Shown: positions 1 through 64,000 of the stretch, piece by piece
How positions within the stretch are numbered: the stretch's first letter is position 1
Layout of the letters: the number at the start of each line of letters is the position of its first letter
NCBI GenBank assembly: GCA_009801085.1
Contig: VNWV01000001.1
Coordinates: 8,184,001-8,248,000 of the forward strand
Source: Lasiodiplodia sp. COLG20
Lineage: Eukaryota; Ascomycota; Dothideomycetes; Botryosphaeriales; Botryosphaeriaceae
Reading direction: 5' to 3'
DNA length: 64,000 nt
Position numbers and translations under genes: made by a program
The notes under the pieces: generated by a model
What the model was told of the DNA's origin: nothing
Databases searched by the model: none
What the model saw: the letters and a program-made list of their open reading frames with translations, nothing else

Positions 1-202
1 AAAATATCAGGAAAAGAGGAACGGGGACATCCGCTGACCGGGCATAAAGTCTGGTCAGTTAACTCCGCATCAAAGACGTGGCTACGAATAGCGTGAGGAC
101 GGATACAGATGTTTTCTGCTTGGTCACGTGTCACTCGGCGTGGGACGTTTTGGACCGAAGTGCTTGGCAGGAACCAATAGCCCCGTGGACGTGGGATTGA
201 CG

Positions 203-1477
203 TTATCCCGTCGATCCAATGGGTTTCCGCCCTTCACCGGATGGTCCAGTTGTGCGCAGGAGCTCTTTCAGGCTTTTCTCTGCCGCTGTACCAGCATTCG
301 GATGACTGGGAACAGTTGGGGCAGCGTGATCAGTAAGACGAGTTCCCTCATTGGACCATGGAAGCCATGTCGGGAGAGATGTGGAACGCGGACGAGGTGG
401 ATGATGTGTTGCTGCGTTACCGTTGAGACTTGAAGACGCCCTCGTACCTACAGGCTCTTCGGAAGTGGCAAGGGATACACGTGGGGACGCAGCTCGAGCG
501 GCGGGGCCAGAAGATAGGGTAATGGACGGGCGAGTAGAGTCGGACACCATCCAATGGGCGGCATGGTGGAATCCAGTAGGTGATGGGGGTTCATGATAAT
601 CATCGGCATCGGCATGGCCATCGTTGGGGCCGAAAAGGGCAGCGAGTCCCTTGCGGGCGTTGCTGTCTCCGGAAACAATGCTCTTCAAGCTCCCGTAAGC
701 CGAGTTTTTCCTGCCGCGCGAGCTGTGGCCAGCGGCGGACGAGACGGAAGCGCGCGAGGCAGTCCTGCTGCCGACGAGGCGCTCACTGCTGCTGCTAGCC
801 TCGGGCACGGCCGACAGCGCGGTGTCTCTCACAACGCTCCACCAGCGCTGGCGCTGCTGGGGATCGATTGGTATTGCGGGGTCGAGGACCTCGTGCGGCG
901 GCCGGTGGGCGGTATACTCATCGGCCAGGCTGAGCTTGCTCCGGGCGCAGATGGCGGCAATGGCATCAATTGCACCGGAGATTTCGGGCTCGACGGCGTG
1001 CAGAATTCCATCAAACGAGAAGTCGGCCGCGGGCGGCAGTGACACAGGGCGCTGAGGCATTTGCGACGAGGAGGACTCGCCGCGGCGGTGCGATGAGCCT
1101 CGACGAGATGAGGAGGTACCGCCGGAGTAAGTCCTAACGATGACGGGACGCGAGGAAACGGACGTCTCGGTAGTGGTGGACTTGGGCTTGCCGCGAAGCG
1201 AGGCGCGCCAGGACGCGGCGCCGCTATAGAGTTGGCGGAGGCCGGGAAAGCGTTGCGACGAGGGGTCGGTAGACGACGGCTCTTGCGAGACGGCGGTGGT
1301 GGATGAGGACGGCGACGGGCCCCAGAGGCCAGCGGGGAGCGGCAGGGCCTGGCGGCGGGCATCGGTGTTTCGAGGACGAGTAGACTGGTCGCTCATGTCG
1401 GCTTGGGCGGCGGCGGGCGTCGGCGGCGAGGTCGCGTTGCGGAGCTGGGCGCGGGCTGGCGAGTCAGCGCGGGCCAT
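203..1477 (-). CDS. Ser-rich fungal protein of unknown function
   Basis: An intronless 424-residue frame. It is rich in Ser, Arg and Pro over most of its length and looks largely disordered. One better ordered block, roughly residues 150-220, starts at FSFDGILHAVEPEISGAID and continues through SKLSLADEYTAHRPP and a WW pair; this block could be a short helical domain. No signal peptide, membrane segment or catalytic motif is visible. I chose the first Met; a second Met (MSDQSTRP) about 27 codons in is equally possible. It lies downstream of TAF6 on the same strand. I recognise the style as that of conserved Pezizomycotina proteins, but I cannot assign a function. Frame openness and protein-like composition support it as a gene. 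Confidence 0.6.
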   Translation of the reverse strand: MARADSPARAQLRNATSPPTPAAAQADMSDQSTRPRNTDARRQALPLPAGLWGPSPSSSTTAVSQEPSSTDPSSQRFPGLRQLYSGAASWRASLRGKPKSTTTETSVSSRPVIVRTYSGGTSSSRRGSSHRRGESSSSQMPQRPVSLPPAADFSFDGILHAVEPEISGAIDAIAAICARSKLSLADEYTAHRPPHEVLDPAIPIDPQQRQRWWSVVRDTALSAVPEASSSSERLVGSRTASRASVSSAAGHSSRGRKNSAYGSLKSIVSGDSNARKGLAALFGPNDGHADADDYHEPPSPTGFHHAAHWMVSDSTRPSITLSSGPAARAASPRVSLATSEEPVGTRASSSLNGNAATHHPPRPRSTSLPTWLPWSNEGTRLTDHAAPTVPSHPNAGTAAEKSLKELLRTTGPSGEGRKPIGSTG

Positions 1478-2000
1478 GGTTGCGCGGTCGTCTCACGGCT
1501 CGCTCAGTCCAGTGACTTGCAGCCCATGCGCTGTCATCGCGTGCGGCTCGCAGCTGGTTGGGCGGCGAGCTGCGGCGATGCGTTGTCGGAGGAGCAGACG
1601 CGGGGGAGCCGCAGCCGGCCACTCCAAGCGCGCCCCAGCGTGATCCGCTGCGCGCCGTGCAGCCAGAACTCGCGCCGTTAGAGCAACCTCCCACGCCCCC
1701 AGCCATTGGCCCGCCCTGCGATCGGCGTTCTGGTGTTGACCGGCCAAGCGCGACACGGCGCAGATGTTGTGCGCCACCTCCGACATGCCTTTGACGCTGA
1801 CAGCCCACGCCCGCATTGCATTAGCATGCAGCTGCCTAGCCGGCTCCGGCGTAGCTGCGCTTATCTATCTACATGTGTTTGAGAGGAAGAAGCTGAAGAG
1901 TCGTCGCCCAAACGCCGTTGCCGCACTCAAGGTATCGCATAGCTCGCACCTTCTTTTTACCCGTTGCCCCTCCCGAACGCCCCAGCCCAGCAGTCTTTGC
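1478..2000. other. Intergenic region with a short plus-strand frame
   Basis: This gap separates the Ser-rich protein gene from TAF6, both on the minus strand. A plus-strand frame from ATG 1788 reads MPLTLTAHARIALACSC and then one hydrophobic stretch followed by basic residues (FERKKLKSRR), ending before the TAF6 stop. The hydrophobic-then-basic layout resembles tiny mitochondrial inner-membrane proteins, but I see no family motif, so I do not call a gene. The left half is GC-rich 5' flank of the Ser-rich gene. Confidence 0.3.
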
Positions 2001-3402
2001 TCATAGCGACACGTCCGTCTCCAGGATCTGAGCAATCAGCCGCGGGCGCCCCAGCTCCAGCACCTTAGTCCCCACCACCGTCCCAAGCTTGTCCACCAGC
2101 TTTTCTTTTGTTGCCTCGTCCGATGCCACCCCATTGGCCAATGGCGCTGCCCCGCGCTCCATCGACTGCAGCCCGCGCAGGATCACCGCCACTACCATGT
2201 CCGCCTCGGTCCTAGTCGCCTCATCTGCCAGCCGCTCCTTCAGCACCGCGTCAAACAGCTTGAGGTTCGGCAGGATTAGGAACTTGACTCCGTCCGGGCC
2301 CATGATGCCCTGCAGTCCCAGGATCGAGCCATAGTGCGTTCCACACGGTTTCTTATCGTCCAGGAAGTTCTTGCACAGTGTGCCCGCTAGCCGTTTCTTC
2401 AGCGTCTGCGACGAGTTGCCATAGCGCTTTGCAATCTCGATGATGATGGTGCCCGCAAGGTCGCGCAGGTCGAAGTGTGCCAGCGGATTTCCCTCGGCGC
2501 CCGTGCCTAACCGCTTGCCCATCAGGCATGTCAGCACTGGCGCCACCAGCCCGGTGATGTAGGCGTCCATGTACAGGCTGGGGTTGGTGAGCAGCGCCGA
2601 CGTCATGTGCATCATCTGCGTGAGGATGAACAGGTCCTTCATGTTGTGCGTCACCTTCTCCGCTATGTATTGCACAAAATACGGCACCAGCTGGTGCAGT
2701 CCGGGGTCCGTTCGCAGGCTGCCCAACGCCTGCGCTCGCCACTCTTCATTGTCAGCATCGCCGAGAGCGCTGACGATGCGGTCAAAATATAGCTGTAGCT
2801 CCTTGGAGATGACGTGTTTGACTTGAGGCTTGATCGCCACATTGTCGTAGCCATTGACAGCAGCGAGGTGTGGATTCGCGCCTGGTCCCTTGGGCAGCAG
2901 GTCTTGGTGCCGCGAGTCGGCCGAGGTGGGATTCTGGGCGATGGCAGGCTGGACGCCCTCGAGAGCGAGCCAGTGTGCTGCAGACTGTCAGCGCGGGGTC
3001 TTGCGGGCGGCGGGCGGCCTCCCTATGCTCACCTGTAAAGGAGATTTCGCGCGGCACTTTGGGCAGCGGGGCGTTGATGAGCTTCTCGAAGTCGACTTCC
3101 TCGTCCTCGACGTAGAATAGCGGCTGGCCGGGGCCCATGGACGCCTCGCCAAAGCGCAGCGGGCGTGTCGACTCGTAGCCATACAGCGGTTCAACGTCCA
3201 GCGCGCGCAGTGCCTGGGAGACATCCTGCGTGCTCAGAGTGGTCCGCTTAGAATGGCGCATGAACTTCAGCGCTTCCTCCAGCACCTGGCCTATCCTGAA
3301 CTCGACGTCGCGAGCTAGATCCTCGGCTACGTCGTCGCCGAGCGAGGCGATGCCAACCGACTCAGCGACATCTTTGATGTTGTCGGGATTCCAGACCGAC
3401 AT
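2001..3402 (-). CDS. TAF6: TFIID subunit TAF6
   Basis: Encodes a 448-residue TAF6, the histone-fold subunit that pairs with TAF9 in TFIID (and in SAGA in some fungi) in the nucleus. There are two exons, 3402-3033 and 2977-2001, joined over a 55-nt intron. The join restores [19 protein letters not shown], the family signature after the histone fold. Residues 1-70 form the TAF histone fold ([16 protein letters not shown], then [21 protein letters not shown]). After a linker, the C-terminal half is the TAF6C HEAT-like domain, from [15 protein letters not shown] to the end. Length and domain order match fungal TAF6. The start is the first Met and gives the usual N-terminus. The identification is by recalled family consensus and is firm. 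Confidence 0.95.
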
Positions 3403-3849
3403 GGTGTGCAGGTCCGCGAGGAGGGCGAGCGACGGCGCAAGGTGCGGAGCGGGCAGGTAGTGGAGGTGTCAGGGTGTTGATATGGACTGGAAGGCCTTCG
3501 CAACGGGCGGACTAACGGCGCATGGCGGTTCGTCTTTTTGACAGAGGGAAGGATCAAAGGCGCGTCGTGGAGGGAATAAATGTGCGGTCGCGTGAATGCC
3601 AAAGCTGAGGGCGATGGAAGACGTGACGGGCGTTTCCTGCCAAGCTCGCTGCAGCTTCCGCCTGCGGCCCGAGCTCCCGGACCGGGGCATACCCTCACCT
3701 TTCATCAATTGCACTTCACTTTCCCACTCACCTGCAGTCAGAGAATATTGTTATGATACCTACTCCCACGCGGCAGCCCATAATAAGAATCAACTTTGCA
3801 CCTTGTTTTCACAAATGTTACATGCGCTCCTGTTAACTTGCAACAAGCT
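3403..3849. other. TAF6 promoter and Kelch-gene 3' flank
   Basis: About 450 nt between two leftward genes. It must hold the TAF6 promoter and the terminator of the Kelch-type gene. I see no extra frame worth calling and no clear motif. Confidence 0.5.
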
Positions 3850-5862
3850 CTAGACATTCGATGAATCAGCCAGCTCCCTTCTCCCTGTATCTTGAAGTTC
3901 GACGGGCCGTCCATCACTGGTGTCGAGCTCGTGTCTCATGACCTCATTTTCTAACTCCTGCGGATGCTGCTTGTTGCTTAAAGCCGAACTTCCCCCTTCT
4001 TTACTCATAAGGCTCACAGCCGAAGACTGCTGCTGCCTTTGGAGCTTGTACTTGCGCAGGCAGAAGAATGCCATCCCTCCGGCGATCAGGGCGGTCCCAG
4101 CAACAGCGCCTACTACGGCGCCAGCAATGACGCCGCCGGAAGTCGAGCTGGACGACTGCGATGACGTTTCTGCTGGACTACTGCTGCTGCTCACTGGGCT
4201 ACTGCCACCCGTGACGGCAGCCTGGGCAAAGAGGTTGGTCGGTGCGGATGGAACGTTGAAATGTCTACTAAATATGGTTTCGAGAGCAGCGTTATTAGAG
4301 CTCCATCCCCCACTAGGGGCAGTTACTGTAGCGCTTCCGGAAGGTCTGGAGAAAGTCGTCAGTGACTTATTCAGTGAGAGGAATGGGAGAAGCTACCCTC
4401 CACCTATCACACTGTATATCTGTGGGTTGACCCGATATGGGCTGGTGTTGTTAGGATCGTAGCTGGAAAGCCAAGCGTAGCTGGTGAGATTTAGAAGCCG
4501 GATCGGCGAGTAAATCGAATTGCAATTTTCCTTCTCGTTTATGGAGGCCGCGTTGTTCTTTATCCAGCCGCCTATGACGAAGCCACTGTCCTCCCTCCAT
4601 TTCAAACCGCGGTGGCGGAGACGGCCGAGGCCTTCCCCCATATTTTCCTTTTCAATGTTGCCGGTATCGGCTATCTTAATCCACGTGAATGATGGGAGGC
4701 TGAGGACATCTAAACCCCAAGGGCGTCTTAGCTTATTATGCAAAGTCGACATGCAAAGTTCTTCTCCTTACATATATCTTCGTATGCCTTGCCGGCGAGT
4801 AAGCTCCAGCCGCCGTAGACGGTGATGGTGTATGAGCTGCCGTCTGCAGCCGGTGTCATCCAATAGCTGAATATTCCTCTATCATGGGGCGCACTACCAC
4901 TGGTGTCCACTGTGTACCATTTCTTGGAGGCGATGTCGTAAACGTCGACGGATGACATGGGAGCATCATCCCAGGGGAACTTATCGCCGTACTCGGATCC
5001 TTTTTCGGCCACCTGTTTAAAAGAACATCAGCTCAAGCCTTCCCCCGATCCAGCAAGAGCTGCATACGTTGTATCCACCAATACTGATTAAAACACCCTG
5101 CTCTCCGACTGGGATAAAGACCAGCTGACCTTCACTTCTCAGCGGCCCGGGCGATTTTAGGTTGCTGTATGAAAAAGATGTGTCGTTTTCCCAAGTCAAA
5201 GCGGCAGGGTTGCTGGAATTGAACCGAATGATTCCTGGTGTGTCACCCTCCTTGCCTCCTGAGAAAAAAGACAAGCCGGCGCCGGGAATGCTGGCAAATA
5301 GCGCAGTTTCTCGATTTCCATGCTGATAATTCCCCCCCTTCACGGTAACCTCCCGCCAAAGGCTGTCCATAACATTGTATGCCCAAAGACGGTTGGTCGC
5401 GCTCTCGTCAGAACTTGGGAGACCTGCATATAGATACAAGGTTGTGTTGTCGTAGAAGAAAGCGCCTGATGCGGAGTCCCAGGGTACGTCGGACGGTAGA
5501 TCGCTCGAGTATAGCTGGTCTGTTAGAAGACCAGTAACAGAAAAGCTCCCATTAAGCCTTAGTGTGAAGAGATTCGGCTTGGGTGCTCTAGTGGTGTCTC
5601 CGATGAAGTTATAGTTGCCGTTCATGAAGAATATCTGATCGCCGACAATAGCAGCTATTATGCCACTCTCAGCATAAACACTTGATACGATCGAATGGTA
5701 CATACCTCGCTGATTGGTCATGCTACACAAGCTCTCCCCAGCTGCTTTCCATGGCCGAAACTGCTCATCAGCTCGTAGCTCTATGTTTGCAGCGCGGGTT
5801 GTGGCGCTTGCTAATAGCGTGACGACTAGCAGCCAGCTTTGCCGTACCCAAGAACCGGACAT
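3850..5862 (-). CDS. Kelch-type cell-surface membrane protein
   Basis: A spliced 614-residue protein with four exons: 5862-5068, 5012-4772, 4709-4397 and 4345-3850. Introns are 55, 62 and 51 nt. The joins give continuous Kelch-like text, for example GGYN to VAEKG and YEDI to YVLSLPSFTWIKI. It starts with a signal peptide (SWLLVVTLLASATTRA). An ectodomain of Kelch-like beta-propeller repeats follows, with N-glycosylation sequons and recurrent GG and W motifs. Near residue 520 there is one transmembrane segment (GGVIAGAVVGAVAGTALIA), then a basic stop-transfer and a cytoplasmic tail of about 70 residues. A Ser/Thr stalk precedes the membrane segment. This architecture is common for Pezizomycotina surface proteins whose ligands are unknown. 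Propeller assignment is confident; any sensing or adhesion role is inference. Confidence 0.85.
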
Positions 5863-6727
5863 AGTCGAGACGTAACGGTAGAAGGCTGGAAGTTTCGTGC
5901 GCAGGGCGAGAGGGTGACGGCTTATACGGATTCACTGGCCCCCACTGTCTCAACAGCAGCATCGATCAGCAACAAATGGCAGCCATCTGCTCCCCCTTTG
6001 TTCATGCAGCTCACCTGATAAGTTTCTGGGCTTGATTACGGTGTCATGTTGTGGGACACGGCTTTTCGATCATTAAATGGTTAGGCAAGTAGCACAGATA
6101 GGTTTTGCACTACAAACGGTTCCGAGCAGAGCCGCACTCAGTAAGACATCAAGACAGTAAGACAGGATGCTCCAAACTTCCACGGTATTATCATAAATTA
6201 TCTCGGAGATGCAGCCGTGCTGCATCTTGAAATTTTGCGCGATTCATCGGAAGACGTCCCAGCATCACAGCTGAGCGGCTCGAGTAGTTACTGTTAATAA
6301 ATCTCGATTAGTGACTTGTGCAACATATCCGCACCAGCAAGCAAGGCGCCAAGGTCCTTTCTACTATATAATGACTTGCAGCCACATGCCTTAATGGAAA
6401 CGGATGGCTACCACTCTTGATTGGCTGAAATGTAGGCTTACAGCCGGAAGAACTCTGCCAAGTCCGTAGCAGATATTATTGGTCAACGCATCAGCCTATA
6501 GGGTTTGATAAAGATGCATGGATCGTGTTTGTTCTTCAAGGCGGCACTTGGTTTTGTTTGCTTCCCCATTGCGTTTTTCCTTATGCGTATGGAGGAATCT
6601 CGGTCGAGATAAGTAGTGACGCTATTGTGTGACTCATTGATTTCTCCGGTTTTTAGTACGACCGAATGCAACAACACCCCCGCAATTCCTCCTCAGAAGG
6701 CCTATCGACAGAACTTCACTCGTTACC
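5863..6727. other. Divergent intergenic region
   Basis: AT-richer spacer between the leftward Kelch gene and the rightward GNAT gene, so it should contain both promoters. Only short frames without protein-like composition are present. No repeat or RNA gene recognised. Confidence 0.5.
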
Positions 6728-7623
6728 ATGGCATCCAAATCCAAGATCCAGCTATTTCCATGGGATCCTGAGTCTCCAGACCATGTTCAGAGACTTGTAG
6801 AGCAGAGACTGCAGTGTGGATGGGATTCGGAGAAAGTTGACTCGCAATGGCGAGATGAGCAAAGGGCTGGTGCCAGATGCACTTACTGGATTGTACGTTG
6901 TCCATACAGACGAATTATCCCATCGGTCATTTCAACTTGGGAAAGCCTAACGGATGCCTGATTAGTGCTTTTCACCGGAAGATCCTGAATCCCATGAAAA
7001 GCTTCGTCTTCATCAAACTGCATACCCAAAGGTTTGTGATCAGCCATCCAAGGCAGCCCTTAATATTTCTCTGACTCCTGGTTAGGAGAAAGATTCCTTG
7101 AAAGATACTGCGGGTGCAATTCGAGGCGTTTCCCGAGAACCGTCAATGGCTACGATCCACCCCATCGGCCACATCTCTATCGGCACTGGAAATCCTGCGG
7201 CGAAGCACCTCGATTTGGATCTGCCAGATAACGGAGTCTACTGGATCAAGACCTTCTACGTATCTCACGTACTTCAGAGCAAAGGAGTTGGAAGGGCAGC
7301 GATGGACATGATCGAAACAATGGCAGTTAAAGAGCCGCTTTTTGCAAAAACCCTTGCTTTGGACACGGTGCACAAAGATGACCAAATCAAACCAGAGTTC
7401 TTTTTGGAAAACGGACAGGAGCCGCGAAAGGTTTGTCTTCAAATGGTTGGCAGTGGTGTAAAGAATCTGCACTAACACTTCTTAACAGATGACTAATCAT
7501 GAATGGTATACGCGGAGGGGCTACCGTGATATAAAAGTGGTGCAAAACTTCTATACATCGCCAGATAGCAATGGCAAAGTATGGGACATAAAGACGATTT
7601 TCATGAGAAGAGACATAAGCTAA
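6728..7623 (+). CDS. GNAT-family N-acetyltransferase
   Basis: A 214-residue protein from three exons: 6728-6892, 7086-7430 and 7489-7623. The joins are CTYWI to EKDSL and EPRK to MTNHEWY. The second exon carries the acetyl-CoA-binding core: HPIGHISIG (beta strand), VYWIKTFYVSHVLQSKGVGRAAMD (the R/Q-x-x-G-x-G/A-type loop is QSKGVGRA), then LALDTV. The third exon holds the GYRDIK strand that usually closes the GNAT fold. The substrate cannot be told from sequence. The first intron is long for this window (193 nt), so a small missed exon is possible there. The start Met MASKSKIQLFPW resembles other fungal members. Confidence 0.8.
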
Positions 7624-8221
7624 GGTGGTGTTTCGGGAATATCGGACTGGATTGGAGAATCTTCCTGACCAAATTGTATGCAACATATGAAACCAATGTT
7701 TGAGTCTTGTTCTACCCTGGCTGAGACTCGAGAGCGTGATTTAGCACCAGCGGATCCAGACAAGCGATGTGCTGCACTCTCGTATCTGCATAACGAGCTG
7801 AGCCCGGCCCCCAACTGAACGATATCGTTCCCATCTCACGAGGCGCGGAAAAGGACCAACGCAGATGATGCCTTGCGCGGAAACAGTGATCATTCGGTTG
7901 TACAGGGAGGATCACACCGTGCTGATGGGCTTATGGAGAAGAAAATCTCACGCGATGTTCCGCCAATGTTACCATTGGCTTGCTGACAGCATCCTAAAGT
8001 AAGCGAAGAGATGAACAGCTGATGCCCAGGCACCCAATGCGGCTCCGTTACGCTTTTGTGATACACACACAATAACGAAGGAAGTAAGCGCATGTGATGA
8101 GGCGCATCGCTGTGTGCATAGGCAAACAAGATATATAGAAGCCACAAGAACTGTAAAGTCTCGACAACCGGTCGCTCCAACTTCGCAGGATCATATTCCA
8201 AGCAACTTTCACAGAATTCCC
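7624..8221. other. Intergenic region upstream of the dioxygenase
   Basis: About 600 nt between two rightward genes. It should carry the promoter of the alpha-dioxygenase gene. No convincing frame, repeat or RNA gene seen. The dioxygenase frame stays open upstream of its chosen Met as far as an ATG at 8114, so a longer N-terminus is possible but does not look conserved. Confidence 0.45.
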
Positions 8222-10289
8222 ATGGAACCTGACGAGTATCGGCCCTCTTTCCTGGAGCGCTTGCTTGTCAAGACATTTCGGCTTGTGAACAAGGTTGTAT
8301 CTTGGCACAAGCTTCCGGGGATAATCGGGACATTAAATCTCGGTGCTCTCAGAGTCGAATTGCGCCAGCACAACCTTCATGACGGCTACGCGTCTGCTAC
8401 CGCTCAGGGAAATCCGCAGGATACGCCACTAACGGACGAGAGATTCCTGCATGCGCGCAACTCGGATGGGAAGTTCAACTCCTTGGACCAGCCACGCATG
8501 GGCAGCAGGTGTATGCGCTTTGGAAGAAACTTTCCTCGGAAGGCCACGGAGAAGCCGAGTCAGGATGAACTATGGACGCCCAATCCTAGACTCCTCAGTG
8601 AGCGCATAATGGCCAGGCAGCCTGGGGGCTTCAAACCTGCCACGTCCCTGAACTTACTCGCCGCTGCATGGATCCAGTTTCAAACTCACGACTGGTTCTT
8701 CCACGAAACGGTATGTCTGATGTCACTACACGAACATTACCGTGTGCCCCCTACTCCTTCGTGGGGTTCATATTTACTGACTACCATCCGCCAGAGCGAT
8801 GACTCTTTCGACATTCCTCTTCCACCGGGAGATGAATGGCAGGGCGGAAGCATGAAGCTGCCCCGGACCAAGCCAGATGATATCCTTGATACCTCCGACG
8901 TCAAATGTCCTGGGTACAAAAACACCCTGACGGCATGGTGGGATGCGTCGCAGATCTACGGTCCGACAGAAGAAGCAACGAAAAAGTTGCGTGGAGAAAC
9001 TCCAGACGGAAAATTGACACTGGTTCCAATCGAGGGTGGGGCGGGATTCGTGCTGCCTCGCGACAAGTTTGGTGACATCGAGACCGGCTTCTCGAACAAC
9101 TGGTGGACTGGGATTGAGATGTTGCATACCTTGTTCGCCATGGAACACAACGCCATCTGCGACAAATTGCGAAAATCATACCCCGAATGGACAGGGTGAG
9201 TCTGCGATGAAAATTTTGAGAGCTGTTGTCTGACTGTCACTGTAGAGATCAAATCTTCGACAAGGCTCGGTTAGTCAACTCTGCTCTGATGGCGAAGATT
9301 CACACTATCGAGTGGACTCCAGCCATCCTGGCGCACCCTGCTCTTCGAATCAGCATGAACGCGAATTGGTGGGGCCTTGCGGGAGAGACCTTGAATAAGC
9401 TTGTCGGTCGAATCTCCAAAAACGAAGCCATCAGCGGTATTCCTGGATCGACTGTCGACCACTTTGGGGCGCCATACTCCCTAACAGAAGAGTTCGTGTC
9501 TGTGTACAGAATGCACTCTCTCATTCCGGGTACGTCATTCATTGGAGCTTTGTGTCACCATTTTGCTAAGTTTGAGCTGTAGATCAAATTGCATTCTTCA
9601 ATTCTGGCAGCGGCGAGCATCAAGAGAGCGTCCCAACAGAGGACTTGACGTTTACACACGCTCGAAGGCCCTTCGAAGATGGTCTGTCCTTTGCGGATGC
9701 CTTCTACTCATTCGGAATAAATTATCCGGGAGCCATCACCAACAAAAACTATCCCAATTTCCTGCGAGACCTTACCACCCCCGACGGTTTGCACCGCGAC
9801 ATGGGAACTGTCGACATTCTTCGAGACCGTGAGCGCGGTGTTCCCCGCTACAATCAGTTCCGACGACTTCTCCGTATGTCCGCCCCGAAAACCTTTGAGG
9901 AGCTTACAGGAGGCGACAAGGTCTTGGCAGCTGAGCTTTCGGAGCTGTACAATGGCGATATCGAGCTAGTAGATTGCTTGGTGGGCTCGCAATGCGAGCC
10001 TCTGCCGAAAGGCTTTGGCTTCAGTGATACTGCCTTCCGCATCTTCATTCTAATGGCCAGCAGGAGGCTGAACAGTGATCGTTTCATTGCTGGTCAGTGG
10101 AACGAAGACACTTACACAAAGGAAGGTCTACATTGGGTTCAATATACGGACATGAAAGATGTGATCGGACGGCATTTCCCTGGACTGCGGGATGTTTTGA
10201 AGAAGAGTAAGAATGTGTTTGCTCCGTGGGAGAAGCTGTCTGAGTCGAACAACTACACTGGCGTGGAGACGAACGAGCCGAGGAAATAG
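8222..10289 (+). CDS. Alpha-dioxygenase-like haem peroxidase (fatty acid oxygenase)
   Basis: A 626-residue member of the animal-haem-peroxidase/cyclooxygenase superfamily, closest in pattern to plant pathogen-inducible alpha-dioxygenase (about 640 residues). Exons are 8222-8710, 8795-9195, 9246-9529 and 9583-10289. The first intron (84 nt) has no stop and is a multiple of three, so it could be misread as coding. Visible motifs are RLVNKVVSWHKLPG with LRVELRQHNLHD near the N-terminus, distal haem His156 in THDWFF, and VYRMHSLIPD. In that last motif Tyr384 and His387 match the radical Tyr and proximal haem His of cyclooxygenase. The family converts fatty acids to 2-hydroperoxy acids. There is no EGF-like or P450 domain, so it is not a Ppo/LDS enzyme. 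It faces an SDR gene, stop to stop. Confidence 0.88.
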
Positions 10290-10473
10290 ATCAGTTCTTG
10301 CAAGAGGGATTATGGAGGTTGCTCTTTTGCCACTCTTTCATCAAAATACATATATATATGATGGGCACTTCGGAAGTACAACGCAGCGTTGCAAAACGCC
10401 TCTTTTAATATCGGAGTTCTTTCTTCCCACAGCCTTTCCACGGTCATTGCCTCTCTTTTGCTTCCTTGCATTT

Positions 10474-11645
10474 TCATTTAGAGAATCCCATGATGCCCAA
10501 CATTTTCTCCTCTTGTTCAGGCCAACCAACAATGTCATTATTAAGGAACTCATGCATTGCCTTACCCGCGTTCCAGCCTTCCGGATCGTCCTCGAGATCC
10601 AGCACACGATGGGGACCAATGCAAAAAGCGCGACCTTGTGGAGATCAATCAGTAACAAGTCATTTTGCTGTCTAGAACCCCTGAGAAAAAAGAAAGAATT
10701 TTACCATTCACGTTCTTGTCCGATGCGCAACGCAACGCTGACATGACGGCCTGATCCACGTGGCCCTCTGGTGCTCCGACAGCGCGGAACATCTTCATCC
10801 ACTCAACAGTCATGCTGGTAGGAATGATCCACGGCGCCATCAAGTTCACCCGGTGTCCACGACTGGCGAAGATTGGTCTGATGCTCCTGAACAAACCCCT
10901 TGCGCCATATTTTGATGAAGTATACGCCGACATCAGTGGAATGTCGAAGTACGCAGCCAGACTCGCAATCAGAAGGAGAGATTTGGGCTCGGATGAGGTG
11001 GACTTCTGCGTAAACTCAAAGTAGAGTTGAGCGAGCTTAGCCGTGAAGGATAGCCCGATGGAGTTGGTTTCCCAAGCTATGGTTGGGGGTTCTGGCGGGG
11101 TCTCGTCCAGCGAGGTGATGCCCGGCTCATCGGGTACGACAAAGGTCTCGCTGAATGTACCGGCGCCCGCAACAACTATGTCTAGTGTCTCGTCGGGATG
11201 GAACTTGACAGCCGCCTTGAAGGCTTCCACCTGTGATTGCCACGATCGGACGTCTGCCTTGATGAATTGGACCCTGAATTTTGCATCTTATCAGACCGAA
11301 TTGCTCTGTATTCTAGACCAGCGCACTTGAATCAGCATACTTCAGTTCGCGAACCCGGAGGCTTTCAGCGTGTTGCTTGCCGGCCTCTTCATTGATGTCG
11401 ACCAACGTAACGTAGGCGCTGACGAGAGGAAGATTTGTCCAGTTATATTAGCTTTCTGCCGGAAGATGCGATATCGATTTAATTGTTTAGTCATACCCTT
11501 TCTCTGCAAAGGAAGTCCCAATGGCGAGACTGATTCCTGAAGAACCGCCAGTAATGAGGACGTTCTTTCCCTCCAAATTATCGGCAGGCAGAAGCTTATT
11601 CGCCTCTTCGTGGCTCAGGGCGGATGATAGAGGAATAGGCGCCAT
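10474..11645 (-). CDS. SDR, 15-hydroxyprostaglandin-dehydrogenase-like
   Basis: A 318-residue classical short-chain dehydrogenase from four exons: 11645-11497, 11418-11341, 11273-10705 and 10634-10474. The Rossmann motif is LITGGSSGIS (TGxxxGxx). The acidic VTLVDIN follows beta-2, which points to NAD rather than NADP. The catalytic set is Ser180 (LLLIASLAAY), Tyr193 and Lys197 (SAYTSSK). The C-terminal exon gives GRAFCIGPHRVLDLEDDPEG, typical of fungal proteins annotated as 15-PGDH-like. It converges with the alpha-dioxygenase gene, 184 nt between stop codons. A role in oxidising a hydroxy fatty acid is possible but is inferred from position only. Confidence 0.88.
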
Positions 11646-12255
11646 CGCTTATTTCCGAAATTGCGTGATGCGAATTGCAGGAGTGTGGTCTCTGATCTAC
11701 AGTGGCGGGAGCTGCATCATTTATCATGCTCGGTGGGGCAAGTGAATTTATATACGTACATTAGTGAGTTGCGGCATAGCCCAGTTACCTTTCCGAGAGC
11801 CGAGAGCAACGACAGGCGTCGACCGTCGATCAAAAGAAGGAGTCTCCGTAAATGGCCTGATAGGTGGATCATTCACGAGGCTGAGCAACCCACATTTATT
11901 GATAGCGCGGCCAAGGGTTTCAAAAGGCCCTATCCACGTTGCCCATCCACCACTCAGAAGCGACTGGACCCTGACAAGTTCCCCAGACTGTACATTGCTC
12001 CAGTTACTTTATGGGTCCTCTCTGCATCCGTCCCTGTAACGCTCGGTGCGCGCTCTGGCCCTCCCCCGCAGACAATCCTTTCTAGACCGTCCCGCATGCT
12101 TTTCGCCACCCTCAATCAGTTACCCTTGATTGATAGTGTTCTTACCCTAGTCCACTCTTGTGCGAGCCTGTGCTATTCTGCCACGACCGTTGTCGTCACC
12201 CCGCACTTCACGAATGGGCTTTTCTGGTACTATACAAAACCCTCGTGCAGCGGAA

Positions 12256-12391
12256 GGGTAGCGCAGAAATCATTACAAGGGACCCTGGCCTCACTCTGGT
12301 GATATGACAGGTTGAACTCGTGGGTTTGTGCTCCTCCCCAGGATGATGATAGGTGAACCCCAGTCCTCGAAAAAATGATTCCGCGCTACCC
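12256..12391. repeat. Imperfect inverted repeat, 18-19-nt arms
   Basis: The left arm at 12256-12274 (GGGTAGCGCAGAAATCATT) and the right arm at 12374-12391 (AATGATTCCGCGCTACCC) pair with one mismatch and one bulge around a loop of about 100 nt. Flanking bases also pair weakly. It could be a small non-autonomous element or a structured RNA. I see no target-site duplication that I would trust. Confidence 0.45.
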
Positions 12392-12670
12392 GTCGGATCT
12401 GGAACCCCTCTGTACAATAATTCCCAGGACCCACTCCTTTGCATCCAGATCCGTTAAAAACCGAGCTCGCACGAGGCGTCTGCAGTCCGTTGGAGACATG
12501 GTGGAAGATGGAAAACAACACTCTGAACGTTGCAGCCGGTCTGGCAAAGATTCCCAGTTCCACGCCCGGCATTAGCCAAGTGGCGGCTTTAGCCACGCCA
12601 TATGGCTTGACTCATTTTTGCGCAACGGTAAGAGATAGGGTAAAGATGGGCTCGCAAGCTGTCCCAAACC

Positions 12671-12740
12671 TGCGCCCGTAGCAGCATTTGAAGAAGAGAA
12701 AGGGCGGCTGTAGCGCGAGTCATGCGCCACTACGGGCGCA
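12671..12740. repeat. Perfect 11-bp inverted repeat
   Basis: TGCGCCCGTAG at 12671-12681 and CTACGGGCGCA at 12730-12740 are exact reverse complements, 48 nt apart. Function unknown; it may be a hairpin terminator-like or protein-binding structure, or chance. Confidence 0.5.
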
Positions 12741-13514
12741 TATTGCTCGTTTTGTGCTGGCATTGCCTCACTGATGATGTTGCTGCGGGAGAGTATTCGC
12801 TAGCCATATACTTGTATTGCTTGAAAAGGGAGTCAATCGAGTCGTCGTCAAGTGGATTGGATCTTCCTGAACTCCTCCCGGGACTTGTCGAACTCAGGCA
12901 GATAATCAACGCCACAGATGCCTTGAGAAATGTCGAAGAAGACAATTAATATTTGTTTCGTTGCGTTGCATGTAGAGAAACACGATAGAGAATGAGTAGA
13001 ATAGTAGAAAGGAGTAAAGAAAATACCGAAGCATAATTACCCCATGTTTTGGGGGTTTGCTCGTTTCACTGCGTTAGCCTTCGGGTGTAATGCCCTTCTT
13101 TAGTCGCCATTGATCATTTGGAGCACGGATATGGACATGGAGTACGTAAGCATGACCGTGTAACACGTTGATACTAATCTGATTGCGACGGATGTGCAGA
13201 TGCTCTCCGGCGTGTAGGGAATCTCTCGTGAGTAAACAAAGCCCATCTCACTTGACGACAACGTTAGTGCATGCATATCGTGGCTCTGACAGTGCTTTTC
13301 ATTCATATATTGTGCGAAGAAGATATTTGGTGAATGTCTTTGGCCTTTAAGCGGGCGAAATATAGGTTGTTAAAACTCTCCCCACTGTAGTTTTGACAGA
13401 ATTCATGACACTTAGACCTTCTGGCAAATTGACCAATGATGAAAACAGCAATATATTTAAAGGGTCCGCTTTAGAGAGGTGAATCCATGATTACATAGTG
13501 TGCACATATCTGGA

Positions 13515-14780
13515 TTACTCCTCGATAATGGATTCATATGGCGGAGGGGACACTGCGCTTGAAGCACTCTCCGGCGGCGGGGGTATCTCATATCCTTCGT
13601 TACCAGCTTCACCACAATGAGTCCAATCTGACACCATTATCTCGTATCTTGCGCCGTATGTTCTTGGAATTTGTGGCCCCAAACTTAGCTGCTCACCCGT
13701 CTCACTATCGACCTTAATCTCCTTGCCCACAATTTCAAGCACCAGTGTATGCGAAACCAAAAGGATCGTTTTAGCCATGCCGATTTGCCCCTCGCCATCA
13801 AGACTCCTACATTGTGGCCTGCCGTAAAATTGACAATGGCTACTCGGTGTATATTCCGGTAAATTTTCCTCTCGCGCGCCGGATGCCGTCATGTCCAGAT
13901 CGTGCATCAATGTACACGCCAGTCTCGCCTTCTCTGGAACGGTGATATCGAACAAAATCTCTCGATTCTGCAGCTCGGACAAATCGGAAACGGCCATTGA
14001 ACCTCTTCCAGTTGGTGCAATATGGTGATCGCCTGAAATGATGGTGCGGACGTGACGATTGAGCTCGTGCCCCAATAGCCCGCTCTCACCTTCCGTATTG
14101 TGTGTTCGTGTGAGGATTCTCGTGCACTCCTCAATGCGCCAGTGAAGCTTGTGCACCCGTAACCAGTATCCCGTGCAACTACGCAGCGTTAATCGCGGAG
14201 TGTAGGTGTCTAGCGGCTGGAATATGGCTGGAACCGAGAGCAGAGTTTCAACATGACTATCCAAGAAGCGGTGGCGGTAATCGATGGCGGTGAGACCGAG
14301 CGGAAGAGAGAGCAGGCGACGAATATGTATCGGTTTCGATGTAGCGTGTGAGGTAGCACAAGTAGCAGTGCTGATGGTAATTGTTGCACGGACGTGGTAT
14401 GAGAGGGACGCAATTGGTGTCTCTGTGGTTGCAGGGAGGTAGCCTGGTATTGCGATAGTAAAAGGTATAGCCTTGTGCGTTGGTGAGATATCGGATGTTG
14501 AAGGGTGAGAGAAGCACCAGCGCTCGATCTCCCTAGCCTCCTCGGTGTTGGAACCTTTTTGTTTGTTTAAGCCAATATGAAGTAGATTCGTCGATAAATC
14601 GGGCTTGTGTGCTTGAAATCTCAGTGTTTGGACAAGAGAAATGATGAATGAAGAAACAGTGCAGTCCAGGCCATAGGAAAACTCAACTGCTCCAGATACG
14701 AGAACATCTGAAGCTTGTGCAGGGTTTTGAATCAAATGAGGGAGTGGATATGGTAGATTGAGGCGTAGGTCCATCTCCAA
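13515..14780 (-). CDS. Alpha-arrestin-like protein with PPxY tail
   Basis: An intronless 421-residue protein. The N-terminal half reads as an arrestin-like beta sandwich (GAVEFSYGLDCTVSSF, HKAIPFTIAIPGYLPATTE, SLSYHVRATITI). The central part continues as the second sandwich. The C-terminus ends in SAVSPPPYESIIEE, so it carries a PPPY (PPxY) motif, the docking site for the WW domains of Rsp5/Nedd4 ubiquitin ligases. Fungal alpha-arrestins use this to bring the ligase to plasma-membrane transporters. A partner transporter cannot be named; MFS permeases such as the one at 29.2 kb are the usual kind of client, but a link here would be speculation. The start is the only Met before the first strand. 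Confidence 0.75.
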   Translation of the reverse strand: MEMDLRLNLPYPLPHLIQNPAQASDVLVSGAVEFSYGLDCTVSSFIISLVQTLRFQAHKPDLSTNLLHIGLNKQKGSNTEEAREIERWCFSHPSTSDISPTHKAIPFTIAIPGYLPATTETPIASLSYHVRATITISTATCATSHATSKPIHIRRLLSLPLGLTAIDYRHRFLDSHVETLLSVPAIFQPLDTYTPRLTLRSCTGYWLRVHKLHWRIEECTRILTRTHNTEGESGLLGHELNRHVRTIISGDHHIAPTGRGSMAVSDLSELQNREILFDITVPEKARLACTLMHDLDMTASGAREENLPEYTPSSHCQFYGRPQCRSLDGEGQIGMAKTILLVSHTLVLEIVGKEIKVDSETGEQLSLGPQIPRTYGARYEIMVSDWTHCGEAGNEGYEIPPPPESASSAVSPPPYESIIEE

Positions 14781-15275
14781 GGAGGATTATGATCGAGGTT
14801 CGGTGGAACTCGGAGTAATACCTCATATTAGGGGGGGTCATCCTTTTAAAGTATTGTGGTGAGATCGGAAAGATATTCATCATCGCTGACAGTCTGATCT
14901 GTGGGCTTCGTGTTGGATTGTCATTGCGCGCTCCATGCCTTTGATTCGAGTTGGCAACTCTGTGCCGCGATCCGCGCAGTCTACACATACACACTAAGCC
15001 AAGTCAGGCAGCCAAGACGCAAGCCGTAGCCACAAAGTTCGGAACGACAGTAGGGCGTGAAGGAGACGTATACGTCACTTTCATATAAGCGTGGGGTGGT
15101 TTCGTGATTTGTAAGCAGCGCCACATTCGCGCTGCAATCCTGAAAACTATCTAATGTAGTTCGTACCAAAAGAAAATTAAAACATAGCTCTCAATCTCAA
15201 TCTAACCGCTGTGTCTGCGCACAAACGCGAGATTTTAGTTGAAGGTTGGCTATCAACCCAGTGCAGGTGATTACT
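14781..15275. other. Intergenic, arrestin promoter
   Basis: About 500 nt between two leftward genes. It holds the arrestin promoter and the 3' flank of the phosphoglycerate-mutase-like gene. Nothing else seen. Confidence 0.45.
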
Positions 15276-16080
15276 TCATGCAACAACTTTTCCGGGGAGT
15301 TGCCATCCCGCCGCAGCCCACTCTCTTTCTGCCTTTGCCTTCAGTTGTAGTTGGTCCTCCTTGGTCAATCGAGTAGCTCGGCGGCGCTTGAGCGACTCTT
15401 CGGTCTCGATAAGAGATGCATTTTCGCTACTGTGAGGAGCAAAAGTATAGCTCCTCAATTCGGTGTTGGCCCATCCCGTGCCTTGTTTGATTTACGTCAG
15501 GAGACATTTTTGATTTGATGATATTTTGCACTGATAGCTTACCGGAGTGTTTGTCGAAGTCCGACCAATCCTCTGTCAAGGTGTGGAGAAGGCTACCGTG
15601 AGTTACGACTACTACTTCGTCATTCTCGCCAGCCAACTCCTTTAGCCAGACACGAGCGACTCTGCAGCGCTCGAAGATTGCATCGGACTGCGGTGCCCAT
15701 GGGCCCCTTTTATCATTCCACCCATCTTGGACGAAACTGAGGTCTACTGGCTGATGCGCAAATTCGCGCTCCAGGACCTCCTTGTCACTACCAGTATCGC
15801 AAGGAAGGTCTGTATTCTCTTGGAGCTCCGGGAGTGCGGTGAGTCTGATGCCGCGGGTCGCAAAGACAGGGCTGAATCCGAGAAGTGCGGTCCAAAGAGC
15901 TCGTCTAATGGGCGAAGCAACGACGTGGGTGACGCGGTCGTGGTGCGGGAAAGCGCGTTGTAGATCAAAGCACTGCTGTTTGCCTAGCTCTGTCAGGTCA
16001 GGGTCATGCATGCTGTAGTTGTTGATCGTCAGGTTATGGTATGCCTGAGCATGTCGAACAAAATGAATGATCGGGGGCAT
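15276..16080 (-). CDS. Histidine phosphatase / phosphoglycerate-mutase-like protein
   Basis: A 247-residue protein in two exons, 16080-15543 and 15481-15276, with a 61-nt intron. The join reads KHSG to TGWANTELRSYTF. The phosphohistidine motif is HFVRHAQAYHN with catalytic His10. The second conserved His is in VVVVTHGSLLHTL. PDLTELGKQQC and VVASPIRRALWTAL complete the branch-1 histidine phosphatase core. The family includes phosphatases and mutases acting on small phosphorylated compounds; members like this one in fungi are mostly uncharacterised. The C-terminal tail after residue 200 is charged (EESLKRRRATRLTKEDQ) and probably helical. No signal peptide, so likely cytosolic. Confidence 0.88.
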
Positions 16081-16758
16081 CTTTTTCGAAAAGGTTTTGG
16101 TTGTGCAGGTTCAAGGCTGAGCCAGTGAAAGGGGGTGATCCATGTTAAAGAGATGCCTTTTCTCTCAGATACGCCACAGACGAACCCATTAATCAGCGTT
16201 GCGGCTACAGCTTATCATCCAGGCACAGGCTTGGGCATGCGCGAATAAGCAGTCTCTGCTGCCGCCTGCTTGCATGTGACCAGGCTGTCTTGCGGAAATG
16301 GATTGGTTGAACTCCCGCGTGTGTCTCTGTCTTGCATCTGCTCCCCACCTGGCCAATCCCGTTTTGTTCCACTTGGCCCTGACATACGTGTCATCCCCCC
16401 ATACAAAGAAGCAGACCTCTCCGCAAGAAGCGGGTGTCTAGTGTCCTTTACATAAATGTGTCTTGGCTTCCTATTTGAGTTAGTGTTAGGCTGTTTAGCC
16501 CCGCTCGGTCCTGCCGTCTCAGCTTTTAGTGGGGTAATCTGGAGCGTACGATGTTTTTCCGTCTGGTGCTGGAGCTTGTCTCCTCTTCAATGAGAATGCG
16601 GCATCCCAATTCTTAGCTATTTTTAGTAGCATGTTCAGTTCTGGTAGCAAACGTCTCAGACGCAACAGTTTCAATCAAACCGAGATCCACTGTCATCAGC
16701 AAGAAGCTTATTACAGAATCTATGGAGTGAAATCCAAGTGAAAGGCCAATTTTGTTTG
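16081..16758. other. Intergenic spacer at the cluster edge
   Basis: About 680 nt between two leftward genes. It holds the phosphatase-like gene promoter and the 3' flank of the cyclase gene. No extra gene or repeat seen. I place the left boundary of the metabolic block here. Confidence 0.45.
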
Positions 16759-17960
16759 TTACAAAATGGCCATTGCGTTAGGCGGACTTGCAACACCCCC
16801 AAGAAGATTCAGTGGCTGACTAGTAATGAAAAAGTCCCACCTGTCATGTTGCCGACAAACGCGACTGAGCTCCTCCAAATCCCATGTCTCACCAATAGGC
16901 ATGCCCCATCCACTAAGAAATACCTTCTTTCTTGTTAGCTTGGGTGACAAATTGAAAAGCTGATTGACAGCCACGGTGGCTTACTTCGTGCATGCTGACT
17001 CCCCAAGGTTTCAACGAGGGCCAAACTTCGTACGCGACAGTGTCACTTGCAACTGCCGCGAAAGCGTTCTCCCAATGCCAACGCATTGCCTCCTCTGTCG
17101 CCTCGACGCCACAGGAAGCACGCGTCTCCCTTTGCGGGAGCGCGGCTTTTTCGGTGTCTGTGAGCCTCTTGTATTCAGTCAACCATCCGGTCCGGATGAG
17201 GAGGATATCTCCAGCTTGGAATGTAACACGCTCCTCAGCTGCCACCTCCTTGAGCTCTGCAAGAGTGATCTCATGCCGCGCGAATGGAGAGTATGTAATT
17301 TCCTTCTCCTTTGCGTATGAACACCAATCCAGCAAAACGCCACGGCCAGCAATGCCTCGCTGAGCCATACCTGAGCGCTCTATCAGCCCATGTTGTGACT
17401 TCGTACTTTTATGGAGAACAAGTATTACTTTGTATACCCAGCTGAGAGTCTGCTCCTTCTCCAGAAATTTTCTCCTGTCGGACACCATTGTAATATTGTA
17501 AAGTCTCTTGATACGGATAGTGACGGAGCCCGTCCCAATGGCTAGACCCTTGAGTATTGACATAAATCTATCATGCATTAACGTCCTGCAACACCATAAT
17601 TAGAGACATTTAGTACCTCATCATCATTCGCGTGTCCCTTCGCAACGATGCGGTGCTCACACGGCCGTCGAGCAGGATTCATCGGTTTGAGCAATCCATC
17701 AAGCGGAAGGCTATGTCATCCTTAGCATGACTCTAAACATGACAGACGTTTTGGATTCTTGACTTCAATGGTATACATGTACCGAACTCGATTTGCTTTG
17801 ATGCGCCCTTAACGAGATCCTCGGTAAGAAGATTCAAGGTTCCGAGCTGGTCGTCGTCGCCCCAGAGGCCCCAGGCCGAGGCTTTAGGATCACCGAGCCG
17901 CAATGGAAGCTCATCAAATTTTGGACGGGTGGGGTATCTGTCATATAATTTTGTGCACAT
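16759..17960 (-). CDS. Cyclase-family metal-dependent hydrolase
   Basis: A 326-residue member of the cyclase/kynurenine-formamidase-like superfamily (PF04199). It needs four introns: exons are 17960-17764, 17710-17617, 17567-17429, 17370-16985 and 16923-16759, and lengths sum to whole codons. The joins recover consensus text: CIPLN to LPLDGLLKP, ANDDE to IYVNTQGSSHWDGLRHYPY, GRGVLLDW, and HEV to FLSGWGMPIGE. The metal-site motif is H107-W-D109-G-L-R-H113. The fungal family hydrolyses amides or lactones, but substrates are mostly unknown. The first donor is GTCAAG, a weak site, yet the frame demands it. It is divergent from the AtuA/CaiB fusion gene, with a 399-nt shared promoter, which suggests co-regulation. 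Confidence 0.82.
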
Positions 17961-18359
17961 TCTGATGGGGAGAACGACGATGGTTTCGATTTCTCTGGTG
18001 GTTGATGCCCCTGTTCTGAGCCGAACTCTGAAAGCTTCATTACGAGTTTCGATGTATCTGCGGAGGCTCGGTCGTACGCAAGAAGAGGTGCGGGGTAGCA
18101 ATTGATGTCGAGTAGTACATAATCGGAATGTTGCGATATTCGCCTCGGCATTTTTCGAACCCATTTCAATCCCTTTCGCTCGCATCGAAGCTGTGGCTCA
18201 TTCTGTCCCCGCCGTCCGATGAAGCAGAACTAAAGTGCAAAATGGTACTATGAATCAGGAAACATCTGATCCTGTTGCCGTTCTCTTCAAAACCGCTTTT
18301 GTTGAGTAACTCTTTCAACTGTCTACCCCGCATTCACCGACACCACAACGCGTACGAAA
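17961..18359. promoter_or_regulatory. Shared divergent promoter, cyclase and fusion gene
   Basis: A 399-nt bidirectional promoter. Unlike other promoters of the block, it has no clear CGG-N6-CCG palindrome. A degenerate TCGATGTATCTG lies at about 18049-18060 and a lone CCGTCCGATG near 18212. A frame runs upstream of the cyclase Met without family consensus and I treat it as non-coding. Confidence 0.5.
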
Positions 18360-21300
18360 ATGTGCACTCCAAACGGTCAAAATGTCGCGGAATTCAGCAT
18401 CCTCACACCGAACGCAATGCTTGGCTACGGCTACCGCTCTGAGGATTTCTGGTACGGAATCACAAAGTACCGACCCGCAGCCATTATCGTGGACAGCGGA
18501 TCCACAGACGGCGGCCCATACAAATTAGGGATGAACAAGATGACCTGTGGAAAGGGATCATACATTCGAGACCTGGAGCCGATCTTGACTGCGTGTTACC
18601 ACCTGAAAATCAAGGTGCTTATCGGCTCGGTGGGTGGCGATGGCAGTACGAAACACGTCAAGGAGATGCTCGATATTGTCACTGGTATATCGGAAAGGCT
18701 TGGATACAGATTCAAAATTGCGACCATCGACGCAGGGATGAATCGAGATTTGGTTAATGAACGCATAGAAAAGTCTCAAGTCTTCCCTTGCGGGCCGGTA
18801 CAGAACCTCACGCGCGAGGCTGTGGATAACGCTGTAGACATAGTGGCACAGATGGGAGCTGAGCCGTACGAATACCCCCCTCTTTTCTTTTTACACGACC
18901 CATATCTCCCCTCCAAGTAAACCCTTATCAAAGCTACAGAAAGACTTTCATGCACTGAAACCCATGTTTTGAACAGATATATCGAGGCCCTTAAAGGCGA
19001 CCCGGACATCATTCTCGGCGGGCGTTCATACGATCCCGCTCCCTTCGCAGCCTTCTGTATGGCACGGGGCGTCCTTCCAGGTTTCGCTTGGCACATGGGA
19101 AAAATCCTGGAATGCGGAGGAATTTGCGCAGTTCCAAAAGGTAGATCCATGATTACGATCATGAGGCGGGATTCTTTTGACCTGAACCCTCTTGCACCGG
19201 AGGAGCGTTGCACCCCACTTTCGGTAGCTGCCCATACCTTATACGAGAAAACAAGGCCGGACAGACTGCCCGGGCCAGGCGGAGTTCTCGTCCTTGACAG
19301 CGCTGCATACTCGCAAACCACGGAGAAAACTGTCAGAGTCAGCGGTGCTGAATTCTTCCCTACCCCTTATCAAGTTAAGCTGGAAGGGGTGGAGCATCTG
19401 GGCTACCGTACTGTTTTCGTGGGCGGTATCCGCGATCCAATTCTAATCAGCCAAATTGACGACTTCCTCGATCGAGTACGGAAATATACCCAGAAGCTCT
19501 TCCCAGAGCTTGATCAGAACGAAGGATGTCGTCTCATCTTCCACAATTACGGTCGCAACGGCGTTATGGGTCCTCTTGAGCCCCGGCCAACCCCGGCCCA
19601 TGAGATTGCCGTTGTTGGCGAAGTCGTGGCCCCGACGCAGGAGCTGTCGCATACCATTGCGAACAATGCTAGAGCTTCTATCCTCCACTTCTCCTACAAC
19701 AACCAGATGGCTACAACGGGGAATTTTGCGAGTCCGTTTTCTCCCCATGAACAAGAGGCCGGCGCCGTCTTCAAGTTCACTTTATACCATCTTATGAGTC
19801 TGGAGAAGGATGAGGAGGTCTCACTGTTTCCAGTCTCCTTCCACCATATCGCGTCCAACCGGGAGCCGCAGCCATTTCAACCCATGTCGGAAGAGGAAAT
19901 TCGGGTTTACGAGAGTGGCACTCTTGCTCCGCTTAGTAGGTATTCACTGAACAAAGGACCTCTTCTGCTCATGCTAATGGAAGTAGCGTATAAAGAAATT
20001 CCATCAGGGCGGGCAAGGCTCAGCCAGGTGGCCCGAGTCATTCGGTCGAAGAACTCAGGTCCGTTTGAACTCACCTTCGATGTGATATTCGACAACGCAG
20101 ATGCCTACCACCGCACCAAGAGTGCGAAAGTGTTGACAAAAGAGACAATGAAGAGGCTGTATAATCTGGCGGAAAGCGACATCTTGATCAGCATGTTCTT
20201 TGACCTAGCGCTCGCATGGAAATGTACGATCAAGAGACCATGGCCCCAAGGAAGCGTCGGTGAGCGAGACACGCTGGGGACGCAACAACACGCGCCGCTT
20301 CTCGACATCGAAGTTCCCCCGGTAGAAAATCCGGGCCAGAATGGTGTGCAAGATGGGGTAACTAGACCCGTTCGCGAGCTGTTCACTCCGTCAAAGGTTG
20401 TCGAGGAAATCTGGGCTGGACTCGGTCTGCCAACCGCCGCGTTGGATTCCCTGTCACTGCAAAGCGATGGCAAGCCAGCTCTGCCCTCTTCCTTCAAAGT
20501 CGGATGTCTTGCTCAGAGCACGATCGCACTTTCAGCACTGTCAGCGGCACTGATCCATTCCATTCGCAACAAGACAACTGTGCCTCGAGTCACCGTTGAG
20601 CGACGACACGCAGTGGCAGAGTTCAAATCGGAAAAATTATATGTCCTGGATGGAAAGCCTGCGGCAAGCGTGTGGGGCACCATTGGAGGTCTCCATGCCA
20701 CATCCGACGGATACGTTCGTATCCACGATTCATTTCCCAACCACAGGAACGGTGCGCTCCATTTGCTAGGGCTAGATGCGGCAGCAACCCGCTCAGACGT
20801 CACGAGAGAAACCAAGAACTGGGCCAGCATCGATCTCGAGACCGTCGGATTGCAGGACAAGCTAGTCATCTACGCCCTCCGAACCTACCAACAGTGGGAC
20901 GTGCTTCCTCAAGCGAAAGCCCTCTCCAACTTCCCCATAACGATCAAAAAGCTATCCGCAGGCACGGCCGGCCTCCCGTCTCGAATGGGCCCCGGCAACG
21001 ACCGCAGCCTCCGCGGCCTCCGGGTCCTGGAACTGAGCCGCGTCATCGCCGCTCCGCTGGCCGGCAAGACGCTGGCCGCCCACGGCGCCGACGTGCTCTG
21101 GGTGACGTCGCCCACCCTGCCCGACCTCCCCGCCATCGACCGCGAGTTCGGGCGCGGGAAGCGGACGATCCAGCTGGACATACGCGGCACTCCGAAAGAC
21201 AAGGAGAGGCTCTTCGAGCTGATCCGGACGTGCGACGTCCTCATCCAAGGCTTCCGGCCGGGCAGCCTCGCGGCTCAGGGGCTGGCGCCCGAGCAGCTGG

Positions 21301-21803
21301 TCGTTCTCAACCCGAACATCGTCTGTGCGAATATGTCGGCGTTCGGCCCGGACGGACCGTGGGCTGGGCGCCGTGGCTTTGATTCCATCGTCCAGACCTG
21401 TTCGGGGATGAATGTGTCGGAAGCTGAGCACTGCGGACAGGGCGAGCCGGCCCGCCCTACACCGTGCCAGGCGCTTGACCACGGTGCTGGTTATCTTCTG
21501 GCAACCGGGGTGTGCGCTGCCTTGTATAGGCGAGCCGTTGAAGGCGGATCATATCGTGTAGATGTGTCCCTTGCAGGGGTGATGAAGTATCTACGGAGTC
21601 TTGGCCAATACGAAGGCAGGTCAGGATTTGATTGTGCTGATATAGTCTCGCCCGATCAGGTTGAGGAGTTTTTGGAAACTCGTGAAAGTGGCTTTGGGAC
21701 ACTGAAGGCTGTGAGGCACTCGGCTGTGATCGAAGGTTGTGCACCTGGGTGGGACTTCATGCCAAAGCCGTTGGGGAGTGACAAACCAGAGTGGCTCAGG
21801 TAA
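18360..21803 (+). CDS. AtuA-like / DUF4387 / CaiB-BaiF CoA-transferase fusion
   Basis: About 1,127 residues in two main exons, 18360-18916 and 18977-21803. The intron join gives PSK to YIEALKGDPDIILGGR. Three domains can be read in order. Residues 1 to about 480 are AtuA-like (DUF1446): VDSGSTDGGPYKLG, IGSVGGDGS, GGRSYDPAPFAAFC, FHNYGRNGVMG. Residues about 500-610 are DUF4387: VARVIRSKNSGPFELTFDVIFDN. From about 650 onward comes a class III CoA-transferase; the core starts at LRGLRVLELSRVIAAPLAG (about 863), with a candidate catalytic Asp1020 in QALDHGAGYLLATG. AtuA is named from bacterial acyclic-terpene use; CaiB/BaiF enzymes move CoA between carboxylic acids. The stop at 21803 sits on a good donor (CAG/GTAAGC), and splicing 21800-21844 would instead end at 21860 with SMLD. 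Likely acts on an organic acid; substrate unknown. Confidence 0.88.
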
Positions 21804-21860
21804 GCTTTTCATTCAATTTCGTTTTTCCTCTGCTTTGGATTTAGAAGCATGCTCGACTGA

Positions 21861-22336
21861 AGCGCGAGGCTGGACGGGCACACGGGTCTGTTGATTTCCA
21901 GCAAGCGCCGGGTCACTGCGGCGTGCGGAGGTTTTGATTGGCTCACCGCATTCAGCGTACTGCCACCGGATGGGTGGCAACCATTGTGTACTTGATCAGG
22001 CCCGGCCTTTTCATTAAATGCTCTGGGTCCAATCCATTGACTGCATGGCATCTGGGGACTCGATTTTGACGTTTTGCACTGAGGCAGTGTCTACTTGTCG
22101 TCGTAGACTCGCAGGTTGTAGAAAGACTCCACGGGACAGGAAAGCGCAAAGCATCTTCCGTAAATCACGCAATGTCACTTCCTCGGCTAGCACCTCGTTC
22201 GAAGTTGTGTGGCGTCGGATGCATCCGAAGAGGCCGGATGTATCCGCGACCGAACCTCCCCACAGTCTATTACACCCCGCAAGTCCCGGATGCACTCGAC
22301 ATCCCCACAGTCCGGTCCCGAAAAACGCTGCCAACC
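21861..22336. promoter_or_regulatory. Regulator promoter with two CGG-N6-CCG palindromes
   Basis: This spacer upstream of the Zn2Cys6 gene holds CGGATGCATCCG at 22216-22227, a perfect palindrome, and CGGATGTATCCG at 22235-22246, with centres 19 nt apart. A weaker CGGATGCACTCG follows near 22289. Two CGG triplets facing each other are the classic binding form of Zn2Cys6 dimers, so autoregulation is likely but inferred. Confidence 0.65.
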
Positions 22337-24415
22337 ATGGAAGAGACACCCCGGGCTGCGTCGGATGCTCCGCCCGCTCGGCGGAAGCATAGACCAGGCC
22401 TCCAGCGCATACAGATCGCTTGCGAGAGGTGCCGGAAACGGAAGAACAAGGTCAGTCATCCCGTCATTGAAACTCAGGCTTGTAGTTGATGAAATCAGTG
22501 TGATGGGAAGCTGCCTGAATGCTCGACATGCAAACGAGCCGGGGTGCCGTGCGTCGTTCTTGATCGCCTTACATACCGTGAATATCCTCGTGGCTACGTC
22601 GATGATCTGGAAGCCGAAGTGCAGCGCTTGAAGGCGAGGATCCACGAGTTGGAGCAAGAAGCAAATGCCCTTCGAGCATCTGCATCCAGCCCCACCGAGC
22701 GTGCAGGCGATCCAGAGCAGTTGGCGGATGCCCAACCCGACGGCTTTGCAGAGAACATCAACATCGTTCCACGTGACGTCACTTCGGGACGCAAATTTGT
22801 CGGAGACTCAAGTGGCCTTTTCTTCGGCAACGTTGTACAGGCTGTCCTGACTCAGGCCGACTACAAGCAGGACCATGGCCCGCCGCGTGAAAGTCTGAGT
22901 CTGCGAGTAGGAGATCGTCTATCTACCACCTCGCCCTCAGTAGCATCTCTCTGCGTAACAGAAAACACGTTCCCGGAGCCTGAATTGGCAGATCGCTTGC
23001 AGCGTGCATACTTTACCCACCGATGGCCCGCTCTTCCCGTGCTGCATCGAACATCATTCCTGGAAAAGCATTTCGCGCCCGTCATGGCCTCGAAGAATTC
23101 TGCAGATGAGGCATCACTCTTTCTAACGTTCATGGTATTCGCCCTGGGGTCGATTGATCTACAAAGGCAAGAACATGACCTGAGTGATCGCCATTTGGAC
23201 TTCTTCAACGTTGCCACCCAAAACTATCTCCAAGGTCTCATGAAGGCAGACAATATGCAGACCGTACAGGGTCTTTGTCTCGTGACTGTCTTTGCCATCA
23301 ATGAGCAGCGCAGCGCTAATGCATGGCACGTGGCTGGCCAAGCCATGCGATTCGCCATTGATCTTGGCCTTCACAGGATGTCTGCAAAGCCCCAGCTGGA
23401 CTTATTCGACGTCGAGATGAGGAAAAGGGTCTTTTGGTCTGCCTATTCTTTGGATCGCAATGTATCTCTTGCACTGGGAAGGCCGTTCGCCATCAGAGAT
23501 GCAGAAATCAACGTCCCGCTTCCCGAACCTTTAACCGACCAAGAAATCTCAAGCACCGAAGCTCCATCTCCCCGGCCTCTCGACCCCCTCGATATGTCTA
23601 CATTTATCCATATCATCAAAGTACGCCAGTTGCAGTCCAAGATCCAGGATACCTTTTACACCGCCGATGCCACCTACATCGCCCAAGAGACGGCAGATTT
23701 CCAACGAACGTTTCTTCGCACTGAGCTGGACAACTGGGTTGCACAGGCCCCTCGCTATTCTCACCCGACACTGGTTACCTTTCAGTCAACCGAGTGGTTC
23801 CAAATTGCTCACTCACATGCCCTTCTTCTCCTCTATCGCCCGTCACCAGGATGCCCCGAGGCAAATCTGGCGTCTCTGCAAATCTGCGCCGACGCTGCAA
23901 TCACACTTATCAGCTCCTACTCCTCGCTTTATGCCAAGAACAAAATCACTTACACTTGGATTGCTCTGCACTCCCTGTTCATGGCGAGCATCACCATGCT
24001 CTACACCTTGTGGGTCAGTCCGGAGATCCGGAAGACCACGAGCAAAAGGGTCGCAAAATCAAACGTCACGTCCTGTCTGGCGCTGCTCGAAGTCATGGCT
24101 GATCACTGGCCGCTGGCAAACCGCTGCCACGAAATTATTGATCGCCTTGGGAAGGCGTCGGTGGCACTCTTCGATTCGCCCGCGGTTAATGCAGGGCCTG
24201 CCGGCCCATCATTGGAGGAAGACAATCAGTACTACGGCCAGATTACCTCTGACTACATGGATTGGTTTGGCACTCGAGACCCCGGTATGCCGTCGTCTTT
24301 GGGGCCACTTGCAAATGCTTCGGAGCAGACCCGTGCATGCAACGGCGTAGATCTTGGCTTGCCATTCTTTGACAATTTGGATATGCTACCAGAATTAGAC
24401 AATCTATTTTCCTGA
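22337..24415 (+). CDS. Zn2Cys6 transcription factor (likely cluster regulator)
   Basis: A 676-residue fungal regulator, exons 22337-22450 and 22499-24415. The 48-nt intron falls inside the zinc cluster, just before Cys39. Spliced, the cysteines are C29-x2-C32-x6-C39-x6-C46-x2-C49-x6-C56. A linker and a coiled-coil follow (VDDLEAEVQRLKARIHELEQEANALRA by residues), fitting dimer binding to paired CGG sites. The fungal-specific regulatory domain (PF04082 type) covers about residues 170-450: LQRAYFTHRWPALPVLHRTSF, RSANAWHVAGQAMRFAIDLGLH and RKRVFWSAYSLDRNVSLALGRP. It sits in the middle of the metabolic block, between the fusion gene and the carrier, which suggests it controls them. Confidence 0.93.
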
Positions 24416-24512
24416 GTACCGAGTAAAATGCTAGCGCTTTTGGTCAGGCACTTCCAGATTACGTGTACGCGGAACCGATTGCCCGAAAAGCTCGAGTCTA
24501 CCCGGGCAACAT

Positions 24513-24524
24513 CGGAAGCTTCCG
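24513..24524. promoter_or_regulatory. CGGAAGCTTCCG palindrome in carrier promoter
   Basis: A perfect CGG-N6-CCG palindrome 117 nt before the Yhm2-like start codon. The inner six bases differ from the ATGCAT form seen elsewhere, so it may be a weaker site of the same regulator or a site for another one. Confidence 0.5.
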
Positions 24525-24640
24525 ACCCGAATCAGCTCAACGTAAACACCAGGAGCAGTACAAGTGCTTAATCTTTGCTATTGAACAACCTCCCTTCTCA
24601 CACGGCAAGCTGCCACTCGAACTCCTTCATTCACCTCGAC

Positions 24641-25807
24641 ATGGATCAGCAAACTGCCATGGACGTGTCTACTTCGCAGCGCACACAGCCTGTGCTAAAG
24701 GCAGCGAAGAAGAACAAAGTGTCCTGGGAGAATTTACTCATTGGAGCTGCTATGAATGTGTTTCAAGGTAAAGCTCACTGTGCCATTTAAACAACATGGC
24801 TTTGTGCGCTGATCACTTTTTCACTGTCAAGTCACAAGTTTGGGACAGCCTCTCGAGAACATTAAGACATACGTAAGTACTTCATATGAGCTCTTTCGAG
24901 ACTACCCGGGCTGATACCTAAGGAGGTTTCCGCGAACCGGAACGCGCCGCTCTCTGAAGCAGTGCGGGAAATATGGGCCCGAGGTCCTATCAAAGGCTTC
25001 TACCAAGGACTAATTCCTTGGGTATGCATCTCCGAGTGCCCCCCACAGCTAATTGATCCACTAACACAAAGGAAGGCATGGCTGGAAGCCTCCACAAAGG
25101 GCGCGATTCTGATCTTGACCTCGTCCGAAGTCCAGTACCAGGCATCTCACGCATTCGGCCTCTCGCCCGCCGTGGCTGCCACGGCCGGCGGCGTAGCAGG
25201 CGGAGCAGCTCAGTCGTACCTTACCATGGGCATGACTACGTGCATGAAGACGGTCGAAGTCACGAGGAACAAGACGGCGGCCGCAGGAAAAAGAGTTCCC
25301 GGGACCATGGAAACCTTCTTCAACATCCTGCGCACGCAGGGCATCAGAGGCGTGAATAAGGGCGTCAACGCCGTTGCCTTGCGCCAGATCACCGGCTGGT
25401 CGTCGCGGATGGGCATTTCGAGAGCGGCCGAGGCACCCATCCGATCGTTGAGTGGGAAGCAACCGGGCGAGAAACTGTCCATGTGTGAGAAGATTGCGGC
25501 TTCGACGATTGGCGGTGCGTTGAGCTGTTGGAACCAGCCGTTCGAGGCGAGTACACTCCCAATTTCTTACTGTCGTTGTTGGTGACTAACAATGGTACAG
25601 GTGATAAGGGTAGACATGCAAGCGGTCAAGACCGCCCAAACAATGACCAAGCCGACGATGCTGTCAACAGCTCAACTGATCTGGCGAGAGAATGGCTTTG
25701 GCGGTTTCTTCCGCGGAGTTGTTCCCCGCATTGGAGTTGCGGCTTGGGCAACAATCTGCATGGTTGGTCTTGGAGACACCGTCCGTGAGAGATTTGGCGC
25801 AAAATGA
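24641..25807 (+). CDS. Yhm2-type mitochondrial citrate/2-oxoglutarate carrier
   Basis: A 313-residue carrier, exons 24641-24767, 24832-24872, 24926-25021, 25076-25546 and 25601-25807. It reads like yeast Yhm2: TSLGQPLENIKTY, YQGLIPWAWLEASTKGA, YLTMGMTTCMKTVEVTR, INKGVNAVALRQ-like text and WNQPFEVIRVDMQ. The PLEN-K and PFEVIR elements are the carrier-signature salt-bridge motifs. Yhm2 exchanges mitochondrial citrate for cytosolic 2-oxoglutarate across the inner membrane. The fourth intron (25547-25600) must use a GC donor (GAG/GCGAGT) to keep NQPFE-VIRV. At the second intron two acceptors three bases apart (after 24922 or 24925) add or drop one Glu. I expect it to be a cluster paralogue beside a housekeeping copy, but that copy is not in this window. 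Confidence 0.9.
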
Positions 25808-25984
25808 GACTCTAAATGTTGTGTTGCTGTACCATCTCAGGATAATGAAATGCGCTTGCAAAATTTGATTTCTCCACTGGGTCAGAGATTAATGTCTTTA
25901 CTGAATTGCGCGGCGGATGTAACCGCCTTCCAATCAAGCGCTGCTGAAAGTCAGCGAGGCGGGAGATCGACTATTTCCCGGATG

Positions 25985-25996
25985 CGGATGCACCCG
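25985..25996. promoter_or_regulatory. CGGATGCACCCG site in aconitase promoter
   Basis: A CGG-N6-CCG element 97 nt before the aconitase start, differing from the regulator-promoter palindrome by one base in twelve. It lies in the 285-nt spacer between the carrier stop and the aconitase Met, followed by the same CGACC extension as at 22247. Confidence 0.6.
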
Positions 25997-26092
25997 CGAC
26001 CAATGAGACCCCAACGCATTTCAGCAATCAATAAGAGGCTGCAACTCCGGACAGCAGCCACACTCCATTCTTCGAAGTTATCTGAATCTCAA

Positions 26093-28594
26093 ATGTCAAC
26101 TCTGTTTGCAAGAGTCAGGAGGCCGGTCGTCGGCCCGAGGCCAAACCTTTGTCAGACTCGGAGCTTTGCCTCCGTTGGCGGAGCAGTCGGCAGAGCTCCC
26201 ATGAGCAGATACGAGCAGCACTCTTTCATCGACTATGCTGCCGTAGATTCCAAGATCCGTGCAGTCCGAGACAGGTGTGTTGTCCAGCTACGGCGTCCGT
26301 TCTTAGCACTCTAATGACAATTACAGGCTGAAACGGCCTTTGACATACTCCGAGAAAGTCATCTACGGCCATTTAGATAACGTGGAGGAAGCCGACATTC
26401 GCCGTGGTGAATCTTACCTCAAACTCCGTCCAACCCGAATCGCTTGCCAAGATGCAACTGCACAAATGGCACTAATTCAATTCATGTCCGCAAATCTGGA
26501 TACAGTGGCTGTTCCCACAACTGTCCATTGTGATCACCTGGTTGTTGCCAAGGAAGGTAGCGAAGCGGACCTCGCCTCAGCAAACTCTACCAATGTTGAG
26601 GTGTACAAGTTCCTTCAGCAGGTGTGTCGGAAGTATGGGGCAGGGTTCTGGAAGCCGGGCGCAGGCATCATCCATCAGATCGTGCTGGAAAACTACGCCT
26701 ACCCTGGTGGTCTCATGATTGGTACAGACTCGCATACACCAAATGCGGGAGGGCTTGGCATGGCGGCCATCGGCGTAGGAGGTGCAGACGCAGTTGATGT
26801 CATGGCCGGTCTTGCGTGGGAGTTGAAAACCCCGAAGGTCATCGGAGTCAACCTGACGGGCAAGCTTTCTGGCTGGGCGTCTCCAAAAGGTAACGCAATA
26901 TATCAACAAATATGGCGGTAAGCTGACTGTGGCAGATGTGATCCTCAAGCTCGCTGGAGAGCTTACAGTCAAAGGAGCAACAGGCTCCGTGATCGAGTAT
27001 TTTGGTGAGGGAGTTCATTCCCTCTCGTCCACTGGAATGGCTACCATCTGTAACATGGGAGCTGAAACTGGGGCCACTACCTCAATCTTCCCGTACACCG
27101 AAGCCACAGCTGCATATCTCGACGCCACCAACCGGACGTATCTAAGGGAAGAGGCCTCGCATTGGAGGCATAATTTCTTGGCCGACTCGGGCGCAGAATA
27201 CGATCGAGTCATCAACATAGATCTTTCGAAGCTCGAGCCGTTCATAAACGGACCTTCCACTCCAGACCTTGCAACTCCAACCTCGGCCTTCAAAGAAGAA
27301 GTCACCAAGAATTCGTGGCCTGAGAATGTGAGTGCTGGGTTGATCGGCTCATGCACCAATTCTTCATTCGAGGACCTCAGCAGAGCCGCTGCACTGGCAA
27401 AGCAAGCCATCGATGCTGGCCTCAAGCCCCGAGCGCCACTCTACCTGTCACCGGGAAGTGAACAGACCAGGGCGACACTAGATTATTCAGGAGTCCTTTC
27501 TGTATTTGACCAGGCTGGAGCTACGCTCCTTGCAAACGCTTGCGGGCCATGCTGTGGCTCCTGGAACCGTCAGGATATGGAAAAGGTAACTGGCCCGTCC
27601 CCTGCCTTCATTTTTAAAGCTAATGGTTAGAAAGGGCGTCAAGAACTCCATCGTCACATCTTACAACCGAAACTTCACGGGTCGTCTGGACAGCAACCCG
27701 GCTACGAGCATTTTTCTAGCGTCTCCCGAGACAGTTATTGCCAAAACATTCTCCGGTCGACTTGATTTTGATCCAGCTACTGATGGAATTGAAACGCCAA
27801 CTGGCACATTCAAATTCAATCCCCCTCCTCCAGGGGCACTCCCATCCAGTGGGTACAATCAAGCAGATTACGTCTACGCAGCACCTCCGACGGAACGCTC
27901 GGAAGTTGAAGTAGACATTTCACCAAGCTCAGATCGTATCCAGCGTCTTGAGCCATTCAAGCCTTGGGACGGCAAAGACTTCATAGACTTGCCCATCCTC
28001 ATAAAAGTTGAAGGTAAATGTACGACTGACCACATCACACCCGCTGGCCCTTGGTTCCGGTACCGTGGACACCTGGAGAATATTTCCAACAATACTCTCA
28101 TTGGTGCCGTCAATGCAGCAAACAAGAAAGTCAATCAGGTCGAGAACGTTTTCACCGGCGAAGTTTCTGGCGTTCCTGATACAGCAAGGGACTACAAGAA
28201 ACGTGGCCAGCAGTGGGTGGTGATTGCAGACCACAACTATGGCGAGGGGTCTTCCAGGGAGCACGCTGCTCTGCAGCCACGATTCCTGAACGGGGTAGCC
28301 ATCATCGCCAAGTCGTTCGCACGTATACACGAGTCGAACTTGAAGAAGCAGGGTATGCTTCCTTTAACTTTCAAGAGCGATGCAGACTACGACAGGATCC
28401 AAGCTGAAGATCGGATCAGCTTGGTGGGCTTGGATGCGTTTCAGCCCAGCCAGCCGGTGACCATGCTGGTAAAGCGCAAGGATGGCACCTCGTGGGAGAC
28501 ACAGTTGGAACACACTTTCAATCACGAGCAGATCATGTACTTCAAAGCAGGTAGCGCGCTGAACTTGATGGCACAAACTGCCGGATCAGGTTGA
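26093..28594 (+). CDS. Divergent mitochondrial aconitase
   Basis: A 784-residue aconitase-family protein, exons 26093-26274, 26327-26889, 26936-27585 and 27635-28594. The N-terminus ([18 protein letters not shown]...RSFASVGG) looks like a mitochondrial presequence. Core motifs are [21 protein letters not shown], the iron-sulphur Cys388 in GSCTNSS, Cys451 and Cys454 in [22 protein letters not shown], and the active-site [12 protein letters not shown]. Usual aconitases read CGPCIGQWDR; here an extra Cys455 replaces Ile, with Ser for Gln and Asn for Asp. TGRND is TGRLD. All three cluster ligands and the catalytic Ser loop are kept, so a hydratase is expected, but perhaps on a modified tricarboxylate instead of citrate. 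It lies between the citrate carrier and the permease. Confidence 0.93.
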
Positions 28595-29234
28595 TTTGCG
28601 TAGGTGAACAGATAGTCTGGCAAAACAATAATACAGCTTGATTTCCTGAGCCATTCCTTCTTCAAACTCACACCATAACCTTTATGTTTTGAACCAAGCT
28701 TGACATAAAAAAAAACACAGTGCCCGCTTCATGAGACCTAAGTATAAGCTCCTCTGATGATCCAATTTATATGGGTGCTCATTTCACACTCTATTGAGCA
28801 CATTCTTGGTTAGAAGAGCTTAAAATTCAATTCTGCTTGAACTTCACTTCTTATCTCCGCTCTCCTAGTAATGAGGTGATTATACCTGTGGCAAGACGCG
28901 GCAAAATCCATCGGCAATTCCCACAACTCACGGAGACGCCAAAGCTAGCGGCAAGCGTTTCCCACGAAGCGTGACTCCAACCCCGCACTTCCCCAGATAA
29001 TTCCCATCCCACTATCAGGTCATCTCCACACTTGTCGGTTACATCCGTGAGGTGTCAAGCTTTGGACACGGACATCAGCGGACCAATCATGATCACTGTG
29101 TTTTCCCTGCGCATCCGTGGACATGTTCTGAAGCATTCCCACAAGCTCAAGAAGCAATAAATAGTGCCCTCTACTACTGGTGTCACTCAACCGGAAATTC
29201 CTCTCAAGCCATTCAGGGTCACTTCGGTTTCGCC
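28595..29234. promoter_or_regulatory. MFS promoter with CGGTTACATCCG site
   Basis: This 640-nt spacer precedes the permease gene. CGGTTACATCCG lies at 29036-29047, and half sites CATCCG and CGGAC occur nearby (29060-29125). The left part near 28700 has an A9 run and AT-rich 3' flank of the aconitase gene. No gene seen. Confidence 0.55.
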
Positions 29235-31048
29235 ATGTCTTCTGTCTTTGCACGATCCCCTCTGGGAAAGTATGTGGCCAGCATCACAGCCTCCCCAAAT
29301 GGCCTCTTCAACAGGCATTTAATTTTAACCGTAATCATGTACGCCCTTGGCGGCATGCCAAAAGGTGAGCGCCCTCCTCAAAGGTTTTGATGGCTTTCGT
29401 GTCTGACGTTGGACTGCAGGGTGGGACGAGGGCACTACTGCGTCCATCACTCAACTCAAGGCGTTTCAGCGAGAGTTCGGTATAACTCCATCAGACAACC
29501 CCGACCAAATATCCAACATCGTATCCTTCGTCAACATCACAGCTGGCATCGGCGCGCTGCTGTCGTTCCTGCTGAATGATCGCCTCGGCCGCATCTGGTC
29601 GTACCGACTTTACATGGCGGTCTATACGATCGGCAACATCATCGAGACCTTCTCAAGCGGCAGCCTACCCGCACTCTACATTGGACGACTAGTGGCCGGC
29701 GCAGGTATCGGAGCCTGTACGGTGGTTGGCCCGATGGCCATTGTCGAAATCGCGCCGGCCGCCACGAGGGGGCTGATGACACTTTGGTTCAACGTGTGCA
29801 TGCTGTCCTCGCAGATGGTCGGCATCTTCACCGTCTTCGGCTGCGACCGCCACGTTTCGCGCGACACGAACCTGCAGTACCAGATTCCGTTCTTTGTGCA
29901 GTGCTTCGTGCCGGCAATCGGAATCACCATGTCATTCTTCCTGTACGAGTCGCCACGATGGCTCTGTCTCAGGGGTAGGCATGAGGAGGCTTTCTCAACA
30001 CTTGTCACCATCAGGGGACTAGGCCAAGATCACGCCTACCTCGTTGCGGAATGGGACCAGATGCGCGATCAGGTCGCCCGGGAGAAGGAGGAGTTTGGCG
30101 GCCTCGGTTACATCTCGATTCTTCGAGAGACTTTCTGCGTTCGGGCCAACCTGAGGCGCGTTCAGCTGGTTGTTGTGGCCTACATCCTCGCGCAGTTTTC
30201 TGGCGCGAACTCAGTCACCAATTACCTGCCAGAGATATTCGGCATTGTTGGTGTGGAGTCAACTGATGTCAAGGTCTACGCTTCAGGCCTCTACGCTCTC
30301 GCCAAGCTGATTTGTTGTGTGGCTGCCTCATTGCTGTTCGTCGACGTTATTGGCCGACGGAAGTCACTGTTCATTGGCATCACTGTACAAATGCTTTGTC
30401 ACAGCTACCTCGCCGGCTATCTGAATTTCTTTGTTAGAGATGAAGACAGCGTTCCGAAAGGGGCTTCAGATGCCGCCATTGCCGTCATCTACATTCACGC
30501 CTTTGGGTGGGCCGTAGGTAAGACGCCCCTGTTTTATGCCACTCCACTCTCAAATATCAAATACTTATACAATTTTAGGCCTCTATACCTTACCATATCT
30601 GTTCGGCGCAGAGCTCTGGCCCAACAGGCTTCGCTCCTTTGGTGGTTCGCTTTCACAATGCTTCCATTGGCTCTTCTACTTCGGTATCACCAAGGCAACT
30701 CCGTCTCTCCTCAACTCCATGAATCAGTGGGGCGCTTTTGTCTTCTTTGCTGCCTGGTGCTTTATTGCCATCATTTACGTATTTATCTCGGTCCCAGAAA
30801 CCGCTGGCCGAGCTTTGGAAAACATCGACGATCTTTTCCAGCACCCGTGGTACATGATGAGGAAGTATGCGCGCACAAATACCACAGTCACAGATAAAGC
30901 TCTTTCTTCGGCATCAAGGTACGGTCATGGCTACGAGTGGAGATTCCTTCCCAGCTAACTGTTTCCCAGAGATCATGCGGAGAAAATTGAGGAACATGCG
31001 AAGTATGAGGTTGAGAAAATTGAGGATGTTGAGCACGGCAGGAATTAA
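29235..31048 (+). CDS. MFS permease, sugar/quinate type
   Basis: A 548-residue transporter from four exons: 29235-29364, 29420-30517, 30579-30918 and 30970-31048. The joins restore GGMPK-GWDEG, GWAV-GLYTLPYLFGAELWP and SASR-DHAEK. Sugar-porter features are visible: NDRLGRIWSYR after helix 2, GRLVAGAGIGACTVVGPM, YESPRWL after helix 6, the DVIGRRKSLF loop, and PETAGRALENID after helix 12. The pattern recalls fungal quinate permeases and related acid/sugar importers of the plasma membrane. The tail is charged (EKIEEHAKYEVEKIEDVEH). In this context it is the likely importer of the pathway substrate, which is an inference. Confidence 0.9.
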
Positions 31049-31520
31049 GTTCCAACCTCATTGTTGATGGTGAAGGACTTTTCTTTACGCAAAAACATTT
31101 CGGTGCAAAGGTGGCACGATGATGGAAGAAGGGAAAAGCAGGAGTGCTGTTGAGTAATATCTATCAGACAATCTTCAGCTTTGTCTGAATTCAACAAACC
31201 AATTGCTACAGACCTCTCTCTGGAGTATTTTCAATGGCGATACGTAATTTCAAATAGTGGGTCTGTCTAAGAAGCGATCAAAAGACATAAAGGAGATCAC
31301 GCCCAGTTGAAATCCTACTGCAGTTCTCATAATGCCTCTGCGAATGCATCCGCAGTTAGGAATGCGGATGCGTCGGGTCATCTCCGCTCAAACCACCTTT
31401 ATCGGATGTCCCCGAATCAAATCATACTTAAGTAATACGCATATCCACAGTAAGTCACAGTCTCCGGAATCAGTCTTGGCATATCGTGCGGGGTTGGCCT
31501 TGGGTGGAGAAACGCCAAGT
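31049..31520. promoter_or_regulatory. Amidohydrolase promoter with near-palindromic site
   Basis: The spacer holds CTGCGAATGCATCCGCAG at 31338-31355, an 18-bp palindrome with one mismatch that contains CGAATGCATCCG, one base from the regulator-promoter site. A second element CGGATGCGTCGG follows at about 31365. A frame opens from ATG 31332 through this site, but I treat it as leader, since the downstream Met 31521 gives the better start. Confidence 0.55.
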
Positions 31521-32700
31521 ATGAACGGGCCAGTATCTATGCCAGAGAGTCGCAAAGGCCACGACTCCGATACCGCGAAAAATTTGATGGCTCTGGCTCC
31601 CTCAATGGCTCTTTCGAACGGCTTTCCGGCCGCTAATGGCGTACGTCTGGGGCCCAACAGGTGCGTAAACAAGAAGCCTTCCACGACAGAGCTGACTCGT
31701 GTAGCTTGGCTCCCCCAAATGCAAGCAGCGATGTTGCCTGGCACCTGCCTCAGGGGTCCTGGGAAACTCATGTTCATGTGTTTGACCCAAGGTATCCTTA
31801 CTCGCCCGAGCGACAATATACCCCAGTTTCAGCCCTGTACGACGAGCTGTTGGAGTTCAACTCCAACCTCAGCGTGACTGATTTGCCCGGAAACATTGTT
31901 CTTGTCCAGCCATCACCTTACGGGTCGGACAATTCCTTGATTTTGGATCTTCTCCGAAACCATTCCCTTTCTCAGCAGAGCAGCCTCCTTCGCGCCATTG
32001 CCGTCATCGACCCCGAGAACGTGACGGATGAAGAGCTCCACGAGATGAACGCGCTTGGCGTGAGAGGCATTCGCATCAATACCCAGGCAGCCAATTCCAC
32101 AGAGACTGCCGAGGAGCTGCGCAGAAACATCACGGCCGCCGTGGAGAGAGTCAAGGGTTTCAACAATTGGAAATGCCAGCTGTACATCTCCGGGGACAGT
32201 TGGGACTGTGAGTTATCCCCAGCGGATCAGCGCTGCATATCGCTGATTCGAGCCCTCTAGATATCCATGATCTTGTCCGTGATCTCCCCATCCCGGTCAT
32301 TGCAGATCACCAGGGCGGCATGGGAGGCCTCACAAAGCTTGCGAATGGGAGCACAGACGTGACTGCCCAGCCGGGCTTTGCGTCCCTTCTCGACTTGGCC
32401 AAGAGTGGGAAGGTTTTTGTCAAGATTTCGGCGTTGTATCGCTCGTCGAAGTTAACCGTGGGTGGCTATGATGACCTGGAGCCGCTTGTCAAGGTCTTTG
32501 CCCAAGAAGTCCCGCAACAGCTCATTTGGGGTTCAGATTGGCCTCACACTGGGTCAAACCGTACAGAGGCCACGAGATATGTACCAGAACCATTCCGGAA
32601 GGTCGACAATGAGGCTGTTTTGAAGAACATCAGAAAGTGGGTAGGGTATGACGTTTGGCGCCAGATGACGGTGGTCACCCCCGGGAAAATCTATATCTGA
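31521..32700 (+). CDS. Amidohydrolase (PF04909), pyrone-dicarboxylate-lactonase-like
   Basis: A 360-residue metal-dependent hydrolase, exons 31521-31660, 31705-32207 and 32261-32700. The TIM-barrel starts with WETHVHVFDP (the HxH metal motif). RAIAVIDPENV, LHEMNALGVRGIRINTQA, IPVIADHQGGMGG (His on strand 6) and LIWGSDWPHTG (the Asp of strand 8, typical SDWPH) follow. This set fits the amidohydrolase_2 family, which includes LigI, the lactonase opening 2-pyrone-4,6-dicarboxylate to 4-oxalomesaconate, and 4-sulfomuconolactone hydrolase. The first intron is only 44 nt, so the N-terminal 46 residues are the least sure part. Located beside a PrpF/GalD-type gene, whose family acts on 4-oxalomesaconate; the pairing suggests a linked step. 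Confidence 0.83.
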
Positions 32701-33059
32701 ACATGTTTCCCAAACATTTTGGCGCTGATGCAATTTGCATCATTCCGTCTTGCTGCACTGGTGGAGATGTATGGTTCTCAGTTGCACTTCTTTGTCTCAC
32801 AGGGGGCATGTGGGCGTCAGCAAATCTACCATGTAGAAAGTGTTTATGATCAAAGTATCTATCCATTAGCATTAACAGCTATTTGAATGTTTTACATTAT
32901 GTTCTCGTCAAAGTAATCAAAAACTTTCGACTCTCGGAAGACCGGCGAGTCAACTGGACCATCGGCTACATCCGAGGTTCGCGGAGATCTACTACTACAT
33001 TTAAATTACTGTAGCATCAAGACGAGAGGCATACACTACCATCAATCAACCATCTAATC
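32701..33059. promoter_or_regulatory. PrpF promoter with CGGCTACATCCG site
   Basis: A 359-nt spacer with CGGCTACATCCG at 32963-32974, 86 nt before the PrpF start. It matches the permease-promoter site in eleven of twelve bases. The left half is AT-rich 3' flank of the amidohydrolase gene. Confidence 0.6.
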
Positions 33060-34319
33060 ATGGCAGCAACTCGAATGGCCACCAACATGGTTGGTGTCCC
33101 TCGTATCGCCATCAGGCGTTTTCATCAATCGGCCCCTCTGCTCAAGCAGCAAAATCGGCTACCGGCGGCGTACTACCGAGGCGGCACATCACGAGCGGTA
33201 TTCTTCCGCCAAGACGACCTTCCAGCCGACCGAAAAGGATGGGACAATATTTTCCGAGGCGTCATCGGCTCACCGGATCCAAATGGAAGGCAGCTCGACG
33301 GCATGGGCGGCGGGTTATCCAGTCTTTCCAAAGTTTGCGTGGTTGGGCCATCAAGCCGCGATGATGCAGACGTTGACTACACGTTCGTTGCCATCGGGGT
33401 CAAGAATCCGGAGGTCGACTTCTCGAGCAACTGCGGTAACATGACAAGTGCTGTCGGGCCCTTCGCGGTGGACAGCGGATTGTTTCGCGCAGCAGGTGGG
33501 AGTGGCAACGCGACTGTCCGGATTCACAACACCAACACCGGTAAAATTATCCATGCCAAATTCCCTGTCGACGGGCCAGAAGCCGAAGCGGATGGAGATC
33601 TGGCAATCGACGGAGTTGCAGGTACGGGCGCCAGGATCCAGCTAGCGTTCCTGAATCCATCGTAGGTCTGACGCCGCCCCTGAAAATCCTCAATATACTT
33701 ATGACAATGATCTAGTGGATCGAAAACGGGCAAGCTACTACCAACCGGAAATATGACAGATGAATTTGACGGCATCACCGCGACCTGCATCGACGTAGGC
33801 AATCCGTGCGTTTTCGTCCAGGCCTCGGACTTGGACGTCCCCGGAGGCATCTTGTCGCATGACATCGAGGCCCACCCGACACTTCTCGGGCGCCTTGATT
33901 CCGTGCGCAGAAAGGCTGCAGTTGCAATGGGCATCTCGACCAGCGAGGATGCTACGCCAGGATCAATCCCCAAGATTGCCATGGTCTCTGCTCCGCATTC
34001 GCACAAGATCCTTTCGGGGCAATCTCTGGACGAAGGTCAGTGCGATCTTGTGGTCAGAGCCATATCAGTTGGTCAGCCTCATGGAGCTGTTCCTATTACA
34101 GTAGCAATGGCACTTGCTGCTGCTTCGCGCTTGCAGGGCTCCACTGTCCAGCTAAACACGTCATCAAAGCCTGTGGATGCAGACGGCGTCACGATTGGGC
34201 ACAACAGCGGTAGGATTCTTGTCGCGGCGGATTTTGATAAAGAAGGAAGTTTGTTGGCTGCGACTGTATTCCGCACTGCGAGAAGGCTAATGGAGGGTAC
34301 CATTTTCTGGAAATCGTAG
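33060..34319 (+). CDS. PrpF/GalD-family isomerase, mitochondrial
   Basis: A 401-residue member of the PrpF family, exons 33060-33661 and 33716-34319. The first 33 residues (MVGVPRIAIRRFHQSAPLL) look like a mitochondrial presequence with an RRFHQS cleavage context. The fold is marked by AAYYRGGTSRAVFFRQDDLP, GGGLSSLSKVCVVGPS, CGNMTSAVGPFAV with candidate catalytic Cys125, and VGNPCVFVQASDLDV. The family isomerises unsaturated tri- and dicarboxylates: 2-methylaconitate (PrpF), 4-oxalomesaconate (GalD), methylitaconate. With an aconitase homologue and a tricarboxylate carrier nearby, an aconitate-like substrate in the matrix fits well. Exact substrate is unknown. Confidence 0.9.
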
Positions 34320-34829
34320 GTAGAGTGTATATTTTGGTGGCAGATCAGCATCAGAGACGACGTTGATTTGTCTCTCCACCCAAGTTTGAGATTTAACAAG
34401 GTAGTGTAAGCAATTCAACATCGAGCCGTGTGCTATGTATGACTAGGGCAGTGGTGGTGTTGGTAAGCGGTGTTCTAGGTCCCTAACTCCGCGCGTACTT
34501 ACGTGTTGAAAAGTGGGCATCAACGAATAAAGCTCTTGAACTGTCCACATTCTATTGATAAGCTTACGGACCCCTCTTGTAGACACACCTCGGAGGTCGC
34601 AATGTCGGGGCCGACGGTAGTCTTTGACCGATCAAACAAGAGTTGTGACTGGTGCCTTCGGACGTTCCGGACCTCCGGCAGCCCGAGACTACCATGCCGA
34701 ACGCTTAGCTAGTATCATATTGCATCACCATTGTTCCAATCGATCAAGCTTTAAGAACCCCATGTCTGCAAGGTATAACCTTGGTCCCTAGAGTTTAACT
34801 TCTACATCCCAGAAACGGCTTCCTCAAAC
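34320..34829. other. SDR promoter region
   Basis: A 510-nt spacer. It lacks a CGG-N6-CCG element but has CGGACGTTCCG (spacing five) at 34659-34669 and other CGG/CCG triplets at 34570-34690. No gene seen. Confidence 0.45.
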
Positions 34830-35797
34830 ATGGACAAATCGACCAATCTCCAGATCGGCCATCAAGACCTCAACGGCAAGAATGCAATCGTAACGTACGC
34901 CCTCAAAAGAGTGCTTCCGCTACATGGTTAAAGCTGACTGCCTGCTCACACACCATCAGTGGTGCTTCCAGGGGAATAGGACGTGCGATCGCCATCCACC
35001 TGGCCAGCCGAGGAGCATCAGTCATCGGAACATGCTCATCACCAGATTCCCTACACCACATTGAGAACATCAACAGTATAGTCACCGATGCGTATAAGAA
35101 TTCCGGCCTCCAGCCTGCCCCAAAGATTCTCGGCCTTCCCGCCAACCTTCTGTCACCCGATGTGCCAGCCCTTATGCTTGACGCTGTGAAACGCGATTTC
35201 GGAGGAAAGCTGGACATCCTCGTCAACAACGCGGCTTATGACGAAATGCGGCCGATCGGCGAGCTGGACCCCGACTACGTGCAGCGGAGCTTGTTTGGCA
35301 ACATCCAGACCCTGGTCATGTCCGTGGATGTGCTCTTCAGAGAGGGCGTCTTTCAACCGAACTCGCGCATCGTCAATATTTCGGCCGAGCTGACTAGGGG
35401 TCCTTTGCCGCACAAGTGAGCCGCATGTGCATCATGTTGTCCTCCCAATAGCTAATCACCATCGTGCAGTTCCTTCGGCCTGTTTGCTGCAACCAAAGCG
35501 GCCATGGAGTCCCTGACACGCACCTGGGCTGACGTCTTTGGCAAGCATCCATCCATGGCTGGCACTACGGTCAATGCGCTGCTAGTGGGTGCTACGGAGA
35601 CTGACGCGTTCTGCAAAGGCCTGTCACCTGAGCTGACAAAGGCTATTGTGGACCGCATCGTCGGGAGCACCTCTTTGGCAAGATTGGGGAAACCAGAAGA
35701 TACTGCCGATCTCGTAGGACTCTTGGTCAGCGAGAAGGCTGGATGGATCACGGGCTCGGTGGTTGCGGCTAATGGCGGTAGTGCAAAGATTTTGTAG
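34830..35797 (+). CDS. SDR-family protein with Phe in place of catalytic Tyr
   Basis: A 282-residue classical SDR, exons 34830-34894, 34960-35415 and 35470-35797. The cofactor motif is VTGASRGIGRAIA, and LDILVNNAAYDE gives the NNAA motif. NISAEL supplies the usual Ser. At the YxxxK site the join across the second intron reads NSFGLFAATKAAMESL, so Phe179 stands where Tyr is expected, while Lys183 is kept. GWITGSVVAANGG is the normal C-terminal strand. Loss of the Tyr hydroxyl usually removes dehydrogenase activity, so it may bind a substrate without redox, or use another residue. The Phe codon (TTT) is unambiguous in the sequence given. It is the last gene I assign to the block. Confidence 0.87.
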
Positions 35798-36220
35798 TTG
35801 TCTGATACCACGTAGATGCAGATATCATCTCCGGGTCATTCCGATGCACAGTGGTTTGGCGGCTCAGCTACGAAAACAATTGCAGGCGCCTGTTGTCTCT
35901 TGTAAAAGTAAAAACCCGTAGAATACACAATAACTTGGATCTGTATTTTGGAAATATCCCGAATCAGCTAGTCACCTGCAAAATTGGACGGCTGGACCAT
36001 TGTATTGATATTGGTTTTCCCGCCCACGAGTCACAAGCTATCAGCCGCATGCATTGTGTATAGCGATGTAGTGGCACAAGTGCTGAATGGCTTGCATCAA
36101 CGTGCATGAGCTGACACTTTGTACAACAAAAATATGCATACGATCTGACAAGAATCTCAGACCAGCCTTACTATTCTTCTTCTCAAACCGCTGCAGTCCC
36201 CAGTCACTCATCTTCGAATC
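35798..36220. other. Intergenic spacer, right edge of the block
   Basis: AT-rich spacer of about 420 nt between two rightward genes. No site of the CGG-N6-CCG type and no gene seen. Confidence 0.45.
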
Positions 36221-38877
36221 ATGTCTTCGAAAATATATGCCAAAGGAATGACCTCCGAATCGACTTATCATCTACTTGAGCTTTCTCCCTCTCAGTCGGA
36301 CAATCCTCCCAGTCACAGGTCAGCGGAAGATGGCCAGACCCCTCAGCCTTCCGATAGGACCAAGATCTCACCGTCAGAAATCGGCTTTGACAAGATAGAG
36401 TGTTCACGCAACGTCCATCACCTCAGAGTCGGGAAACCAGGCTTCCAACTCACCAGACGTCTCGGACGTTACTTGCTAATAACGAACGCCGTGGCTCTCA
36501 CGCTACTATTTGTGTCCCTGTCAGCCCTCTCGTTTCTCTGGTTTGGAAGTGAAGGCAATATCCATTGGCGCTACATCATGATCAACGGCTGGGTAAGCCA
36601 GGCAGTCACCCTGGCCACTTTGGCCATTCGACTTGCGGTTGGAATCCAAGCAAGCACGGCAGTAGCTATGCTTGCCAGTATGTCTCTTGAGGCTAGTGGC
36701 GGGGTTCTGTTAGGTGAAGCACCAGCGCTATCTATTTCTCGATACGTGAATACCGGACCTCTTTCGACTCTTCCCGTATTTTGGAGGAACGCAACCGGAC
36801 CTAACGGCAACTACCCTTTCGGCACCATCGTACTACTCGCAATATGCACCTTGCTGTCCCAATTCTCGTCAACGCTGCTACTCTGGGATGTTCGTTCGAG
36901 CACTGTGCAAGATTCTCCCCAATCGCATGGCATACACATCGGGATGGGGATGCAAAACTTCATCGAACGCTTCGAATCAACAGTTTCGAGGGGCAAAAAC
37001 GTCTGGTTTTCATCTCCTCAGTCTTTTCAGGCCTTTGCTGAATGGAATGAAGCTCCCGAAACCCAACTCGATGCGGTGGTCGACACCGGACCCACTGTTC
37101 GCGCCTTTCTTCCGGTTGGTTCCGAACTGCAACGTTCCATGATCAACCGCTTTGAGGGTATTGCCTCTTTATTTGATGCACGTGTGGCCTGCATTCGACC
37201 TATCATTACAGACTGGACCTTTCGTGAAGGAAATGTCCTTAATGACGCCAGCAACCGGGGATACTTCAAAGGATTCGCCCGGCCATCACAGCTCACGGAA
37301 GAGCTTAGACAAATTCTTCGATATAACGAAACCGATCCAGGAGTCTACTTCCAATGCGCTATCGACGATTTGGATGTGCTGAGTGATCCTATGTTTAAAA
37401 CTTGCTCACTAAGTTACACCAATGGTGGCCTGATCAACAGCTTGGATCACACCTCCAACAGCTCGATGAAGCAGTACGTAAACGAAAAAGCATCTCGGAG
37501 CTCATCTGGTTCGGAAACTCGAAAAGGGTGGCTTGCACCCGATGAGAATAGTATCGAGCAGTGGCCGGTCGAGATGGGGCGCACTTTCCTGATGTTACGG
37601 TCACAGGGAGACACGGATAATCTCAGCAATCTGGGGTGGCAGCTTATCGTCAACAACTTTACACAGGAGGAAAGGGGACCTTGGCTTTATATTCAGCCAA
37701 ATGGAGCCCATGGTCTTCCTTATGCAAAGAGCGAGCTCGGCGTTACCCTCTGTTTTGACGCATGGTATCTAGCCCCAAATTTGAAACTGTGTGATGCATT
37801 CATGCTAATAGTACTCAGGTTCGACAGTGGACCTGGCACGGCCAGACTCAAACATCTGCAGGAGTTTCCGATCTCTGCTCATCGGCCCTCTAACTATTCC
37901 GAGCCATCTATTGGCTGGAGCTCTGCAAAGAAAACATTCGATACAACTACAGTGAGAGTCCAGCTCGGCTCTGGCTCACAGCCCTCCGCGAAAAGGGGAA
38001 TTTTCAATTTAGATATCGATGTTGTACGCGAATTTTTACGAACAGCCATTCAACAATGGTCGCCTACGTACAATGTCTCCTTTCCAGATGGTAGATGATC
38101 AACTTTTCTACAGCAGAATCGAAAGCTGACAAATGTACAGTCCACTTGGGGAAAACACGATGGTTCTTGAATACGACTGACGGGGCGTCCAACCCTGAAA
38201 ATACCTCTGTCCCCCCTAAGGCCTCAAGTCTTTTTAAAAGCTACGGTTACTCAACAAATGAGACTTATGACTTCCTCAACAGCTTGATCTGGTGGCCATT
38301 CAAGGGCAATCCTGGCGAAGTTGACCACTATGAAATCTACGCACCTTGTGAGAATTGCACATCATACAGTGGCATGGCCAGCACTACGGGCTACAGAAAC
38401 AGCGTTGCCATGCAAATACTTAATCCAGTCCTCAATGCCATCTTCCGAGATGTGCTTGTGCAAACGGACAATCCAGCAATCGCCTGGCAGGCGCTTATGA
38501 CAACCGTATTGCGCATGGCGTACTACGATTGGTTGCCAACATTTGACACTATTTCAGAAGTCAAGACAGTCTCTCATGTTGATTGTCTGAAACCGCAGCA
38601 TTTCTTGGGTTTTCTCATTGTTGCAGGGAACATTTTTATACATCTTTGTCTTGTCCTTATGATCACAGTTTACTTCGGTAATACGACAAGCTCTTCACTT
38701 CTGAATAATGCGTGGCAAGTCATTGCCCAACTAAGAGGACCGGAGACGGAGAGGTTACTGGGGACCGCCACAGTGACCAATGATCAAGAGATAAAACAGT
38801 GGATCTCTGAAGGAAAGGAACAGAAGAGAAGATTCTGGGTCAAAAGTAATGAACACGGCCAGGCGCATCTTTGCTAA
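36221..38877 (+). CDS. Large membrane glycoprotein, 3 TM + ectodomain + TM
   Basis: An 850-residue protein from exons 36221-37764, 37819-38090 and 38141-38877. The first intron (54 nt) contains no stop and keeps frame, but has a CTAATAG branch and CAG acceptor, and its removal gives CFDAWFDSG. Layout: a hydrophilic N-tail; three membrane segments (YLLITNAVALTLLFVSLSAL, the stretch around TLATLAIRLAVGIQASTAVA, and TIVLLAICTLLSQFSSTLL); a long ectodomain of about 470 residues with many N-glycosylation sequons and paired Cys (CENC); a last membrane segment (FLIVAGNIFIHLCLVLMITV); and a cytoplasmic tail. I recognise the type as a common Pezizomycotina family without known function. The gene at 56.9 kb has the same plan. 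Confidence 0.75.
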
Positions 38878-39149
38878 TAAGAAACCGTTGGATATCTCTT
38901 TTTCATTTTTGTCGCTATCTTATGCTCCATTTCGTTATTTTCCTGCAGCCAAGAAACACTGTTACCGCACACTCTCTGTATCTGATTTACAAATAATTAA
39001 TGACTCGGAAATGCAAAGAAGAACCCCAGTCATTGGACTATGATTACCACAAAACCATCAAAGTTGACGGGAACACTATGGTTGTTTCAACCAACGTTGT
39101 AGTGGCAAGCTATGAATGTGCGATATTATCTATTCAATTGATCCTCACT

Positions 39150-39389
39150 TTACAGCTTACTTACAACAACAAAGCAGTTCCCTTCCTCGCCTTGCGATGT
39201 AGTCTGGAAGCCTATATCATGCGCCACGTTATGTACAAAAGCCCTCCTCCCTGCCAACACGACCTTCTGCTCCGGCGCGACTTCCTCGACCGCCTTCGAC
39301 ATCTTCGCAACGTACGCCGTGCTCGTCGTGACCCACTCCCCCACGAACCCGACATCCACGCCTCCCTCCTCCGCGCTCCTCCGCGCCAC
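39150..39389 (-). pseudogene. Orphan coding fragment, C-terminal remnant
   Basis: About 79 codons that read like real protein: VGFVGEWVTTSTAYVAKMSK, VEEVAPEQKVVLAGRRAF, HNVAHDIGFQT. It begins without a good Met (GTG after an in-frame TAA) and sits alone in AT-rich DNA, while its own GC content is higher. The pattern faintly recalls the Asp/Glu-racemase superfamily, but I do not assign it. Best explained as the leftover 3' part of a lost gene. Confidence 0.35.
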
Positions 39390-39649
39390 CCTCGCTTAAA
39401 TTGATGTGGGAGCTAGGTAGCTTCAGTTTGATTGTTAAGCTTCCAGTGATTCATAGCTGAGTGTCTTCAACATTTTTTCTTCAATCCGCGAGCTCAATAA
39501 GAAAAGAACATTCTGCATGTCTTGGCATTTTCAGCGTTTAGCGAAGTATTCAAGTTGTTCCAAGTATTTAGTTCGCTGTAAGCATATATATATACTGTAT
39601 GATGATTACAGTGGACACAGGGTCAACACAAATAAAGCTTAATTCACTA

Positions 39650-39769
39650 GCGCGGTGGCCCAGTTGGCAGGGTAATGGATAGTGGCAGGGGTAAATTTAT
39701 GATGCGCAAGGATCATGGCGTCCGCTATCGGTGAAGTGTCGGTCAGCGATGCAAGCACGGTGGCTCAGT
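39650..39769 (+). repeat. Two tRNA-like A-box heads (possible SINE debris)
   Basis: GCGCGGTGGCCCAGT at 39650-39664 and GCACGGTGGCTCAGT at 39755-39769 match in 13 of 15 bases. Both contain a good polymerase III A-box (TGGCCCAGTTGG, TGGCTCAGTACTGG). No convincing B-box follows at tRNA distance, so these are not tRNA genes. A tRNA-derived short interspersed element is possible. Confidence 0.3.
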
Positions 39770-40818
39770 ACTGGAATGATAGCGTAAATGATAGAAGTGA
39801 TGATAGTTTCAACGGAAACCTAAACTAATTTTCTTTCACAGAAGGTCCTATCTCGAATCAAGATTTATAAAAAATGTTCTGCATCTCATGTCCTTACACA
39901 TCATGTTCTTACCTGCGCGATATAAGGCAGACTCACTTAATCAGCAAGGTATCCTGGTCCCACTCTTTTCTGAACAATGGCCGAAAACCGGATCAATTGT
40001 TTTCGAGGTCCAGAATAAGCTTCCGCCACTTCGGAGTTGTGAAGAAGATAGAAGACCTCTCGCGCTACACACTTCAATAGATGACCAATACGTATCCACA
40101 CACCTGGAGGTTTTGTCGTGTTGCACTGAGATTTTATACTTGGGTATTGGAATGTTGATGGATTTAGGAGATGCCGTTTATGCCGTCGGCACCTTGCTCA
40201 GCGGGGCGCGTTGATCCAGGAACACTCCCATTCCATACTTAAGCATCTTAACCACATAGTTCAAATATCATTTCTCAGCGAAAACATCGCTGTGCTCAAC
40301 GTATATCTGTAAAATACCATCTGCGGAGTGTAGAGTTTCTTCGATATTGTTCGACCATGATGACTCACTAAAGCTCTTCGCTGTCACCATCGGGCGCTGC
40401 CGACTTCGGAAGCATCCGCCTTATCAGAGGCGTGGTTACACCCAGACCATCAACTTGTAGCAACATTTTGCAAGAAGTGGATACCGGGACATGAGACTCG
40501 ACTGACATCTCCCTATCGGCCCTATCGGATGGACTGACCCAGCCCTTCAAAACCCACAGAATCTGCAACAGTTTGAAGCCGCCTTTTCGCAATCTATCAA
40601 GCGTCGCGGCGACGCGCCATGATGATGGGGTGAGCCGGAACAGAAAATAGCTCTGCGACCGGTCGGACATTCCTCGGTTGGGCACGCAATCTTGATGCCA
40701 TGCTCCCCAACCCCTTTGGCTTGGGAATGGGCGCTATATATAAGTACGCATCCGAGACTGTGTGTGTTTTTCAAGTCGTGCGGTGCATCCACTCTCCAGC
40801 GAGAAAGGGAAAATAAAA

Positions 40819-41238
40819 ATGGTCGTCAAGGTCGTCCTCGAGGAATCACTGGGGCTCTGGCTCCTCGCCAATGCACGGATGATCAAGGCGGAACGCTGCA
40901 AGCTGAAGACGCTGAAGCCACCGACCCTGATCCATCCCAAGACGTGAGTCGATCTCTTTTTGTCGGAGAAGGAGGGAAGAAAGAGCCGCATCAGCGGCCT
41001 TTTGCGAATCCATGCAGCTGATCATTAATCGTCCAGTCAATCATCGGTCCTCCCGTACAAGAAACCTGAACTCACCTATCTCGGCCGCACCCTGAACAAC
41101 AAGAGCAAAGCGCTGATTGCCTGTAAGCACGGTTCCCAGACAATCTTGCGTAGATGGTTCACTGATGGGTTTTGCGCCGCGCAGCGTGGAAAACCAAATA
41201 ATTTGCGCAGACAACGACCATGTTGCCCATCCCTGTAA
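40819..41238 (+). CDS. Possible small spliced gene, unknown
   Basis: Two exons, 40819-40943 and 41037-41238, would encode 108 residues: a start MVVKVVLEESLGLWLLANAR, then, after a 93-nt intron with GTGAGT donor and TCCAG acceptor, YKKPELTYLGRTLNNKSKAL. A TATATATAA run at about 40735 lies 85 nt upstream of the ATG in good position for a promoter. The protein is basic, with no signal peptide or known motif. Support is the promoter, the splice signals and the open frame only. Confidence 0.3.
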
Positions 41239-41797
41239 CCTGGTCCAAACGTTCCAGCCGATCGGTGGCTCCAACTTCACCTCACCCCCCTGCACTTGAT
41301 GCACGGACATCGGCTGCGAACATCGTCTGTTTTCACGACGCCCAAGGGGAATCCCTTCTCCTGGAGCGCGGAAGTGCTGGAGAATCTGCACTGCCCCTCG
41401 TTTTCCTCATCTCTCCTTTGTAGTTTTTCCTTGAGGCGTTTGGAAGAGGCTCCAGTTACGAAAGACATTTCACGATACCATAGAGGCACATAGACTTGTA
41501 AATAGACTTCTAGATTATTCTTATGCTTAAATTGCATGATTGTGTATTCATCTTCTCCCGCATTCAAATATATATATATACAGCGAATCGAATCATTCCC
41601 AAAGCCATCTGATCAAGCTCCGAAAGAGACAGGCGCGATCACTTGGGAAAAGTTGTTTTTCTATAATACAAAAAACTGCATCAAAAGTTTATTGCCAGGT
41701 CAATGCATTGGATATCTAAACTCTACCCCCTCCATCAATGCGCATCTACCCACCTCCCCTCTCACTCAACTCAACTGAAGAAGATCAAAAATCAAAT

Positions 41798-42841
41798 TTA
41801 CATGACGAAAGCAGCAGCGGCGGCACCGAGAGCCATGACGCCGAAGGAGACGAACGAGGCCGAAGCGGCACCGGTCCACTGGGCGGGGGTAGGCTGAGCC
41901 GGGGTGGGGGTGGGGTTGCTGAGCGAGGCGGTGGCGTTGCTCGGGGGGCTGCCGCTGGAGGGCTGGCCGGGGATGTAGCCATCGCAAGCAGCACGCTCAG
42001 CAGAGCAAGTGGCCATGTTGGCGTTGGGCTTGCCACGGCACATGTTCTCCTGCTCCTCGCAGGTCTGGCCGCCCGAGGAGGTACCAGAGGGAACGGGGGC
42101 GGAGGCGGTGCCCGAGGGCTGGCCGGGGATGTAGCCGTCGCAGGCAGCACGGTCAGCGGAGCACTGAGCCATGTTGGCACCGGGCTTGGTGCGGCACATG
42201 TTCTCCTGCTCCTCGCAGGTCTGGCCGGGGGTGCCAGAGGGCTGGCCGGGAATGTAGCCATCGCAGGCAGCACGGTCAGCGGAGCACTGAGCCATGTTGG
42301 CACCGGGCTTGGTGCGGCACATGTTCTCCTGCTCCTCGCAGGTCTTGCCGGGGGTGCCCGAGGGAACAGAGCCGGTGGCGGTGGCCGGGGGCTGGGTGCT
42401 GCGGGCCGGGCAGTTGGTGACCTCAGGGCCGCACGAGGTGATGGTCTGGACATCGGTGGTGTAGATGGTCTTGGGGCCGTCGGGGTGGCTGCCGTCAACG
42501 CCGCTGGAAGCGGGGGCGGACGGGGCCGGGGCGGACGGGGCCGGGCCAGACGAAGCCGGGGCAGAGGGAGCCGGGCCAGACGAAGCAGGGCCAGACGGGG
42601 CCGAGGCGGGAGCAGAGGGCTCAGACGGGGGAGCGTAGGCGGGAACGCTGGTCACGGCAGCGGGCTCAGAGGGAGCGGCGTAGCCGGGCTGGGTGCTGCG
42701 AGCCGGGCAGTTGGTGACCTCGGGACCGCAGGAGGTGATGGTGTCAATCTCGGTCTCGTAGACGGTCTTGTCGGGCGAGGGCATGGCAGCCGAGAGGGTG
42801 ATCTGGGCCGCAAGGGCGGTGGCAAGGATCTGGTAACGCAT
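41798..42841 (-). CDS. GPI-anchored cell-wall protein with Cys repeats
   Basis: An intronless 347-residue surface protein. It has a signal peptide (ILATALAAQITLSAAMP), then TSCGPEVTNCPARST twice (residues 37-50 and 136-149), separated by a Pro/Ser/Ala linker of PSAPASSGPA units. Three Cys modules follow, starting near residues 168, 209 and 261, with spacing C-x6-C-x10-C-x6-C (TCEEQENMC ... CSADRAAC). A Ser/Pro stalk and a C-terminal GPI signal (FVSFGVMALGAAAAAFVM) complete it. Codons end strongly in C or G, as in highly expressed fungal genes. The opposite strand is open for 373 codons because of this bias and is not a gene. Likely cell-wall structural or adhesive; not a CFEM domain by spacing. 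Confidence 0.85.
   Translation of the reverse strand: MRYQILATALAAQITLSAAMPSPDKTVYETEIDTITSCGPEVTNCPARSTQPGYAAPSEPAAVTSVPAYAPPSEPSAPASAPSGPASSGPAPSAPASSGPAPSAPAPSAPASSGVDGSHPDGPKTIYTTDVQTITSCGPEVTNCPARSTQPPATATGSVPSGTPGKTCEEQENMCRTKPGANMAQCSADRAACDGYIPGQPSGTPGQTCEEQENMCRTKPGANMAQCSADRAACDGYIPGQPSGTASAPVPSGTSSGGQTCEEQENMCRGKPNANMATCSAERAACDGYIPGQPSSGSPPSNATASLSNPTPTPAQPTPAQWTGAASASFVSFGVMALGAAAAAFVM
42114..42359. repeat. Two 123-bp tandem direct repeats
   Basis: Segments 42114-42236 and 42237-42359 are nearly identical at the DNA level, with only a handful of differences, and encode the first two Cys modules. The period is 41 codons. The third module (about 41965-42090) is more diverged. This points to recent in-frame duplication. 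Confidence 0.8.
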
Positions 42842-44339
42842 TTTGGCGGTTTGAAGTGAAGTGTTTTAGAACGAGTGTGGTTGTTTGATGCTGTCGAAGG
42901 AGCGACTGTAGTTGAGCAAGGGAGAGGCGCGGTGCTGGAGAGAAAGAAGGACTGGCTTGGAGAAAGGGCGCGATATCTATACCCCCGTGGCAAGACGGCG
43001 GCCCCGTGCTTCGTATAGGCTTTATTGCTTGGTTCGCGTAGGGCTGAAGCTTGAGCGCTGCTATATCCGGGCGGCTTGGCGGAGTAGTGGCTTCGGCTCG
43101 GGCTGCTCGTGACCGCCCTCCCCGCCATTACGAGCGGCAGATTGCGATGGACACTATGCGCCATCCCGTGGGCTGTGGGATACAACCCAAATGGCTCGCT
43201 CGTTACCACAAGGGGTCGGTTCGCTCTTGGCGTTCGTAAAAGCGGGTAATTGATCGACGCACGTACGAGCTGCCGAAGCTGCCGTGGTGGCGTTTCTGCC
43301 CCAGCTTTCCAGGGATGCGGATGCGTTCTGGCTTTGAGCACGTCAGTCGAAACATCGACCGCCATGCAGTGCTCGCGATGCGCGGCCTTGGAGGCGCCTC
43401 GACTGCGGCGCCAGAAGCCGGTGCAGCTGCGACTGATCCGTGTCCGGGGCCCGTGCCAGCAGGCTACTTTATGCCGTTCGTATAGCCATCTGGGGCAATC
43501 GTTTCAAGAGGCAATACGCGATCGGCAGCATCGAAGCCCAGAGCGAAAAGGCACTACCACCACACACCAAAGTCGCGCCGCAAGCTAGACCTCGGATGAC
43601 TGGGAGCAAGGCGTCGAATTCAAAATGAGAGCCGGCCAGGGCGATCAATCGATATCGCGAGCTTTGTTCTCCCCCTTTTGCAGGCGCTGCACGATTCCCC
43701 CGGCGTTTATTCGCCGCATCGGACTCGTAAAAGACGTCCAGGCGGGGAACGGTTCTCAGAAAACGAGTCGACCTGAGCGCACGCACACGCCCAATCACAC
43801 GAGTGGGTATTACTCAACCGATGGCAACTCGGGTTCGCTCAAGGGGACGGCTGTGTTGTGACACGAAGCGGCCTCATTTGCCGCACTGCCGGCAAACAGC
43901 GGCGTTTCCGACTCTTTCTTCCGGGCGTCATCCTGGAAACGGCAGCCAGCACTTGTCATGAGCGTTTGAGGAAGAGAGGGGGGCTCCAATCCGGGAAATG
44001 GCGCCCCATTGGATCGCGAGGGGCAGGCGCGCTGAGCGGGCCATGGCGGGCGACGAGAAGACCGAGCTGGCACTGCCTCTCCTGGGGCCATCAAAGGACG
44101 GCGTTTGCCACAGCGTGAAACCGGTCCGTATGGTCGGTGTGCGAGGTGATGGTTGAGAAGCGGATAGGAAGGATTTCTGAAATGCCGGGCGGTGATCACC
44201 CCTGACGTCAGCTATTTTTAGCGCACCAGGCACTTAGCCCCGCACAATTCCTGGCCGGCGCCGCTTCCAAACGCCCCATCTCATTTCCATCTCGAAACGG
44301 CGCCGTCCTTCTCCGTGGGAAGCTCTCTCTAACGCAGGA
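42842..44339. other. 1.5-kb divergent intergenic region
   Basis: This holds the promoters of the GPI-protein gene (leftward) and the F-box gene (rightward). It is GC-rich, and several frames of about 110-240 codons run through it without protein-like composition. I see no gene, RNA or repeat that I can support. Confidence 0.5.
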
Positions 44340-45583
44340 ATGGAACGCCTACCGGTAGAATTATTTGACCTGGTGCTGCACTGCCTCACCCGGTCGAAAC
44401 TGCTGTCCTTGGCGCAAACCTGCTGGACGATCCACCGCGCCATCGAGCCGCATCTCTATGACTTCGTAGCCATACGAAGCGCCACTGAGCTCCAAGCTTT
44501 CTGTCTTTCGATCAGATCTCAGCCGCGTCGAGCTCGTCTGGTTCGCAATTTCCTCATAAAGCGGGCCGGAGACAGCCACCGCGCTGGCGAGCCGTCGGAC
44601 TATTGCATGCTTCCTTCCCTCAATAATCTCGTGAATTTGTCCATCGAATCGTGCCACCTGGACAGTGTTGAGGTTAATAATATCTTCGCTCGCGCTGCTC
44701 GAGGGGAGATCCTTACGTCTCTGAAGACCTGTGAGTTTCGAGAATCATCGTTGGCCAAAGCCAGCACACTGACCGGCGTGGCCGCCAAGGCAGGCTGTGC
44801 TTCGTGAATGGCAATGGCCAGAGGTACCCACTTCATAACTTCGACGCTGTCTTCTTACACCCAAACTTGGAATCACTCACCATCTACAACGCCCGCGATG
44901 GATGCAGAGACCACGTCCGCTGCCGAAAACGATCGACAAGACTTCGGAAGCTAGAGCTGTTGAACTCGGATTTCTCGGTTGGAGAGCTGGCGGATCTGTT
45001 GGTCATCCCGCAGGAACTGAAGTCCTTGGTCATTCATTCCAAATCACAGCATCCGCCGTTTGAATGCTGCCCAACTGACTGCAGCGAGTATGCCGGTGCT
45101 TTACAGCTCGCGGGCGACAGCCTGGAAACGCTTGTCATCGAGAGAGATTTCGGCACTTACGACCATCCGCTGAAGTTGGGCACCATGACTGCTCTCCGCC
45201 ACGGCATCGACGACAGTTACCTTTGGCTTGGTCCTCTTCTGCCGCATCCCGATTGGATCGACGAACACGTTCTGCGCGAAATTATCCCTCCTACATTGGA
45301 GCTGGTGGGCGGATATCTCTGGGCATACGTACCGGATCGAGCCCTCGACGAATCGGTCCTTACCAAAGCTCTCACCACGATGCGCAAAGTAGCTCCGGCG
45401 GTGCGATTGGAACTTTACAGCCCTTACGGTGTCTCGGAACGGTTCAAGAGGGCTTGCATAGCTTCGGCCTTCCCAATCACCTACACGTACGAGGAATACG
45501 ACGAGAACGAATACGAGTACAATGCCGCCGGTTTTCTTCGCAGGGCTCATTTCCTCGCCCTACCGGTCGGTCTCATCGATTAA
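44340..45583 (+). CDS. F-box protein
   Basis: A 394-residue protein from exons 44340-44730 and 44790-45583. The 59-nt intron has a GTGAGT donor and a CTGACC branch; the join gives LKTCRLCFVNGNGQRYPLHNF. The N-terminus MERLPVELFDLVLHCLTRSKLLSLAQTCW is an F-box, the adaptor that binds Skp1 in SCF ubiquitin ligases. The rest has leucine-rich-like text (LPSLNNLVNLSIESCHLDS, HPNLESLTIYNA, LRKLELLNSDFSV) that would bind the target. Such proteins are numerous in fungi, and targets are rarely known. Its stop codon is one base from that of the convergent GH43 gene. Confidence 0.82.
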
Positions 45584-45584
45584 G

Positions 45585-47529
45585 CTACTCTTGCGGGGGA
45601 TACACAACGATCTTGTCCAGATCTGCGCCCTTCACGTCGACCCCGTTGCTCAGTCCGCCAACGGTGATGGTGTTCGGTCCTTCCTTCAGCGGGAGGAGGA
45701 GCGGCGTGGAGAGGATTATTCCCTTGTGCGTGTCGCGCTGGTAGAGAGTGTGCACGTTCTGAGTGTCGCCGTTGACAACGACGCTGCTGATGCGGCGAAG
45801 TTGCCAAGCTCCGCCGATGCGATCAGGAGAGCCACCAGCTGAAGAGCAGTCAGTAAAACCATGGAAAACGCTGGCAAATGCGGGTGCTTACGCTGATCTC
45901 CGAAACCCATGTCATCAGTGTCTTGGATGGTGGTTAGTCAAGTTCTCGTTTTCCGCACATAAAGACTCACTCTGGTAATAGAACGAGACCCATTGGTCCT
46001 TTCCTGTTCCTTCGATGCCCTCGAATGTCACGGTGCTGTCATTGCCGTAGATGCCAGTCACAATGGTTCCCTGGCTGGCGAAGTTCTACCTGGACTCAGT
46101 ACTGTCAACCTTCAATGTGTTTGCCTGCGTTGTACTCACGGCCTCCTGTTTGAAAGCGCTTCCGCTTGTCGTTGCATCTGCTCCGTAGTAAGGGGTTCCT
46201 TCAACAGGGCTCCACTCCCCAGATTTACTATGCGCCGAATCAGCCACGAGTCTCACCATCCGTGTTGCGCACACTTACACATCCAGGTCGTAAACATCAT
46301 GCCATTCCACATCCAGCGTCTTCTTTTCGTCATCGATGTTGACGGGCAGCCAGATATACCGGCTCTCCCACAGAGATTTCATATCCCACTACCGCTATTG
46401 TCAGGGAACCGGGCAGACAACGTTCAGGCACTCCGACTTACCTGGTCACCAAGGTAGAGGTAGGTGGTTTTCTTCTCACCGACAATCCGCAACGAAAAGC
46501 CCGACTGAGAGTTGTACGTTCGGGTGTTCAACGGCGCCACAATGAAAGGCTGTGACCAAGGACCGGCCAGTGAATCCGCACGGAAAGCCACAACATCTAC
46601 CATTTTTGTCAGCACCCCAAGCCAGGAGAAAATGGGGACTGAGATGGCCCAAAAGCAAAAAAAAAAAAAAAAAAAAAGAAAGAAAGAAAGAAAGGACGCA
46701 CTGTTCGGGCGGTAACCGGTCTTGTGACTCATCAACGCATAGTAGCTCTTGTCCGTCTGGATGATTGTGGGGGCCTCAAGGTCGAACTTGTCCCAGCGGT
46801 GGATGACTTCGTCAAGTTCGGCGATGTCGTCGTCATAGCTGGTCAGGTACACGTCGCGGCCCTCCTTGCGGTCGCCGTTGGAGTAGAGCGCGTAGGTCTT
46901 GCCATCCTTGTAGTCGGTGAACATGCCGAAATCCTGGGACCAGTTGCCGAGCGGAGCGGTGGCGTTGACGAAGGTGTACGGGCCCGCGATGGTGTCGGCC
47001 GTCGCGAAACCTTGGAGCAGCCAACCGTACGACGAGTTGTCTGCATGCCACCACATCTGCGGGGAGACTTTGATAAGTTGGGGGTCTCCAGGAATGCCGA
47101 ATTCAATTACTCACGTGGTACTGGTTCAGGCTCTCGCTGTATGCCACCTTGGGCCGCTGAATGATGTGTTCAGGCGAGATGTACTGGTGACCCTCAATCG
47201 GCTCTGATGCGCGTTAATTATTCTGTTCTTTTCCTTTTTTTAACTCTCATGTTCGGACAAGACTTACCCAGCGCAAGGCCCTCGTACGTCCAGGTAGCCA
47301 GATCCTCGGAGCTGTACACCGTCACGCCACCACCCTCCTCTTGCCCTTCGATCTTGTACTCGCCGAACCAGTAGAACTTTCCGCTCTCCGGGTCGACGGT
47401 GACGCCACCAGCGTGCGCGTTGATCAGGTTCCCATCCGTGTCATGCCAGCGGCCGCCGGGCACGATGTACTTTGCGTTCACGACAGCAGCGCCAGCCGCG
47501 AAGAGCAGGGATAGCAGGGCTGTCCGCAT
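45585..47529 (-). CDS. Secreted GH43 glycosidase with C-terminal CBM35
   Basis: A 485-residue secreted enzyme from nine exons: 47529-47268, 47203-47115, 47056-46702, 46596-46442, 46388-46279, 46227-46140, 46085-45971, 45921-45892 and 45838-45585. Signal peptide: RTALLSLLFAAGAAVVNA. The five-blade propeller shows the GH43 acids: a base Asp in GGRWHDTDGNLINAH, an Asp in FGMFTDYKDGK and the acid Glu in FDLEAPTII. The last part, from about residue 355 (FASQGTIVTGIYGNDSTVTFEG to LSNGVDVKGADLDKIVVY), is a CBM35-like beta sandwich. GH43 with CBM35 is typical of exo-beta-1,3-galactanase (subfamily 24), so arabinogalactan side-chain removal from plant walls is the best guess. One 30-nt exon and the poly-T intron are the least certain parts. 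Confidence 0.88.
46657..46694. repeat. A21 run plus GAAA microsatellite in GH43 intron
   Basis: A run of 21 A is followed by four GAAA units, all inside the 105-nt third intron of the GH43 gene, where it forms the poly-pyrimidine tract on the coding strand. Length is probably polymorphic, and this spot is prone to sequencing error. Confidence 0.9.
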
Positions 47530-49700
47530 GGTGTCGACTACTTGCAGGTGATGCGGGCAGGGATGGAGACAGTAAGAGTGACCGGCGCAGTAGAGTCCCC
47601 TTAATGCCCCGAATTTAAAAATGAAAGCGGCCAAGACAATTCCGGCAGCCCTTCTCCCGAGAGTACGCGTGCCGGCGGAAAATATTCGCCATGAGGTCTG
47701 CCCTGTTCGTGCTCGTTCGCGTTTCGGTCGTCTTTACCCCGTGCGGCAGGTCGTTTTGTTCCTTGTGCCTCGCTTGGCCCCAAGGCAATAATCCCCGCAC
47801 TTCCCCGCAAATCCCGCTGCGTGGCATAAGTGGCCGATGCAAGGCACCCGTTTCCTTTCTGTTGGTAGAATTCCGGGGCTGAACGTGGCTGATGATTTAG
47901 GTTTTAGTCCGTCTCAGACATATACCTTTTTTCCTCCGTAGATTTAAACCCATGGTGGGCGAGAGTGGTGCTTTTTGTGGTGGAGCCAAGGCTTAGCGCT
48001 GCATACTAGGATTCTCGCCGCGCTCTGGATCGCTTGGTGGCTCGCCCGCCAAGGCGTCAACCGAGTCCATTTGAACGCCATGCATCATCGCTTGCTTTGT
48101 GGGTTCCCGGAAGTGTAAGTCATGCCATCTCGCATGAGCCTCGAAAGACAATCTATGCAGTGGTAAGCCAATAGCGACGCATTTCCAAGGCCAGGTACGT
48201 GTCAGTACGCAGAGGTACATAATCCCAAGAAAGTTGCAAGTAGTCGGTACTTACCTGGAAGCAAACAGTACCAGTGCTCGACTACAGTCATGCAAACCAG
48301 TCAATCGGAATTTGGCATGTAATGTGGGGCAGTATGGTCTGCATAATGTCGCAAGGCCCAATGATACTTGCGCCTCTTCGTTGTCTCGATTGGATGACGC
48401 AATACAGGGCCCAACGGCGTAGTGGATCAATACAAGGATGAGTTCCCGCCCTGCAATACATGTGCGTCCGTCCAGGCATGGGTGACCACACTTGTAGAGC
48501 AGATTAGACCGCTGAAATACAGGAGCCACCAAATTTTGCGAAGGGTTGTCCAGCGAAAATTGGATATCATGTGCCGAGCACAAAGAGATGCCGTCTCTCA
48601 TCGTTATGGTGAATCTAATCTTGAATGTATCATTGATAGTCCACCGATTACGGATGTCCGAGTGGAGACAGGGATGAGCGACTAACCGATGAAGAGATAG
48701 TTGACCCCCACTGTCTGCAAATGTGATTTCGGTGTCGGTTGTCAATTCGGGTGCTCCTCCTACCGACATTTTCTGCCCAAGCCCAAAGTGCGGATGGCCC
48801 ATGAAAGAGGAGATTAAGATTCTGTGGAGATTTTGCTCCAAATGACAGAAATAACACAATGTTTGCTGGAAATTCTGGCCGTATCCTTCTCCGAAAGGAG
48901 AAGTGAAGGCACTCTGTAGTGAAGGGGGAAAGAAAAGAAAATACCAAGTGAGAGCGGCTACTATTGCTGAAATATACTGACTGCTTTCAAATCCGGAATC
49001 AATATTGTCGAGTCAAGGATATTTGACAAAAATTAAGATTCCGAATGTAGAGCTTGTTTTCCCAAGTCACTTTCATGTACGAACGAGTTCAACGTTACGC
49101 TCAATAACTTTCACAGCTCGAAGTATACCAACGAAAGAGATGTCTGTACTAGTAATACAACTGAATTACACTCCGGGGGTGTTCTAGTGTGGGTCTGCAT
49201 CTGTGCGGGCTCTTGCGTGCTTGCTGTTGACTCTGGCGCCATGATGCAGTCCGACACGTTCGACAAGAGAAATAAAATTAAATAACGGCAACACTATGGA
49301 GAAAGCAGTGAAACCTGGCTTGAAAAGAAAAAGCAAGGTAATTATTGTCAGATCAGCTCGAATTTTGAATTTATGAATAAGAGAGGCAAGATGGTCGACA
49401 TTGCTAGGGAGTAAGAAAATGAGACGAAGACTTCGATGATGTGTTCAGAGAGCCAGAGCATTAATAAATGTATTCCTTGAGAGATTTGATATGGTCTAAG
49501 TGGTTGAATCAGAATTATGAACAGCAGTTGTAGCAGAAGATAGAAGTGTCGTCGGCAGCAAGTTTGAGCACCCGCGCGATCGGCATCCAATCGCCGAGCA
49601 GTGGGGAAGTGCTCGTTTGATAAAGCTGCTCGAACCCCGCACGCAGTCTTGAGCTGCCACGTTCTAACGAAGTTCCCTCTCGCCAGTCTCGAACACCACC
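47530..49700. other. 2.2-kb divergent intergenic region
   Basis: GH43 promoter on the left, oxygenase promoter on the right. A minus-strand frame of 202 codons at 48251-48859 contains LTTDTEITFADSGGQLSLHR, which faintly recalls the start of a BTB domain, but nothing after it fits, so I do not call it. The remainder is AT-rich without clear features. Confidence 0.45.
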
Positions 49701-50864
49701 ATGTCACAAGTGCAGAGTGAAACGCAGCCGCTGCGGACACTGCGGCTTCAGAATGGCCAGGTGTACCAGTTCGAAACGAACGAGTCAGTAGATGCAGATG
49801 AGATTCCGATCATTGATGTGTCGGGAATGTACAGCGATCTCCTGGAGGATCGTCGCGCCGTCGCTGAGCAAGTGAGGGAAGCAGCCCATCGCATTGGTTT
49901 CTTCTACATTATTGGTCATGTAAGCGCTGCTATCGAGCACGCAGAGCCATTATACTGAGTATGATAGGGGCTGGACCCAAGCCACGCAGAAGAGGCGTTT
50001 CGGCAAGCAAAGCGATTCTTCGCCACGGACGAAGGGAAGAAGATGCAAGTGTGGACGGGGCTGGTGCCGAACGAGTTCGTTGGCTACCACCCGATGAAAG
50101 CCTACAACCGCAATTCGCTGAAGCGGAACGGTAAATGCCCCTATTTCGAACTTTGGAGTTGCAAATATTTGACACGTGTAGACTTGAGTGAGGCTTTCAA
50201 CTGGTCCTACGAGCCATCCGTTGACCCGGAAGCCGTAGATAAGGACGAGAAGTCTATCAGCATCTGGCCATCCGACCTTCCTGGCTTTAAGGAGGGCGTC
50301 CTAGCGTACTACGCGCAGCTGCTAAGGCTTGCGCGTAGGATGACCAGGCTATTTGCCCTTGCCCTCCATCTCCCTGAGGAGTCTTTTGACCAATATATAA
50401 CCCGCCCAGAGGCTGGGATGCGTATCCTTCACTATCCTGCGCAGGACGCCTCAGCCGACGACCAAGCTGGGCTCGGCGCTCACACGGATTTTGAGTGTTG
50501 GACGATTGTTTCGCAGGATGACTCGGGTGGATTGGAGGTCCTCAACAAGGCAGGCAAGTGGATCAGAGTCAAGCCTGTGCCGAATTCGTTCGTGGTGAAT
50601 ATTGGAGACTGCTTCATGCGGCAGACAAACGACTACTTTGTGTCAACGGTGCACAGGGTGATCAATAAGAGTGGGAAGGAGAGATACTCAGCACCGTTCT
50701 TCTTTGGCTTCGATCGGAGTAAGCTGCTGGAGCCAGTTCCCACCTGCATCAGCGAAGACAATCCGATGAAGTACCCCATCGTGACCGCGGGGGAGTACTA
50801 TAAGTGGAGAGCGAACAAGGCAAAAAGTGGAAACTCGGACTTGAAGTTGCAGGAAGAGCAATGA
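49701..50864 (+). CDS. 2-oxoglutarate/Fe(II) dioxygenase (isopenicillin-N-synthase-like)
   Basis: A 354-residue oxygenase from exons 49701-49919, 49968-50130 and 50182-50864. The N-terminal DIOX_N part reads EIPIIDVSGMYSDL and REAAHRIGFFYIIGH. The iron triad is His228 and Asp230 in LGAHTDFECWT and His285 in STVHRVIN. RYSAPFFFGFD supplies the Arg and Ser that bind 2-oxoglutarate. GLEVLNKAGKWIRVKPVPNSFVVNIGD is the family's typical core. Fungal members hydroxylate, desaturate or cyclise many small molecules. No biosynthetic backbone gene is nearby, so the substrate stays open. The joins (GH to GLDPSHAEE, KRN to DLSEAFNW) are clean. Confidence 0.93.
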
Positions 50865-53800
50865 GCATGCTGGGGAGATGCAGTGAACTGAAGGGACAGT
50901 ACATCCGTTTAGCCAAACGATAAGCATTCGCTGTCGCACTTCGCGCTTCAACTACACAGTTCAGACTAAAGGGGTAGAACTGCGAGACACGGCCAGGCTC
51001 TACAATGTCAAGTTGGCAAAATGAGATCGACAGCAAGCCTTGGGCACAGTCCTGCACGTACGCTCCAGCTCCAGACATTTCTACAGAGGATTCCAGCCTA
51101 CTCGCGTCCAAACTACGAAGTGAGAGCCTAGCAGCCGGCTCAACAAAGAGGGGGTGCTGGTCTGCCTCAGTGTCAGTCACCGCCTCGCCCCCTCTTTTGG
51201 ACGAGCGGCCCACTACACTTGACTCCTTCAGCAAAGCCCCGCAGCGCGTCGTCGAAGTTGACATCAGCACAGGTATCTAGTCTATCGAACTGCGTGACGA
51301 GCACACAAACGCCGAAGTACGACCTTATTGAGTCCAAGTACAGCAGCCTGACGACTGGCGATCTGCCCGGGTCCTGTATGTCAGCACTGTCACCCAGAAA
51401 GTATTGACGGCGGCACATCAGCTGGATCGGCCAATGACTCGTATCGAGCCGCGCAGCCCGCGCCAGGCGTGCACGAAGTTCGAGATCACCACTCCCACGT
51501 GGGGCGGGACGGCGTGCACGGCTTTGGCCTTGGGCCATCGACGGCTCGACTACGCGGCTTGTCCTGCAAGCGCCAGCGCCATTGAGGATCTGCTTGCAGC
51601 AGAGCTGACATTGATGGCGGAAACTTCCCTCTGGCCTTCCTACTCGCCCAGGGTGGGTTCGTCCTGGCTCCCAACATGAGACGTTAGCCAGCGGCACTAA
51701 CGTTGACTCCAATCCACCGATGCTCCGTGTTGTTGCTTTCCCCGGCCCCCAGTTACTTTCTGCTTCCCTCCCCCAGCCAGGTACCCCGGTCGCCTTTCCC
51801 GTCACCGCCCACCGGTAGCCTACGAGGTACCACGTGTGCGCCCGGGATCGCCCGCACGCAAGCGCTGCCCGGAAATGCCCGCGCCGCTGAACCACACAAC
51901 TCCCTTGCGTCTTTTCTGCAAGCCGCAATGCAGCCACATCAGCAGATCTGAGCAGGCTTAGGGCTTAGAGGGCTGAGCCAAATCTCGGGACTCCGAGGGT
52001 TCCGCGACGGACCCGATTAAGGTAACTATTCACGGCGGTCCCGCCGCTCCTTTTTTCACTTTTTTTTTTCTTTTTTCTCGGACGTACTTCCCCTACTTTC
52101 CTCGCTCGGCGGGTGGGTACGTATCGCGAAGATAACCGAGCCGCAACATCGTGGGCCTCTGGGAAGCGGAGCCGCGAGAGCGGAGCGGAGCCCACCCGCG
52201 AATGATGGGCGAGCGTGTGGGTCGAGATCTCAGGCACTGATTTCTCTCTGATCCACAAGAGCTCAATGCTTGTGAAAATGAGGGCCAAAGCGGAACCAGG
52301 GTGCTGAACCCAGTGCCGTTCCTGCGGGGATTCGGGACACTGACGAGATCGAGGAAAAGGCCCCGAGGAAAGTGGGGATTGGGAAAAGGGAGCGGGCTGG
52401 GATGCCCAGAGCTGAGTAGCTGCAGGACAGCGGAGCTTTCGAAGTGGTTGAAGTGCGGTTTGCTCGCTTGTTGCTGACATATCGGGAAGGCAGGTTGTCT
52501 ATGCGCCAAATCCTTTAGAGTAGTTTACCACGTGGAACACTTCGCGAAGGGCTCTGGCCGGTGAATAGTAGAGCGCTATGGCAACGAGCGACGTCAGGGG
52601 CGTTCGGAGTTCAGCGAGATGGAGTAGATCACTTGCTGCCAGAGCTCGAGCAGCGCTGATCAGCCGCGTTGGCAGGGCGAATCTGTAGTGGTCTGTCCGC
52701 GGTTCTAGCCAGTTTCTAGCCAACGAAAAGCCTGCGCCCAGGACTCCACACCCGATGGCTGTGGGCCCCCTGGGCGGGTTGCAGCGTTCTCGAGCAGTGA
52801 TCGCCCCAGGCGGTGTCCCTTCGCCGAGTCAAGAAGGAAAAAAGTGGCTTGCGGTTTGGCGGCGTCATCGCGGCAGTATGAAGCCACGAGGCATCTCACC
52901 TGAGGCGCGGGGGGGAACAAGCGTGTCTAGTCGAACCAGCGCCAAAGGGAATCGTCGATGTGCCGGCGCCACTTGCTGGCCTCGGAACCCCTCGTAGCCT
53001 TGCGTCAGAAGGGAGGGAAAGTGGCTTTCCCAACGCCCAAGCCCGTTCCAGCATGGCCGGTTCGATCTGTTCAACGCCTGCGCAAGCTATCGTGTGGGAC
53101 CTAATCCTTCGCCAGTTGCGTTCGCGTTCGCGTCGCCCCAAGCAGCCTAGTCGCAGCTAGCGCCACATGGCTGCCACGCGGTGAGTCCCTCGGGCCGCCT
53201 CCGCCAGAATCATGTCGATCGAACGGCCGCCCTCGTGGGCGACGAGCGATCGGACGCGCGTGGGCACTTTTCTCAGGCGAACTGTCGCTGGGTAGGCTTG
53301 CGCGTCGGCACCGTTCGGAGCAGTACCGTACGTGCAGCTTGTTCGAGTCAGGAAGTTCGGCGGCGTATGTCGTGCGGCACAGCGCGACCGGGAACGTGCA
53401 GCGAGGGATTTCTGCTTGTCGCAAGATCATGCAAGATGAGGAAGGGTCCTGTGTCGTGGATCTCCGCCAGTCCCGCAGCTGGGATCTGCCGACCCGCCCG
53501 GGGCTCTCGTTCGGGCAACCCGCGCGACGACATGTCTAGAACCCGTTGTCACGAAGCTGCAATCACCGCTGATGAGAAGGGACCGCACCAGTCGTGTCAG
53601 TCAATCCCCCTGGCCCGTGCCGCCATCAGACCACAAACACACGGGTGTTCTGCAGCGGCGCCAGAATAGCCAGATCTACCAGTGCGCCTCCGCGTAGGCC
53701 TTAAGCGAACGAGCTCGTGTTTCTATTTGCCGGGGACAGGGGGGGGCCTGGGCCTGGCAAGCCGTCCGGGCCCATCTCCGCCGCCTCTGGCGCGCCCTCC

Positions 53801-54351
53801 CAAAATTGAACACCATCCCTAATGCCCAATAGTCCGCCGCGCCTGCGACGCCTCCGCTTGCCCGCCAACCACCCAACCTGGCCTAAACGGCGCGGCCGGG
53901 CCACGCACCGGCGGCTGCTCTAACAGCTGCTAGCAGCCCGCCAGCGTCACCACCACCTCATGGTTCGTGGAATAACAGCGCAGAGCCGCTAAGGCACGGG
54001 TGAACCTTAAATTGCCACGTGGGAGACAGACGCCGCCAGGGGACTGACTCCTTTAGCTCCGACGGCTGGCTTGAATTTCCCACGTGGAACGGAGACAATC
54101 CGAGAAGCTAGCTGCCAACAGTCCAAGCCCCTTCAGGCGTAGAGAAACATAGCACGCTGATAACGCCGGATCGGCAGAGCGGAACCGCATGCTTGCGTTT
54201 GGCGTCAGAGCCGGCGCTTCCCGGACACGCGCTTCCTTATAAGCCCTTCTCCTGCGACGCCTTGGGATCCAAAAACAGCAGAACACTTGGCTCCTCTCCT
54301 CTATACACGACATCACTTCCCAAGACAACACCAACAACACCATCAATCACA
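50865..54351. other. 3.5-kb GC-rich region without supported genes
   Basis: Frames of up to 254 codons occur on both strands, but their composition is arginine- and glycine-rich shadow sequence without conserved motifs. Poly-T tracts lie at about 52050-52076. Four CACGTG boxes occur at 51831, 52529, 54016 and 54081; the last two are 65 nt apart and 336 and 271 nt before the cupin start. A TATA-like CTTATAAG lies near 54236. Confidence 0.5.
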
Positions 54352-55037
54352 ATGGCCGACACTCCTGCTGCCCACGAGCCCGAGTTCCACCGCTTCGAGC
54401 CCACCTCGGACACTCCCAACAGTGTCATGCCCGTCTTGGTCTACCGCAATGCCTTCTCCACCACCATGCCCCTTGGCGAGGTCCGCAACATCCTCCACAC
54501 CAACCGTTGGATTCCCGACCCCATCGCCGAGACCAACAAGACGCCCATCTTCCAGTCCACCACCCACGAGCTGCATGCCGTCGTCAGGGGCAGGTGCCAG
54601 CTGCTCGTCGGCGGCACCCAGTACGGTCCTCCTCCCGGCATGATGATCTACCTCGGTGCCGGTGACATGGTCGTCTTTCCTGTATGTCTATCAACATTCC
54701 CCATTCGACATGAAACCCTCGCTAACCAGAACAGGCCGGTGTCAGCCACTGCCTTGTCAACTCTGAGAACTACGAGTTCATCGCTTTCCGCCCTGAGGTA
54801 CGTCTGCTCGCTTTGCCGCAAAATCATCATTGATACTGACTTCCCATCCAGAGGAGCAACAAGCGCGATAACGTCGAGCCCAGGGCTTTCTCGCCCAAGG
54901 AGATGAAGGGACTCCAGAAGAACATCTCCAAGGTCGTGTGCCCCAAGTACGACCCCTTGGCTGGCAAGGAGGGTCCTCTGGTCGAGATCTGGAGGGTCGC
55001 CACCATCCAGGAGAACATTGCCACCAGCTGGTGGTAA
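54352..55037 (+). CDS. Cupin-domain protein
   Basis: A 192-residue small beta-barrel protein from exons 54352-54681, 54735-54797 and 54852-55037. Cupin motif 1 covers THELHAVVRGRCQLLVGG with the GMMIYLGAGDMVVFP turn, and motif 2 starts AGVSHCLVNSENYEFIAFRP. Motif 1 keeps His but not the full HxH(x)3-4E set, so metal binding is uncertain. Codons end mostly in C, and a CT-rich leader with CAACACCAACAACACC precedes the ATG, as in strongly expressed fungal genes. No signal peptide is seen. Function is unknown. Confidence 0.83.
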
Positions 55038-56892
55038 ATGCCTGCAAGTGAAAGGAGGAGTGCGAAACTGTGAGTACACGTCCTTCATCTACAATGCTGC
55101 AAGCGCAAATACTAACTGCCATTTTCAGGAGTTTCCCTCACTTCTTTATTCTTTCGCTCCTCACATACTCCGCATCGCTTCAATAGCGCTGGCCGCGATG
55201 CGTGTCCGCTGGCGTTCCTTTGAGAGGGCGTGAAATCCCGGCTGCTCTACGACGAGCCCCCCCTGATGCTGAGCATCCCGAGGCTCTGTTTTCCTACCAA
55301 CCACATCCTACCGATCATTCCAATTGCGACGGTTTTGGTATTTTGTTGGGGAAAAAGTCCTGGTTCCGTGAAAGAGATCTACGCAGGTTCGAGCTGGCGA
55401 CGGTGGCAGCCACCGCCCTCGTTCCTGGAGATCCCGGTCGGTGTCCTTCGGAAGTGCTCCATCGGCACTACTTGGATCGACTGAGGTGTTTTGGTGTTGC
55501 TATAGAGGAAATGTATAATCTGTATTATCAGGGTTCGGAGCTGGAAACTGTAAGAAGATATTATTTGAGAAATGGATAGTCACAAGACAAGTATTGCTTT
55601 CACGTAGTGATGATATGTCACACATTCTTGCTATTAGTGTATTCAAAAACAGCAAGACACAATTGTCGCCAGACATTCATGGTAAATGGCTAAGAATGAC
55701 GAAAGTGGGCCTTATGGGCTTGTGCTGATATTTCCTTTTTCGTCCTTGCTTTTCGCCCATAATCGGAGTCTTGGAGAACGCTCAGAGCTTTCAAATGTAA
55801 GAGCCCGTGATTCTCAATTTACAATGTTATCGTTCTCAAAGTTTAGAAATGGAAGTCTAACAACACTGGAAATGCATTAGATGGGTGGTGCACTGCCCTT
55901 CGACGCCACTGATGATCGACCCCAGGAATGAAACCACCTAGTATGAAACACACCAGAAAGTAAAATTCATGGAGAAGAATAAGATCTGCCATTATCAGAT
56001 GTTCCCGCGCCAAAAGACCGCATTGCCTGCGAAGTGACGTGCTCCAGTTTGTCACGGGACGATCGGCGATCGAGGGCCTTTTGTCTTACAAAGACGTCGT
56101 TCACATGTTTCCTCTATATTCCACAGTAGGACCGATATGCAGTTAGTGCAAAGGTCCCCAATTTTATAGCTTCGGTGAAAATCTTTGGTTGAAGCGGGCG
56201 CTAGTCGAGTTGCTCCACTGCATCGTACATCCGAAGCGCAGTTCTCGGATGTATGCAAGGCTCCGCGTTATCCCTCATGGAGAGATGTACGGGTACACAT
56301 CGTAAAGCTCAATATCTCGGTGATTTTGACTATTTATGTAAGGCTTTGTGGCAGCGACCTTTTTTACAGTCATCCTTCTCCACAGCTTTTCGCGCACCGT
56401 CGGTGGCGTTTTTTGATCCAAGAAAGCGGCGTCTCACTACTACACTTTATTTATACTTCCTTTAAGGTCTCAATATGAAGCCGGTTTATTCATGTGTACT
56501 TTAGTAGCGACTGTATCAGTGCATACTACAAGTCCTGACCTGTACCGGAGTTGCTATTGAAATCTCTGCTTTCCCATATCATGACTTGCCAGAGCATGTT
56601 GCTCTCGAACCGAAACTCCTCTATTTAAAGTTTAGCAGAAGTTCTGTGTCAAACTGCTTTCTTTGTTTTGTTTGTGGTTCTCAGTGCAGACAAAGCTGAG
56701 CAGCCCCCACGCCCGGCAACTTCTATCCGCTTAAACGAATTTCAGCCCTAATATGGAGGTATTTTGGGATTTGCCAAGTATGTTGGCACAGCTGGGCATT
56801 GATTATGATACCCTATCGTACCATAAAGTCCATACACGTGGGAACATGCATATATCGAATCCTTCATATAATCCTTCATTTATATAGCCGCT
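55038..56892. other. 1.9-kb AT-rich intergenic region
   Basis: 3' flank of the cupin gene and promoter of the membrane glycoprotein gene. A 9-bp inverted repeat, TACATCCGA at 56226-56234 and TCGGATGTA at 56245-56253, resembles the half sites found in the metabolic block. A 125-codon frame at 55202-55579 has no features and probably lies in the 3' untranslated part. No gene called. Confidence 0.45.
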
Positions 56893-59262
56893 ATGGAAGC
56901 TCAAAGCAAAGACGGGCGCTGTCCCATAGTATCGACAATGAGCTCCACCAACAACGAACAGCCCGCGGAGCAGCCACCAGGGTATCATGAGAGTAATCGA
57001 CAAACTCAGCAGTATCAGCTAGAGCAGCTTCCACGTCAGGTCAACATAGATGGCTCATCCCATGACAGCCCAGACGGGAAAAAAGCAAAACCACTGGAAA
57101 GCCAAAGCGCTTACTTCTACTTCTTACTAGCTTTTTACTCAGCACTGGCTATGGCATCCTGGATCATTATCTGCCGCATCGGACGCAAGGGCAACTGGGG
57201 TTCTGAAGAGAAAAACTATGGTGACTTTAAGATCTTTAGCAATGCTGATGTCGCTGGGCGATGGCTACATGGCGCTTTGGTTATGTCTACCCTCGCCGCC
57301 ATGCTGACAATCCCAACAACTGCCGCCATCTGCGCCTACGCAGCCGTGCCTTTTGCACAGTACCATGCCAGGAATAAGAACCTCACCTTAAGGCAGACAG
57401 CGATGCTCGCAGACGAAGGGTGGAGGAGCCCGCGTGTTCTTGCAAAACTCCTGTTTCCTTCCCACAGAGCCAAAGTTGGAAGCCGTTTTCTCTGGATAGC
57501 AAGCATATTGACAATACTAGGTGTGTATTGTAGTGCGTGAGTTCTATGGTAGTTTCCAGCTACTAACACGATGAGTGTAGGCTTGGTGATCTATCCAATC
57601 CAGCAAGGTTTCCTGAAGCCGCTTTCGGAAACCAAGGGCCCTGGCTGGCCGGGTGAATACTCGGCAGAAAGGTACAGAATCAGCATTGCTCATGTCTCCG
57701 ACATTCCCTACACTAAACTGTATACGAATCGCGACACGGTCAAACTGCGTAAGAAATTGGCAATCTGGGAAGAGGAGACGTGTGAACCACGGCTATGGAT
57801 GAGTGGCCCGCGAGAAAACGTGACGAATTGGCAACAACGCTGCGCTCGCGGAGAGGAAAGAAGCTGGGGGTTTGAGAACCTGGACAAACTATCGGATCCT
57901 TTCATTGCACAGCTGCCATATGGCTTCAGCACAGGCTTCGAGCAGGCATATGCGCCACGAATCAACACGAGTGTCTCGTACGAAAGCATCGCCGTCGACG
58001 ACGCTCCGGAGGATTGCTTTTCCCTGGAAGGTGACTCACGCTTTGTCAAGCATCACTACGAATATGTGCATCCATTCCGGTCTTATCAGAGCTGGAACCT
58101 CAGCACGTGCATACCCAGCAGTGCTCTCATATCTCCGATCAACAAGACGCGCGACCGCCAAGACTTCGACGAGGTCTTTTACCTTAACCTCACGCGTAGA
58201 GACGAGATTTTCTACGACACGGGCACTTTCAAAGTCTCGGCGCGGACGACAATCGGCTACTTCGAGCTTCCCAGCTACGCAAACGGCAACCAACCCGGAC
58301 CCCTCCTGGACATGTACCCCTGGAAGGCCGATGAGAAACCGCCCAATTCCACCACCGAAGACACCCCCTTGACCTACGAGCTCCTCGAAGACGTCCCGAA
58401 CAGAGGGCCGCTCGCAACCATCTACCTCGCGCTCTTCGGCAACGGCTCGCTCCCCGACACCCTGAGCGACCCCTCCTACCTCACCTACCTCAACCGCAGC
58501 AGCACCAGCAGCGCCTACATCAACTCCACCGCCACCACCCCCACCGAAAACCCCTTCTCCTCCCTCCCCCCCGACACCCCTCCCTCCGCCACCCTCGCCC
58601 CAGGCATCTGCCACGATCTCGCCCCGCTCGGCACCCTCCTCGGCGCCGGCGTCAGCTGGGCCAGAACCTCGCCGGTCGACTACTGCCAGGCGACGGACGA
58701 AGTGTGGCGCTACGAGTGGCGCGGGCGCGCGCCCTTCAACCGCACCGCCGACCCGCCCTTCGACGTGCGCTACTGGATGGACCGCTTCTTCGTCGCCGAG
58801 GACCGCGTGCGCGCCGCGCTGACCGCCGCCGCCTTCATGGCCGACGAGATCTGGCTGACGGACCCGCTGGTCCGCGGCACGCTGGTGGTCGCCGTCGACG
58901 AGGGGTTCGACGTCGTGGCGCCCGTCATGCCGCTGGCCGGGGTGATCGTGGGGAGTCTGCTGCTGGGCGTGTTTCTGGTGGCGTTGTGGGCGTTGTTGGT
59001 GTTTGCGGCGTGGCAGAGGAGGGCGAGGTGGACGGCGACGCTGGATGCGTGGGCGATGCTGAGGATGGGGGCGGGGGTCGAGGTGGGAGCGTTTGTGACG
59101 ACGACGATGGGGAAAGAGGATGAGGTGTTGGATGCGTTGCCGGGATTCATGGGGGATGCGAGGCCGGAGGGAGATGTGGGAAGGTTGGGGGTCGGTGCCG
59201 AGGCCGAGTTGAACTGGAAGAGAAAGTATGAGGCAGGCTTGTGGTCGGTGGGGACGGCATGA
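56893..59262 (+). CDS. Large membrane glycoprotein, 3 TM + ectodomain + TM
   Basis: A 769-residue protein in two exons, 56893-57520 and 57581-59262. The 60-nt intron has a perfect CTACTAAC branch; the join is TILG to GLVIYPIQQ. The plan is a polar N-tail, three membrane segments (FLLAFYSALAMASWIIICRI, the stretch VMSTLAAMLTIPTTAAICAY, and FLWIASILTILGLVIYPI), a long Asn-glycosylation-rich ectodomain with scattered Cys, a last membrane segment (LAGVIVGSLLLGVFLVALWA) and a short tail. The 3' third becomes very GC-rich compared with the 5' part. A second Met (MSSTNNEQPAEQ) 16 codons in is an alternative start. Unknown function, same design as the gene at 36.2 kb. Confidence 0.78.
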
Positions 59263-59766
59263 GGACTGTATGGAGTGGGGTTGTTCGTGACATTTTTTGA
59301 GCGGGAGGAAGGATAGGAAGTATTAGCTAAACTGACAATTCACTGAGTCTCAGCCTCAGGCATCATATGTGTAAACAAGATAGATGACTCCTCTGCCCGA
59401 TATTAAACTGGTGTTTGCTCATAAGCCTTAAGCATTTGTCATCAATATCGGCAAGAGTTCGCCTCCGTTTCAGATGTCGACCATGTCTTCAGTGATGTCT
59501 TCAAAGCCTTGGACTGTGTTACCATCGCTATATTTAGTGGGGCAAACATCGCTTCCAGGCGCAACACCATTACGGAACACATTTCAAGTGTTTGATTAAA
59601 ATAGCCTAATGCATTATAAGAACTGGGCGCTTGCATCAGCATTGCAGATCCACAATATGGCATTCGTACCCATGAGGCTGCGCAGGATTTCGAGATAGGC
59701 GCAACTGATCTTTGCTCTCGTTCATTCCCGATTTGGAAGGACGCTCGCTTACCACGAGCAGCCATC
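59263..59766. other. Spacer between two membrane-protein genes
   Basis: About 500 nt, AT-rich, holding the terminator of one gene and the promoter of the next, both rightward. A minus-strand frame of 112 codons here lacks protein character. Confidence 0.45.
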
Positions 59767-60971
59767 ATGGGCCACAACACGTTAAGGTATAGTATATCAC
59801 TTACCTACAGGAGGAGAAGATAAGAAAGAAAGCAACGCCGAGCAACTGACCACCGCACAGCGTCTTCGCCGTCATCATCCTCTCGACCATTGCCCTTACC
59901 TTCTACCTACTTAACACTTTATATCAACCCCTCCCCATTCCTACTACCACCATCTCCTCTGGCATTACCCTCTCCTCTCTCTACGCCCTCCAAACCCGCA
60001 TCTTCGACCAAACCCTCGCCCTCCGCCCCATTGTCAACTCGACCCTCCTCAGCCCCACCATCCGCGGCCGCGTCGACATCACCCGCACCTTCACCGGCAT
60101 CGAGCTCAACACCGAGTACCTCTTCTCGCTCTTCGCGCAGCTGAGCCGCACCCGCTCCTTCACCCTCCTCGGCATCCCGACCAGCTACACCGTCACGCAC
60201 TTCGCCGGCTGGATCCCCCCGTCCACCTCCCCGCCCTCCAGCGAGGACAGCAGCTCCTCCTCCTCCTCCTCAGCCATCGCCTCCTCCGCCATCCTAATGA
60301 ACTTCACCTCGCCCACGCACTTCTGGAGCGGCAACGACGACGACGACGACGATGGCAACTTCACGCTCGAGATCCACGCGTGGACGCTGTTCGACGCAGC
60401 GGGCCGCGTGCAGCAGTACGACGCCACCTTCCGGCACTGGCCCTCGTTTATCGCGTCGACGCTTTCGCGCGCCGCGCGCGTGCGGTTCGGCGGCAACGTG
60501 TCGGCGGCCGTGGCGTACGCGACGGCCGAGCTGGCGGCCACGATTTGCGCCGAGCACGAGGCGCACTGCACCACCGACATCTCCACCACCGGTGAGAAGG
60601 ACGAGGAGGGCAGAGGCGGCGGCGGCGGCAGCGGCAGCGGCGGCGATGGCGGTAGCAGTAGTAGGAACGACAAAACTAACAACAGGAACAGCAACAGGCA
60701 GTACTCTAGCGAGGCGGAATGCGTGCGCTTCCTGACTCGTGAGGTGCGGTTCGGGGCGTCTCACGAGATGGGTTTGGATACGCTACTGTGCCGCATGGTG
60801 CATAGCCCGATGGTGGCGCTGCGGCCGGAGGTGCATTGTCCGCATGTCGGGCCGACGGGGGGCGATATGTGTACGGACGCTTTGGATTATGGGGAGCGGA
60901 TCGATCAGGGGTTTTGGAAGGAGCCGTGGATGCTGGAGGAACTGGACGTGGTGGAAAGGGGAGGGGGTTAA
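59767..60971 (+). CDS. Type II membrane protein of unknown function
   Basis: About 376 residues from a tiny exon 59767-59786 and a long exon 59861-60971. The join gives MGHNTLSVFAVIILSTIALTF, a single N-terminal membrane anchor, followed by an ectodomain: SSLYALQTRIFDQTLALRPI, VDITRTFTGIELNTEYLF, and a Cys-bearing C-terminal part (CRMVHSPMVALRPEVHCPH). Low-complexity inserts (Ser run, six Asp, Gly/Ser/Asp run) interrupt the ectodomain and match simple repeats in the DNA near 60255, 60338 and 60613. The first exon is weakly supported, as its donor is GTATAG. It follows the glycoprotein gene on the same strand by 504 nt, so the two may act together. No family recognised. Confidence 0.6.
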
Positions 60972-63900
60972 GACGTCAGAATGATGGGAGGATTGGGGTC
61001 GAATAATCGCAACTCACGTTCTGGCAACGTGAACATGGAGTTGAAGATTCTGCAATATCATTTGTTTCATCGGCTTGACGATGTTGTTCGGCTGTCACGA
61101 TAAAGTAGTTTGAATAGATGGAGCACTGGCCAGCACGTACTGATGAGACATCATGACGACACTCACTGCAGACGTCACCCTTGATTTTTCTATTCCTGAA
61201 CATGTTTCATCTGCTGTATAGGATACTCCTGCTTACTTTCCACGGCTGTAACCGGGTTGTTCATACGTAAATTTATCACAATATTAGTCTCGCCTCTTAC
61301 CTCTGCTTGATTGTCATCCAATTGCCCGTCTTGCCCTGCAGCCAGCTGCCTGAACTGCTCCACGTGATGCTCCGGCATCTTGTCGATACGCTCCTCCAGC
61401 TGCCGCAGCAGCTTGCCAATGTAGCGCTTCATCAACGCAAGAATGTGCTCTCAGCCTTCCCGTCATCCATCTTCCTCCCACTAGTATTGTACATTCGATC
61501 TGCGATGCGCATGCCGGGGCTACCTCGTCTTCACTTCGCTGATGGATTGTTAGGGCGAGCATCTACCACGGACATTAGCAACGTCATCGGAACCACGCGC
61601 AAAGAACCGTTTCGCAGCAACACTAGGCTCATTAGCGGTGAAGGGTCCGGAAACGGCGGCGTCGATCATCTTGTCGCCTCTACCGGCGCACATGTGGCAT
61701 GATCGGCATCCCACGCGATCGTCCCAGAGCACCATTGGGTAACGTTCTGCACAATGATAGAAGGCGCGCCATGAAGAGTCCTTGTTGACATGTACCCCCC
61801 AAACCTGGGTTTGGTTGAGACATTAAGGGCCTGACTAAAAATGTTGTTTGTTGGGACCAGCGAGCCGACGACACTGGCTCAAAGCGCAAACAAAGTGCGT
61901 GCATGCGGAGCTTCTTCCGAGCCATATCTGGTGTCCTTGGACTGAGATAGCATGTGCGCGGGATTTATGAGGTAGTATAGGTGTATTATGGGGCCTTCGG
62001 CTCAACAGGAAGTCGCAATTGGTCATGCTGAGTTACTCAAGAGACATGGCGGAACCTACGAGATGGCCGTCAGTCGAGCACCGAAGCGGCTCGTTCTATC
62101 AATAGACAAGAAGAGCCAAAACCCCTGGGCAGGACGGTTTCCCACCCGGGCAGGGTTTATTGTTCTGTGGTGGCAAAGTAGCTTTGAGGAAAGGAAAACC
62201 TTGCACGCCTCAACCCAACGCTGTTCCAAGGCCAAGGATACCGGCTCCGCTAACCGGTGGCTCCGCAGTGCATATTCTCAGGGCTCCTGGTGTTTCATCG
62301 AAGTCGGAGCGAAAGGCGTTCGAGTTTACGCGGATCTTGCGGGCGATTGCGGACGCCTCGGCAGGAATTGCGTTGAGCAGTACCTCGTCGGTAGATCCGT
62401 TGCTCAGAGTGAATGCGCGGCCATGCGACAGTGATAAGAGAATGCGGCGGCGAGGAGTGCGATGGGAGATGGATGACGCAGGGAAAGTGAGGCGAGTGAG
62501 GGCGCGGAGTTGAGCGAGGCGGCGGATTTGCCTCCTCGTCGATTATGTCATCATTCTCGTCTCACTGGCCCGTCACCCGACGCAACCTCGCTGGCCTGTA
62601 GGGCCACCACAGCGCAACAATCGTCGCAATGAGACATGCTTTGTCCCTTGGATGTTGCTCTGCGCGCGCGCGTAGGCCATTGGCTTGTGTTCCTAGCACC
62701 GGAAGACTTCAATCTCGCTATCTCCGGGCCAGGCGTCTTTAAAAGGCCCATCGTCCCTCTCTCCGCGCATCGTCAGCATCTTCTCCAACACCTCTCTACA
62801 CGGTCACGGGGCTTCTGGAAGGCGTCTAGAAGGTTGAAAGCAGCCAAGCACTCATGAAACAGTCGATTTCATCTCACTCATCGCTTCCAACGGCTCCTCG
62901 TCCCACTTTGCACAGGACCCGCCGCCATCATCGCCCAAGATTTCCCAAGCAAAGAAGGACCCATTTACCGCATGACAAGATGAGCTTATCTCAGACCCCA
63001 GCGAAGCAATTAGCCGGGGATTTCATCGGCCAACCTTCGGACTAGACTTCCACCTTAACTTGCGCCTCCGAAATTTAGACTCCATCCTGAACATGCCGCG
63101 CACGGAATTACGCGCACCAACATCGGGCGTACATTCTTCAGACGGAAAGAAACCTTGCGGCAACATCCACCGTTGAGAGGCGGTGGAATTCTTGGCTGTG
63201 GGTGCCTTAAGCCCGGGACCCATGGTGGTCTATCACCAGTCAAACCCCCAAATCCTGAAAACCTTACCGCCCCGTCTGCCGCCATCTCTCCTGTACCTCC
63301 CTGCGCTTTCCGCCTCTCTGTTGCCGGATTCCACGGGTACAGTCTTCTCTGGTTGCTGTGCTTCTGCTAGTCCAGATTCCCCGTCTCAAGCCGCACGGCG
63401 TGCCGTGTCTTGCGAGAAATACTTCGTCGGCCCGAGGGGAGATCTTAACCGCAAGCAATCCACCGTGTATAAAGATAACCCGTTTCTTATCTTTTCGGGT
63501 TAGACAGGCTGCGGCGAGACTCAGTCCAAATTGCAACGTTACTCTTGTCCTTCTTAAGCTTTGATGTCGACTCAGTCCAGTGTCGATCCGACCCGCAACG
63601 GTCCGTGTAAAAACGGCGAACGGGCCACGGCCTAGCATTCGGCATCCCTCTGGTCGACTGACCCTACCTATCATTTCAGCCCTTCGAGAATTACCCAGAA
63701 TTTGCCCGCCAGCCTGCCCTGTAGCGGAAGTCAGAGATCACCAACCCTCTCTCCAAACACGGCACAATGGTGGACTTTCCGTCGCCCCCGCCCTGCCTTT
63801 GTGATTATCCCGCGCCATCGGTAACCCTCATTTCTAGCTTCGCACGGGGTACGCGCTGTTGGACTACCCCCCTCGTACGCGAGTATTGACGAGCAAAGAC

Positions 63901-64000
63901 CATGGCCTTCACCACTCCCTACTCGCACCAGAGTCAAGATAAATACGCTCTGGTCCTGCCGTGCTTTCTCCCACCATCACGCTTCACCCAGTCCTTCGTT
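60972..64000. other. Terminal 3-kb region without supported genes
   Basis: A minus-strand frame around 61190-61435 (KRYIGKLLRQLEERIDKMPEHHVEQFRQLAA) reads like a short coiled-coil protein and has a GTAAGA donor after NQAE, but no upstream exon or full gene can be built. Other frames at 61988-62434 and 63183-63674 lack protein features. GC rises after 62.4 kb, with TATAAA-like boxes near 63469 and 63940, so a gene may begin beyond the window. Confidence 0.45.

Follow-up and report, generated by a model that had tools for sequence, protein, structure and literature searches.

Six genes of Lasiodiplodia sp. COLG20 sharing a promoter palindrome, with a possible role in the breakdown of a lactone-derived tricarboxylate-like acid

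Nine neighbouring genes occupy one locus of Lasiodiplodia sp. COLG20 within the window, i.e., the whole stretch of 64,000 nucleotides that was analysed (Table 1). A first-pass annotation had joined these genes into a single pathway. With introns chosen by eye and by script rather than from RNA, all nine genes yielded complete proteins without internal stops after splicing, and Pfam assigned these proteins to Cyclase, AtuA+DUF4387+CoA_transf_3, Zn_clus+Fungal_trans, Mito_carr, Sugar_tr, Amidohydro_2, PrpF, short-chain dehydrogenase and Aconitase+Aconitase_C. The genes named earlier are thus all present and intact, their families are borne out, and the gene models match the limits given for the locus, 16759 (cyclase stop) and 35797 (SDR stop). 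The MFS protein scored 267 bits with TIGR00879 (cut-off 238). The carrier, to which Pfam itself gives Mito_carr, is taken by us to be Yhm2-like, and the Zn2Cys6 factor is presumed to be the pathway regulator.

Table 1. Genes and promoter palindromes at the locus (positions in the window).
Feature	Position	Strand	Details
Cyclase-family hydrolase, about 326 aa	16759..17960	-	5 exons; divergently oriented to AtuA-DUF4387-CaiB fusion
AtuA-DUF4387-CaiB fusion, 1131 aa	18360..21862	+	Three Pfam families in one protein; palindrome-free promoter
Palindrome CGGATGCATCCG, exact	22216..22227	.	Regulator promoter
Palindrome, 1 mismatch	22235..22246	.	Regulator promoter
Palindrome, 2 mismatches	22287..22298	.	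Regulator promoter
Zn2Cys6 transcription factor, 676 aa	22337..24415	+	2 exons: 22337-22450, 22499-24415; Zn_clus 41 bits, Fungal_trans 125 bits
Palindrome, 2 mismatches, CGGAAGCTTCCG	24513..24524	.	Carrier promoter
Mitochondrial carrier, 314 aa	24641..25807	+	5 exons; Pfam Mito_carr 85 bits
Palindrome, 2 mismatches	25914..25925	.	Aconitase promoter
Palindrome, 1 mismatch	25985..25996	.	Aconitase promoter
Mitochondrial-type aconitase, 784 aa	26093..28594	+	4 exons; pig aconitase match 987 bits
Palindrome, 2 mismatches, CGGTTACATCCG	29036..29047	.	MFS promoter
MFS transporter, sugar-porter family, 548 aa	29235..31048	+	4 exons; Sugar_tr 287 bits
Palindrome, 1 mismatch	31341..31352	.	Amidohydrolase promoter
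Palindrome, 2 mismatches	31365..31376	.	Amidohydrolase promoter
LigI-type (cog3618-like) amidohydrolase, 360 aa	31521..32700	+	3 exons; Amidohydro_2 82 bits; start codon uncertain
Palindrome, 2 mismatches, CGGCTACATCCG	32963..32974	.	PrpF promoter
PrpF-family isomerase, 401 aa	33060..34319	+	2 exons; PrpF 353 bits
Short-chain dehydrogenase (SDR), 282 aa	34830..35797	+	3 exons; palindrome-free promoter

The palindrome CGGATGCATCCG, with up to two mismatches allowed, was present in all six promoters from the regulator to PrpF, with 10 sites in 2,455 bp against 0.12 expected from the genome-wide rate (2,177 such sites in 43.5 Mb). No site of this kind was found in 1,980 bp of four flanking promoters, including those of the cyclase/AtuA pair and the SDR. 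The word had been chosen from one promoter; without that promoter, 7 sites were left in 5/5 promoters, and shuffled promoters had a site in at most two of five (2,000 trials). The whole window contained 11 matches with up to two mismatches against 3.54 expected, a number reached by none of 100 shuffles. CGG-N6-CCG occurred eight times in the six promoters, and none of the other spacings between 0 and 12 was seen more than twice. At the level of sequence, all member promoters carry an inverted CGG repeat which their neighbours lack, the pattern of a Zn2Cys6-controlled utilisation cluster, and the regulator, the carrier, the aconitase, the MFS transporter, the LigI-type amidohydrolase and PrpF (22.3-34.3 kb) appear to behave as one unit. 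Metabolic genes in fungi often adjoin one another, and the six might be chance neighbours whose promoters have a word in common for another reason. However, given the number of sites relative to expectation and the recurrence of the PrpF-amidohydrolase and aconitase-amidohydrolase pairings described below, we regard this as very improbable.

The shared promoter sites of the first-pass annotation are thus real, but they hold for six of the nine genes and not for the cyclase, the AtuA fusion and the SDR. Protein searches were carried out with the fusion, PrpF and the amidohydrolase, and linkage was compared within the best 120 matches of each; Penicillium salamii and Aspergillus wentii were excluded because of possibly mixed assemblies. 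Co-location was inferred from contigs of identical size and covers two of the six cluster genes. By this measure, PrpF lies on one contig with the amidohydrolase in Macroventuria, Aaosphaeria, Diaporthe sp. PMI_573 and, on a contig of 93 kb, Cadophora sp. DSE1049, i.e., in all four named genomes with a close amidohydrolase, and also on a further contig of 17.9 kb; in A. brasiliensis CBS 101740 (amidohydrolase 45% identical) they are on separate contigs. The fusion and the PrpF relative, in contrast, were on contigs of different size in 5/5 comparable species among the matches listed. Scattering in relatives, which had been named beforehand as speaking against a cluster, was accordingly seen for the fusion but not for the PrpF-amidohydrolase pair. 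Fusarium gene models joining the fusion to a regulator domain (n=7) were rejected as synteny, as that regulator is 25-42% identical to the one in the window, over parts only.

A single nine-gene pathway in which the fusion, the cyclase and the SDR all function would agree with the adjacency of the genes and with bacterial AtuA+DUF4387 pairs, which are often found near fumarate-hydratase-type, methylaspartate ammonia-lyase, MmgE/PrpD or tricarboxylate-transporter genes. In addition, flanks were fetched for 80 bacterial amidohydrolase relatives, the best of at least 542, and one of these loci (L041) had an adjacent CoA-transferase 42% like the CaiB half. However, an AtuA or DUF4387 match occurred in none of these 80 loci. 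With the three promoters free of the palindrome and the fusion apart from PrpF, the nine-gene pathway proposed earlier is improbable, and membership of the fusion, the cyclase and the SDR in the cluster is not supported.

The nearest solved structures of the amidohydrolase are 2-pyrone-4,6-dicarboxylate hydrolases (LigI). In the alignment, H31, H33, H180 and D248 of LigI, which we take to be its metal-binding and catalytic positions, are all kept. Among the arginines presumed to bind the substrate carboxylates, R124 and R217 are kept, while R130 is replaced by A and R183 by G, the latter column being G in 33/34 relatives. We propose that the protein is a putative lactonase. In the same best 80 bacterial loci (of at least 542), the gene is flanked by an isopropylmalate/isocitrate-dehydrogenase-like gene in 21, by a tricarboxylate-transporter binding protein in 28, by an aconitase-family gene in 4 and by PrpF in none. 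This context would fit hydroxy-acid lactones and singles out no particular one.

The aconitase and pig ACO2 share 57.8% identity over a length of 747 aa, and the comparison of 11 motif blocks with the pig active site, for which the residue roles other than that of arginine R580 are our assumption, revealed S571T as the single active-site change. The earlier designation as a 'divergent' aconitase is to be read against this identity and against the retention of nearly all active-site residues; given the latter, the protein may simply be a true aconitase. At the position of R580 (Aco1p R604), the window aconitase and a copy on C45 have R, and a further copy on C23 has K. At the C45 locus (C45:2455104-2464867), the aconitase is paired with an amidohydrolase resembling LigI, and an MFS gene and a regulator-like gene lie next to them; the locus has neither carrier nor PrpF, and the regulator found there is the fourth-best paralogue. 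Fungal aconitases take part in homocitrate dehydration, and AcoB, without activity on the substrates tried, possibly acts on 'yet unknown substrates' (PMC3556520). The N-terminus of the window aconitase is a basic extension without acidic residues and resembles a presequence, as does the basic N-terminal extension of PrpF. By alignment, PrpF keeps the equivalents of K73 and C107, both of which are reported to be required (PMC5690661). A 95% identical Lasiodiplodia PrpF (P0121) obtained its best NCBIfam score as 4-oxalomesaconate tautomerase, but misses both equivalog cut-offs by a wide margin (317 of 440 bits for this family and 283 of 440.55 bits for 2-methylaconitate isomerase). The PrpF-family relatives compared included an oxalomesaconate isomerase structure (PDB 6p3h).

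Exact copies of CGGATGCATCCG occur four times in the genome, one in the window and the others on C12, C56 and C78. The C12 copy is located 77 bp upstream of the start codon of a gene for an RraA-like aldolase, which is unlinked to the cluster and runs on the minus strand from C12:4613651 downwards. RraA had been sought as a test of the lactone route before the position of this site was recognised, and the chance of an exact site before an RraA-like gene is about 3 in 100,000, or 5 in 10,000 when every family locus tested is counted. The encoded protein meets the Pfam threshold for RraA-like (62.6 bits), is far below the NCBIfam cut-off for LigK/PcmE (30.6 of 304.5 bits), and has yeast YER010C as closest relative. 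Judging from its promoter, the gene probably belongs to the palindrome regulon. Judged by eye, the other two copies lie inside a long open frame (C56) and past a gene end (C78). Sites with two mismatches were located 634 bp before the match of a C3 RraA-like gene and about 2 kb upstream of a C67 LigB-like gene, and the C67 PrpF stretch had one site more than 4 kb away. Since matches with up to two mismatches are frequent in the genome, at about 1 per 20 kb, only the exact site is claimed as marking a further regulon member. The promoters of the AcoA-like, AcoB-like, C67 and C40 PrpF, C12 LigB-like, C7 RraA-like, and C56 and C72 amidohydrolase genes had no palindrome. A ring-cleavage gene with a promoter palindrome was not found at the two LigB-like loci checked (C12, C67), nor, among the matches listed, was a ring-cleavage enzyme near 15 of the 35 one-mismatch sites with intact CGG/CCG halves; ten frames near those sites belonged to rhodopsin-like, FBPase, HET or thioredoxin-like families or to no family.

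Taken together, the six genes and, probably, the unlinked RraA-like gene may constitute a regulator-controlled route by which a lactone is degraded via an open acid of the 4-oxalomesaconate type, a reading to which we assign a probability of roughly 0.4. The MFS transporter would import the lactone, pyrone-dicarboxylate or a relative, and the amidohydrolase would open it. The carrier would then move the open acid into the mitochondrion. PrpF may shift its double bond, the aconitase may add water as a hydratase, and the RraA-like aldolase may cleave the hydrated product to pyruvate and oxaloacetate. A hydratase of the aconitase family is plausible at this point, as 4-oxalomesaconate is homoaconitate's 4-oxo analogue. 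The identity of the lactone and the role of the aconitase are the least certain steps. Points against the lactone reading are the replacement of two LigI substrate arginines, the equivalog cut-offs missed by PrpF and the RraA-like protein, the nearly complete set of true-aconitase residues, the lack of a palindrome-bearing ring-cleavage gene at the loci checked, and the sugar-porter family of the MFS transporter. The first-pass view of a tricarboxylate-centred cluster with its own regulator, for which breakdown is likelier than secondary-metabolite synthesis, is supported, and pyrone-dicarboxylate, suggested there, is among the better substrate candidates.

In the main alternative, trans-aconitate, or a lactonised relative of citrate or isocitrate, might be imported, converted by PrpF to cis-aconitate and by the aconitase to isocitrate for the TCA cycle. 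In Bacillus velezensis, trans-aconitate is assimilated via tarA (PrpF family), tarB (MFS) and tarR (PMC11495376), and the window likewise has a PrpF-family isomerase, an MFS transporter and an adjoining, presumably dedicated regulator; compared with tarA-tarB/tarR, it adds the aconitase, the mitochondrial carrier and the amidohydrolase, and has a Zn2Cys6 regulator and a sugar-porter MFS. Ustilago Adi1 (PrpF family), whose gene adjoins the mitochondrial carrier gene mtt1, interconverts cis- and trans-aconitate (PMC4720413), with A. niger the trans-aconitate content of a wastewater fell within 10 days from 5.7 to 1.6 g/L (PMC5771024), and the window aconitase retains the substrate-fixing arginine absent from Aco2p/AcoB. 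However, plain trans-aconitate would leave the amidohydrolase and the RraA-like aldolase without a task, and because the exact palindrome adjoins the RraA-like gene, we consider this reading rather unlikely.

The Ustilago maydis itaconate cluster (adi1, mtt1, tad1, itp1, ria1; PMC4720413) also combines a PrpF-family isomerase, a mitochondrial carrier, an MFS transporter and a regulator. By analogy, the carrier might move cis-aconitate out of mitochondria and the MFS protein export trans-aconitate or a derivative, the direction likely being set by the transporters (PMC11495376). In contrast to the Ustilago cluster as described, the window has a Zn2Cys6 instead of a helix-loop-helix regulator, and an additional aconitase and amidohydrolase; by Pfam, none of the nine proteins is a decarboxylase like Tad1 or CadA. 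The presequence-like N-termini of PrpF and aconitase differ from the cytosolic Adi1 (PMC4720413), and a lactonase and an aldolase suit use of an acid better than its synthesis. Production and export is thus improbable.

The six-gene set of this plant-associated fungus resembles a kit for uptake and breakdown of an unusual, presumed relative of citric acid. If lactone breakdown is the correct reading, fungi would possess a gene set for acids of the pyrone-dicarboxylate or aconitate type, which are plant compounds: pyrone-dicarboxylic acid is reportedly abundant in strawberry leaf (PMC9415522), and trans-aconitate is plentiful in grasses and active against nematodes and planthoppers (PMC11495376). 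It would also suggest a role for extra fungal aconitases. In its fullest form, which we put forward as a doubtful extension, this would be the first fungal 4-oxalomesaconate route, with a mitochondrial aconitase, arisen by duplication and distinct from both AcoA and AcoB, turned into an iron-sulphur 4-oxalomesaconate hydratase between the cog3618-like lactonase and PrpF on one side and the unlinked RraA-like aldolase on the other, and with the two lactonase-plus-aconitase modules (window, C45) serving different lactones. The regulator and its predicted site make the idea directly testable.

In the qut/qa quinate clusters, a Zn2Cys6 regulator, a permease and catabolic enzymes lie side by side. 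The same adjacency is found in the window, with other chemistry and no repressor partner seen. A quinate module is mentioned in PMC10512348, according to which A. niger depends on an FAD monooxygenase for gallate use and can do without six induced clusters; no induced cluster in the available part of that source matched the window gene set, and the gallic-acid route was rejected as a counterpart. Searches of the open-licence literature turned up no fungal cluster described with such a gene content. Like AcoB/Aco2p (PMC3556520), the window copy is an extra mitochondrial-type aconitase. Unlike them, it keeps the substrate-fixing arginine, whereas the C23 copy has the AcoB-like lysine. The bacterial 4,5-cleavage route LigI-LigU-LigJ-LigK converts pyrone-dicarboxylate into oxaloacetate and pyruvate. 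Its hydratase, LigJ, is of the amidohydrolase type, whereas the candidate hydratase of the window is an aconitase; moreover, two LigI arginines are replaced, the RraA-like protein is nearer to YER010C than to LigK, and the window set includes a mitochondrial carrier and presequence-like N-termini. A LigI-type amidohydrolase, a PrpF-family isomerase and an RraA-like aldolase are common to both, here under a common palindrome. The palindrome precedes the genes of the candidate lactonase, isomerase, hydratase and aldolase, but the hydratase is of the aconitase type and the RraA-family gene is unlinked; the four proteins may fill the four bacterial steps.

Nine gene models were built from the DNA, each of which could be spliced to a complete protein, and Pfam assigned them to a cyclase (minus strand), an AtuA-DUF4387-CaiB fusion, a Zn2Cys6 regulator, a mitochondrial carrier, putatively Yhm2, an aconitase, an MFS transporter, an amidohydrolase, a PrpF protein and an SDR. 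The gene list and boundaries of the first-pass annotation were correct. The PrpF protein is 95% identical to one of Lasiodiplodia theobromae and, together with the relatives of the AtuA fusion, places the genome in or very near the Botryosphaeriaceae.

Coordinates of features in the window and on other contigs (C-numbers) of the same genome; L-numbers are loci read
Feature	Position	Strand	Remarks
AtuA-DUF4387-CaiB fusion	window 18360-21862		1131 aa
Haem-peroxidase fatty-acid dioxygenase (candidate)	window 8015-10289		open frames, resemblance by eye
LDB19/arrestin-like protein	window 13515-14786
2OG-Fe(II) oxygenase	window 49968-50864
Second module: aconitase, LigI-type amidohydrolase, Zn2Cys6-like, MFS	C45:2,455,104-2,464,867 (L120, L121)		about 10 kb
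RraA-like aldolase gene	C12:4612500-4613740 (L031, 3700-4941)	minus	exact palindrome and Pfam
One-mismatch palindrome	C12:4703592 (L137, 1793)		CGGATGGATCCG
Aconitase	C23:3177105-3179415 (L003)
Region of a third PrpF gene	C40:24293-41064 (L123, L035)		87.6-kb contig

Six of the genes, the regulator, carrier, aconitase, MFS, amidohydrolase and PrpF genes, are taken as a local regulon, because the inverted repeat CGGATGCATCCG, at up to two mismatches, occurs in all six promoters and in none of the four flanking regions tested, and because CGG-N6-CCG recurs in these promoters. The exact palindrome has a single copy in the window, within the regulator's own promoter. At up to two mismatches, 11 sites were found against 3.54 expected, a number reached in none of 100 shuffles. 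Ten of these fall into the six promoters (regulator 3, carrier 1, aconitase 2, MFS 1, amidohydrolase 2, PrpF 1), which together span 2,455 bp and for which 0.12 sites are expected from the genome-wide rate (2,177 across the 88 contigs and 43.5 Mb of the genome; reversed word, 1,413). The eleventh, at 40407, lies outside the cluster, where 40391-40418 holds two CGG-N6-CCG words, one being a single-mismatch palindrome. The palindrome was absent, even at nine matching letters, from the four flanking intergenic regions tested (those to the left of the cyclase and between cyclase and AtuA fusion, and those of the SDR and of the 36.2-kb gene). As the word had been picked from the regulator promoter, this promoter was left out as a control; 7 sites remained in five of five promoters, compared to at most two of five in 2,000 shuffles. 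The regulator promoter yields 462 12-letter words, of which only six recur in at least three of the five other promoters, and all six overlap the sites at 22216 and 22235. With no word chosen, CGG-N6-CCG occurs eight times in the six promoters, and no other spacing between 0 and 12 more than twice.

Four exact palindromes occur in the genome (reversed word, two). One, at C12:4613729, is located upstream of an RraA-like gene, 77 bp from its start codon. This family had been searched to test a pyrone-dicarboxylate route before the position of the palindrome was noticed, and by simple arithmetic the probability of this coincidence is roughly 3 in 100,000, or 5 in 10,000 once about 45 family loci are allowed for. 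The protein, spliced by eye, matched Pfam 'Aldolase/RraA' (62.6 bits) and, as closest PDB entry, yeast YER010C (49.5 bits), and is weakly LigK-like (30.6 bits, cut-off 304.5). It contains GG-X20-RD, presumably typical of RraA-family aldolases. We propose, based on promoter and family, that this gene is probably an unlinked member of the regulon; the remaining two exact copies outside the window look incidental. A one-mismatch copy elsewhere on C12 precedes by about 340 bp an open frame for fructose-1,6-bisphosphatase, a gluconeogenic enzyme, and may be due to chance.

The closest solved structures to the amidohydrolase are 2-pyrone-4,6-dicarboxylate hydrolases. In the alignment with LigI, H31, H33, Y49, S77, R124, H180, R217 and D248 are conserved and R130 and R183 are replaced, the roles of all ten in LigI being assumed here. 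The R183 column holds G in 33 of 34 amidohydrolase relatives, and therefore the whole group differs from LigI. In NCBIfam, the Diplodia relative P0241 matched 4-sulfomuconolactone hydrolase only (117 bits, cut-off 500). The enzyme is likeliest a lactonase for a carboxylated lactone, with pyrone-dicarboxylate as one candidate substrate. An isopropylmalate/isocitrate-dehydrogenase-like gene was seen beside amidohydrolase relatives (L116, L117, L119; 21 of 80 bacterial loci, the best 80 of at least 542), and the L116 amidohydrolase reached no NCBIfam cut-off.

Among PDB proteins, PrpF matched isomerases of 3-methylitaconate, 2-methylaconitate and oxalomesaconate. Equivalents of K73 and C107 (Shewanella PrpF numbering) are present, as is a loose pattern of both in 120 of 120 PrpF homologues among the matches listed; PMC5690661 describes both residues as required and PrpF as active on trans-aconitate. 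The main rival reading, use of trans-aconitate by the cluster, would parallel the bacterial tar operon (PMC11495376) and Ustilago Adi1/Mtt1 run in reverse (PMC4720413); it appears less probable than the lactone route favored below and would leave no task for the lactonase or the aldolase. The first 40 residues of PrpF and of the aconitase each include seven basic and no acidic ones and resemble mitochondrial presequences, whereas the amidohydrolase N-terminus does not. Two more PrpF genes of the genome (54% and 38% identical) had no palindrome in their promoters. The C40 PrpF gene has in its vicinity a sugar-porter MFS, a frame resembling fungal regulators and, by eye, one resembling mitochondrial carriers.

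Among four mitochondrial-type aconitases of the genome, that at 40.7 kb of C45 is the most similar to pig ACO2, at 70.6% identity across 599 aligned positions (window copy, 57.8%), and presumably represents housekeeping AcoA. The C23 aconitase resembles AcoB/Aco2p in that lysine replaces the substrate-fixing arginine tied to aconitate activity in PMC3556520, and has an alanine within the SSRE motif. This arginine is kept in the window copy and in the aconitase at 2.456 Mb of C45, which also share a proline two places past DHI. The other compared motif blocks of the window enzyme are conserved, with an S571T change, and its function may be that of an ordinary aconitase. 4-Oxalomesaconate is the 4-oxo analogue of homoaconitate. 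Since fungal aconitases, according to PMC3556520, also handle homocitrate and homoaconitate, the window enzyme may equally, by analogy, be shifted to a longer substrate.

The second module on C45 is a natural control with which the window cluster can be compared; PrpF and the carrier were absent from the stretch read. Its aconitase is 41-66% identical to the window copy, varying by segment, its amidohydrolase 29%, its MFS 31%, and its Zn2Cys6-like gene 27% (460 aa), with 39% in the 61 aa of a zinc-cluster stretch. Pfam confirmed amidohydrolase and sugar-porter, the nearest PDB match of the amidohydrolase is likewise LigI, and the regulator's C-terminal open frame, searched alone, gave no Pfam match. 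Against close kinship count the rank of this regulator, fourth among the paralogues of the window regulator, and the slightly higher score of an amidohydrolase on contig C56 (120 vs 116 bits). With three amidohydrolase paralogues and three other mitochondrial-type aconitases in the genome, simple arithmetic gives a chance of about 0.2% for a pair within 5 kb.

Linkage in other fungi was judged from equal or unequal contig sizes beside protein matches, where a paralogue may replace the orthologue, and the evidence beyond this genome covers two genes, PrpF and the amidohydrolase. Relatives of both are on equal-sized contigs in Diaporthe sp. PMI_573 (1,814,220), Aaosphaeria arxii (1,689,044), Macroventuria anomochaeta (378,574) and Cadophora sp. 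DSE1049 (93,047; one of two listed PrpF), which are, among the matches listed, four of four named genomes with PrpF and an amidohydrolase at or above 55% identity; one further contig of 17,897 bases also has both. In Aspergillus brasiliensis CBS 101740 (amidohydrolase 45%), the one clean comparison below 55% among the matches listed, the PrpF and amidohydrolase contigs differ (3,829,555 and 475,792). The AtuA fusion and PrpF are on differently sized contigs in all five species compared among the matches listed (Aaosphaeria, Corynespora, Venustampulla, Diaporthe ilicicola, Diaporthe amygdali).

This fusion is common and conserved across Pezizomycotina, with its nearest named relatives in Lasiodiplodia (89% with 90% of the query covered, and 94% with 35% covered), whereas the bacterial AtuA and DUF4387 counterparts are separate, adjacent genes. 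Fumarate-hydratase-type genes accompany these in three of eight bacterial plasmid loci (one also with methylaspartate ammonia-lyase), an MmgE/PrpD gene in one, and tripartite tricarboxylate-transporter binding proteins in three, including the MmgE/PrpD locus; two had none of these neighbours within 8 kb. The fusion probably acts on C5 unsaturated dicarboxylates, a chemistry akin to that of the six-gene unit, in which its membership is unsupported. The term DUF4387 was absent from the open-licence papers searched.

For the six genes and the RraA-like gene we favor breakdown of the lactone/4-oxalomesaconate type, at a probability of roughly 0.4, every catalytic and transport step being read from family. 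The MFS protein would import a lactone, the amidohydrolase would open the ring, and the carrier would bring the opened acid into mitochondria; PrpF would then shift the double bond, the aconitase would hydrate the product, and the RraA-like enzyme would release pyruvate and oxaloacetate by aldol cleavage. Among the loci read, no ring-cleavage gene with the palindrome in its promoter was found, and therefore the lactone would be imported ready-made. No fungal cluster of this make-up was found described in the open-licence literature searched; the component families are known ones, as is the general kind of layout. The bacterial order is LigI, LigU, LigJ, LigK, and the proposed route would follow the same order, with the aconitase standing in for LigJ.
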